Shown piece after piece: positions 1-35,238 of a DNA stretch of 35,238 bases. Origin of the DNA: a virus; IMG/VR virus record IMGVR_UViG_3300044980_000156, positions 1 to 35,238 of that record; one strand, written 5' to 3'. The position numbers and the translations under genes are program-made. Under the pieces are notes generated by a model. That model made no database searches. It saw only the letters and a program-made list of their open reading frames with translations, and was not told the origin of the DNA. The first letter of the stretch is position 1. Each line of letters begins with the position of its first letter.

Positions 1-127
1 TCGAAATAAATCGTTTCGATCATGCCGAACACCTGGTAGCCGCGCCCTGGACCGGCGGCGGTTCGTTCGCGCTTGATCTTCACTGACAGATCGAAATCCA
101 TATCGGCCGTTTTCACGGTGTGGACTT
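1..127. repeat. Direct terminal repeat, left copy (circular genome junction)
   Basis: Bases 1-127 are identical to 35112-35238. A repeat of exactly 127 bp is the usual overlap left by a k=127 de Bruijn assembler on a circular or circularly permuted molecule, so it is read as an assembly join rather than a biological terminal repeat. Joining the ends extends the open reading frame at 34568-35238 without a stop up to a start codon at 158, which supports the join. Confidence 0.95.
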
Positions 128-158
128 TGATCACTTCGGGATTCGCCGCTGCAAGCAT
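1..158 (-). CDS. Hypothetical protein, N-terminal part (gene crosses the window ends)
   Basis: This is the 5' part of a 233-residue protein whose remainder lies at 34568-35238. The start chosen is ATG at 158-156, preceded by AGGAAAAA, which fills the 8-base gap after the stop of the upstream gene (167). It adds MLAAANPEVIKVHT in frame before the GTG codon at 116, equivalent to 35227. Without circularisation the gene appears to start at that GTG, which has no ribosome binding site. No known family was recognised. The protein lies between a small hypothetical gene and a membrane protein in the leftward virion operon. Confidence 0.8.
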   Translation of the reverse strand, partial: MLAAANPEVIKVHTVKTADMDFDLSVKIKRERTAAGPGRGYQVFGMIETIYF

Positions 159-166
159 TTTTTCCT

Positions 167-376
167 CTATGGCCTTACGTAAAGAGTTGCGCCGAGGATC
201 GCCGGCATTCCGTACAACTGCGCCGCCGTTTCATTTCGCTCGTCGTCTTTGTAAATCTGAATCATCAAGTTCCCGTCCACGTACGCCGCTTTGCCGAAGA
301 TCGGCGGACCATCATTCAGGACCAGGGAGATTTCCTGTTCCAGTTTGAACATTCCAGATGGGCTTTCGGTTTCCAT
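167..376 (-). CDS. Small hypothetical protein (69 aa)
   Basis: A soluble, slightly acidic 69-residue protein with no signal peptide, membrane segment or cysteine pair. I do not recognise a family. The ATG at 376-374 follows a purine-rich GGAAGGGAAGT, a good ribosome binding site. The gene is followed after 8 bases by the start at 158. Upstream, the gap to the gene ending at 472 is filled by a strong hairpin at 404-444, so translation here may depend on that leader structure. Its position suggests a minor virion or assembly role, but that is only inference. Confidence 0.7.
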   Translation of the reverse strand: METESPSGMFKLEQEISLVLNDGPPIFGKAAYVDGNLMIQIYKDDERNETAAQLYGMPAILGATLYVRP

Positions 377-403
377 TACTTCCCTTCCCTGTTATGACTG
401 GCA

Positions 404-444
404 GCGGTGCGCGCCGTCTACACGGCTTGCCCTTCGCGCACCGC
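404..444 (-). promoter_or_regulatory. Strong intergenic hairpin without U-tract
   Basis: GCGGTGCGCG (404-413) is the exact reverse complement of CGCGCACCGC (435-444), and a nested stem CCGT/ACGG (414-417, 422-425) lies inside. It sits in the 95-base gap between the genes ending at 472 and starting at 376. No T-run follows it on the transcribed minus strand, so it is not a standard intrinsic terminator. It is more likely an mRNA-stability, processing or translation-control structure. Confidence 0.6.
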
Positions 445-471
445 CCCAGCCTCGTCGTCGGGGGTTGTAAC

Positions 472-1263
472 TCAATTTTCGATCCCTCGTTCTGTCACGC
501 GATATTCGCCGCCCGAAAGGTAAATCCGCGGCTGCGTTCCCCGGCAGTCGTACATCAGGCGCGGCCGCACGTCGGTTTCCTCGCCAAATTTGTGTTCGTA
601 CGTGGCCGTCTTCCCGTCCACTTGCGCTTTCTTCGTGCGATAGGCGATCACCATCGCTTCGCCCAGGTCGATCAATTCCTTCGAATTGTCCGCGCCGGTG
701 AGGGAAAGTTCGCCGCGCGAAACTTTCTGATTGCCGCCCACGAAATAAATCTGCGTTCCCGCCACGTTTTGCGCCACGCGCACGTTTCGTCCGGTGAAAT
801 CGAACACCGCCCATTTCCATCCGGTCGGCCGCTTGATCTGCAATTCGATCAAATCGCCGATTTCGGAAAGCGTCACGGGCCGCGGGGTCGGCTCGCGGTA
901 TTCGTCGATGTGCCCGGAGGGCGCGCCGTGAAATTCCCGGTACGCATCGGACGCTTCCTCGAGCCCGCCGCTGGAATTCGAGAGCCGCGCCTCGCGAATG
1001 CGCGCCGCACGTTCGCGGGTTTCCTTTTTCCGCTGCGCCGTTTCCGATGGATTCGCCATCATCACCACGAGCTCGGCGGGATTCGAAAGACGGCAGGGAT
1101 TTTCGTGTAGTGGATGAAGCACTTCCACTACGCGCCCGGACCCTTTGTGCCGTCTGCCGGGCGGAAACGCGATGCGCACGCGGTGCCCTCCGCGCGAAAC
1201 GGTCCGCACCTTTTCGCCACTCTGGACCGTGGAGTAGTGCTCGACTCTGAATTGTCCCGCCAT
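472..1263 (-). CDS. Hypothetical protein (263 aa)
   Basis: A soluble 263-residue protein. The N-terminal third is basic, a charged Arg/Lys/Glu-rich helix lies around residues 70-95, and the C-terminal half looks beta-rich. I see no catalytic motif, membrane segment or signal peptide and do not recognise the family. The ATG at 1263 lies 4 bases after the stop of the preceding gene (1268), so translation is probably coupled. An internal MMANPSE start near residue 68 is possible but less likely because the open frame is intact upstream. It follows the family of membrane-tailed proteins, so a virion-associated or assembly role is inferred. Confidence 0.65.
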   Translation of the reverse strand: MAGQFRVEHYSTVQSGEKVRTVSRGGHRVRIAFPPGRRHKGSGRVVEVLHPLHENPCRLSNPAELVVMMANPSETAQRKKETRERAARIREARLSNSSGGLEEASDAYREFHGAPSGHIDEYREPTPRPVTLSEIGDLIELQIKRPTGWKWAVFDFTGRNVRVAQNVAGTQIYFVGGNQKVSRGELSLTGADNSKELIDLGEAMVIAYRTKKAQVDGKTATYEHKFGEETDVRPRLMYDCRGTQPRIYLSGGEYRVTERGIEN

Positions 1264-1267
1264 GCGC

Positions 1268-2116
1268 CTATCTTTTCTTCCCCGTTAGATTGTTCAGCAA
1301 AATTAAGCCGCCGAGAACGATCCCGATATTCAGCGCGTTGTTTTCCAGGAACGATGTGATGTCCGTGGAAGAGGCCGATGCGGCCGCCGCGCTCGCGGTC
1401 CCAGGCGTCGAAACGATGGAAAGATTCGACGTGCTCACGTTATTTCCCACGATGCTCTGCATCGTTCCATCGCATACCGATTTCGCGTCACTAAGAAGCG
1501 CGTTACCGATCGAATCCAGAATCGTGAATTGGAAAGTGATCGCCGCGCCTGTGCCGAACACGGCGTTGAGCACGGTTTCATTGTTGCTGGACGAAAGAAC
1601 CGACATCCCGTGCGCGTTCAGTTGCGACGCGAATTGAGACATCGCCGAGGTCGGAGAAACCGTCAAATCACCAGGCCCGCCCACTACCGTGCAAACGTAA
1701 AGAAGAGTGCTTCCGCTCGGAACTTGCGCGGGCGCGCTCACGCTGGATGTAACCGTCGACGCCGGTGCAAGGGGAAGTGAACCGCCGGACGCCGCCGATC
1801 CCGCTGGAATCGTTGCGCCGTACTGCGCATACAGCTGGGTGAGCGTGATATTTCCATTGATCAAATTCGTTAAATCCTGATCCGTCGCGCCGAGCGAGTT
1901 GAGCAAATCAAGATCGCTTTGCGTGCACACTCCGGCACCGAGCGCCGCTTCCTCTTCGGAAGATGAAAACGATCCAAGCGTGATCGCGCCCGGCGCGTAT
2001 CCCATGTGCGCCACGTAGCCGAGGGAGTGGCCGCCTTTCAGATGAAACGCCCCGGACGAATAGCCCATGCCCGGGCGAAGCGAAGGCGCTCCGAATGCTC
2101 GATTGGGAAAAATCAT
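1268..2116 (-). CDS. Membrane-tailed virion-like protein, GMG-motif family (282 aa)
   Basis: The start is ATG at 2116-2114, forming an ATGA overlap with the upstream stop at 2113. The open frame extends further upstream, but only through the previous gene. The N-terminus is Gly/Tyr-rich and contains LRPGMG, like the LRGMG/RGLG motif of the neighbouring genes. A low-complexity Ser/Ala/Thr/Pro middle follows, then a soluble region of about 90 residues. A single membrane helix near residues 258-277 ends in TGKKR, the same basic tail as the genes at 2113 and 2748. The protein is therefore a likely single-pass membrane protein of the particle. Its molecular function is unknown. Confidence 0.75.
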   Translation of the reverse strand: MIFPNRAFGAPSLRPGMGYSSGAFHLKGGHSLGYVAHMGYAPGAITLGSFSSSEEEAALGAGVCTQSDLDLLNSLGATDQDLTNLINGNITLTQLYAQYGATIPAGSAASGGSLPLAPASTVTSSVSAPAQVPSGSTLLYVCTVVGGPGDLTVSPTSAMSQFASQLNAHGMSVLSSSNNETVLNAVFGTGAAITFQFTILDSIGNALLSDAKSVCDGTMQSIVGNNVSTSNLSIVSTPGTASAAAASASSTDITSFLENNALNIGIVLGGLILLNNLTGKKR

Positions 2117-2751
2117 CGGCGTTTCTTTCCACCACCTAGAAGTAAAAACAATCCGATCGCGCCGCCGGCAAAAACCGCTCCGTTCGGCACGCCGGCCCAC
2201 ACCGTTTCCTCGCCCAGCCAGGTCATGAAGCCGGAAAAGCTGTCCGTGGGTGGCGCGGCGGCGCTGGCCGCGGCGACCTGCGCCGTCGTTGGCGCGGGAA
2301 TTCCGGTGATCAAATCCCCCTGCGCGGCGAGGGCCGAGCCTTGCGTCGTCAGTTCGTTCGTGCTGGTGATCAGCGCGCCGGAATTTTGCAGCGTTTGCGC
2401 GTCCGGCGTCAGTTGCCCGGAATAGGAAAGCCCCGTCGCCGGATCGACGACGTTCGTGATCATCGAAGGCGCGGAAACATCAACGACTGATCCCGTACTG
2501 GACGAACCGCCGCCAGACGAACCGCTTCCCGATGAACTTCCAGACGCCGGCGAGGAAGCTACTCCGCTGGACGCGGGAACCGTGGGCGGCGTCGGTTCAG
2601 CGGCCGTCTCCACTGGCGCGGGCGGATTGGAAGTGAACACGCGCGCGATGATCGGCGCTGTCGGGCGATATCCCGGCCCGATGATCGGCGCTGCAGTGTC
2701 GCCAGAGGCGTGCACGCTTTCTCCCATGAACGGTGCGTTCCAGGCGATCAT
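2113..2751 (-). CDS. Membrane-tailed virion-like protein (212 aa)
   Basis: The start ATG at 2751 overlaps the upstream stop as ATGA. The N-terminal half is Pro/Ser/Gly-rich, with a run of Ser/Gly around residues 75-95, and probably disordered. The C-terminal half has a helical Ala/Gln/Thr segment. It ends with a module starting FMTWLGEETVWAGVPNG, then one hydrophobic helix, then GGGKKRR. The same W-L...G-x-P-N-helix-GKKRR ending is seen in the proteins at 2748-3458 and 3458-3796, so these are paralogues. The basic tail is expected on the inner side of a membrane by the positive-inside rule. No enzyme motif is present. Confidence 0.75.
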   Translation of the reverse strand: MIAWNAPFMGESVHASGDTAAPIIGPGYRPTAPIIARVFTSNPPAPVETAAEPTPPTVPASSGVASSPASGSSSGSGSSGGGSSSTGSVVDVSAPSMITNVVDPATGLSYSGQLTPDAQTLQNSGALITSTNELTTQGSALAAQGDLITGIPAPTTAQVAAASAAAPPTDSFSGFMTWLGEETVWAGVPNGAVFAGGAIGLFLLLGGGKKRR

Positions 2752-3458
2752 CGGCGCTTCTTTCCGCCCTGCAGGAGCGCCGGAATAATCGCCACGGCCA
2801 GGATCCCGATTCCCAGCACGCCGATGTTGGGAATCCCCGGAATCAAATTCGCGGCGGACATCCAACTGGTAAGCGAAGTCAACGGATTCGTCGTTGGCGG
2901 CGCAGCATAAAGATTGCCGGCGCTCAAAAGTGCTTGGCCCTGCGCCGTGAGTTTTCCCGCCGCCGTCACCAGTTGGCCGGACGCGTTGAGTGCCTGCGCC
3001 GCGGCCGTCAAATTGTTTGTCTGGATCGTGGAAGTCACGCCGCTATTCGGATCGGTGAGCGTCACCGTGCCTTGCGTGGCCGTGGTGTCCAGGCTCGCGG
3101 TCGCCGCGCCCGTGGTCGCGCCGGTCACTTCCTGCGCGGTCGCGTAGGGAACGCTCTGCCCCGTCTGGATGTTCGTATACGTCCCATCGCCGTTGCTCAC
3201 AAATTCCGTGCCCACCGTCGACGGATACATCGATTCAATCGATGGCGAAACCACGTTCGTCGGCGGCAGCATGGATAAATCGATAGGCGTGCTCGTATCG
3301 ATCGGAGCGCCGGTGTCGATGATCGGAGTCGAATCGTAAGTCGGCGTCGTGTCAAACTCCGATGGATCCTGGCCGAGCCCGCGCATGCCGCAGCAACGCT
3401 TTCCGTTCGGGGCAACGGTCAGTCCGGGAAGCGGTGAATCCATTTGCGCGTAGGCCAT
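2748..3458 (-). CDS. Membrane-tailed virion-like protein with MAYA/RGLG N-terminus (236 aa)
   Basis: The start is ATG at 3458-3456, sharing one base with the previous stop (TGATG). The N-terminus MAYAQ and a downstream GMRGLGQ match the motif of the neighbouring genes. The central part is Thr/Ala-rich and acidic, including a region of short beta-like repeats. Residues about 195-236 form the shared ending: SLTSWMS, GIPN, a hydrophobic helix and GGKKRR. It is paralogous in its C-terminal module to the 2113 and 3458 genes. A particle membrane protein is inferred from the tail and the operon. Two cysteines (RCCGMRG) just before the motif are unusual among its relatives. Confidence 0.75.
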   Translation of the reverse strand: MAYAQMDSPLPGLTVAPNGKRCCGMRGLGQDPSEFDTTPTYDSTPIIDTGAPIDTSTPIDLSMLPPTNVVSPSIESMYPSTVGTEFVSNGDGTYTNIQTGQSVPYATAQEVTGATTGAATASLDTTATQGTVTLTDPNSGVTSTIQTNNLTAAAQALNASGQLVTAAGKLTAQGQALLSAGNLYAAPPTTNPLTSLTSWMSAANLIPGIPNIGVLGIGILAVAIIPALLQGGKKRR

Positions 3459-3796
3459 CAGCGTTTCCGTCCCCATCCCTTGACCGCGATCAGCGCCAGG
3501 AAAGCGCCGCCGATCGCGACAATGGAATTCGGCATTCCCGGCACATACGAAGATTGGCCAAGCCAGGTGAGCATTTCGTCCCACAAACTCGTTTGCGTCG
3601 GCGTCGTTGCGGAACTCATTTCAAACTGTCCGCCTGGCCCGATCGTAAAAGTCGTGAGCGGGACATCGCCCATCCCGCGAAAGTTTGGATTGAGGCCCGC
3701 GCTCACCTTCGTGGAAAGCGGCGCGTACGATCCCATGCCGCGCAAATTCGGATGCAGCCCGGAAGTGTTTCGCGTAGTCAAGCGAGCGTAAGCCAT
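3458..3796 (-). CDS. Small membrane-tailed protein with duplicated LRGMG motif (112 aa)
   Basis: The ATG at 3796 is preceded by AAGGAACGGAAAA. The 112 residues contain two copies of G-L-[HN]-P-N-[LF]-R-G-M-G, at about residues 13-22 and 34-43. The first copy continues the MAYARLTTRNTSGLHP N-terminus shared with the next upstream gene (MAYAMLRTANTSGLHP). The C-terminus is the shared tail: MLTWLGQ, GMPN, one hydrophobic helix and GWGRKR. It is the shortest and clearest member of the family. The repeated GMG could be a protease cleavage or binding site, but nothing in the sequence proves this. Confidence 0.8.
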   Translation of the reverse strand: MAYARLTTRNTSGLHPNLRGMGSYAPLSTKVSAGLNPNFRGMGDVPLTTFTIGPGGQFEMSSATTPTQTSLWDEMLTWLGQSSYVPGMPNSIVAIGGAFLALIAVKGWGRKR

Positions 3797-3824
3797 CAGT
3801 TTTTTCCGTTCCTTGCCGGATCCA

Positions 3825-4754
3825 TCACAGCACCGCCCATGCGCCGATGATCGCCAACATGACCCACGCCAGCGGCGGAACCGAAGCCAATCCGCTCCCG
3901 GGAACGCCGGGCGCGATCACCGAATTCCGAGGCGCGGGAGTCGTGCCGCTCGAGGCGGCGGCCGCTTGCTGCGCTTCCGCCGCTTGCTGTTCGGCGATGG
4001 CCGCGTATTGCGCCTGCCAGTACAGCACCATCGCGTACAGAATCACGCTCATTTCGCAGTTACTATTGCAGTACGGGGAATCGTTGATAGACGTTCCCCC
4101 GCTGGGAATCGATCCAGGGCCGGACGCCGTTCCCGACGCCCCGCCTTGCTGCATGAACGTTTCGTACACCTGCAACAGCGCGGCTTGCGCCGTCGCCGGC
4201 GTCATTTGTCCGCCCTGGACGGCCTGCGCGATCAGCGAAAACGAATTGTTTACCGCCGGAAGCGCGGCGCATCCGAAACTTAGATCGCGCTTCACCGCGG
4301 CCGCATGGTGAGCGAAAATCAAATCGATCACGGCAAAGATCGCGCCGATCCCCATCGTCACCGCGCCGGCGATCGCCGCCGTGGACGCCGCGATTACAGA
4401 CGTCGAGGCGAGGATCCCGATTCCAGCCGAGGATGTGCCGAGAGCTAGGCCGCTGGCCGTCTGAAAAAGATTCACGTTCGATGGAGCGGTGCCGCAGGAC
4501 GGCGAATACCATCCCACATTGAATTGCCCGGCTGAAATTTGGTTTTCCGCCTCGGTGAGCCAGGATTGATCCCCGAAGGCGTTTGAATTCAAGTGCGCGC
4601 CGGCATAGGCCGTGATGGCTCGCTGCATCGCCGCTTGCGCCGTGAGCGAGGCGGTCTGGCCAAGCATGCCGAGGCCGCGCAGCCTGCGTATGCCGCGCAA
4701 GCTGGGATGCAGCCCCGAAGTGTTCGCAGTTCGTAGCATCGCGTACGCCATCAT
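3825..4754 (-). CDS. Membrane protein with MAYA/RGLG N-terminus (309 aa)
   Basis: The start is the ATG at 4754 (ATGA overlap with the upstream stop) or the next ATG at 4751, which would give an exact MAYA start. The N-terminus NTSGLHPSLRG followed by RRLRGLG is nearly the same as in the 112-aa protein. One long hydrophobic stretch of about 40 residues (roughly 108-148), rich in Ala/Gly/Ile, is long enough for two membrane passes. A last hydrophobic helix ends the protein without a basic tail. Cysteines (PSCGT, FGCAAL, YCNSNC) are spread through the soluble loops. A helical Gln/Ala-rich segment precedes the final helix. It is probably an integral membrane protein of the particle. Confidence 0.75.
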   Translation of the reverse strand: MMAYAMLRTANTSGLHPSLRGIRRLRGLGMLGQTASLTAQAAMQRAITAYAGAHLNSNAFGDQSWLTEAENQISAGQFNVGWYSPSCGTAPSNVNLFQTASGLALGTSSAGIGILASTSVIAASTAAIAGAVTMGIGAIFAVIDLIFAHHAAAVKRDLSFGCAALPAVNNSFSLIAQAVQGGQMTPATAQAALLQVYETFMQQGGASGTASGPGSIPSGGTSINDSPYCNSNCEMSVILYAMVLYWQAQYAAIAEQQAAEAQQAAAASSGTTPAPRNSVIAPGVPGSGLASVPPLAWVMLAIIGAWAVL

Positions 4755-5557
4755 GCCGCCGCCATCCACAGCAAAGCGCCAAGCAAAATCACGCCGAAGA
4801 TTTCCATTTCCTGCGTTGCGGCCGGAATGGCCGCGGTCGATGGATTCAACAGCGTTGCGCCGCCCGGCCCCTGCGCGCCCGTATTCGCCGCCTGGACTAG
4901 TTGCCCGCCCACGGCCGTCAATCCCTGGCCGGCAATTTCCAAGCCGCTTGCCACCTGGCCAAGTCCACGCACGCCGCGGCGCGCGTAGCCGGCCATTCCC
5001 GCGTCGTTCGAATAATCTCCGTGCGAATCGTCGATCAGACTCCACCATTTGCGCCGATAGAAATGCGCGGGCGCCACTCCAAACACGGCGCCGGGCCGGG
5101 CCGCATCCAGCGGATACCACTGGCCATCCTGAAAAACTTCGCAATAGACGTGGGAAAAAGAATCGGGCGCGTTGGGATCGCAGGCGATGGTGACGAGCCG
5201 CGTTTCGTAACCGATGGTGCCGAGCAAGGCGGGAAGGACGTTCGCGTTGATATCGTCACAGTCACCGGCATGCAATTGTAAAAGTTCCCGCGTGGGCCGC
5301 AGGGCTTCTTTCATCACTGGATCGTTCACGAAATAAAACGAGTGCGCGAAATCGTAGATCGCGTGAATTTGTCCCCATGCATCGTAGGGCGCGACGCCGG
5401 CGTTGCGAACGATATCGATTGCCGTGCGATTGACGAACGGATCTTTCCAAGCATCGTCGACGAGGCGGCGCAAAAGTGAAATCGTTTGCGCCGTTCCATC
5501 GTCGCCGCCGGCAAGCGGGACGGAATAAATCAGGCCAGGGGTCGCGTGGATTGCCAC
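4751..5557 (-). CDS. Transglutaminase-like cysteine peptidase with membrane tail (268 aa)
   Basis: Residues about 30-155 look like a transglutaminase-like (papain-fold) domain. The nucleophile region is HAGDCDD with Cys100, the histidine is in FSHVYCEV (His136), and the aspartate is in WYPLDAA (Asp151), the classical Cys-His-Asp order. After residue 185 comes MAGYARRGVRGLGQ, the same motif that starts the neighbouring structural proteins. A Gly/Ala/Gln linker and a C-terminal hydrophobic helix (about 250-268) follow. It is the first gene of the leftward operon. The start is GTG at 5557, because an in-frame stop lies just upstream. Possible roles are particle-maturation protease, cross-linker or cell-wall amidase-like enzyme. 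The motif shared with likely substrates favours maturation, but this is inference. Confidence 0.8.
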   Translation of the reverse strand: MAIHATPGLIYSVPLAGGDDGTAQTISLLRRLVDDAWKDPFVNRTAIDIVRNAGVAPYDAWGQIHAIYDFAHSFYFVNDPVMKEALRPTRELLQLHAGDCDDINANVLPALLGTIGYETRLVTIACDPNAPDSFSHVYCEVFQDGQWYPLDAARPGAVFGVAPAHFYRRKWWSLIDDSHGDYSNDAGMAGYARRGVRGLGQVASGLEIAGQGLTAVGGQLVQAANTGAQGPGGATLLNPSTAAIPAATQEMEIFGVILLGALLWMAAA

Positions 5558-5648
5558 GGGCGCACTGTGCGCCTTTTACGAACACGATTGCAATAAGTCC
5601 AATACATGTAGACGGTTACATTAAGCCCCTACCGTACGGGGGTATGGC
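5558..5648. promoter_or_regulatory. Divergent control region between the two transcription units
   Basis: This short region separates the leftward and rightward operons. It holds a perfect palindrome GGCGCAC-T-GTGCGCC at 5559-5573, directly before the leftward GTG start, where it would fold in the 5' leader. It also holds the palindrome ATTGCAAT (5587-5594), ATACATGTA (5602-5610), which recurs in the 9332-9340 promoter, and CCGTACGG (5632-5639), flanked by a partial inverted repeat that touches the rightward -35 box. I see no convincing sigma-70 promoter for the leftward unit. TTGGAC-18-TAAAAG is the best weak candidate. Confidence 0.5.
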
Positions 5649-5678
5649 TTGACATGCGCCCCGTAATGCTTCTATCTT
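5649..5678 (+). promoter_or_regulatory. Sigma-70-like promoter of the rightward unit
   Basis: TTGACA at 5649-5654 and TATCTT at 5673-5678 are separated by 18 bases. Transcription would begin near 5685. This excludes the upstream in-frame ATG at 5654 and supports translation from ATG at 5714. Confidence 0.6.
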
Positions 5679-5713
5679 TCTTCCTGCCTGGCATGGAACG
5701 GAGCGTAGATCAC

Positions 5714-7045
5714 ATGGCATCCACAGCAACGCCGCCTCTAAAACGAAAAGTCACTTCCACAGTCGTTACCGAAACAATTCCCAGCGGTTCGCATCTAGAC
5801 GCGCAACCCGAGGCGTTCTATGACGGCGATCCATGGGAAGTGATCGCTAGAATCCACAGGGAAGTCGAAAAAGGAAAAATCCCGTGGGAGCACCACATCG
5901 GGCGCGTGTATCGCGTGAGTGAGAGGGGCGATTCGGAAAGCGTTCCAGAAAACAACAAATTCACGGAACCATTCGACGTGGATTCGCTTCGGGAACGGTT
6001 TGGCGGTGGTCGCTACAAAATTTGGATTTATGGTCCGCCGGAACGATCGAAGCTAGTTATGCGTCCATTCGTCGTTGTCTTGGATGGCGCCCCAAACACC
6101 AATAATTTGGCATCGCGTAACGGCCAACCTGCCGCTGGCGGGGGCAATGAAACCGTGGCGCTCGAGGCCATGCGCATGTACGCGAATCCCGAATTCGTGC
6201 GCATGCAAATGCAAATGATGGTGACGGCGGCAACCGAGGCGATGGCGCTGATCAAGAGCCAAATGCCGGCCGCGCAAAATCCGCTCGAAACCCTGCGGGC
6301 CGCAAAAGAAATTCTCGGCAGCGGAAATCACGAAGGCGGTTTGCTGGATACGCTTCGCGTCCTGAAAGAATTGGGCCTGGTCGGTTCGCCGGAGAAAAAA
6401 GGGATCGACGAGATTTTGGGATTGATCACCACGCTAAAAACTTCCGGGCTGATCAACAGCGGGGCGCAGAAGGCTGACATCGCCGCCACGTTTGCGAATA
6501 ATATCCCGTTGCTTGCCGATCGTTTCGTCGCGGGACTTGAGCAACTGCGGTTGAAATCCGAATCGGACGAGAGAACGATCCGCCTGCAGCGCGGAGAAAT
6601 TCGCCAAAACGATCCCAATGTGATTACGATGGACCAGCAAAGGCAGCCGCCCTCCACACCGGCGGCGGGCGCGCCAACGCCCGCCGCTCCCGCCCCAGCT
6701 GCCACGGTCACGCCGGAAGTCGCGCAGGCCATCATCGCGCAGGCCCACTTGCACCGGCTCGTCGCTGGGATCAAGCAACCTAATTCGACGGGGCAGGATA
6801 TGTACGATTATTTGGTGAACGCCTGGCCGGAAATCCTGGACGAGCTCGCCAAGATGAGCAAGGAAACGCTGCTCGGGTTTTTCAAATCGCGCGAGATGCA
6901 GCGAACTTATTTTCAGTGCGAAATCCTGGCCGAAGTGGGAGACGATCCGCGCCTGCCGAAAATGATCGAGGATTTTTTAAGGATCGCCAAACAGAACGAA
7001 ATCCCGCCAGCCGCGGCGGGGAGTGCGCCGCAAACCGCAATATGA
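5714..7045 (+). CDS. Hypothetical protein, first gene of the rightward unit (443 aa)
   Basis: I chose ATG 5714 (MASTATPP) because GGAACGGAG lies about 10 bases upstream and the promoter at 5649-5678 would leave the ATG at 5654 untranscribed. The N-terminal region (about 35-125) contains an acidic segment and GGGRYKIWIYGPPE, a compact beta-rich domain. The centre is helical and Met/Ala-rich (MRMYANPEFVRMQMQMM), a Pro/Ala linker follows near 310-340, and the C-terminal 100 residues are a helical acidic domain. There is no Walker motif, nuclease motif or membrane segment. As the gene before the helicase it may be a replication accessory, packaging or scaffolding-type factor. I do not recognise the family. 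Confidence 0.75.
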   Translation: MASTATPPLKRKVTSTVVTETIPSGSHLDAQPEAFYDGDPWEVIARIHREVEKGKIPWEHHIGRVYRVSERGDSESVPENNKFTEPFDVDSLRERFGGGRYKIWIYGPPERSKLVMRPFVVVLDGAPNTNNLASRNGQPAAGGGNETVALEAMRMYANPEFVRMQMQMMVTAATEAMALIKSQMPAAQNPLETLRAAKEILGSGNHEGGLLDTLRVLKELGLVGSPEKKGIDEILGLITTLKTSGLINSGAQKADIAATFANNIPLLADRFVAGLEQLRLKSESDERTIRLQRGEIRQNDPNVITMDQQRQPPSTPAAGAPTPAAPAPAATVTPEVAQAIIAQAHLHRLVAGIKQPNSTGQDMYDYLVNAWPEILDELAKMSKETLLGFFKSREMQRTYFQCEILAEVGDDPRLPKMIEDFLRIAKQNEIPPAAAGSAPQTAI

Positions 7046-7303
7046 TAGAGTTCCTTCCGAGTAAGGAACTGGGTTAGGCACACAGTACGCCTCCATCGAC
7101 ATGCCGGCGCCTTCGGTGGTTCGACCATCGCGCCAGCATTTCTCTTTTCCACACATCCACAGGTTTTCCACATCCGTCACCGCTTGACTTGCGTCCACGA
7201 AAAGCCTTAGTGTTCATCCCGCCGAAGCACTTCGTGGAGCGACGGGAACTTTCTCCCTGCCAGGCGAAGTTTCCGTCACTCCCGGCTTTCGTGAAAAACA
7301 GGG
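7046..7303. promoter_or_regulatory. Intergenic region with DnaA-box-like sites and a possible promoter
   Basis: The 320-base gap before the helicase gene contains a perfect hairpin AGTTCCTT/AAGGAACT (7049-7070) just after the stop codon, with no T-run. It also contains two copies of TTTTCCACA (7145-7153 and 7164-7172), which fit the DnaA-box consensus TTWTNCACA, 19 bp apart, with CATCCACAG between them. A possible promoter is TTGACT (7184-7189) with TAGTGT (7208-7213) at 18-bp spacing. The leader hairpin at 7304-7338 follows. Together these suggest a regulatory or origin region, but two boxes alone are weak evidence. Confidence 0.45.
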
Positions 7304-7338
7304 GAGCGAAAGTCCCCGGCAAGGGGAGCTTTCGCGGT
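7304..7338 (+). ncRNA. GGYAA-loop leader hairpin, copy 1
   Basis: This 35-nt element is identical to 10182-10216. Its 5' arm GCGAAAGTCCCC pairs with the 3' arm GGGGAGCTTTCGC over 12 base pairs with one bulged G, closing the loop GGCAA. Conserved flanks are GAG before and GGTAA after. It ends 28 bases before the helicase ATG at 7367. It would act as RNA in the 5' leader. The function is unknown. A translational operator or stability element is possible. Confidence 0.7.
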
Positions 7339-7366
7339 AAGACTCGATCGCCTGGCAGCCTGGCAA

Positions 7367-8824
7367 ATGACAAAACCTAATTCAGAAATTGCGCAGACGC
7401 TTCCCCATAACATCGAAGCGGAGCGCGCCATCCTCGGCGGCATTATGATCCACAATCCGGCTCTCGAAAGCGTGGCCGACAAACTTACGCCGGATGCTTT
7501 CTTCCACGTCAATCACAAGAAAATCTACGACGCCATCCTGGCCTTGCACGAAGACGAATTGCCGATGGACGAAATTCATGTGATCGAATGGCTGTCCCAG
7601 GCCCGCACGCTCGAGGTCGCGGGCGGCGCGGGATACATTTCCGCACTGCTCGATGGCCGCCCCATCATCAACAATCTTTCCAACTACGCGGACATCGTGG
7701 CCGGGAAAGCGCGCCTGCGAAAGCTGATCCGGGAAACGGAGTTCGTCCAGAAGCGCGCCCTCGAGGGATGGGCCAATGTGGACGATCTGGAAACTCAGTT
7801 TCGCAGCGCGATTGAATTGACGGAGCCAGGCGGAAACGGGAATGGCAACGGCCACAAGATCAGCTACTCCACCACGGAGTTCCTGCAAAAAGACTGGCCC
7901 GAACCGGAATATCTCGTCCAGGGTTTGCTTGCGCGTAATTCGCCTTCGATGATTGTGGCCATGCCGCACAGCCTGAAAAGTTTTTTCACCATCGGCCTTG
8001 CCTATTCGTGCTCCGTGGCCACAGAGAAAGCCCTCGGGCGATTGATGGTGCCGAAGGCGTTTCGGACGATGCTCGTCCAGGTGGAAGAGTCCGGCGCGGA
8101 AATGAAAAAGCGGATCCGCGATTTCCTGGCCACGAAACAATTCCTGGACGTGGATCCCGACAATGTGCGGATCGTCCCACGCGAGGAATTTCCGCGCGAA
8201 GGCTTCACGGCCAAGTGGGCAAAGAAAGTGGTAACGGAAGCGCTGGAATTTAAGGCCGATCTGATCGTGTTCGATGTCTTGCGGCGTCTCTTCGTCGGCC
8301 ACGGCGATATGAACGGCCCGCAGGACTCCGCTACCTTCCTCGAAATGATCGATGCCGTGCGCGACGTCACCGGAGCGAATACGCTGCTCGTCCACCACAA
8401 AAACAAGAAAGACGCCGAGATGATGTACTCCGCGGCGGGCAGCATCAATTTCTCGGGATGGGCCAAAACCTTCATCGAATTTAAAAATAAGAAAATCCTG
8501 CCGAACAACGTTTCCACGGTGGAAATCGAAACCGATACGGCCTACGGAGTTTCCGCCGACCCGATGCGCATGGTTCTCGATTTAACTTCCATCATGCCGT
8601 TGCGCCTTGAGGCGATCGAAGATGGCGACGATCTGGCCGAAGCCCTGCAACAGATGGACACCGAGTGGAACATCCGCACGCTGATGGAAGTGCTGGGGAT
8701 TCCCCGATCGAGCGCGCAGCGCCGCATCCGGGGATGGGAAAAAACCGGCGCGATCCACAAGGTATCCGGCGGCAAAAAAGGCCGCGGCGGTTTGGCGGTC
8801 TACACCAAAGGCATCGGCGAGTAA
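7367..8824 (+). CDS. DnaB-like / RepA-like replicative helicase (485 aa)
   Basis: Residues about 12-150 are a DnaB-type N-terminal domain (LPHNIEAERAILGGIM, later NNLSNYADIV). A Gly/Asn linker at about 155-163 leads to a RecA-fold ATPase of the RepA/AAA_25 type. The Walker A position reads AMPHSLKS (Lys204-Ser205), keeping the Lys-Ser but losing the usual glycines. Walker B is ADLIVFD (Asp303), and LLVHHKNKK (His343-His344) is the downstream motif usual in this group. Residues about 420-485 form a winged-helix-like domain (RTLMEVLGIPRSSAQRRI). It probably unwinds the origin and recruits host replication proteins. The iteron region directly downstream fits an origin role. The ATG at 7367 has no strong ribosome binding site. 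Confidence 0.85.
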   Translation: MTKPNSEIAQTLPHNIEAERAILGGIMIHNPALESVADKLTPDAFFHVNHKKIYDAILALHEDELPMDEIHVIEWLSQARTLEVAGGAGYISALLDGRPIINNLSNYADIVAGKARLRKLIRETEFVQKRALEGWANVDDLETQFRSAIELTEPGGNGNGNGHKISYSTTEFLQKDWPEPEYLVQGLLARNSPSMIVAMPHSLKSFFTIGLAYSCSVATEKALGRLMVPKAFRTMLVQVEESGAEMKKRIRDFLATKQFLDVDPDNVRIVPREEFPREGFTAKWAKKVVTEALEFKADLIVFDVLRRLFVGHGDMNGPQDSATFLEMIDAVRDVTGANTLLVHHKNKKDAEMMYSAAGSINFSGWAKTFIEFKNKKILPNNVSTVEIETDTAYGVSADPMRMVLDLTSIMPLRLEAIEDGDDLAEALQQMDTEWNIRTLMEVLGIPRSSAQRRIRGWEKTGAIHKVSGGKKGRGGLAVYTKGIGE

Positions 8825-8858
8825 TTCCCTCTTTCTGTAAATTTTAATTTACAAATGT
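8825..8858. promoter_or_regulatory. AT-rich palindrome after the helicase gene
   Basis: TGTAAATT-TT-AATTTACA (8836-8853) is a perfect 8-bp inverted repeat just after the helicase stop and before the first iteron. It may be a weak terminator-like stem, an operator or an unwinding element of the origin. The sequence alone does not decide. Confidence 0.4.
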
Positions 8859-9178
8859 AAATGCCCAGCGTGGGCATTTGACGTGTAACCTTTCTACCCC
8901 ACCATTTTCCGCCCGTCCCCTCGCGCGCGCGTAGAGAAAGGCCAAAAGTGGGCATTTAAGGCTTAAACCGAATACTCTCTATAGTTTCCAAATGCCCATT
9001 TAAATGCCCACTCCCTAGGGGGATATCGAACGATTCCTAACCTAAAGCAAATGAACACAATAGCTTCCAAATGCCCACTCACCCCCTAAAAAGTGGGCAT
9101 TTAATGGGCATTTAAATGGGCATTTAGGATGTCCTGTGTTTTGTACATACTAATCCTATTTTCGGGCCTAAATGCCCA
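8859..9178. repeat. Iteron array: ten copies of AAATGCCCA in both orientations
   Basis: Perfect copies of AAATGCCCA start at 8859, 8990, 9002, 9069 and 9170 on the plus strand. Perfect copies of the complement TGGGCATTT start at 8871, 8949, 9094, 9105 and 9117. The pair at 8859/8871 forms a 21-bp perfect palindrome. The pair 8990/9002 and the trio 9094/9105/9117 are tandem at 11-12 bp, about one helical turn, as expected for a protein that binds side by side on one face of the DNA. No gene lies in this stretch, which is visibly richer in A/T than its surroundings. It is most likely a replication origin bound by an initiator, or a large operator. Confidence 0.85.
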
Positions 9179-9206
9179 TTTTCTCTCCCTCTCCCGGACC
9201 CCCTGA

Positions 9207-9239
9207 GTGACAAAATTTGTCACTGACAAAATTTGTCAC
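9207..9239. promoter_or_regulatory. Two tandem 15-bp palindromic operators
   Basis: TGACAAA-A-TTTGTCA occurs twice, at 9208-9222 and 9224-9238, with a 16-bp period. Each copy is a perfect inverted repeat around one central A. This is the form of a binding site for a dimeric helix-turn-helix regulator. It lies about 80-110 bp upstream of the promoter at 9320. The regulator was not identified in the window. Confidence 0.6.
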
Positions 9240-9304
9240 TTTTCGAATAGGCTCTGTGGAGAGCGCAGTTCACTTCCATTTTCTTTCTTTCTTTTTATCT
9301 CTCC

Positions 9305-9347
9305 ACTCATACAATACTCTTGACAAAACTCATACATGTATGATATT
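9305..9347 (+). promoter_or_regulatory. Promoter with overlapping palindromic operator for the small-gene operon
   Basis: TTGACA at 9320-9325 has GATATT at 9342-9347 after 16 bases. The 12-bp perfect palindrome CATACATGTATG (9331-9342) lies between the two boxes, and ACTCATACA is repeated at 9305-9313 and 9328-9336, 23 bp apart. The core ATACATGTA also occurs at 5602-5610 in the divergent control region, suggesting one regulator for both sites. The first gene starts at 9368. Confidence 0.5.
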
Positions 9348-9367
9348 CTCTCTCCAGTGAATGAGTA

Positions 9368-9574
9368 ATGGCGACCGTAAACCAAATCGAAATTCAGCAG
9401 TCGATCGAAGGCCGGAAGATCGCCACGCACTGCGGATGGTGCGCGAAAAAATTGCCGCGATGGAACGGCAAGCGAGGCCAGCCGCGGAAGTTTTGCAAAG
9501 GCACGAATTGCCAGGTATACGCCTGGCGCCGGGATCATCCCCGGAAGAAAATCGACACGGGAGACTTGATATGA
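9368..9574 (+). CDS. Small zinc-finger-like protein (68 aa)
   Basis: A 68-residue basic protein with CGWC at residues 22-25 and FCKGTNC at about 43-49, spaced as a possible four-cysteine zinc site, followed by a basic tail. Small proteins of this kind often bind nucleic acid. Its own target is unknown. It is the first gene after the iteron and operator region and is followed by an ATGA overlap with the next gene, so it could be a regulator of this region. ATG 9368 has no clear ribosome binding site. Transcription from the promoter at 9320-9347 would leave a very short leader. Confidence 0.65.
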   Translation: MATVNQIEIQQSIEGRKIATHCGWCAKKLPRWNGKRGQPRKFCKGTNCQVYAWRRDHPRKKIDTGDLI

Positions 9575-9846
9575 AAACCCTGCGAAACGCGATTCGTGAT
9601 TCGTGGCCAGCCATGCGTGAAAAATTTTGGCGGCTATTTCTGCGCGCGTTGCGTGCGGTGACGCTGGCGGTCGACGATTGGATTCAGCGGCAGGAAGTTG
9701 CCCTCCGCGAAAAAACGGCCGTGGCGCAGTTTCAAGCCGAAGTCGATCCAGTCCAGAGCCGCAAGCGCGAAAAGGTTTCCCGGGCCGCAAAGCCGCGCCG
9801 CCCGCGCCTGGTTTATCAGCACGGCGAATTTGTGGAAGTTCGCTAG
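9571..9846 (+). CDS. Small basic helical protein (91 aa)
   Basis: The start is ATG 9571, overlapping the previous stop as ATGA. An upstream in-frame ATG at 9361 would only read through the zinc-finger gene in another frame. Residues about 1-50 form an amphipathic helical region rich in Trp, Arg and Leu (FWRLFLRALRAVTLAV). The C-terminal 30 residues are strongly basic (SRKREK, KPRRPR). It could associate with membrane or DNA. I do not recognise a family. Confidence 0.55.
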   Translation: MKTLRNAIRDSWPAMREKFWRLFLRALRAVTLAVDDWIQRQEVALREKTAVAQFQAEVDPVQSRKREKVSRAAKPRRPRLVYQHGEFVEVR

Positions 9847-9863
9847 AGTAAATCTAAAAAGGG

Positions 9864-9885
9864 GAGCGCACATAGAGTGCGCGGT
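9864..9885 (+). ncRNA. Short leader hairpin related to the GGYAA element
   Basis: GCGCAC (9866-9871) pairs with GTGCGC (9877-9882) around the loop ATAGA. The flanks GAG-CG before and CG-CGGTGA after match the flanks of the 35-nt hairpins at 7304 and 10182, although stem and loop differ. It ends 9 bases before the ATG at 9895. Confidence 0.45.
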
Positions 9886-9894
9886 GAATAAAAA

Positions 9895-10176
9895 ATGAAG
9901 GCGACGATGCAGAGCACGAACAAGCTGGTGATCATCAACGGGATGAACTTTCGCGTCTGGCAAGGCGTGTCCGAACAGGGAACGAAATTTGTGGCGCTCG
10001 TGAACCGCCTGGCCGCGGGGACTCCCGACGATCAGACGAAAATCGTTGCAGAGCTCGCGAAGCAACAGGATCACGCCCCGATCGATCTCGCGCTGGCGCC
10101 CGCGCTCAAAACACTCGATCCGTCGATTGATCCGGGAATCGTGGAGCCGCCAGCAAAAGAAACGCCTGCCGCGTAG
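9895..10176 (+). CDS. Small conserved-type phage protein (93 aa)
   Basis: A soluble 93-residue protein. The N-terminal half (LVIINGMNFRVWQGVSEQGTK) resembles small hypothetical proteins I have seen in many phage genomes, with a beta-hairpin-like N-G-x(3)-R-V-W-x-G pattern. The C-terminal half is Ala/Pro-rich and probably flexible. No active site is visible. The start ATG 9895 follows the short hairpin leader. The 35-nt GGYAA hairpin lies directly after its stop. Function is unknown. Confidence 0.6.
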   Translation: MKATMQSTNKLVIINGMNFRVWQGVSEQGTKFVALVNRLAAGTPDDQTKIVAELAKQQDHAPIDLALAPALKTLDPSIDPGIVEPPAKETPAA

Positions 10177-10181
10177 GGAGA

Positions 10182-10216
10182 GAGCGAAAGTCCCCGGCAA
10201 GGGGAGCTTTCGCGGT
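10182..10216 (+). ncRNA. GGYAA-loop leader hairpin, copy 2
   Basis: Identical over all 35 bases to 7304-7338. It begins just after the stop of the previous gene and ends 4 bases before ATG 10221. The purine-rich AAGGGGAG that could serve as ribosome binding site lies in the 3' arm and is paired with CCCC, so folding could control access of the ribosome. Confidence 0.75.
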
Positions 10217-10220
10217 GAAC

Positions 10221-10433
10221 ATGACGGATGAAGGCCGGCAAATTCTGTATCGCATGAAAGTGCGCTGCTCCGAACAATGGGGCATCGCGCTGGCGGATAT
10301 GGAACTGGAAAACATTCCGGCCAGTACGCCCCTCGGGGCGATTGCCTGGCACGACGCGATTTTGATTTGCCATCTGCTTCGGAGAGGGTTTCAGGCCCCG
10401 GAGAAATATCGAAAGCGAGGGTTTCCTAAATGA
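10221..10433 (+). CDS. Small hypothetical protein (70 aa)
   Basis: A soluble, mixed-charge 70-residue protein (MTDEGRQILYRMKVR...). It has no cysteine pair or membrane segment. GTG at 10215 is an alternative start two codons earlier, but it lies partly inside the leader hairpin, so ATG 10221 is preferred. It overlaps the next gene as ATGA. The family was not recognised. Confidence 0.6.
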   Translation: MTDEGRQILYRMKVRCSEQWGIALADMELENIPASTPLGAIAWHDAILICHLLRRGFQAPEKYRKRGFPK

Positions 10434-10861
10434 TGGACATTCGAAAACTGCAATGGACGCTTCCTCCGTTCCTTTATTTCTTCTGCCTGATCGTCATGAT
10501 CACGGCAGGATTGAAAGTTTATCGGCTGGATCGGCAAATCGATGCAATCCGGGCGACTTACGATAAACAGCTGGGCGATCTGCAAACCACGATCAACGAA
10601 CAAACGAAAGAAATTTCCAATTGCCGCAAAACGGTGATCGGGGACGGAACCGCGACGATCTTGATGGATGTGAACCATCCCTACGGCAAATTCGTTTCCC
10701 CGGCCGCCCAGCTGCCGGCGGGATACATTCCCGGGCCGGTGTGGATCGTCCCCCGCCGGATCGTGCCGCGCACGATGGATGGCACGCTGAACGGCGCGTA
10801 CGCGTACCTGCATTCAGACGGAACGATGGAGCCGTGGCGCACGGCGGGAGAATCGAAGTGA
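10430..10861 (+). CDS. Membrane-anchored coiled-coil protein (143 aa)
   Basis: The N-terminus carries a membrane helix at about residues 12-30 (PPFLYFFCLIVMITAGL). A heptad-like helix follows at about 35-68 (RQIDAIRATYDKQLGDLQT), then a soluble Pro-rich domain of about 75 residues. The predicted topology is N-in with the bulk outside the cytoplasm. Its start overlaps the previous stop (ATGA). This is an unusual gene for a replication-side operon and might be a membrane-directed accessory or a spanin-like factor. Function is not known. Confidence 0.6.
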   Translation: MMDIRKLQWTLPPFLYFFCLIVMITAGLKVYRLDRQIDAIRATYDKQLGDLQTTINEQTKEISNCRKTVIGDGTATILMDVNHPYGKFVSPAAQLPAGYIPGPVWIVPRRIVPRTMDGTLNGAYAYLHSDGTMEPWRTAGESK

Positions 10862-11265
10862 GCGAAAAACCTGGACACTTTCTGATTGACACTTCGGAGC
10901 CGGCCTGGATTCGCGATGCCAGCGCCGCCGTCGTGGATATTGACTCGTCGCAGCCGGAGAAAATCCCGCAGATGATCGCGGAAATCTGCGCCGGCGAGTT
11001 TTCCTACTGCGAGCATTGCGGCTTTTCCGCGCCCTTCTGGCCCACGAAGCAATGGGCCGATCACATCTTGACCGAACATGCCGTGAATCTGACGATCCAA
11101 GCGCGCACCGGAACGAGCCAACTGTGCGACGAAGGGATCAACCAGTCGCAGCAACTATTTTTCAGCATGATGTTTGGCGCGCGGGTTTCCATGCGCCGGC
11201 GCGCCTGGAAGCTGGGTTATACCGTGATCAAATCCGTGCCCGGCTGGAATCCGCGTTCGAATTGA
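10858..11265 (+). CDS. C2H2-like zinc-finger protein (135 aa)
   Basis: The start is GTG 10858, forming a GTGA overlap with the previous stop. The centre has CEHCGFSAPFW and then HILTEHAV (C-x2-C-x14-16-H-x4-H), a classical C2H2-type zinc finger spacing. The C-terminal 60 residues are helical and basic (RVSMRRRAWKLGY). A DNA- or protein-binding role is likely. The target is unknown. A longer frame from 10621 exists only because it runs out of frame through the previous gene. Confidence 0.6.
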   Translation: MSEKPGHFLIDTSEPAWIRDASAAVVDIDSSQPEKIPQMIAEICAGEFSYCEHCGFSAPFWPTKQWADHILTEHAVNLTIQARTGTSQLCDEGINQSQQLFFSMMFGARVSMRRRAWKLGYTVIKSVPGWNPRSN

Positions 11266-11275
11266 CTCTTTTCTT

Positions 11276-11389
11276 ATGAACTTGCGCCGGATGATTTTCG
11301 CGTCGCTGTGGCTCGTCCCCGTTGCGGCGCTGCTCGTGTACAGATTTACGATCCGCCCGATCCTGAACTGGATTCAAGGGATGCTGTGA
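11276..11389 (+). CDS. Very small single-pass membrane protein (37 aa)
   Basis: A 37-residue ORF: basic N-terminus, one hydrophobic helix (IFASLWLVPVAALLVYRF) and a short tail. The stop shares one base with the next ATG (TGATG), and it sits in a series of tightly linked genes, which supports it being real despite its size. No ribosome binding site of note is visible (TTTTCTT precedes). Function is unknown. Confidence 0.45.
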   Translation: MNLRRMIFASLWLVPVAALLVYRFTIRPILNWIQGML

Positions 11390-11502
11390 TGAACTTTTCC
11401 GATGCGTTGCGCGAAATGGTTTCCTACGGCGCGGTTCATCCCCTGCGTTTCGCGGCGTTGATGTTTTGGTGCGGATATCTCTTTCACGGGTGCACGTCAT
11501 GA
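11389..11502 (+). CDS. Very small hydrophobic protein (37 aa)
   Basis: A 37-residue ORF starting at ATG 11389, linked at both ends by overlapping stop/start codons (TGATG before, ATGA after). The C-terminal half is hydrophobic with two cysteines (FAALMFWCGYLFHGC). It may insert in a membrane. The ORF is open further upstream, but ATG 11389 fits the overlap pattern of the neighbouring genes. Confidence 0.45.
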   Translation: MNFSDALREMVSYGAVHPLRFAALMFWCGYLFHGCTS

Positions 11503-11645
11503 ACAAAGACCAAGAGGAATTCAACAAGACGCGGGAAAAGCTATTCAAGCTGGCGGACAAGATGGGCCTGCGGTTGACGTTGACGGTGAAAAACAAATTC
11601 CAGGCCGCGCCGCAACCGCCTGCGAAGCGGGAGCCGGGAGAATGA
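11499..11645 (+). CDS. Small charged helical protein (48 aa)
   Basis: A 48-residue ORF with a Lys/Glu-rich amphipathic helix (EEFNKTREKLFKLADKMG) and a Pro/Ala tail. It starts and ends with ATGA overlaps, which supports it as a real member of the operon. No motif was recognised. Confidence 0.45.
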   Translation: MNKDQEEFNKTREKLFKLADKMGLRLTLTVKNKFQAAPQPPAKREPGE

Positions 11646-11989
11646 GCGCTTTGCCTTATATCCTCACGATTGACGCGAAGATCCCGCCGCTGTGGCGATC
11701 GAGGCGATCCATAGTTCAGCGGATCACGCTCGACACCGATTTTGAGATCCAGGAAATTCGTTCGCGCGACTTGTATCACTACAACATTCAGATGTGGTTC
11801 GGTGAGAGGGCTGGTATGACGTTTCCGCATCGTTCGTACAATGTCTGCGTTCCTTTCATTATGCCTATAGTGCTTCCCAAGGGATCGCTGATCCAGATCG
11901 AAGTGTCCAACTATCTTTGGAGAATTCTTTCGAACAAGGTGTCGGTATGGTTTTGCGGCAATCGGTTGTATGCGGAGCCTGGGGAATGA
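11642..11989 (+). CDS. Beta-rich protein resembling the capsid-like proteins (115 aa)
   Basis: A 115-residue beta-rich protein. The pattern RITLDTDFEIQEIRS, then a Pro-containing turn and IVLPKGSLIQIEVSN, then a final strand KVSVWFCGNRLY parallels the leftward capsid-like proteins. There the same order appears as IQIDSDADFQLLMLLADYTS, LLPKKRVYNISIVN and IQISFWGYKLF. It may be a minimal single jelly-roll-type domain. Unlike its likely relatives it is encoded in the rightward unit. ATGA overlaps join it to both neighbours. The similarity is by eye and needs a profile comparison. Confidence 0.6.
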   Translation: MSALPYILTIDAKIPPLWRSRRSIVQRITLDTDFEIQEIRSRDLYHYNIQMWFGERAGMTFPHRSYNVCVPFIMPIVLPKGSLIQIEVSNYLWRILSNKVSVWFCGNRLYAEPGE

Positions 11990-12279
11990 GAGTCTTCATG
12001 ACTGAACGGCAACGCTTGCTTGCCCGTCACGCACTTGGATTGCCGAACAGGAAAAACACTTCGTATCGAAATCATTTCTGTGCCGGCCCCGGCCACAATG
12101 ACTATGCCGACTGGGAAGAAATGGTCAAAGCTGGATGGGCTGTCAAACGATCCAGCGATTTGTGGGGCGGCGACGATATGTTTCATTTGACGTTGGAAGG
12201 CGCACGGAAGGCGCGAGAGCCTAAAGAGCATCTAAGTCAGGACGAGACTCGGATGATGCGCGAATTGGAAGTGCGATGA
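11986..12279 (+). CDS. Conserved-type phage hypothetical protein (97 aa)
   Basis: The start ATG 11986 overlaps the previous stop (ATGA). The protein begins with RQRLLARHALGLPN, has a central GPGHNDYADWEEMV and ends with a Gly-rich GGDDMFHLT strand-helix. I have seen this arrangement in small hypothetical proteins of many tailed and untailed phages, with no assigned function. It is soluble and has no catalytic residues I can name. Its stop overlaps the start of the ATPase gene. Confidence 0.65.
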   Translation: MRVFMTERQRLLARHALGLPNRKNTSYRNHFCAGPGHNDYADWEEMVKAGWAVKRSSDLWGGDDMFHLTLEGARKAREPKEHLSQDETRMMRELEVR

Positions 12280-14108
12280 TCCTGCTCGGATGGGAAATCG
12301 AAACGGGAAAGCGCGTGGAAATCCCGGACACCGGGCATCTGGCGTGGTTTGGCCAGACGCAGCTATCCGGGAAGACTACAGCGCTCGAGGCCATCGCCTA
12401 TCGTGGGGAACTGACGGCCGTCGCGTTCATCACGAAACAAGGCGAGGGGGGATTCCTCACCGGCAGGATGATCCCCCCTTATTTCTCCGAACCGACGAAC
12501 GACGAAGAGCAACCGCTCTGGCGATGGGTGAAGTCCATCCTCGAGGCTTCGCAACAGCGCAAAATGAATTTCGAGGAATCCTGGATCATCCGCGCCTGCG
12601 AGGATCCGCGCCTCGCGCAAACGCTGGCCGACGTGCATTCCAACATCAAGGCTTTGCTGGGCGGCGAAGGCGGCTACATCGAAAAAGGCCGCGGCAAGAA
12701 AAAGAAGCGCGAATGGAAATATTCCCGAAAGCCTGTGTCCGGGATGAATGCCGGCATTTACACCAGCCTGAAAGCGTACTTCGATATCGTGATGCCCCAG
12801 CTGGCCCGCCTGCCCTACACCAAGAAACTGAAACTTTTCCCCGGCCTGAACGTGATGGACCTGCGCGAGTACGCCACGGAGACACAGGCGCTCGTGATCC
12901 GCTCGGTGATGGAGTGGGTGTATCAGCACGAAAAGAACGTGCGCGTGATCGTCCCCGAATCGCAGGACTTCGTGCCGCAGGGGAAAAACTCTCCGGTAAA
13001 GATGGCCTGCGAGAACCTGGTGCGAAAGGCCGGGGCCAACAAAAATTTCATGTGGCTGGATTCGCAGGATATGGCCGCAGTGGACAAGATCATGCTGCGG
13101 GCCTGCTCGATCGTGGGCTGCGGCGTGCAAACCGAGGGGCACGAAATCGACCGCACGCTCGCCAGCATGTTTTCCCCCCAGCTGAAACCGATTGACATTG
13201 CCCGGCTGCGCATCGGCGAATTTTTCGTGCGCACGCCGGAAGCGCGCGTTTCCAAAGTGTACGTGCAACCAGCCTGGATGGATAGCGAGCTCCACGCGCA
13301 GGCCATCGCCCGCGGCGAGGAAACCGTCGCCAGTGCGCGGCAGATGTTGCGCGCGTTCAAGAATTCCCGGAAAGAAGCGGAGCCATCGTCCCCGGCGCCG
13401 CTCCAATTACTGCAAATCCAAACTCAGGAGACGGAAGATGAAAAGCCTGGCAGAGCGGATCATCGAACGCAAGGATTGGACGATCGATCAGAAACGGACG
13501 GCGATTCTGACGAGAATATTCGGAGTGCCGGTGCGGGCGCCGAGACGGGGGGAGATGAGGAAATGTGGCGCGAAAAATACGAAACGCTCAAAGCTGAACA
13601 CAGGACGCTGATTGAAGCCCACGACGCGCTGGCCGCGCGCGTGCGCGAATTGACCGAAGGTTACGAGGGAACCCTATCCCGATCAGCCGAAGCCATGACA
13701 AAACATCGGGAAAGCCAGTCCGCGCCGTCCGGCAACGGCCTTTCGCTCACCGTCCCGCAGTTGGACTACATTTACCAATACACGGTGGCGAAGGCGGCGC
13801 ACGAGCCTGGCATTCTGGACCTACTCACTCGCCGGCCCGAACTGCGCGTCACCGTGCAACGGCAAACGGTGGACATGGACGATTCCACGATCGTCGGACG
13901 GATCGCGCGGCTTCTCCACGAAGGATATTTCAAGAGTCCCAAAAACGTGCCCGCGCTGCAAAAGGAATTAAAGCGCCGCGGCTGCGATCAACCCACCACG
14001 AACATTTATAAGCCGATCAACAAACTGGCCGAGATGGGTTTTTTAACCGTGGAAGCCGAAGGCTACCAGGAAGTCCCGGAGATGAAAGTGTCCATCGTGA
14101 AAACGTGA
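12276..14108 (+). CDS. HerA/FtsK-type ATPase with coiled coil and winged-helix tail (610 aa)
   Basis: Walker A is GQTQLSGKTT at residues 26-35, very close to the N-terminus. The Walker B position is VRVIVPESQDF (about 222-232), where the usual Asp-Glu reads Pro-Glu. WLDSQD (about 260-265) fits the HerA/FtsK sensor strand. A basic insert GRGKKKKREW lies near 138-147. After about residue 340 the protein is acidic and disordered, then a coiled coil (about 425-470), then a winged-helix-like region (about 495-595). In tailless membrane phages such as PM2 and PRD1 the genome-packaging motor belongs to this superfamily, so packaging is the leading idea. A role in DNA segregation or in gene control through the C-terminal domain is possible. 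Confidence 0.75.
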   Translation: MILLGWEIETGKRVEIPDTGHLAWFGQTQLSGKTTALEAIAYRGELTAVAFITKQGEGGFLTGRMIPPYFSEPTNDEEQPLWRWVKSILEASQQRKMNFEESWIIRACEDPRLAQTLADVHSNIKALLGGEGGYIEKGRGKKKKREWKYSRKPVSGMNAGIYTSLKAYFDIVMPQLARLPYTKKLKLFPGLNVMDLREYATETQALVIRSVMEWVYQHEKNVRVIVPESQDFVPQGKNSPVKMACENLVRKAGANKNFMWLDSQDMAAVDKIMLRACSIVGCGVQTEGHEIDRTLASMFSPQLKPIDIARLRIGEFFVRTPEARVSKVYVQPAWMDSELHAQAIARGEETVASARQMLRAFKNSRKEAEPSSPAPLQLLQIQTQETEDEKPGRADHRTQGLDDRSETDGDSDENIRSAGAGAETGGDEEMWREKYETLKAEHRTLIEAHDALAARVRELTEGYEGTLSRSAEAMTKHRESQSAPSGNGLSLTVPQLDYIYQYTVAKAAHEPGILDLLTRRPELRVTVQRQTVDMDDSTIVGRIARLLHEGYFKSPKNVPALQKELKRRGCDQPTTNIYKPINKLAEMGFLTVEAEGYQEVPEMKVSIVKT

Positions 14109-14111
14109 TTT

Positions 14112-14369
14112 ATGAAACAAAAACGCATGAACGCTAAACAGATCAAACGATACGACGGCCCGGCCACGATGGAAATTAAACTGCAAGGCGAGGACGGTGC
14201 GATTACTACTGTGTTTTACTTGCTTCCAGATTGGCTCTTGTCGGAATCTGTCTTCGAAAAAACGTGCGACACGGCGCGTTCTTTGTCCGATGCTGCGGAA
14301 GCGCTTTTCGACACAAGGGCTTATGAAAATATTCGCCAATGCACGTTGCCGCGAAAGAATAATTTGTAA
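14112..14369 (+). CDS. Small hypothetical protein (85 aa)
   Basis: A soluble 85-residue protein starting 3 bases after the ATPase stop. It has a basic N-terminus, a short beta-rich centre (MEIKLQGEDGAITTVFYLL) and a helical end with two cysteines. No family was recognised. It probably belongs to the same transcript as the ATPase. Confidence 0.55.
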   Translation: MKQKRMNAKQIKRYDGPATMEIKLQGEDGAITTVFYLLPDWLLSESVFEKTCDTARSLSDAAEALFDTRAYENIRQCTLPRKNNL

Positions 14370-14372
14370 ACC

Positions 14373-14567
14373 ATGAAAGTCAGCGAATATCTGCGGCGGT
14401 ATCAGCTTGCCGGCGAACCGCCCGACAATGGCGGCGACGCGATGCTGGACTTTTGGGGCGGCTGGCTGTGCGGCGCGTGCTATCGCAGCACGATCTGCGA
14501 TTTAAATCAGGCCCGCGAAATGGCCGTCAAGGTCGCGGAATTTATCGAGGCGCATGCTCGTGAGTGA
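14373..14567 (+). CDS. Small hypothetical protein (64 aa)
   Basis: A 64-residue protein with a central WGGWLCGACYRSTIC segment holding three cysteines, flanked by helices. A metal site or disulphide is possible. It starts 3 bases after the previous stop and overlaps the next gene by 14 bases. The family is unknown. Confidence 0.55.
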   Translation: MKVSEYLRRYQLAGEPPDNGGDAMLDFWGGWLCGACYRSTICDLNQAREMAVKVAEFIEAHARE

Positions 14568-14784
14568 ACCGAAGTATCTAGTGATTAGCCTTCGTCAATG
14601 TCCGCACTGCGGCGTTGGCGGCGAACGGTTTATTGTTCCCGTTCCTTTCGGTGGCGCAAATCACAAATGCTCGCAGTGTGGCGGATTTGTCTCTATCGTA
14701 ACGGAAGGCTTTTCAGTTACGCATGTTCTTGAAGATCATCAAGCGTTGATGCGTGACTACGAAGATCGGCCAACTGAGTTATGA
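14554..14784 (+). CDS. Zinc-ribbon protein (76 aa)
   Basis: CPHC (about residues 16-19) and CSQC (about 39-42) form a C-x2-C-x19-C-x2-C zinc ribbon. The rest is a short beta-rich segment and a helical acidic tail. Such small ribbons commonly bind nucleic acids or proteins. No specific partner can be named. The start overlaps the previous gene by 14 bases. GTG a little downstream is an alternative. Confidence 0.6.
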   Translation: MLVSEPKYLVISLRQCPHCGVGGERFIVPVPFGGANHKCSQCGGFVSIVTEGFSVTHVLEDHQALMRDYEDRPTEL

Positions 14785-14969
14785 CCGAACACTTTCCAAA
14801 ATCGACGATCAGCGCGACGGGCTGGTGCCGGAAGTGCAATCGCAACACCGAACACCAGGTGGACGACGGCCGTCTCGGGCGCTGCCTGGACCCGGAGCAT
14901 CCCGCGCCCTCGTCGCGGGCGGCAGATGCGCCGAAGCCGGCCGAACAGAAAGGCTTGTTCGAAAAATGA
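14781..14969 (+). CDS. Zinc-ribbon phage protein (62 aa)
   Basis: The protein contains GWCRKCNRNTEHQVDDGR followed by RCLDPEHP, a pattern I recognise from small hypothetical proteins in many phages of soil bacteria. The cysteines and the final histidine suggest one zinc site. ATGA overlaps link it to both neighbours. The function is not known. Confidence 0.6.
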   Translation: MTEHFPKSTISATGWCRKCNRNTEHQVDDGRLGRCLDPEHPAPSSRAADAPKPAEQKGLFEK

Positions 14970-15256
14970 GCAAGAAAACCCGCAGCGGAGCGAAGGGCGG
15001 ACGGAAAGTAGGGAAGAGAAGCAGGGCCAAACTGGCTTCTCATTCTGAGCTGGGGCCGTCCGTCCCTCCCTCCGCTGCATCATTCGTTCCGAAATCGGAA
15101 CTGCGCGCCGCGCTGCGGGATGCTTTACACTTTTACGATCGAATGGCGGGGAATATTCGCACGGAGTACGGCTGGACGGCGGCGGACGTGATACGCCTCG
15201 AGGAACTTCGAAAGCTGGCGAAGGGAAAGAGCAAGACGCCCCGGCCCGCGCGGTGA
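14966..15256 (+). CDS. Small basic protein (96 aa)
   Basis: The start is ATG 14966, overlapping the previous stop (ATGA). The first 30 residues are strongly basic (SKKTRSGAKGGRKVGKRSR), as in nucleic-acid-binding tails. The C-terminal half is a helical domain (ELRAALRDALHFYDRM). A DNA-binding or condensing role is possible. No family was recognised. The frame is open upstream to 14753 only as a shadow of the preceding genes. Confidence 0.55.
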   Translation: MSKKTRSGAKGGRKVGKRSRAKLASHSELGPSVPPSAASFVPKSELRAALRDALHFYDRMAGNIRTEYGWTAADVIRLEELRKLAKGKSKTPRPAR

Positions 15257-15287
15257 GCGCGAAATAAAACCGAGGCGCTTTTGCGGT
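15255..15287 (+). ncRNA. Possible divergent leader hairpin of the same family
   Basis: The segment keeps the GAGCG start and GCGGTAA end of the GGYAA elements. CGCGAAA pairs with TTTTGCG over 7 positions including one G-T, but the inner stem and the GGYAA loop are missing. It ends 4 bases before ATG 15292. It is listed as a weak relative only. Confidence 0.3.
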
Positions 15288-15291
15288 AAAA

Positions 15292-15663
15292 ATGCTCCTG
15301 GAATGCATTTTGATCAGCGCGTCCCTTTGCCGCGCCATCCATTCGCGGCCGATCGTGGCCCTCGGCGCGGGCCAGGCCGTCGCGCTTCTGGCCGATGGCG
15401 ATCTGACGCGCCGAAATATCAAACAGGGCGGAATGGAAGTGGATCCGCTGGCGCGCGTTTTCATCGGCGCGCATCCCAGCTGGCCGCGCATGGTTCCGAT
15501 GGGCATCGTCCAGACGGCCGCGGGGATGTGGCTTGCGCAAAAAATGAAATCCAGCCGGCATGAGTGGCTGCGGCGCTGGTGGTGGCTTCCCCAAACCGCG
15601 GGGATCGCCGGAAACGCGCAGGGATTTATTTACAGCTACGTCCACTGGAAGCGAGGTTTCTAA
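15292..15663 (+). CDS. Integral membrane protein (123 aa)
   Basis: At least three hydrophobic stretches are visible: about residues 2-35 (LLECILISASL...VALGAGQAVALLADG), about 68-82 (MVPMGIVQTAAGMWLA) and a final segment. The pattern with G-D-L-T-x-R and M-E-x-D-P-L near the first loop is like the DxxTT...E-x-N-P region of small bacterial four-helix membrane proteins (DUF5658-like), but the match is loose. The gene follows a hairpin leader. Function is unknown. A membrane channel or holin-type role cannot be excluded. Confidence 0.55.
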   Translation: MLLECILISASLCRAIHSRPIVALGAGQAVALLADGDLTRRNIKQGGMEVDPLARVFIGAHPSWPRMVPMGIVQTAAGMWLAQKMKSSRHEWLRRWWWLPQTAGIAGNAQGFIYSYVHWKRGF

Positions 15664-15670
15664 AAACACC

Positions 15671-15928
15671 ATGAAACTCGTGTGCGAATGCGGCAAGGAA
15701 TTCCTGATTCACAACCCGCCGCTCTTTTTGGAAATTAGTATGATCGTGATCGAACATTCGCGTTCCTATCATCAGCCGGTGACGATGAAAGCCGTGTGTC
15801 AATGCGGCGCCGAACGCACGATCGGGCCTGGAACTGGCAACTGGCAACGGAACCGGGATGCGATGCACCGCCGCGGCGTCCTGGATGGCGAATGGTTCCG
15901 CCAACATACTGCCTGCGAAGTGGTCTAA
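15671..15928 (+). CDS. Small cysteine-containing protein, zinc-ribbon-like (85 aa)
   Basis: CECG near residues 5-8 and CQCG near 44-47 form two C-x-C knuckles suitable for one zinc ion. A further Cys lies at the C-terminus. The centre is a short beta-rich segment. ATG 15671 lies 7 bases after the previous stop. The ORF is open from 15560 only as a shadow of the membrane protein gene. A nucleic-acid- or protein-binding role is plausible but unproven. Confidence 0.5.
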   Translation: MKLVCECGKEFLIHNPPLFLEISMIVIEHSRSYHQPVTMKAVCQCGAERTIGPGTGNWQRNRDAMHRRGVLDGEWFRQHTACEVV

Positions 15929-15937
15929 TCGTCTGAA

Positions 15938-16171
15938 ATGGCCAGCCATGCGATTTGCAGGGGGGTAGGACGCACGATCGGAGAGGGAATGCCCTTCGGG
16001 AGACAGGTAAAATGCCAGTCCTGCCCACACCGGGAGAGCCGAAACTCCCCGGTATTGAGTAAACCGTGCCCAAAGTGCGGCAGTAGAATGACTTACGCCG
16101 TGCCGCAGTACGGCGATCAGCCCGTAACCCCGGATCTGGGCGCGAAGCGGCAAACCAGACTTTTTTCTTGA
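15938..16171 (+). CDS. Zinc-ribbon protein (77 aa)
   Basis: The cysteines in KCQSCPHR and PCPKCGS form a C-x2-C-x(n)-C-x2-C ribbon, and a short tail follows. It lies directly before the cytosine methyltransferase gene, whose possible TTG start overlaps its stop. The N-terminus is somewhat uncertain. No family was recognised. Confidence 0.5.
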   Translation: MASHAICRGVGRTIGEGMPFGRQVKCQSCPHRESRNSPVLSKPCPKCGSRMTYAVPQYGDQPVTPDLGAKRQTRLFS

Positions 16172-16179
16172 CGGAGAAA

Positions 16180-17520
16180 ATGCGTGTGGCTCTTTCCCCC
16201 ATCCATATCCTCTCGCTTTGCTCCGGGACGGGCATGCTCGATGAAGGACTTTGCCTCGGGCTTCCGGGATCCCGCGTTGTGGGTTACGTCGAGCGGGAAG
16301 CCTTCTGCGCGGCGCTTCTCCTGGCCCGGATGGCGGACGAGGCTCTGGTTCCGGCACCTGTCTGGTGCGGAAACCTTGAGGACTTCCCCGGCGCCGGATG
16401 GCGCGGAAGCGTGGACGGAATCACTGCGGGCTTCCCGTGCCAGCCGTGGAGCCAGTCCGGGAAACGGCTCGGCGCCGCAGACGAGCGATGGATCTGGCCC
16501 GCCATCGTGGGAATCGCTCGCGATGTGGGACCGTCTTTCCTGTTCCTGGAAAACGTGCCTGACCTTGTTTCCTCGGACGGACTGGCCCGAGTTCTCGGCG
16601 ACCTTGCCGGACTCGGGTTCGATGCGGAATGGATTTCTATCCGAGCGTCCGATGTGGGAGCCGCCCACCAGCGAAAGCGAATTTTTATTTTGGCCGTCCG
16701 CCCGGGGCGAGGATTCGGAATCCTGCGGGAATCATCCGAGGAATGGCGCGGCGCATTCGGGGGATTCGTTGACGGGAGTGGCGCGCAACTGGCCAACGGT
16801 TTACGGCCAGGGAGCGGGGAATTCAGGCCCGGACGGGAACGAATTTTCGACGATGGCGCGCGAGTGGCAGACGCCGGCGGCGGACAGTTTCCGATCGAGG
16901 GGCCTCGATCGCCGGAACGAAATGGGCCTGGATCAGCAAGCGAGATTCTGGCCGACGCCGCAGGTGCACGATCTGGAAAATCCGAAAACGCCGGAACAGA
17001 TTCAGAAGATGCGCGAGGACGGGGCGGGATGTCGGAATCTGAACGAGACGGCAGATCAATGGCAGACTCCATCCTCGGCGGACGAACGTCGGAGCGGGAA
17101 TTACGGCCGAGGCGAGGGGAATCCGACATTTTCACAGCAAGCGAAAAATTGGCCCACGGCCGGGGCGAACGATCACAAGGGATCGGCGAAGGAAGGCCAG
17201 AGGCGGCGCCAATTGGACGAAGCGGCAGTGCATTTATTTTCGCCCCCGGCCCCGCCGATCCCGTCTGGCGAGACATTCTCTGCCGAAGCCCATATCTCGG
17301 CCCCGCGATTGCCGCTGGCAGTGTCCGTGTCTGGTGGGACGACGCGAACCGATCTTTCATCGCGCAAACGCCTGAATCCTTGCTTTGCGGCGTGGCTGAT
17401 GGGCATGCCCTGGTGGTGGACGAATCCCGCGCCGATCAGCTTCGCGCGATCGGAAATGGAGTCGTGGCGCTGCAGGCTGCGGTCGCGTTTAGAATCCTTG
17501 CTCGCCGATTCCGTAAATGA
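16180..17520 (+). CDS. DNA (cytosine-C5) methyltransferase
   Basis: All main C5-methyltransferase motifs are visible (residue numbers count from a TTG at 16168; subtract 4 for ATG 16180). Motif I is LSLCSGTGMLDEGL (about 15-28), IV is GFPCQPWSQSGKRLG with catalytic Cys91, VI is LFLENVPDL (ENV about 128-130), VIII is QRKRIFILA (about 168-176) and X is QLRAIGNGVVALQAAVAF near the C-terminus. It methylates cytosine in DNA at a site that cannot be read from sequence. Between VIII and X lies a long variable region with five [LVM]A[DNH] repeats. The same bases code for a second protein in the +2 frame. No restriction enzyme is nearby, so self-protection or regulation is likely. TTG 16168 is an alternative start. 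Confidence 0.9.
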   Translation: MRVALSPIHILSLCSGTGMLDEGLCLGLPGSRVVGYVEREAFCAALLLARMADEALVPAPVWCGNLEDFPGAGWRGSVDGITAGFPCQPWSQSGKRLGAADERWIWPAIVGIARDVGPSFLFLENVPDLVSSDGLARVLGDLAGLGFDAEWISIRASDVGAAHQRKRIFILAVRPGRGFGILRESSEEWRGAFGGFVDGSGAQLANGLRPGSGEFRPGRERIFDDGARVADAGGGQFPIEGPRSPERNGPGSASEILADAAGARSGKSENAGTDSEDARGRGGMSESERDGRSMADSILGGRTSERELRPRRGESDIFTASEKLAHGRGERSQGIGEGRPEAAPIGRSGSAFIFAPGPADPVWRDILCRSPYLGPAIAAGSVRVWWDDANRSFIAQTPESLLCGVADGHALVVDESRADQLRAIGNGVVALQAAVAFRILARRFRK

Positions 17521-17524
17521 ATAA
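16184..17524 (+). CDS. Overlapping-frame protein with WPTP repeats, inside the methyltransferase gene (446 aa)
   Basis: A second open frame runs the whole length of the methyltransferase gene without a stop. In its C-terminal half it has five W-[PQ]-T-x repeats with matching downstream residues (RNWPTVYG, REWQTPAAD, RFWPTPQVHD, DQWQTPSSAD, KNWPTAGAND). It then has RLNPCFAAWLMGMPWWWT, which matches the LNP-x(2)-V-x-WLMG-P-x-GWT signature I know from phage methylase-associated proteins. The repeats are the same bases as the LAD/VAD/MAD repeats of the methyltransferase, all in register. The N-terminal half is Ser/Arg/Pro-rich and looks like frame noise, so the real product may start internally or be made by frameshifting. 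Confidence 0.5.
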   Translation: MWLFPPSISSRFAPGRACSMKDFASGFRDPALWVTSSGKPSARRFSWPGWRTRLWFRHLSGAETLRTSPAPDGAEAWTESLRASRASRGASPGNGSAPQTSDGSGPPSWESLAMWDRLSCSWKTCLTLFPRTDWPEFSATLPDSGSMRNGFLSERPMWEPPTSESEFLFWPSARGEDSESCGNHPRNGAAHSGDSLTGVARNWPTVYGQGAGNSGPDGNEFSTMAREWQTPAADSFRSRGLDRRNEMGLDQQARFWPTPQVHDLENPKTPEQIQKMREDGAGCRNLNETADQWQTPSSADERRSGNYGRGEGNPTFSQQAKNWPTAGANDHKGSAKEGQRRRQLDEAAVHLFSPPAPPIPSGETFSAEAHISAPRLPLAVSVSGGTTRTDLSSRKRLNPCFAAWLMGMPWWWTNPAPISFARSEMESWRCRLRSRLESLLADSVNE

Positions 17525-19052
17525 TGCCGACATCGAATTGATCCAGGCCAACGCCCGGGCCCTGCCCCTCGGGGATCGCTCCGTCCAGTGCATCGTCACT
17601 TCGCCGCCCTATTGGGGTCTTCGCAAATACTCCGGCGAACAGGAATTCGTGTGGCTTCCGTGGCCGATCGGCGCGGAACGCGATATTCCGCCGGGCCAGC
17701 GGCAAAGCGAACTTTGCAGCCATTCATGGATCGGCACGGAGCAAAACTGCGCGACCGAAAAAGCGCGTTGGCAAAATGCAAACAGCGGAGCGGCGCTGGC
17801 TTCTGGAAATACGCGCCCGGTGGAGGAAAGCGATCGAGGCCAGAATCCCACGGCGCAGACGATGCATTCGACGTGCTCGCTCTGCGGGGCCTGGCGCGGC
17901 GCTTACGGGATGGAACCGACCATCGAAATGTACGTTCAGCACACGGTGGAAATTCTGCGCGAACTTCGCCGCGTGCTGCGGCCCGATGGCGTGCTGTTCT
18001 GGAATATCGGGGATAGTTACGCGGGTGTCGGTGGCTTTTCGTCAGGCGCGCCGTCAAATGTCAGCAGCAAGAGTGGTCTGTATGGCGAGACTGGCGCATT
18101 AAAGCGCGGAGGCCAGAAGCCGCAAGGCACGTTAAAGCCCAAAGACCTTTGCCTCATCCCGTCCCGCGTGGCCATCGCCGCGCAGGCGGATGGCTGGTGG
18201 ATTCGCTCCATCATCGTGTGGGCCAAGCCCAATCCCATGCCGGAATCCTGCCAGGACCGTCCCACGGACGCTTACGAACACATTTTGATGCTCACGAAAT
18301 CCGAGCATTACTTTTGGGACGCGGACGCCGTGCGTGAACCGGCCATTCAGAATGGGCAACGCGGCACCGCTGATTACGCCCAAGTGCCAGGCGGCGGTGA
18401 CAATAGCGGACTATCGCGAAAAATGTTCGGTTACACATCAAAAGGAACGCACTCGCGCGGCAAAGGCGATGGAGGGCCGAAAGCCCGGGCCCGGGCGACC
18501 GAGGATAATTTTCGCGACTGGACCGATTCGACGCGGGACGTGCTCGGCTATCGAAATATTCGCAACGTGTGGATGTTCGCGACGCAGCCGTTCGCCGGCG
18601 CGCATTTCGCCACGTTTCCAGAGGAATTGCCGCGGCGCTGCATCCTGGCGGCGACGTCCGCCAAAGGCGCGTGCGCGCAGTGTGGCGCGCCGTGGGAGCG
18701 CGTCACTCGATCAAAGTTTTGCGGCAACTGGAATCCCGGCCCGGGCAGCAACGGTCCGATGAAAGTAAACGCGCAGAAGGAAGATCGCAAAGGCGAAGAA
18801 TTCAGCGCGGAATGGGAATCGCCAGAAACGATCGGCTGGACGCCCGCTTGCCGCTGTCCGGGGCAACGCGGGAAAACGGTTCCCTGCGTGGTGCTCGATC
18901 CCTTCGCGGGGAGCGGGACTACCGGCCGCGTGGCCCGGAGCCTTCGCCGGCGCGCGATCCTTGCCGATGTGGCCTACGGCGCCGGAGACGAATACCGGAA
19001 ACTCGCGCTCGATCGCATTCGCGGCGTGGACGTGGAACTTCCGTTCTTATGA
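17517..19052 (+). CDS. Beta-class DNA N4-cytosine or N6-adenine methyltransferase (511 aa)
   Basis: The catalytic motif IV SPPYWGL (about residues 29-35) lies near the N-terminus. The AdoMet-binding motif I LDPFAGSGTTGRVA (about 460-473) lies near the C-terminus, the order of the beta class. SPPYW suggests N4-cytosine, but N6-adenine cannot be excluded. Two inserted cysteine sites are visible: C-x-HSW with CSLCGAWRG, and CAQCGAPW with a later ACRC, probably zinc-binding. ATGA overlap ties it to the C5 methyltransferase gene. It probably protects the viral DNA from host restriction. No cognate nuclease is present. About 511 residues is long for the family because of the zinc-bearing inserts. 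Confidence 0.9.
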   Translation: MNNADIELIQANARALPLGDRSVQCIVTSPPYWGLRKYSGEQEFVWLPWPIGAERDIPPGQRQSELCSHSWIGTEQNCATEKARWQNANSGAALASGNTRPVEESDRGQNPTAQTMHSTCSLCGAWRGAYGMEPTIEMYVQHTVEILRELRRVLRPDGVLFWNIGDSYAGVGGFSSGAPSNVSSKSGLYGETGALKRGGQKPQGTLKPKDLCLIPSRVAIAAQADGWWIRSIIVWAKPNPMPESCQDRPTDAYEHILMLTKSEHYFWDADAVREPAIQNGQRGTADYAQVPGGGDNSGLSRKMFGYTSKGTHSRGKGDGGPKARARATEDNFRDWTDSTRDVLGYRNIRNVWMFATQPFAGAHFATFPEELPRRCILAATSAKGACAQCGAPWERVTRSKFCGNWNPGPGSNGPMKVNAQKEDRKGEEFSAEWESPETIGWTPACRCPGQRGKTVPCVVLDPFAGSGTTGRVARSLRRRAILADVAYGAGDEYRKLALDRIRGVDVELPFL

Positions 19053-19228
19053 ATTGCCCACGCTGCGGCTGGCCGTTAAAAGAGTCCAAACCTTCGCGGA
19101 AATGGCTGCGGTTTTTTCGCTGCGAGGAATGCTGCTCGGATTGGCACTTCGTGGATGGGATTTTGCAAATGGGGAAAACAGGGCGCCTGGATTTAGTCCC
19201 TCGATCGCGCCTTGATCTTGCGAGGTAA
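19049..19228 (+). CDS. Zinc-ribbon protein (59 aa)
   Basis: CPRC (residues 3-6) and CEEC (25-28) form a compact zinc ribbon with aromatic residues around it, followed by DWHFVDG. ATGA overlap with the methyltransferase stop shows coupling. Possible roles are DNA or protein binding. It could also be an accessory of the methyltransferase. No family was recognised. Confidence 0.55.
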   Translation: MNCPRCGWPLKESKPSRKWLRFFRCEECCSDWHFVDGILQMGKTGRLDLVPRSRLDLAR

Positions 19229-19297
19229 ACTTTAGTACCACTTTCGAGGTACCCGCGTACTATTACCCTCCCCGCTTCCTTCCGGCATTCTCTCTAC

Positions 19298-19501
19298 ATG
19301 GACCCCCAAACAGCCGTACCCCAAATGTTCGTTGACAGACGAAAGCGGGCCGAACGCCGGCGGGAACAGAGGCCGGTGGTGGAGGATCGCCGCGCTACGG
19401 ACTGGCGGCGCGCGGCCGATCGCATGGAGCGCGACGGCAGGCCCGTGACGGCGCTTTTCTTTCGGAATGAAGCGGCCCGCGTGGAAGGGGAAAGCCGATG
19501 A
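19298..19501 (+). CDS. Small arginine-rich protein (67 aa)
   Basis: A 67-residue protein with many Arg/Glu pairs (DRRKRAERRREQRP), likely helical or disordered and nucleic-acid-interacting. The 69-base gap before it has inverted GTACC elements and no clear ribosome binding site. Its stop overlaps the next ATG (ATGA). It is close to the end of the rightward unit. Confidence in the exact start is modest. Confidence 0.45.
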   Translation: MDPQTAVPQMFVDRRKRAERRREQRPVVEDRRATDWRRAADRMERDGRPVTALFFRNEAARVEGESR

Positions 19502-19644
19502 TGGCCTGGATGGTCTACGGTTTAAATCTGGCGGGGTTTCTCGGCACCTGGTGGGCTTTCCTGATCGTGGCCGCGAATGCGTTCCACTCGCGGCCGTTAC
19601 AGCATGAAACGGAATGCACGTCCCTGTTCGGCAGTGCCCTCTAA
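19498..19644 (+). CDS. Small membrane protein at the end of the rightward unit (48 aa)
   Basis: A 48-residue ORF starting ATGATG at 19498 with an ATGA overlap. One hydrophobic helix (YGLNLAGFLGTWWAFLIVAA) is followed by a short polar tail. Its last 48 bases overlap the end of the oppositely transcribed gene at 19597-19839, so the two transcription units collide tail to tail here. No intrinsic terminator is visible. Confidence 0.45.
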   Translation: MMAWMVYGLNLAGFLGTWWAFLIVAANAFHSRPLQHETECTSLFGSAL

Positions 19645-19839
19645 ATCATCGCAGCCCGCATCCCACCATCGATCCACTGCCGCTTTGATTTCTACTTTTG
19701 GCAAGTCGGCCTGCTGCTCGGCGATCCGCTGACGCATGCCAGACAGATCGCCGTTTACTTTCAGCGTCCAGCGCATGATCTTCGTCCGCACGGAACGCTG
19801 AAAGCCACGATACATCCACGCCGATTCACGCGTTTCCAT
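19597..19839 (-). CDS. Small hypothetical protein, last gene of the leftward unit (80 aa)
   Basis: The start is ATG 19839, sharing a base with the upstream stop (TGATG). The 80-residue protein is soluble and helical with a heptad-like stretch (DLSGMRQRIAEQQADL) and a Trp pair (VDRWWDAGCDD). No family was recognised. It overlaps the convergent small membrane gene by 48 bases. The longer open frame to 20022 is a shadow of the preceding gene. Confidence 0.5.
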   Translation of the reverse strand: METRESAWMYRGFQRSVRTKIMRWTLKVNGDLSGMRQRIAEQQADLPKVEIKAAVDRWWDAGCDDLEGTAEQGRAFRFML

Positions 19840-20207
19840 CAGGCGACGGGGGTTACGGTGGGATCCGCCTTTGTGGCGACGGCATTCTGCGCGAGGGCCA
19901 CGGCCTGCAGGGCCGCGGCAGCGGAAATGGATTTGCCGGTGCTTTCCGCCGCGGCGATCAAGCCGCTGATGGCCTTGCCGATGCTCATTTGCCCGGTGAG
20001 CACATCCGTCGCTTCGGTGCACGCCGTGACGGCCAGCGGGCCGATCCAGCTATCCAGGAGCGCTTTGCCGGCGGATTCGATCTTGGCGGCTTCCGTCGAG
20101 CCGATTAGGTTTGCGAGATCCTGTTCCACGATCGTCACCTTTGCCTTGATCCAATTCCAGATTTTTCCGAGTTCACTTTCGGATGGCGTTGCGGAGGGAG
20201 TGCTCAT
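19839..20207 (-). CDS. Alanine-rich helical protein (122 aa)
   Basis: A 122-residue, Ala/Ser/Thr-rich protein with predicted long helices (WNWIKAKVTIVEQDLANLIG, ALLDSWIGPLAVTACTEATD). It has no signal peptide. Proteins of this kind appear in late regions of phages of soil bacteria, without known function. The ATG at 20207 follows GGAAAAACTAA, with GAAAGG a little further upstream, so the ribosome binding site is reasonable. A 14-bp hairpin lies in its leader. Confidence 0.65.
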   Translation of the reverse strand: MSTPSATPSESELGKIWNWIKAKVTIVEQDLANLIGSTEAAKIESAGKALLDSWIGPLAVTACTEATDVLTGQMSIGKAISGLIAAAESTGKSISAAAALQAVALAQNAVATKADPTVTPVA

Positions 20208-20233
20208 TTAGTTTTTCCTTTCCACGATCAGGA

Positions 20234-20270
20234 CTCCCGCGCCGGCGGATCGAATCGCCGGTCGCGGGAG
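20234..20270 (-). promoter_or_regulatory. Strong bulged intergenic hairpin
   Basis: CTCCCGCGCCGGCG (20234-20247) pairs with CGCCGGTCGCGGGAG (20256-20270) over 14 base pairs with one bulged base, leaving an 8-base loop. It lies between the genes ending at 20299 and starting at 20207. No T-run follows on the minus strand, so it is not a standard terminator. Confidence 0.6.
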
Positions 20271-20298
20271 CGTCAAGCGAATGGACTATGCCGGGATT

Positions 20299-20604
20299 CT
20301 ACCACGGGTTTTTCCTCGGGGCGCTGCATTCCAGTTGATCGGCCAGTTCGTCGAACTTGCCGAGGGCCTTCGTCAATTCCTCGAAATTCTCGGCGCTGAT
20401 TTCAATTTCCTTGCCGAGCGTGATCCCGTTCTCCCGAAAGGCGCCGGGATAAAACAAGGCGGGCTTCGCCTGCATTTCCGCCGCCTTGCTGATGGCGCTG
20501 GCCATCGCCATCATCGGATCCCGCCCGGGATCCGGCGCGGGAACCGGAATCGGATCGGGCAGGCGCGAGGCTTGGATCGTGATTTTCAACTGGTAGTTTG
20601 CCAT
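20299..20604 (-). CDS. Small conserved-type phage protein (101 aa)
   Basis: The start is ATG 20604 (TGATG overlap). The longer frame to 20625 adds only seven residues over the previous gene. The N-terminus is a beta-strand (YQLKITIQASR), then comes a Pro-rich linker, then a helix with Met/Ala, then an acidic helical end (AENFEELTKALGKFDELADQLE). I recall similar small proteins in phage genomes. No function is known. Confidence 0.6.
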   Translation of the reverse strand: MANYQLKITIQASRLPDPIPVPAPDPGRDPMMAMASAISKAAEMQAKPALFYPGAFRENGITLGKEIEISAENFEELTKALGKFDELADQLECSAPRKNPW

Positions 20605-20786
20605 CAGTAATCCTTTAGATCGCAATTGTTCGCGTGCTGAATTTTAGAATCAGACTTATGGGAAATCCGGCCACAGCTTTTGCAAACATGTTTACTTCGA
20701 TGGCGTGCCCGCATTTTGCGAGAGAATGGATGTCGGAGCCGCTGGCGATTGTTGCCAGTGATTTTTCTTTGGAATAGCCAGTTCAT
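20604..20786 (-). CDS. Small basic zinc-finger-like protein (60 aa)
   Basis: The start is ATG 20786, preceded by GAGGAAAGA. The 60 residues are strongly basic in the first 35 (RQRLRHPFSRKMRARHRSK), followed by VCKSCGR and then HANNC, a C-x2-C...H-x3-C zinc knuckle. Probably nucleic-acid-binding. The longer open frame to 20834 lacks a ribosome binding site. Confidence 0.55.
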   Translation of the reverse strand: MNWLFQRKITGNNRQRLRHPFSRKMRARHRSKHVCKSCGRISHKSDSKIQHANNCDLKDY

Positions 20787-20793
20787 TCTTTCC

Positions 20794-21462
20794 TCACTTT
20801 GCGGCGGTTGCGACCTGCGCGGCCGGGCCGGCAAATTCTATCAGAAAACTTTTGATCACGTTCCACGTCCCGCGCACGGGAGTGGTTTCCCGGTGGACGA
20901 AGCCGCGAATATCGCCGCTGGTGGCGTCCAGATTGCCCGCCACGCCGTCCACATGCGCCAGCGTTTCGTGGATCGCGGGATCGGACATCGCCGCCGCCGC
21001 GGCCGTCGTCGCGTGGATCCCGCCATCGATCATCGGCCGCAGCGCGTCGATCGTATCGTCGATTTTGATCGTGGTGTCCGTCAGATCGCGCGCGGCGTCC
21101 GTTTCGAGGGCCGTCGTTCCGTCCAGGGCCGCGGCCACGCGCGGCAGCACCGTCGCATTGAACACCGTCAATGTGGTGTTGGCGGTATCAAACAGCGTGT
21201 TCGTTCCTGCGGTAAGGCCGCGAAAATAATTTTGCTGTTCTTGAAACGCGTTCCGTTCCTGCGCCCCCACCTGCGCGAAGGTCTTCGCCGCGGCCGCGAT
21301 TTGCGCCAGAGCGTTTTTGATGGGCAGCGCCAGGCCGACCGTCTGCCCCGCGATCTTGTCCGAATTGATTCTTTCTTCGCGAATAAATAGGCCGGCTTCG
21401 ACGAGCAAAAACAGCACGCCAGACGTGGCAGCGCCGAGGCAGATTTTTTCAAAGAGTTTCAA
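20794..21462 (-). CDS. Membrane-anchored coiled-coil protein (222 aa)
   Basis: Residues about 7-27 (ICLGAATSGVLFLLVEAGLF) form an N-terminal membrane helix with a basic start. The remaining 190 residues are almost entirely helical, with Ala/Thr/Asp/Asn repeats suggesting a long coiled coil (FAQVGAQERNAFQEQQ and further). It would stand as a rod on the outer face of the membrane. ATGA overlap with the previous gene. A spanin-like or DNA-delivery role is possible. The sequence shows no enzyme motif. Confidence 0.65.
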   Translation of the reverse strand: MKLFEKICLGAATSGVLFLLVEAGLFIREERINSDKIAGQTVGLALPIKNALAQIAAAAKTFAQVGAQERNAFQEQQNYFRGLTAGTNTLFDTANTTLTVFNATVLPRVAAALDGTTALETDAARDLTDTTIKIDDTIDALRPMIDGGIHATTAAAAAMSDPAIHETLAHVDGVAGNLDATSGDIRGFVHRETTPVRGTWNVIKSFLIEFAGPAAQVATAAK

Positions 21463-21896
21463 GCCGCCGCGCCCTTTCGTCTAGTGTCTTTTTTCTCGCG
21501 TGCTTTCCTCATTCGCTCGCCTTTTTGTTCCACGGACTTGATTTCCTGTTCACTCAATTTCCAGAGATAGCCGCTTTCGCCGACGATGCGGACTCCGATG
21601 CGCAGATTCCCGGCCAGTGCATACCTTTGCGCGGTCGTCAGAATGACTTTCTTGACAATTTTCATGCTCACTTTGAGCGCGTGCCCGGCCTGCAGTGCTT
21701 TCACGGCGGCATAAAGTTTGCCGGCCGCCTCGTTGTAACGGGCATTGCTCGGAACTTCGGACATCGTGACGATGGCATAGCCGTCCGATTCGGCGGTGGG
21801 AGCCTTCGGTACCGCACGCGGCTTGTGCATGAGACATTTTTTGTCGCCTTCCACTGCCATGTAAACGCAGCCTTTTTCGTCGCAGTGCATTGCCAT
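21459..21896 (-). CDS. Zinc-binding N-terminus protein with basic tail (145 aa)
   Basis: The start is ATG 21896, preceded by GAGGGAAACTCAG. The first 25 residues contain MHCDEKGC, then KKCLMHKP (C-x4-C-x13-C-x2-H), a likely zinc site. The middle is a soluble domain and the last 25 residues are highly basic (RMRKAREKKDTRRKG). A nucleic-acid-binding regulator is possible. The family was not recognised. The open frame upstream of the chosen start overlaps the small membrane genes. Confidence 0.6.
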   Translation of the reverse strand: MAMHCDEKGCVYMAVEGDKKCLMHKPRAVPKAPTAESDGYAIVTMSEVPSNARYNEAAGKLYAAVKALQAGHALKVSMKIVKKVILTTAQRYALAGNLRIGVRIVGESGYLWKLSEQEIKSVEQKGERMRKAREKKDTRRKGAAA

Positions 21897-21907
21897 CTGA
21901 GTTTCCC

Positions 21908-21958
21908 TCACGAATACAAAGTCACGATCAGCCACTCCACCATTCCCCACAGCGTCAT
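21908..21958 (-). CDS. Tiny hydrophobic ORF overlapping a small membrane gene (16 aa)
   Basis: ATG 21958 overlaps the previous stop (ATGA), giving a 16-residue hydrophobic peptide. The same frame is open upstream and reads LAGALFGLAVGTLATLTAM, a good membrane helix, although it lacks an ATG there. It may be a peptide in a lysis cassette, or a shadow. Confidence is low. Confidence 0.25.
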   Translation of the reverse strand: MTLWGMVEWLIVTLYS

Positions 21959-22098
21959 TGCCGTGAGCGTCGCCAGCGTCCCCACGGCCAGCCCAAAAAG
22001 CGCGCCAGCAAGAATATAAACGGCACTCCGTAGACGCCGATGATGGCCAGCGCGAAGAGGAAGAGTACCGCGATGATAGTGGCCTTTGCGGGCGACAT
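21955..22098 (-). CDS. Small holin-like membrane protein (47 aa)
   Basis: A 47-residue ORF whose ATG directly follows the M15 peptidase stop (TGA-ATG). One or two hydrophobic stretches (TIIAVLFLFALAIIGVYGV, FIFLLARFLGW) are followed by a basic tail (WGRWRRSRQ). Size, location beside a lysin and topology fit a small holin, but many phage membrane peptides look alike. Confidence 0.5.
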   Translation of the reverse strand: MSPAKATIIAVLFLFALAIIGVYGVPFIFLLARFLGWPWGRWRRSRQ

Positions 22099-22578
22099 TC
22101 AGCTTCCGAAAGTAGGGACGTTTAAAGAATCCCACACGGCCTGCACGCCATCGACTTTGCATATTTGCTGGGCAGCCTCCGATGGTTCGGTGGGCACTTC
22201 CACGAGCTCGAGGTGCGGCAGATCGTGCCAGGATTTGCCGTCGCGCAGGCCGTATTGCGGCGCGAGGGCCACGATGCGCTGCCAGGCCGGATGCGACGCG
22301 TCCCAATCCGGCTGGCTCGTATCCACATTCTCAACCCACACATCCACGGCGCAGCCGATCACATGGTTCGATTGAAAGCCGCGCGCGTCCGTGACGATTT
22401 TCCCCGGCATCGTGCGCCCCACGGCGAATAGATTGTCCTGTTGCTGCGCGGTGCGCAGGCCGGCGTCAATCTGGATGGCGATGTCTTCCGCCGCCAGCGC
22501 GTCCGCCAGATTCTTCACGCGGCGCTGCAATTCGGGATGGGTTTCTTCGAGGCGGGCTAGTGAGATGTTGGATAGCAT
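22099..22578 (-). CDS. Peptidoglycan peptidase, M15 family (endolysin-like, 159 aa)
   Basis: The metallopeptidase signature is visible: QSNHVIGCAVDV (about residues 69-80) fits S-x-H-x2-G-x-A-x-D, giving His72 and Asp79. WHDLPHLEL (about 117-125) supplies the third zinc ligand His122. A basic amphipathic N-terminal part (residues 1-40) precedes. This is the L-alanyl-D-glutamate or D-Ala-D-Ala peptidase type found in phage endolysins. There is no signal peptide. It probably degrades the cell wall in lysis, after a holin-like protein, or acts in the particle. It overlaps the upstream gene by 22 bases. Confidence 0.85.
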   Translation of the reverse strand: MLSNISLARLEETHPELQRRVKNLADALAAEDIAIQIDAGLRTAQQQDNLFAVGRTMPGKIVTDARGFQSNHVIGCAVDVWVENVDTSQPDWDASHPAWQRIVALAPQYGLRDGKSWHDLPHLELVEVPTEPSEAAQQICKVDGVQAVWDSLNVPTFGS

Positions 22579-22778
22579 GCAATCTCCCTCGTAGGTTCGT
22601 CAAGGAACGCGCGCAGCCCGAAGCGGTGATAAAAACGATCTTTGACCGGACATCCCGCGCCAGGCCCGCGGTCCCATATGCGAAACGCGCCATTTCTTAT
22701 CACATCCCGCGTCTGGCGCAAAACGAGAAATTCACAGTTGGGATTTGTGGCGCTGGCGGCGAGTTCGTACAGAGTCAT
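22557..22778 (-). CDS. Small hypothetical protein (73 aa)
   Basis: The start is ATG 22778 (ATGA overlap with the transglycosylase stop). The sequence is soluble with a compact beta/helix pattern and two cysteines (PNCEFLV, GAGCPVKD). The longer open frame to 22850 reads through the previous gene in another frame. No family was recognised. Its place between the transglycosylase and peptidase suggests a lysis or particle role. Confidence 0.5.
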   Translation of the reverse strand: MTLYELAASATNPNCEFLVLRQTRDVIRNGAFRIWDRGPGAGCPVKDRFYHRFGLRAFLDEPTREIACYPTSH

Positions 22779-23284
22779 TCGAGAAAACTCCAAAGAGCAA
22801 GCCCGGCGATGGCGGCGCCCACAACCCACAAAACAGTTTCGGCGCTCCATCCGGTCGGCACGGGAACGCTCGCTTGCCCCGTAGGCGTGGAAGTGAGTCC
22901 CGGAACCGATGGCACGGCCGCCGCGGCTGGCGCGAGGTAAGCCTGATAGGCGCCGGAATTGTACGTTGACCAGGGAGAAAACCCGCCGGCGGCGGAGTAG
23001 ATTTCGTACGCATCGTTCGCGTTGGTTTGGGGATCGTAGAGATTGTCGTTCGCGTATTCGGGATGATCTTTCAAATAAATCTGCCAGAGTCCGTACGATC
23101 CCTCGCCGGGGGGAGTGCCGCCAGACGCGGCCGTTTCGGGATTGTAGATGTTCGGGTTGCCCTGGCTTTCGGCGAGCGCGATGGCCACGGCGGTTTGCAA
23201 ATCCTCGCCGTCGAAGCCGGCCGTCTGTGCGTAGTATAGGATTTGCGCCGGCGTCAAGATCGTTGCGGTGGGAACGTTGGCCAT
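22775..23284 (-). CDS. Lytic transglycosylase with C-terminal membrane helix (169 aa)
   Basis: A lysozyme-like (SLT) domain spans about residues 10-115. The catalytic Glu39 lies in AIALAESQGNP, and GSYGLWQI (about 62-69) is the second conserved motif of the family. After a Pro/Ala/Ser linker, residues about 150-168 form a membrane helix (TVLWVVGAAIAGLALWSFL). The start ATG 23284 shares a base with the upstream stop. A peptidoglycan-cleaving enzyme fixed in a membrane is known from membrane-containing phages (PRD1 P7 type), where it opens the cell wall during entry. It supports an internal-membrane particle here. Confidence 0.85.
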   Translation of the reverse strand: MANVPTATILTPAQILYYAQTAGFDGEDLQTAVAIALAESQGNPNIYNPETAASGGTPPGEGSYGLWQIYLKDHPEYANDNLYDPQTNANDAYEIYSAAGGFSPWSTYNSGAYQAYLAPAAAAVPSVPGLTSTPTGQASVPVPTGWSAETVLWVVGAAIAGLALWSFLE

Positions 23285-23493
23285 CAGTCGCTTTCCCATT
23301 GCGGGATTTCTTCGATGTCTTCCACTTCCTCGATCACGTGGTTTTGCTCGAGGGCCGGGCCGAACGCCCTGCAGCCCGCGCCGTGCTCATTCCGCAAAGC
23401 CTCGCACTCCGCAAGCGTATCGCCGAAAAAGATGTGCCGGACACGGATCGTGCCGTCCCGTTCCAATTTGTCAACGTGCAGCGCGATCGGCAT
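23284..23493 (-). CDS. Small conserved-type phage protein (69 aa)
   Basis: The pattern IRVRHIFFGDTLAECEALRNEHGAGCRAF matches small phage proteins with H-x-F-[FY]-G-x-T-x2-E and a later C-x-A/F. I know these only as hypothetical proteins. The acidic tail (EEVEDIEEIP) is disordered. It overlaps the glycosyltransferase gene by 23 bases. Function is unknown. Confidence 0.55.
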   Translation of the reverse strand: MPIALHVDKLERDGTIRVRHIFFGDTLAECEALRNEHGAGCRAFGPALEQNHVIEEVEDIEEIPQWESD

Positions 23494-24244
23494 GGACTTT
23501 CCTTTGCACTGGCGCGACGCCGTATTCGGCGATCCAGTTTTCGAGGGACATCGAAGCCATCGGTAAGAGATTCAGCGATGTCAATCCGGCGCGCATCTGG
23601 TCGATCTTCGTCTGCAAATTCAGGGTGTGCGTGTGCCAGAAATACACGCCCGCGTCGCTATCTTCCTTTTGAATTTGCTGAACCGTCTTGAGCTTGAGGC
23701 CGTAGCGGGCGATGTTCCGGGAAAGCACGTAATCGTCGATCAGGTGCTCTGGCGTGATCCCCGCCAGGCGCTCTTTGGTGATCGGCTGGATGCGCTCGAT
23801 CGCATCCGCGAGGGATAAACCCTCCGGGGGATCGTCCAGGGGATGCCACAGGTCGATGCACCAGTCAGATGCCGCGGTAAACCAGTTGCACGAGCCGATG
23901 TCCCGGCCGTCCCTCCGAAAATAATTGTCGTACCGCCAGCGGTTGCTCGCGTGGTCCTGGCCCCAATGCGCCACGGTGTCTTTCGGGATTCGCTCCGTGA
24001 TGTCAAACATATCCGGGAAAACCATCGCGTCCGAATCGATGTACACGTTCCAATCGTTTCCCCGGCCGCGATGAAAGATTTGCAGTTTTTCGTACACCAC
24101 GGGAAAGTCGGGATAGTGGCGCTCGTTGATGATGCGGAAGTCCGCCCCGATTTTCTTTGCGTAGCCGAGGATCAGCGGATAGGTGAGCTCGCAGAGTTTC
24201 GGAGCGTAGTCGCCGACGTTGAGAGTCCAGACCGTTTTCAGCAT
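23471..24244 (-). CDS. Glycosyltransferase-like protein (257 aa)
   Basis: The N-terminal sequence YAPKLCELTYPLILGYAKKIGA followed by YIDSDAMVFP (DxD motif at Asp70-Asp72), CNWFTAASDW, and EHLIDDYVLS resembles nucleotide-sugar glycosyltransferases of the GT8/GT34-type fold. No membrane helix is seen. It could attach sugar to virion proteins, to DNA bases, or to host surface polysaccharide. No acceptor is visible. It lies in the late half between an unknown protein and the lysis genes and overlaps the upstream gene by 7 bases. The C-terminal 40 residues are less typical of the family. Confidence 0.7.
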   Translation of the reverse strand: MLKTVWTLNVGDYAPKLCELTYPLILGYAKKIGADFRIINERHYPDFPVVYEKLQIFHRGRGNDWNVYIDSDAMVFPDMFDITERIPKDTVAHWGQDHASNRWRYDNYFRRDGRDIGSCNWFTAASDWCIDLWHPLDDPPEGLSLADAIERIQPITKERLAGITPEHLIDDYVLSRNIARYGLKLKTVQQIQKEDSDAGVYFWHTHTLNLQTKIDQMRAGLTSLNLLPMASMSLENWIAEYGVAPVQRKVHADRAAR

Positions 24245-24747
24245 GAGAAGTTAAAAACATCCTGTTCTGTGGAAAAGGCCGTCCCTCCGGCATGGCCTAC
24301 GTTTCCCCACACGAAATCGCAAAAGGCGAGGATTCGCATTTCGCTGGCGCGCTGGCGATCCCAATCGCCAGGATAGTCCGGTCCAGCATATCGCGCAGTG
24401 GAATGAAAACTCACCTGGCCTTGCGGAAGGTCTACATATAGAACCCAAGAAGCCCGATCCTGCGAAGCGTCCAGTTTCCATCCATAACCGATGTGAAATT
24501 GTTCGGAGTGATGGCCGAGGATGCGGCAGAGTTCTTCCAGCGACCAGGCTTTTTTATCGTAGGACAGTTTCGAGAAAGAGCCGACGCCTCGAATCCCGCC
24601 GCGATATTCCTTCGCGCGTGCGGAGCACTTCTGCGCGCGGAAGAGGTTCATCGCAATTTCGCCCATCGGACCGCGAAGTGAAAGCCGGGAATAATATTCC
24701 CGCGTCACCGCACCGCTTGATCCGGCGAAGACTTCGATGGCCTTCAT
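24238..24747 (-). CDS. Conserved-type phage hypothetical protein (169 aa)
   Basis: The sequence MKAIEVFAGSSGAVTREYYSRL and the centre FRAQKCSARAKEYRGGIRG and LYVDLPQGQVSFHS match a protein I recognise as widespread and uncharacterised in phages of soil and gut bacteria. It is soluble, with scattered aromatic residues and no catalytic motif I can name. It starts 3 bases after the stop of the gene at 24751. Its function is not known. Confidence 0.7.
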   Translation of the reverse strand: MKAIEVFAGSSGAVTREYYSRLSLRGPMGEIAMNLFRAQKCSARAKEYRGGIRGVGSFSKLSYDKKAWSLEELCRILGHHSEQFHIGYGWKLDASQDRASWVLYVDLPQGQVSFHSTARYAGPDYPGDWDRQRASEMRILAFCDFVWGNVGHAGGTAFSTEQDVFNFSC

Positions 24748-24750
24748 GCG

Positions 24751-25041
24751 TCACCGCTTCCTGTCGAGCACCGTATCGCCAGGATATATCACACTTTCAT
24801 CGTTTACGTGCCGGTGGGGCGGGAAATCCCGCATGGTCTGATTCATGCGATCGAGGGTATTGTCCAGCTTGTCGATCACATCGGAAAGATGCTGGACCTG
24901 CCCCGCTTCCTCTTGCTGGTGCAATTCGACGGCCTGGATGCGGTAGTCGAATTTGTACCAGCTTCCCACGAGGGCCACGAGAATGAAAACAAGTTTCAGC
25001 CATTCCGAGGAAATCGCTTTTTTCAGATCGTCAAAGGTCAT
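24751..25041 (-). CDS. Small membrane-anchored coiled-coil protein (96 aa)
   Basis: A membrane helix at about residues 15-31 (LKLVFILVALVGSWYKF) is followed by a heptad-rich helix (VQHLSDVIDKLDNTLDRMNQ) and a polar tail. Together with the adjacent 68-residue tail-anchored protein it resembles the two-part spanin/holin arrangement. The sequences do not prove this. The ribosome binding site is weak (AAAGGGAAA lies about 12 bases upstream). Confidence 0.55.
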   Translation of the reverse strand: MTFDDLKKAISSEWLKLVFILVALVGSWYKFDYRIQAVELHQQEEAGQVQHLSDVIDKLDNTLDRMNQTMRDFPPHRHVNDESVIYPGDTVLDRKR

Positions 25042-25062
25042 GGGGCACCGGGTTTCCCTTTG

Positions 25063-25269
25063 TTATTTTCGAATCACCGCAAACGCGATGGCCGCGATCG
25101 CTAGAAGCCATCCGATTACGGTGGACATCATCCACATCGTTTTGCGGCTTTCCGCGGCCGTCAAATCGCGCGCCAGCGTCAAGGCCATCGCATTGCCGCG
25201 GCCCTCCGATTCCAGGACGGCGACCTTCAATTCGACCTTGCAGAGCCGGTGAGGATCGTCTTCAACCAT
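25063..25269 (-). CDS. Small tail-anchored membrane protein (68 aa)
   Basis: The first 40 residues are soluble and charged, with one cysteine. The C-terminal 21 residues are a hydrophobic helix (MSTVIGWLLAIAAIAFAVI) ending RK. The start overlaps the stop of a 43-residue ORF by 8 bases. A topology with the soluble part in the cytoplasm is likely. Lysis or particle function is possible. Confidence 0.55.
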   Translation of the reverse strand: MVEDDPHRLCKVELKVAVLESEGRGNAMALTLARDLTAAESRKTMWMMSTVIGWLLAIAAIAFAVIRK

Positions 25270-25393
25270 TGGCTTTCTCGATCAGGGCTAGGAGCCGCAT
25301 CACTCGCCGGTGCCAGGCCAGATAGTCTCGCCGCCACACTTTCAATCTTTTGTCCAAAGTGTTCTTTTTTGAACAGCGCCACTTTCCCGCCAT
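25262..25393 (-). CDS. Very small basic protein (43 aa)
   Basis: A 43-residue ORF with an excellent ribosome binding site (GAGGAGAAAG before ATG 25393). It is strongly basic (DKRLKVWRRDYLAWHRR) and helical, with a Leu-rich end. Its stop lies inside the start of the next gene, an 8-base overlap. Probably a real small gene. Its function is unknown. Confidence 0.5.
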   Translation of the reverse strand: MAGKWRCSKKNTLDKRLKVWRRDYLAWHRRVMRLLALIEKANG

Positions 25394-25406
25394 CGGTACT
25401 TTCTCC

Positions 25407-25586
25407 TCATGAAATGTCCGAATCCGCAATGCGGGCATTGTTCATCGCTGCATCGCGAACAAGGTTGCGGCGTGCCCGGCTGCCCGTGCCGCGAGACGTA
25501 CTTCCTTCTGGCGATGCTGGCCTTGACGCGGCACGAACCAATCCTGCCTGCAAAGCCATCGCCAACATGATGTACGGCAGATTCAT
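25407..25586 (-). CDS. Uncertain small ORF, minus strand (59 aa)
   Basis: A 59-residue minus-strand ORF fits the operon layout: its ATG at 25586 overlaps the upstream stop (ATGA), and its stop lies just before the ribosome binding site of the next gene. The sequence is Ala/Arg/Ser-rich with no clear domain and could be non-coding filler. The opposite strand at 25409-25570 reads a cysteine-rich protein with a known small-phage-protein pattern, so at most one of the two is expected to be well conserved. Confidence 0.3.
   Translation of the reverse strand: MNLPYIMLAMALQAGLVRAASRPASPEGSTSRGTGSRARRNLVRDAAMNNARIADSDIS
25409..25570 (+). CDS. Possible antisense zinc-binding small protein (53 aa)
   Basis: On the plus strand inside the leftward operon, MKCPNPQCGHCSSLHREQGC followed by GVPGCPC shows the C-x4-C-G-H-x4-H-x4-G-C-x3-G-C-x-C arrangement. 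I know this arrangement from many very small zinc-binding phage proteins. It has no ribosome binding site, and it points against the operon, so expression would require a separate promoter or leaderless translation. Confidence 0.4.
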   Translation: MKCPNPQCGHCSSLHREQGCGVPGCPCRETYFLLAMLALTRHEPILPAKPSPT

Positions 25587-26053
25587 GGTTTTACCGCAGT
25601 CGGGGAAGGGGAAGCCGGGGCCGGCAGGGCCGCGCCTATATCTGCCGCCGGCGCGCCCGGCGCTGCGGGATCGGCCGCATTCATCGACGCTGGCGGCGCG
25701 TTCGCTTTCATCGTGGTAAGCAACGCGCCGAAGGACATCCCGAACGCCGAATTGCTGGCGAACTGGATGGCCATCAGCGCGATTGCGTTTTGCGATTCAA
25801 GCTGCTTTGTGGAGACGAGATCGATCACCACGTAAAACAGCCGCATGGATTGTTCGAAGAAAAACAGGCTCATCACCGTCAGGATCAGGATCACGCCGCC
25901 GCGATCCGCCATGATGTCCGCAAAGTGGCGGATCGAATCGATCGGCGGCGCATTTTTGGTGAAGACTAAGACGAGGTAGACGAGCAGGACCAGCAACATC
26001 CCGAATATGCCGGTACTCGTCCAGTGAAAAGCCTGCGCGCTCAGTCCGTGCAT
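25583..26053 (-). CDS. Integral membrane protein (156 aa)
   Basis: Two or three hydrophobic segments are visible: about residues 15-33 (GIFGMLLVLLVYLVLVFT), about 52-74 (GGVILILTVMSLFFFEQSM) and a weaker one near 95-110. An acidic/Pro/Ala-rich tail follows. It has a good ribosome binding site (AAAGGAAAAACACG). Its place among late genes suggests a holin-type or particle membrane protein. The sequence gives no further clue. Confidence 0.6.
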   Translation of the reverse strand: MHGLSAQAFHWTSTGIFGMLLVLLVYLVLVFTKNAPPIDSIRHFADIMADRGGVILILTVMSLFFFEQSMRLFYVVIDLVSTKQLESQNAIALMAIQFASNSAFGMSFGALLTTMKANAPPASMNAADPAAPGAPAADIGAALPAPASPSPTAVKP

Positions 26054-26097
26054 CGTGTTTTTCCTTTCCGAGTTTCGCTATGGGGCAGGCGCCGGGG

Positions 26098-26553
26098 TTA
26101 CTGACCCGCAGCCACTACCCCCGTTGGAGGGTTTGGGACGCGTGCCGCCGTATAAATATCGTAGCTGGTCGGAGGCGTGCCCGTGGTGGGGCCGACCCAA
26201 GTCAGTACGATATTCCCTTTCGGTCCGGGCACTGCGGAGACGGATTGCGATCCGCTGCCCGCGGTGGTTCCAGTCCATCCCGGAATGCTTTGCCCTTGCG
26301 CGTCGACGGCCGTCACTTCATACGAACAAGTCGACGTCGCCGGGCAAGTGGTATCCGTGTAGGTCACAGTTGGTGCCGTGACCGACGTCAAAAGCGTGTA
26401 GCCGCTCGTGGCCTGGCCAAAGAGCAGCCGCCAGGGAGCCGCCCAAAATATAAGCAACCCCGCAAAAATGACGATCCCGATCCATCGCGTGCGTTTCACT
26501 TGCAAAAATGCGGCAACTGCCGTTCCGATCCATCGCGTGAACTTGTTTTTCAT
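26098..26553 (-). CDS. Membrane-anchored fibronectin-III-like protein (151 aa)
   Basis: A membrane segment (IGIVIFAGLLIFWAAPWRLLF, about residues 25-45) follows a basic, amphipathic N-terminus. The rest is a beta-sandwich-like domain with alternating Thr/Val/Tyr (YTLLTSVTAPTVTYTD, PKGNIVLTWVGPT, SYDIYTA) that fits a fibronectin type III or Ig-like fold, including a conserved-looking Trp in ILVTW position. Two cysteines (DTTCPATSTCSY) may form a disulphide. It is probably displayed on the outside of the membrane or virion. ATGA overlap with the upstream zinc-ribbon gene. Confidence 0.6.
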   Translation of the reverse strand: MKNKFTRWIGTAVAAFLQVKRTRWIGIVIFAGLLIFWAAPWRLLFGQATSGYTLLTSVTAPTVTYTDTTCPATSTCSYEVTAVDAQGQSIPGWTGTTAGSGSQSVSAVPGPKGNIVLTWVGPTTGTPPTSYDIYTAARVPNPPTGVVAAGQ

Positions 26554-26750
26554 TTTCCTTCCCTTTCGCGAGATTTGAGAAGTTCCATCAGCATTTCCGC
26601 TGTTGGGACTTGATACTCTTTACCATGATTCTTGCAGATTGCAATTACGCAAATCGCGTATCGCTGGCCGTCGCTGTCCCGCTTCATTCGCAGCGGCCGG
26701 TTGCATTCTGGGCAGTACAGAAAAAACGTGACTCGCGCGGCATAGCTCAC
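26550..26750 (-). CDS. Small zinc-ribbon protein (66 aa)
   Basis: The start is GTG 26750. CPEC lies at residues 13-16, and two further cysteines occur in CVIAIC near residue 35. This gives four Cys in a C-x2-C-x17-18-C-x4-C arrangement, a likely zinc ribbon. The rest is polar. Its place directly after the spike candidate and before a membrane FN3-like protein is unexpected for a nucleic-acid binder. Function is unknown. Confidence 0.55.
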   Translation of the reverse strand: MSYAARVTFFLYCPECNRPLRMKRDSDGQRYAICVIAICKNHGKEYQVPTAEMLMELLKSREREGK

Positions 26751-26756
26751 CGCCGC

Positions 26757-29700
26757 TCACTGCTGCAAAAGCCGTATATGTAGATCGTAGACCATCGCCG
26801 TCAGGCCGGTGGACGCATACCCAAACGCGTAGCTAATCGTCGCGCCTGCCTCGCAGTTCACAAGGAACGGCATCCCCTGCGAGTAGCTGGTGAGCACGTT
26901 GCTCCCGTTGGCTGCGTTGTCGATCGCCGTCCCCGCCGGCCAGATCGTGTAGTTGATATTCTGGGCGGTAAACGTGGTGCCGTCCGGCGTGGTGTACGTG
27001 ATCTGCAGCGGCCCCAGTGAAGATGTAGCGGTGGCCGCAGTTGTAACTTTTGCGTTCCACGAAAGCAAATAGTTGGTGCCTGTGACAGGGCTTGCGGGGC
27101 AGGTAAGAATCGATGTGGTGCCGATGGCCGCGCTTTGCGTCACCTTGTCAACAGCGGTGACAGTTCCAGTCCCGCCGCTCGTTTGGCACGTGGGGCAACT
27201 GATTGCCGGAGTAGATCCGCCGCTTGAAACGATGGGAGCCGATGCCGTGACCGCCGTGACTGCCCCAGCTGCGTTATCGTCGCAAGTCTGCCAGTTGTTT
27301 CCCCCTGCCGCCGGGCTGATCAGGACTGAGGTTAGGCAAATTGTGCCGCCGCCCGGCAGACTCCAAGTGGAAACGCCATTGATCGTTTCGGACGAAAAAG
27401 GGACAAGGGTTGAGGCGGCCGCATTGGTGTTGAAAATATTAATGTTCTGGCCGGTGTATCCCACGGCGGTCTGCAGGGTGTAGTTTCCCGCCCCGAAATT
27501 CAATACTTGGTAAGCGTCCGCGTCCTGCTGCTGCGGGCACGCGATCGTCCCTTGCACGCTGATATTGGCGAGGCTCGATTCGCTGGGCGCGTTGTGCATC
27601 GTCACGGTTGTGCCGGTGACGGAGGTTAGATAGAAATTCCCGTTGTATCCCGCCGGCGTCACGCCGGCCACTGTCACCCAGGATCCGGCTATGCAGTTGG
27701 CCGGAGTGGCCGCAACGGTGATCACGTTTTGCGTAGCACTGGACGTTCCCGAAACCGTCGCCGTAGGGGCGAGGGCGGCGGCGACGTAAACCGTAGCCGA
27801 TGAAAAATCCTGATTCCCGTACAGCCGGTTGATCGCTCTTTTGATGTAAGGCGCTTCGTAGTTGATGATTCCGTTATCTTGGATGTGCAGTTTATCAGTG
27901 GTATAAAAGTCCGTGGTGTTGTTTTGCGCGCCGTTCGCGCCCAATTGAGATGTGCCGGCAACATCCACAAATGCATCAGCGAACAAGCGCCAATTTTGCC
28001 GCAGCCAGGTGTTGAGGGAATTCTTGATCGCGTCGCCGTGCCCGTCGAGGATGCCGGCGACGATCGTTTTCCATCCCACAGCGTGCCGATTCTGAGCCCA
28101 TTGCACCATTCCGCCCTGGATCACTCCCAAAACGTTGTCATTCGTCCCGCAGAATGCGCAGATGGCGACGTTTCCGTAGCTGTAGGGATAGAACAGAGGA
28201 TCGATCGCCTGGCCGCCCGCCGGAACCATGTTTCCGTTCAGAGTTCGCCCGCCGAGCGCTTGATTCGTCACCGAAAAAGTCGTGTTGAGGCCGAACAGAT
28301 AACCCGTGTAGGAATTTGCCGGCAGTGGGGTTACGCCGGCGCAAGGGCCGCAGGATAGCGAATCTCCGTCAACGGCGAGCGTCGGTTCGCTGGAACTATT
28401 AATGTCAATCGGTTTGTAGGGGGACTGATTGACCGCTCGCGCGTTCAGCATGTTGTTTACGAATACGGTGTTTTCCTGAATTTCAGTGGCCGTTAGAGCT
28501 CGATTATAAAAAATGGCGTAATAGATTTGCGTGCCGTTCGAGGCAAAGTTGCAAAGTTGCGCCGCCCAGTTCGTGCAACTGGCCGATGCAATGCCCCCCA
28601 GCTGATAGTTTCCAGATGTTTGATGCCCCGCGCCCGTGCCAAGACCTTCCAAAATATACGAATTTGCGGCCGTTCCGTTGATGTAGAACAGATCATTCGA
28701 AGCCGACACCATATCCCACGCGATGCTTGCGTAGGATCCGGTGCCAATCGCCGCGCGCGGATACGGCCCAACGCCGTTTGGCGGCGCAGTATCTACATTT
28801 CCAGCCACATAGCGGAGATTGTGCTCCGATGCATAGCCCGTGATGATGCTATCGTTCGTCCCCCCAACACGCGTCGGCGAAAGTAAGATCATATTCGCCG
28901 CAGCGCCGTTGCCGGCGATCAGGCTTCCGCCATTGCCGCTCCCGGGAATAAAAAATAGCTGGATGGTCAACGCGGAATTTAAGGCAGCCGGTAAATTGAC
29001 TGCCCCCGTCCCAGGGAAAAGAACGCCCCCTGTGTTCGCGATCATCGTTGGCGCAGTTCCCACCGTTCCGGTCGCATTGTTGCCATTCCCGGAATAGTCC
29101 ACCAGTGCGCCCGGGGTTTCGGTGGGCAGCATCCTGTATTCCGCCATCAAACCCGATTGAACAGGAACGGCGTTCAGTCCAGGCGTGCCCGGAATCGATC
29201 CCGATCCGCTGATGCTGATCCAATTCGTCTGACACGTCCCACCGGAAGGGGCCGCGCTATCAAGCACCTGCCCGGCTGTGGGATTTGCGGTTGGCTGCAA
29301 TAGAGCGCAAGGACTAGCCGGACCGATCGACGACGGCCCCGAGAAGATCGCAAACTCATTTGCCGCGGGACTTCCAGTCGTCGTTACGGTTCCAAGGCTG
29401 GCGAAATTCGTCAACTTCCGCGCTGCGGCATTTAACGTAGCGCTGATGTCCACCGTCCCGCCAGTAATCGCGATGGTGACGGAAAAAGTCTGAGGCCCAG
29501 TTCCGAAAGGCCCTGGAATTCCGCCTTGATTGGAATTGACGGTGATCAGCCATGCACTTCCTGCTGGCAGGATCTGCGAATTGTTTCCGAAATTCGCGGA
29601 AAAGTGTCCATTGGAATCGAGCTGGACGGTGTTGATCTGCCCGGAATAGGGAAGCACGACCCCGTTGTTATTTAACGTCCATCCACCAGGCGATCCCGGG

Positions 29701-29864
29701 ACGAGAACGGCGCTCATCGTTCCATTGCCATACGGGATCCCGTTCGGATCGGTGACGGTCGCCGTGACGGTTGTGAATGGATTCGTAGTCGATGAGACAG
29801 CCGCCGGAGACGCAAAAAGAAAAGCCCCGGCGAGTACCAGGGCTGCAGCAAAGATTTTTTTCAT
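26757..29864 (-). CDS. Spike/receptor-binding candidate with LamG-like and SGNH-hydrolase domains (1035 aa)
   Basis: A Sec signal peptide is visible at residues 1-24 (KKIFAAALVLAGAFLFASPA). The N-terminal region TVTATVTDPNGIPYGNG is a beta domain. Residues about 240-475 resemble a LamG/concanavalin fold (MAEYRML...DYSGNGNNATG; later FYNRALTATEIQ). About 495-690 is an SGNH hydrolase: AVDGDSLS with Ser502, GTND with Asn575, and DKLH with Asp657/His660. The rest (700-1035) is Ser/Thr/Gly-rich beta sequence. It would bind and de-esterify (deacetylate) host surface polysaccharide, as tail-spike proteins do. A secretion signal on a virion protein is unusual and suggests that the protein is exported before assembly or meets the particle membrane. 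The gene starts after the GGYAA hairpin and a purine-rich ribosome binding site. Confidence 0.8.
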   Translation of the reverse strand: MKKIFAAALVLAGAFLFASPAAVSSTTNPFTTVTATVTDPNGIPYGNGTMSAVLVPGSPGGWTLNNNGVVLPYSGQINTVQLDSNGHFSANFGNNSQILPAGSAWLITVNSNQGGIPGPFGTGPQTFSVTIAITGGTVDISATLNAAARKLTNFASLGTVTTTGSPAANEFAIFSGPSSIGPASPCALLQPTANPTAGQVLDSAAPSGGTCQTNWISISGSGSIPGTPGLNAVPVQSGLMAEYRMLPTETPGALVDYSGNGNNATGTVGTAPTMIANTGGVLFPGTGAVNLPAALNSALTIQLFFIPGSGNGGSLIAGNGAAANMILLSPTRVGGTNDSIITGYASEHNLRYVAGNVDTAPPNGVGPYPRAAIGTGSYASIAWDMVSASNDLFYINGTAANSYILEGLGTGAGHQTSGNYQLGGIASASCTNWAAQLCNFASNGTQIYYAIFYNRALTATEIQENTVFVNNMLNARAVNQSPYKPIDINSSSEPTLAVDGDSLSCGPCAGVTPLPANSYTGYLFGLNTTFSVTNQALGGRTLNGNMVPAGGQAIDPLFYPYSYGNVAICAFCGTNDNVLGVIQGGMVQWAQNRHAVGWKTIVAGILDGHGDAIKNSLNTWLRQNWRLFADAFVDVAGTSQLGANGAQNNTTDFYTTDKLHIQDNGIINYEAPYIKRAINRLYGNQDFSSATVYVAAALAPTATVSGTSSATQNVITVAATPANCIAGSWVTVAGVTPAGYNGNFYLTSVTGTTVTMHNAPSESSLANISVQGTIACPQQQDADAYQVLNFGAGNYTLQTAVGYTGQNINIFNTNAAASTLVPFSSETINGVSTWSLPGGGTICLTSVLISPAAGGNNWQTCDDNAAGAVTAVTASAPIVSSGGSTPAISCPTCQTSGGTGTVTAVDKVTQSAAIGTTSILTCPASPVTGTNYLLSWNAKVTTAATATSSLGPLQITYTTPDGTTFTAQNINYTIWPAGTAIDNAANGSNVLTSYSQGMPFLVNCEAGATISYAFGYASTGLTAMVYDLHIRLLQQ

Positions 29865-29887
29865 TGTATTCTCTTCCCTTCCCTTTT

Positions 29888-29922
29888 ACCGCGAAAACGC
29901 CCCTTACCGGGGCCTTTCGCTC
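29888..29922 (-). ncRNA. GGYAA-loop leader hairpin, copy 3, with compensatory changes
   Basis: On the minus strand this 35-nt element aligns without gaps to copies 1 and 2 and differs at four positions. One T-A pair in the stem became G-C (positions 10 and 24), one G-C pair became G-T (position 26), and the loop GGCAA became GGTAA. The bulged G and the flanks GAG and GGTAA are unchanged. It fills the gap between the genes ending at 29932 and starting at 29864. Confidence 0.75.
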
Positions 29923-29931
29923 AAAATCTCC

Positions 29932-31107
29932 CTACTGATAGTTCACCGTGAAATCGATCGAGGCGCTGCTCGCCTTCACGCAAATTCCATTCAGAAAAAG
30001 ATTGTCGTAAATCTCGGGCGGCGGTGTCGTCGTGGCGATCGAGGTGATCACCGAAACCACGTTCGTCGCCGGCGTGCCCGTGCAACTTCCCGGCACGAGA
30101 TCGAATAGCGTGATCGTACCGGCGGCTGGCGTGCCGATCACCACGGAGTGCACGGTTCCCGGGCCGGGTTTAATCTCCGTCGCCGTCGTGCTCGCCAAAT
30201 GCGAATAGCTGTTCGGCATCTGGAAGCCTGGCGGCAGGAAAATATAGTCCATCGTGAAGACGTTCGCATTGGCCCCGCCGGCGGTGTAATCGATCAGCAC
30301 GTTCACGCATGGAAGAGCCGGGACATCGAAAAATTGAGCGCCCGCGCTCGTGGACGGCGTGAAGGTAAGATTGGTGGGATTGACATTCGTCGACGGAGAG
30401 CACTCCACAACGATCGTCGAACCGGACGGCCCCGAACCGCCTACATAGGCAAACGAAATATAGCCGTACGCGCTTCCCAAAGGGGTTTGCGAAACCCCGG
30501 AAACCACGCTCACGCCAGCCGGCGCGTTCGCTGCAATCACTTTATCCAGTTGCGCGACTTGATAGGCTCCCACGGTTTGCACTGGCTCGGCCTGCGAACC
30601 TGAATAACTGAGTAAAAAAGTTCCGGTGTTGGGAACGCAAGTGATCTGAACTTCCACGGTGGGGAAATATCCCGATGCCGTGACCGCGGCGTTCGATCCT
30701 ACGCCGGCCTGGCCTTGCGTTGAGGTATCGGAAATCAGGTACGTTGTCCCGCTGCTATCCACACCGTAAATTGCCATCGCCATCGAAGCCACGCCACTCG
30801 TCTTCGCGTAGGCGTGATGCTGCGTTTGGTTGCGATTGTTCACGGGAAAGGTTTGCGTCGATCCCGTGCAAGCTGTCCCTGCGGGCGCTAATGTTTGCTG
30901 GACTGGAACGATGCTTACCGGCGTCTGCGCCATCGCGGAACGCGCGGTAAATCCCGCAAGAGCGAATAGGACGACGAGCGAGCCGCCCAGCTTTGCCAGC
31001 CGTTTTTTCAGCGAGGGAATGAAGGCGCGCGGCGTCTTCCGGTTGCGCAGGGCTTTTTTGATTCCCTGAATTTGCTTGTCTTTCGGAATATTTAATTTTC
31101 TAGGCAT
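29932..31107 (-). CDS. Large signal-peptide protein, virion or adhesion candidate (391 aa)
   Basis: The first 40 residues are strongly basic, then LGGSLVVLFALAGFTARS and AMA-Q form a signal peptide with a long n-region. The mature part is a Gly/Thr/Ser/Val-rich beta protein with several cysteines. Its C-terminal 150 residues contain TVHSVVIGTPAAGTITLFD, a pattern common in phage structural beta-sandwich proteins. No enzyme motif is visible. The gene lies between the capsid-like cluster and the spike candidate, so a base or stalk of the attachment apparatus is plausible. The start ATG 31107 lies six bases after the previous stop. Confidence 0.65.
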   Translation of the reverse strand: MPRKLNIPKDKQIQGIKKALRNRKTPRAFIPSLKKRLAKLGGSLVVLFALAGFTARSAMAQTPVSIVPVQQTLAPAGTACTGSTQTFPVNNRNQTQHHAYAKTSGVASMAMAIYGVDSSGTTYLISDTSTQGQAGVGSNAAVTASGYFPTVEVQITCVPNTGTFLLSYSGSQAEPVQTVGAYQVAQLDKVIAANAPAGVSVVSGVSQTPLGSAYGYISFAYVGGSGPSGSTIVVECSPSTNVNPTNLTFTPSTSAGAQFFDVPALPCVNVLIDYTAGGANANVFTMDYIFLPPGFQMPNSYSHLASTTATEIKPGPGTVHSVVIGTPAAGTITLFDLVPGSCTGTPATNVVSVITSIATTTPPPEIYDNLFLNGICVKASSASIDFTVNYQ

Positions 31108-31113
31108 CTTGTC

Positions 31114-31830
31114 TCACCAGGCGACGGAACGATCCGTCGCTTCGAATTGATCGTCCCACGTCCGCGGATAGAAATATCCGCCCAGGAGCGCGCCTACTTC
31201 CTCGCCAGACACGGGAAGCGACACATTCTGAAAAACCCACTGGATGATGTCATTTTCAAAAATGCGGATCCCGGAGATGCGCGCCGGGCTGGCGATAAGG
31301 CCGTAGGACGCGAGCACATTCTGATAGTTGCGCTCGGCAAAGCCTCCCGTATTCGGCCCTGCGCTGGGATTGCGCACGATCTGCCAGATCGCGGCCCCGG
31401 AAAAATCGGACCATGCGCCGCCTACCACCACGTTTGCGATGCGATTCAGCACGCCGTTTCGGCCTGGCGGGCAGGTGATCGAAACGACTGTGTGATACAA
31501 GCCATCCGCGGCGGGGATGAGAATTCCGCCGCCAAGATGGAAAGATTCGGAGTCCGGCGGTTCGATCAGCCACGGCGCGGCGATCAGCCGCGTGGAGCGC
31601 TGGACTTGCTGCATCACGCTCTGAACGGAATTGATCGCGTCGATCGTGGGATCGTCGGAAGCCGCCGGCGCGGCGGGCGGACGCAGCACTAGATTCGGCT
31701 GGATGGAGCGATCGGCGCGCCGCTTATACGGCCAGATGGTTTTCTCGATCGAAGACGCGGCCGCGTCCGTCCCGTTCGGTTGCCCGGCGGCGTCCGATGG
31801 GCTTGTGGTAACGAGTGTTTCGTAGGCCAT
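31114..31830 (-). CDS. Capsid-like beta protein with GYFYP terminus (238 aa)
   Basis: A soluble beta-rich protein. The central part (ITCPPGRNGVLNRIANVVVG, later AAIWQIVRNPSAG and IRIFENDIIQWVF) and the end VGALLGGYFYPR form a recurrent pattern I associate with phage minor structural proteins. Its C-terminal GGYFYPR fits the final-strand motif of the two preceding genes (F-x-G-Y). The N-terminal 75 residues are less structured. ATG 31830 follows GGAGAAGC at the end of the previous gene. It is a candidate minor capsid or vertex protein. The fold is inferred, not shown. Confidence 0.6.
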   Translation of the reverse strand: MAYETLVTTSPSDAAGQPNGTDAAASSIEKTIWPYKRRADRSIQPNLVLRPPAAPAASDDPTIDAINSVQSVMQQVQRSTRLIAAPWLIEPPDSESFHLGGGILIPAADGLYHTVVSITCPPGRNGVLNRIANVVVGGAWSDFSGAAIWQIVRNPSAGPNTGGFAERNYQNVLASYGLIASPARISGIRIFENDIIQWVFQNVSLPVSGEEVGALLGGYFYPRTWDDQFEATDRSVAW

Positions 31831-31831
31831 G

Positions 31832-32335
31832 TTAGCTTCTCCACCAGGCCGAATAGCCGAAGAGACTTACGCTCACGGTGTTCGGATTCGCGCCGTCGAG
31901 ATTTTGGATCCGGCAATTCACGGGCGAACCGTTGGCGATGAAGTGCGGAATTTTCAGCAAGCCAGGTTCCTTGCCGTTCGTCGTGAAGAGAACCTGATCC
32001 ACGCCGTATTTTCCCCACTTGTACCCGAGCAAATCTTCGTAGATGAGCGCGCGAAAGGAACCGGATGCCGCGGCAAGGCCGGACGTGGCATGCGCCAGAA
32101 TCGCGACCAGCCAGAAATCCTCTTGGACGGTCACGCGCGCGAGGTCCGTTTCTCCGGCCGTCAAAATGAGCGGTTGAAACGCGTACCAGTAGAGATGCGC
32201 GCCGGCGAGAGAGAGCCGAACCCATTGCGGCGGAACCCATCCCGACGAAACGAGTTTTCTGCGATTCTGCCAGGCCCCGAGCGTGGGAGACATTCTCGCG
32301 CCGGGTACATGGCCTTGCGTCCAGGGATTAATCAT
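31832..32335 (-). CDS. Capsid-like beta protein (167 aa)
   Basis: A 167-residue beta-rich protein with Trp/Pro-rich N-terminus. The strands TDLARVTVQEDFWLVAILAH, PVNCRIQNLDGANP and NTVSVSLFGYSAWW follow the same order as in the 202-aa neighbour and in the 115-aa protein at 11642. The last strand ends in F-G-Y. The size fits a single jelly-roll capsid protein (the small MCP of P23-77-like viruses is about the same length). The ribosome binding site is AAAGGATAGCACGGA. Homology is by eye only. Confidence 0.65.
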   Translation of the reverse strand: MINPWTQGHVPGARMSPTLGAWQNRRKLVSSGWVPPQWVRLSLAGAHLYWYAFQPLILTAGETDLARVTVQEDFWLVAILAHATSGLAAASGSFRALIYEDLLGYKWGKYGVDQVLFTTNGKEPGLLKIPHFIANGSPVNCRIQNLDGANPNTVSVSLFGYSAWWRS

Positions 32336-32350
32336 TCCGTGCTATCCTTT

Positions 32351-32419
32351 CGCTCCGGCAACGCGTGCGGCCACAAGCCTGAAAATCCTCAAGGTTAACA
32401 CTGCGACGGAGCGCGTTGC
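32351..32419 (-). promoter_or_regulatory. Interleaved inverted repeats in the gap between two capsid-like genes
   Basis: CGCTCCG (32351-32357) matches CGGAGCG (32407-32413) and GCAACGCG (32358-32365) matches CGCGTTGC (32412-32419). The two stems interleave in the order X Y X' Y', so the RNA could form a pseudoknot or two alternative hairpins. The 98-base gap has no gene. Confidence 0.35.
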
Positions 32420-32433
32420 TTTTCCCTCGCGAA

Positions 32434-33042
32434 TTACTGTTGTGACGGCACCGCGCCCAGCTGCGCGGCTTGCGCGGCCGGGAACAGCTTATATCCCCAA
32501 AAACTGATCTGGATCGTGTTGGCCGCGCCGCTCGTATTCACGATCGAAATGTTGTACACGCGCTTTTTGGGGAGAAGCTGCGGGATCAAGCCCGCCGGAA
32601 ATGGAAGCTGCGCGCTGCCGGCGAAGAGATCGATATTCACGGGCGCACTCATCCAGGAAAGGCCGCCGGACCCGCCCTCGGTGACGTTCACCGTCGCGAG
32701 CGCGCTCGTGTAGTCCGCCAGCAACATCAAAAGCTGGAAATCGGCGTCGCTATCGATTTGAATCGTCTGCGCGATGGTTCCATTTCCCGCGAAGGTGAAA
32801 TTCGCGATGTAGTGGAACATTTTCGCGATATAGAGATTTCCCCCGAGTTCCTGCAGTTGCGGATCGTTCATCAATTCGTTCAATTGATCCTGCGAAAGCG
32901 GCGCGCCCTGCGAAGCGCCCATCGGCACGGGCAAACGCCTTGCATGATCCAGCGCGAATCGATCCACGTCCAGCATCGACTTGAATTCTGCGATCACATC
33001 CTTAAACTTTTCGTTCGTATCCACGGTAGAAAATCCCTTCAT
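32434..33042 (-). CDS. Capsid-like beta protein (202 aa)
   Basis: The N-terminal 90 residues are helical and charged (KFKDVIAEFKSMLDVDRFALD), followed by a beta-rich domain. The order TIAQTIQIDSDADFQL, then LLPKKRVYNISIVN, then TIQISFWGYKLFP is shared with the 167- and 115-residue proteins. Position two genes after the membrane protein and immediately after the 253-residue protein suggests a capsid role. It could be a second capsid protein or vertex component. The ATG at 33042 has only a weak ribosome binding site. Confidence 0.65.
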   Translation of the reverse strand: MKGFSTVDTNEKFKDVIAEFKSMLDVDRFALDHARRLPVPMGASQGAPLSQDQLNELMNDPQLQELGGNLYIAKMFHYIANFTFAGNGTIAQTIQIDSDADFQLLMLLADYTSALATVNVTEGGSGGLSWMSAPVNIDLFAGSAQLPFPAGLIPQLLPKKRVYNISIVNTSGAANTIQISFWGYKLFPAAQAAQLGAVPSQQ

Positions 33043-33063
33043 CGCTCGCCTGCGTACTGCGTG

Positions 33064-33134
33064 CGGGCCGCGGCGCCTTCGCGCTTACGGCCCGCGATCG
33101 AGTTTTCTCGGCGTCCGCGCAATGCCACGCCGAG
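33064..33134 (-). promoter_or_regulatory. Two strong hairpins in the gap after the major capsid candidate
   Basis: CGGGCCG/CGGCCCG (33064-33070, 33088-33094) encloses a nested GCGC-CTTC-GCGC. CTCGGCGT/ACGCCGAG (33107-33114, 33127-33134) forms a second 8-bp stem. No T-run follows on the minus strand, so they are more likely stability or processing elements than terminators. They could set different amounts of the upstream and downstream proteins. Confidence 0.5.
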
Positions 33135-33156
33135 GGTCCGCACGCGGTTCCAGTTT

Positions 33157-33918
33157 CTAGAGAACCGCGCGCGCCTTTTGACCTTCCAGGTATACGAACG
33201 CATTGATTCCCGTCCCGATGGGCACGGTGTTGTTTGCGTCCGTAGTGAAGCCCGTGGCTTGCGCCCAGGCCGCCTGCGTGGGATCGACTTCGACCCTGAA
33301 CGCCTGTTGCTGCGCGATCAGGATTCCATCGATATTCGGGAACTGGTCGACGCCGGGAGTTCCGTCGCATCCGGGATCCGTCAAACGGAATCCCTGGTGC
33401 TCCGAAGGCAGCCCATTGCCCACAGCCCCGATGATCGTGGTCGCCGCCGTGGCGCCAAATTGCTGCGCCCACACGCCGCCGCCTGCCGGCAATTTCGCCA
33501 GCACGCCCACCACAAAGAACGACTTCGTGGAAATGAAGAAGTTCACGATGGTCTGGCTTCCGAAGCGAACCATATCGAACTGGTTCACGTTGTTATCGAC
33601 GAATACGGTGATCCCGCGAACAAGCATGCGCTCCGGTGCCTGCAACTGCGCCGATTGCTGCATGCTCGTCATTTGCAGGGTTTTCGTCACGGTCGCGCCG
33701 CCGGTGATGGTGAATGGATTGTTCTGCGGGATCGTGAAGAGGACTTGCTTCACGACGGCCGTGGAAACCGCCACTCCGTAGTAATCCCATTCCGGTTGCA
33801 CGACGAAATCGCCGAGGCCCGCCGCCAGCATGTTGCGCAGGCGGAATTTAGGCCGTCCGATTTCGTGCGCCGAAAGTTCCTGCAAATGCGAAAAGCATTT
33901 TGCGTTGAGATGTTTCAT
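33157..33918 (-). CDS. Major capsid protein candidate (253 aa)
   Basis: A 253-residue soluble beta-rich protein with a conspicuous N-terminal segment (HEIGRPKFRLRNMLAAGLGD). Reasons to propose a major capsid protein: an excellent ribosome binding site (AAAGGAGCACCGAACA), a leader hairpin before it and two hairpins after it (as in genes with separately controlled high expression), a position at the head of the capsid-like cluster, and a size near that of the PM2 major capsid protein P2 (269 residues). No HK97-type features are seen. A double or single jelly roll is possible. A structure prediction would be decisive. Confidence 0.55.
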   Translation of the reverse strand: MKHLNAKCFSHLQELSAHEIGRPKFRLRNMLAAGLGDFVVQPEWDYYGVAVSTAVVKQVLFTIPQNNPFTITGGATVTKTLQMTSMQQSAQLQAPERMLVRGITVFVDNNVNQFDMVRFGSQTIVNFFISTKSFFVVGVLAKLPAGGGVWAQQFGATAATTIIGAVGNGLPSEHQGFRLTDPGCDGTPGVDQFPNIDGILIAQQQAFRVEVDPTQAAWAQATGFTTDANNTVPIGTGINAFVYLEGQKARAVL

Positions 33919-33936
33919 TGTTCGGTGCTCCTTTCT

Positions 33937-33953
33937 CCCGGCCCGTAGCCGGG
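33937..33953 (-). promoter_or_regulatory. Leader hairpin of the major capsid candidate
   Basis: CCCGGC (33937-33942) and GCCGGG (33948-33953) pair around a five-base loop. It ends on the minus strand a few bases before the GAAAGGAG ribosome binding site of the gene starting at 33918. A 5' mRNA-stabilising hairpin is typical of highly expressed phage capsid genes. Confidence 0.45.
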
Positions 33954-33984
33954 GACGTTGTTACTGCATGAAACTGCATCGCCG

Positions 33985-34476
33985 CTAGGACACGTATTTG
34001 CTATACGCGCGCCGCGGGCCGTACATGCCCATCGCGGACGTTGCCGCCGCAGGCGCCGCCGATTTTCCGGGCGACGTCTTGGAAGCCGATGCCGCGATGG
34101 CCGGGGCCTGTTGCTGATACGCCGGAGTGGGGATCGTGAAATTCAACGGTCCATACTGGCCGAGCGTGAGCGACTTCCCGGTTGCCACGTTGACCGCACG
34201 GGAAACCGCGTTGACCGAACCGCCGATCAGCACGCCTTCCGCAAGGTCGGCACTCATTCCTTTGATCAGGAATGCGCCGCCGAACGCGACGACCAGAGCG
34301 GCAAACACTCCGGCCCATCCCGTGCTGAACGATGGAGCGACCATGCCCGGAATCGTTCCCGCGGCAAGAGCCCCGCCGACCGCGCCCGCCACTTTGACGG
34401 CGAGTTTGTTCATATCGCCGGCGCCGAACGGGTTACTGCGGCGGAACGGGTGAAACCCTTTTTTGTGATGCGCCAT
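33985..34476 (-). CDS. Glycine/alanine-rich membrane protein (163 aa)
   Basis: The start is ATG 34476 with GGAGGATTT before it. The open frame runs on to 34566 without such a site. A basic N-terminus (HHKKGFHPFRRSNPFG) is followed by hydrophobic, Gly/Ala-rich segments at about 22-46, 50-75 and 78-95, and a Pro/Ala-rich polar tail ending RRAYSKYVS. Such proteins are common beside the capsid gene of tailless phages and might line the particle membrane or bridge it to DNA. Function is not established. Confidence 0.6.
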   Translation of the reverse strand: MAHHKKGFHPFRRSNPFGAGDMNKLAVKVAGAVGGALAAGTIPGMVAPSFSTGWAGVFAALVVAFGGAFLIKGMSADLAEGVLIGGSVNAVSRAVNVATGKSLTLGQYGPLNFTIPTPAYQQQAPAIAASASKTSPGKSAAPAAATSAMGMYGPRRAYSKYVS

Positions 34477-34567
34477 AAATCCTCCTTCCCCGCCGTCTTT
34501 GTCCCCATGAATCCGACGACGCCGGCGAGCGTCATACGTGGGATTGACAAGTCTGACGAGTTGCATA

Positions 34568-35238
34568 TCAGCCTTTCAAACTTGTGGACGCCATAGCGTC
34601 CAGATTGAAATGATCCGAAATGTCGTAGCGCCCGCCTTTGAAAAGACATTCGCCCGAATACGGATCCACCAGCAAAGCCATTTTCGTATCGTCCCAGCTG
34701 CTCATGGACGAAATCGGCATTTTGTGGCTGCCGAGGGAGGCCCAATTCGCCGCGCCCACCGCCGTGACGACGATGATTTGCGCGATGGGATGGAACACCA
34801 GAAAATTCCTGAATTTCGCCGAGGCGATCATTTCGAGGCGCTGCCGGCGCTTCGGCGCCTCGCGCGGCGCTTCGTCCGGCGCCAGATGGCTTTGCCCGCG
34901 CCGGTCCACCTTGAAAGGATTTTTCACCGGCCGCGTGGGATCGGGCACGTCCGGCATGGCCGCATAGCCGCGCCGCAGCGGCAAGCGCGACACGATCAAA
35001 AGATCGCCTTCGGGGATCGATCGCGCGATCGCCGGACCGTGATCCGGCCAGTACAGGCGGCGGCCCACTTTTTCGGCATCCTCGAGCGGCATTTTGCAGC
35101 CATCGTCCGGCTCGAAATAAATCGTTTCGATCATGCCGAACACCTGGTAGCCGCGCCCTGGACCGGCGGCGGTTCGTTCGCGCTTGATCTTCACTGACAG
35201 ATCGAAATCCATATCGGCCGTTTTCACGGTGTGGACTT
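34568..35238 (-). CDS. Hypothetical protein, C-terminal part (gene crosses the window ends)
   Basis: Main part of the 233-residue protein that starts at 158 across the join. Within the window the frame is open to 35238. The sequence starts with a beta-rich, acidic part (VKTADMDFDLSVKIKRERTA, then VFGMIETIYFEPDDG), followed by a basic Pro/Arg-rich centre (RRGQSHLAPDEAPREAPKRR) and a hydrophobic beta segment (FRNFLVFHPIAQIIVVTAVG). No signal peptide is present at the true start. No family was recognised. Its position suggests an assembly or minor capsid role. Confidence 0.75.
   Translation of the reverse strand, partial: VHTVKTADMDFDLSVKIKRERTAAGPGRGYQVFGMIETIYFEPDDGCKMPLEDAEKVGRRLYWPDHGPAIARSIPEGDLLIVSRLPLRRGYAAMPDVPDPTRPVKNPFKVDRRGQSHLAPDEAPREAPKRRQRLEMIASAKFRNFLVFHPIAQIIVVTAVGAANWASLGSHKMPISSMSSWDDTKMALLVDPYSGECLFKGGRYDISDHFNLDAMASTSLKG
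35112..35238. repeat. Direct terminal repeat, right copy (same sequence as 1-127)
   Basis: Identical to bases 1-127. It marks the overlap at the end of a circular assembly and should be counted once. Confidence 0.95.

Follow-up and report, generated by a model that had tools for sequence, protein, structure and literature searches.

A circular phage genome from a probable new family-level group of tailless single-jelly-roll phages of Terriglobia

Tailless membrane phages with single-jelly-roll capsid proteins are represented by only a handful of isolates, the majority of which come from hot springs or salterns, and to our knowledge Salisaeta icosahedral phage 1 (SSIP-1) had almost no sequence relatives until now. 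SSIP-1 is tailless and possesses an internal membrane and two capsid proteins (PMC4958249, PMC6356626). It is the closest known phage, if a distant one, to the stretch of DNA studied here (the window, the 35,238-nt IMG/VR record IMGVR_UViG_3300044980_000156), and both have circular dsDNA genomes of the 30-45 kb class. The two differ in size (43.8 kb for SSIP-1 versus 35.1 kb), in gene content and in the host, which is Salisaeta for SSIP-1, and the annotated ATPase gp40 of SSIP-1 does not match g19, the ATPase of the window. The Matshushitaviridae/Sphaerolipoviridae (P23-77, SH1) resemble the window in their adjoining small and large capsid genes (candidates in the case of the window), their endolysin or transglycosylase, their FtsK/HerA ATPase and their 17-31 kb of dsDNA; however, their ATPase is short and encoded with or near the capsid genes, whereas that of the window is long and belongs to the opposite unit. 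No sequence match to P23-77 or SH1 was found for g48, g47, g45 and g19 (best scores 5-6 bits). Corticovirus PM2 is likewise a tailless membrane phage with circular dsDNA and a virion lytic enzyme carrying a transmembrane (TM) helix, but it has a genome of 10 kb and a double-jelly-roll capsid, and its capsid proteins gave no sequence match with g48, g47 or g45. The original prediction had called the window unusually large for a membrane phage and had put the known genomes at 10-15 kb. This leaves out SH1 (30.9 kb) and SSIP-1: tailless membrane phages of 31-44 kb are known, and since SSIP-1 has 43.8 kb, the size of the window is not new to this morphotype.

A complete circular genome and its relatives

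The window is a whole virus record standing alone. Its ends overlap exactly, and the circle without the repeated end measures 35,111 bp (Table 1). Joining the ends restores g50, an ORF of 233 aa that runs from 34568 to circle position 35269 (window position 158); its orthologues are full-length, 62-69% identical and internal to other contigs. A near-identical relative is opened within another gene (window 33,322-34,022) and has its own terminal overlap of 99 bp; the end overlaps of further relatives measure 127, 97, 97, 123 and 24 bp, and the relatives are linearised at other points of the same circle. Because the overlap lengths correspond to assembler k-mers and the genomes are opened at different points, we reject a biological origin of the 127-bp terminal repeat; k-mer assembly of a circle or a circularly permuted molecule typically leaves such overlaps. 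As had been predicted, the circular phage genome is complete; it is dsDNA and has two divergent long transcription units, one on the plus strand (about 5654-19501) and one on the minus strand (from 5557 through the junction to 19839).

Table 1. Features of the window (positions in nt; +, -, strand)
Feature	Positions	Strand	Description	Basis
End overlap	1..127	.	direct terminal repeat, identical to 35112-35238	
g02	472..1263	-	core late protein	kept in all complete relatives and in proviruses
g03	1268..2119	-	late protein, one of the membrane-tailed set; hydrophobic stretch at the C-terminus, last residues TGKKR	
g04	2113..2748	-	C-terminal TM and GGGKKRR	
g05	2748..3464	-	C-terminal TM and KKRR	
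g06	3458..3796	-	C-terminal TM and RKR	
g07	3825..4754	-	two internal TMs, one C-terminal TM; conserved	
g08	4751..5557	-	transglutaminase-like, C-terminal TM	Transglut_core (Pfam); SSIP-1 gp34 homologue
g09	5654..7045	+	core protein divergent from g08, 463 aa	conserved in relatives, proviruses
g10	7367..8824	+	DnaB-like replicative helicase	Pfam
g19	12276..14108	+	HerA-like ATPase, extended at the C-terminus; candidate motor for packaging	
Methyltransferase	16168..17520	+	C5 cytosine DNA methyltransferase	Pfam
Methyltransferase	17517..19052	+	N4/N6 DNA methyltransferase	Pfam
Peptidase	22099..22578	-	M15/VanY, endolysin-like	Pfam
g34	22775..23299	-	lytic transglycosylase, C-terminal TM; conserved	SLT_3 (Pfam)
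Spanin	24751..25041	-	possible Rz-like spanin	phrog_214, E 4.6e-4
g43	26757..29864	-	1035 aa, most variable late gene	
g44	29932..31107	-	conserved late protein adjoining capsid block	
g45	31114..31830	-	conserved beta-rich late protein	
g46	31832..32335	-	g47 paralogue (jelly-roll family)	hhalign probability 94%, E 1.2e-7
g47	32434..33042	-	202 aa, jelly-roll-like, candidate small major capsid protein	AlphaFold2
g48	33157..33918	-	candidate large major capsid protein	in all members
g49	33985..34566	-	small TM protein	always beside g48
g50	34568..35238, across junction to 158	-	core late gene, 233 aa, one predicted TM	conserved order

The suggested search for metagenomic contigs with the same gene order was successful: about 28 IMG/VR contigs share the virion genes in a fixed late order (g08-g02-g50-g49-g48-g47-g46-g45-g44), and the complete ones measure 33-39 kb. 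A copy binned in a metagenome-assembled genome and the proviruses in host contigs all belong to Terriglobia (Acidobacteriota), which points to this class as the host, with proviruses integrated there. Some of the copies in host contigs are located near truB.

Candidate capsid and membrane proteins

Jelly-roll capsid proteins had been proposed for g46, g47 and g48. The idea is supported for g47, by its AlphaFold2 model, and for g46, by homology. The confident model of g47 has eight strands in a jelly-roll-like arrangement (pLDDT 89.8, pTM 0.80), and the nearest folds in Foldseek are jelly-roll or beta-sandwich proteins, including nanovirus and birnavirus capsid proteins; these matches are weak (best PDB E value 1.2e-3), and there are tailed-phage proteins among them. 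Thus, a predicted single-jelly-roll capsid protein is present for g47/g46 only. For g48, a structure prediction from 10 similar sequences reached a pLDDT of just 27. This protein is the most conserved of all (83-91% identity, the near-identical relative aside), and its gene adjoins g47 in every member that has both, except in the divergent provirus G090, in which g46 lies between them. Searches of the PDB sequences with g48, g47, g45 and a joint profile gave nothing below an E value of 0.5, and the g48 family members found single chance-level matches only in PHROGs. No g48 was detected in isolated phages, the g48 gene had no match in 72,556 plasmids, and a viral scan with the profile of the g48-type proteins of the proviruses (214-248 aa) found none. 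Most likely, g48 is the second major capsid protein beside g47/g46, and the two would represent an arrangement of a small and a large major capsid protein. In G090, the homologues of g46 and g47 (348 and 295 aa) each appear as two domains in tandem, and SSIP-1 gp47 may also consist of two tandem domains of the g46/g47 type.

The link to SSIP-1 comes from its structural proteins gp34 and gp47. The g08 profile matches gp34 with an E value of 2.5e-18, and both proteins have a C-terminal TM helix; by sequence, g08 is a homologue of this virion protein. The g46/g47 profile scores 18.8 bits with gp47, against at most 8.8 bits in 5,000 shuffles and 6.3 bits in 10,605 ORFs from contigs that carry the ATPase; the corresponding hhalign match is weak (probability 10%), and homology with gp47 is suggestive. 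Two pairs of virion proteins (gp34-g08 and gp47-g46/g47) thus appear to be shared with the SSIP-1-like group, in agreement with the predicted new group related to single-jelly-roll membrane phages. The profiles of g48, g45 and g19 had no significant match in SSIP-1.

The predicted C-terminal membrane helices, transglycosylase and transglutaminase-like protein were all recovered (TM prediction, SLT_3 and Transglut_core). Several of the late proteins with C-terminal TM helices end in KKRR or RKR, the profiles of g04, g05 and g06 match the same ORFs in the relatives, and the hydrophobic stretch of g03 falls below the TM cut-off used. These sequence features would fit an internal membrane in the particle, and g34 is probably virion-associated. 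The variable g43 has no Pfam or PDB match and is a candidate receptor-binding or vertex protein.

The HerA-like ATPase and tailed-phage hallmarks

The predicted HerA/FtsK-type ATPase is indeed present. g19 contains a P-loop (GQTQLSGKTT), a conserved VPE(A/S)QDF block and Walker A/B motifs with similarity to the HerA core; its Walker-B region matches HerA 7f6d weakly (E 0.036). It is encoded in the early unit, opposite to the capsid genes. Of the 29 searched records, the majority with capsid genes, 28 have this ATPase, and the one that lacks it is a 13.6-kb fragment; among the proviruses, G380 has a HerA-like ATPase that differs from g19, and in G219 the ATPase was not found. For the original prediction, the ATPase had spoken for a tailless virus, and this did not stand: more than 50 other contigs also carry the family, and several of these are clearly tailed phages. 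The ATPases of such tailed soil phages are 33-45% identical to g19 over most of its length, but their genomes encode a terminase, portal, sheath or HK97 capsid and lack g48. Since the g19 family is common to many tailed phages with their own terminases, we reject the idea that the ATPase proves a virus to be tailless; a HerA-like ATPase alone is no marker of such viruses. In the ATPase tree, the capsid-bearing rows except provirus G836 cluster together and are separated from a clade of 46 others. We also rejected six distant contigs with the ATPase that had initially been counted as family members; they are without capsid genes. DNA packaging by g19 would fit the role of this ATPase as a candidate motor.

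In line with the original prediction, PHROGs and Pfam profile scans of the 51 predicted proteins detected no terminase, portal, HK97 capsid or tail families, whereas the same Pfam scan does detect such families in control contigs. Terminase_6N (PF03237) is absent from every capsid-group record tested and was found in other ATPase contigs. In the late unit, g43 is the sole protein of the usual size of a portal, terminase or tape-measure protein, and it is variable and has a hydrophobic segment at its start.

Assignment of the group and its implications

We consider it likely that the window is a tailless icosahedral single-jelly-roll phage of Terriglobia with a probable internal membrane and HerA-like packaging, and we assign it to a new family-level group of such phages. 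The capsid would probably be formed by g47, its paralogue g46 and, most likely, g48 as the second major capsid protein; a membrane beneath it probably carries the TM-tailed proteins g03-g08, g49 and g50, and g19 would pump the DNA into the particle. During infection, the membrane-anchored g34 and g08 may help to open the cell wall, and the M15 endolysin and the spanin would release the progeny.

The sharing of the g19 family with phages that have portals and terminases, the tailed-phage proteins among the Foldseek matches of g47 and the presence of g09, which has no family match and no PDB match below an E value of 0.15, are also consistent with a tailed phage whose morphogenesis module has diverged: its jelly rolls would be hub, fibre or decoration proteins, and its portal, terminase and HK97 capsid would have escaped recognition. 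Such a phage is unlikely: no hallmark was found in the 51 proteins or in any member tested although the positive controls worked, no late protein except the variable g43 has the size of a portal, terminase or tape-measure protein, and there are the links to the SSIP-1 virion proteins. It is quite improbable that the particle is tailless with a double-jelly-roll capsid, as in PRD1, PM2 or the groups of Yutin 2018, and that g48 is a small double jelly roll like that of PM2. The length of g48 resembles that of the PM2 major head protein (270-codon gene), and HerA/FtsK-type ATPases are common to both the single- and the double-jelly-roll kingdoms (PMC8328091); yet g48 does not match PM2, a double jelly roll of only 214-248 aa, the length of the provirus proteins, would be exceptionally small, and a set of four small beta-rich proteins encoded separately, including a pair of paralogues, suits a single-jelly-roll capsid better. 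Finally, circularity, the methyltransferases and the copies near truB might suggest a large element, either conjugative or resembling a plasmid, or a particle cluster that has been domesticated. The endolysin, the possible spanin, the transglycosylase and the conserved multi-gene late block speak against this, no relaxase was among the Pfam or PHROG matches of the 51 proteins, and the capsid gene did not occur in the plasmids searched; we regard a non-viral element as highly improbable.

For the tailless single-jelly-roll phage that we favour, it is tempting to go further and to speculate about a new order-level lineage that occurs in Terriglobia both as lytic circles and in integrated form and that preserves steps of the transition from single to double jelly rolls, in the adjacent paralogues g46/g47 and the tandem forms of G090; at present, this seems rather unlikely. 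The single- and tandem-domain forms nevertheless bear on the origin of double-jelly-roll capsids. Dozens of contigs from soil, together with several proviruses of Acidobacteriota, form a coherent group that is labelled only as unknown in standard virus databases. The group supplies a host phylum, candidates for inducible proviruses and sufficient sequences for solving the architecture of the capsid. Since this widespread soil group is very probably tailless, jelly-roll and membrane-lined, a type of virus known almost only from extreme habitats seems to be common in soil.

Genome form, gene content and relatives

The exact 127-bp repeat at both ends of the 35,238-bp IMG/VR record arose in assembly, as the overlap of a genome that is circular or circularly permuted: Joining the ends into a circle of 35,111 bp makes a 233-aa gene whole again at the junction, and the orthologues of this gene are full-length, 62-69% identical and internal to the contigs of most relatives; a near-identical relative was opened inside the putative capsid gene instead, with a terminal overlap of 99 bp; and the end overlaps in other relatives are 127, 97, 97, 123 and 24 bp. 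The complete circle of the original prediction was thus recovered, and the strand layout agrees with the two divergent long transcription units that had been proposed. An exact 35-bp repeat with an inverted repeat inside is located at the start of or upstream of plus-strand genes, and it is possibly a regulatory or replication element.

Positions of the genes and elements discussed in this study
Feature	Position	Strand	Description
g08	4751-5557	-	transglutaminase-like protein
g19	12276-14108	+	HerA-like ATPase
g34	22775-23299	-	
g43	26757-29864	-	large, variable protein
g46	31832-32335	-	paralogue of g47
g47	32434-33042	-	jelly-roll-like protein (predicted)
g48	33157-33918	-	candidate major capsid protein
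Early unit	5654-19501	+	
Late unit	5557 through the junction to 19839	-	
35-bp repeat	7304-7338 and 10182-10216		
G090 homologues of g46/g47	L223:2216-3259 and L223:3275-4159		about twice as long
Provirus g47 homologues	L220:18384-18827, L228:1460-1969, L229:967-1410		zinc-ribbon-like stretch
truB of G836	L234:4039-4914		host gene

When 2.9 million viral contigs were scanned with g48 (253 aa), g47 (202 aa) and the ATPase as the queries, about 28 of them were found to share the virion genes of the window, and the apparently complete ones have a size of 33-39 kb. The gene order around the circle, g08 (transglutaminase)-g02-g50-g49-g48-g47-g46-g45-g44, is kept even where the identity of g48 is only 34-40%, with the shifting positions of g07 and g43 as the exceptions, and the unit containing g09 and the DnaB and ATPase genes is divergent from g08 across the relatives. 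Within the late unit, conservation is highest for g48 (83-91%, the near-identical relative aside), which fits a major capsid protein, and the large g43 protein varies most among the late proteins, as would be expected for a receptor-binding or vertex protein. Neither g48, its provirus form nor the ATPase was detected in 50,697 phage records, and the provirus g48 had no match in 72,556 plasmids. Our literature search, mostly outside of subscription journals, found no paper apparently describing the group.

Neither PHROGs nor Pfam revealed any terminase, portal, capsid or tail family among the 51 predicted proteins of the window, in line with the initial reading that such genes are missing. The Pfam matches were DnaB, C5 and N4/N6 methyltransferases, an M15 endolysin, the transglutaminase-like core of g08 and the SLT_3 transglycosylase g34. 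Moreover, a hydropathy scan bore out the anticipated C-terminal membrane helices of the transglutaminase-like protein, the transglycosylase and the membrane-tailed proteins g04-g07, several of which end in KKRR or RKR.

Predicted capsid fold and closest known phage

Since an hhalign comparison identified g46 and g47 as paralogues (94%, E 1.2e-7), the two families were aligned jointly with the provirus forms (49 sequences) as the input for AlphaFold2. The resulting model of the g47 domain is confident (pLDDT 89.8, pTM 0.80) and has eight strands; for g48, prediction from ten similar sequences gave no usable model. In the PDB, Foldseek found weak matches of the g47 model (E 1.2e-3 and up) to jelly rolls or related beta sandwiches, i. 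e. PHM, nucleoplasmin-like proteins, a nanovirus capsid and birnavirus VP2. Among predicted viral proteins, its hits include I1ZBI0 (256 aa; E 3.3e-4, TM 0.64), which has the same length as gp47 of Salisaeta icosahedral phage 1 (SSIP-1), as well as several tailed-phage proteins. The model supports a capsid-type jelly roll for this protein, one of the capsid candidates named originally, and the fold by itself would also be compatible with a decoration protein. In the G090 provirus, the homologues of g46 and g47 resemble tandem pairs of jelly-roll-type domains. Three provirus homologues of g47 have a zinc-ribbon-like stretch of the CxxCxG type in their N-terminal part, which g47 of the window lacks.

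SSIP-1 has been described as tailless, with two capsid proteins and a membrane inside the particle (PMC4958249, PMC5332951, PMC6356626). Its structural protein gp34 matched the profile of the membrane-anchored transglutaminase g08 (E 2.5e-18), and both proteins have a C-terminal membrane helix. Transglutaminase-like domains are common in bacteria; with this caveat, the sequence comparison makes homology of gp34 and g08 a solid assignment. The structural protein gp47 scored 18.8 bits with the g46/g47 profile, mainly over the last strands and weakly twice, as compared to at most 8.8 in 5,000 shuffles and at most 6.3 outside the family in 10,605 ORFs of ATPase-bearing contigs. Since the direct hhalign comparison was weak, this homology is only suggestive. 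P23-77, SH1 and PM2 had no sequence match. The idea that the genome is unprecedentedly large for a tailless phage has to be abandoned, with SH1 (30.9 kb) and the circular SSIP-1 (43,788 bp) as precedents.

The HerA-like ATPase

The original prediction relied on a HerA/FtsK-type ATPase as support for a tailless virion. g19 indeed has Walker motifs, a HerA-like core and a weak match to HerA (E 0.036), and it is present in 28 of the 29 records tested, the majority of which had been identified via the capsid gene. However, its family also occurs in more than 50 contigs without this gene, and individual ones among them encode a lambda-type portal with a GpA terminase and a sheath, a P22-type portal with a terminase, or an HK97 capsid. 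The ATPase was therefore rejected as a marker of tailless viruses. Terminase_6N matched 12 of the 45 records tested, none of them from the capsid group, and in a FastTree tree the ATPases of this group form a cluster separate from 46 of the other sequences. Other tailless phages provide the analogy for g19 as a possible packaging motor. Given the location of g19 in the early unit, the presence of its family beside terminases elsewhere and the different HerA-like ATPase (DUF87 plus winged helix) of the G380 provirus, the chances that it serves this role are about even. Tailed phages with several kinds of morphology widely encode HerA-like ATPases with a C-terminal extension beside their own terminases (L105, L242, L244-L248); L105, read by eye, looks like a Mu-like Bacteroidetes phage. 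A short subgroup of about 355-390 aa (G034, G044, G056, L092) lacks the C-terminal half of the 610-aa form of the window.

Hosts, proviruses and the putative virion

Among 84,980 species of bacteria and archaea, a pattern scan matched only once, in a contig of 34.7 kb that had been binned into a MAG of the Terriglobia (Acidobacteriota). Profile searches found more diverged copies in four of 399 genomes of this class and in seven of 397 of one order. The copies in G219, G380, G836 and G090 sit within contigs of 77-497 kb, with flanking host genes where examined, and their late block has the order of the window group except for G090, where g46 precedes g47. These copies are best read as integrated proviruses, and the host of the group is thus probably Terriglobia; for the phage of the window itself, we infer this host from its relatives. 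All three long-contig proviruses examined (L218/L219 of G219, L220/L221 of G380 and L234 of G836) are located at most a few kb from truB of the host, with the same provirus end facing this gene in two of them, and no obvious integrase was seen. This suggests that integration occurs preferentially near truB or is of the XerCD type.

Most likely, g48 and g47 would form a capsid over a membrane that holds the TM-tailed proteins, g43 and g44 would recognise the host, and g34 and g08 would open the cell wall. g19 may package the DNA, and the M15 endolysin would lyse the host together with a spanin-like protein. In agreement with the main original proposal, the phage likely belongs to a new group of large phages that lack a tail and are related to single-jelly-roll viruses.
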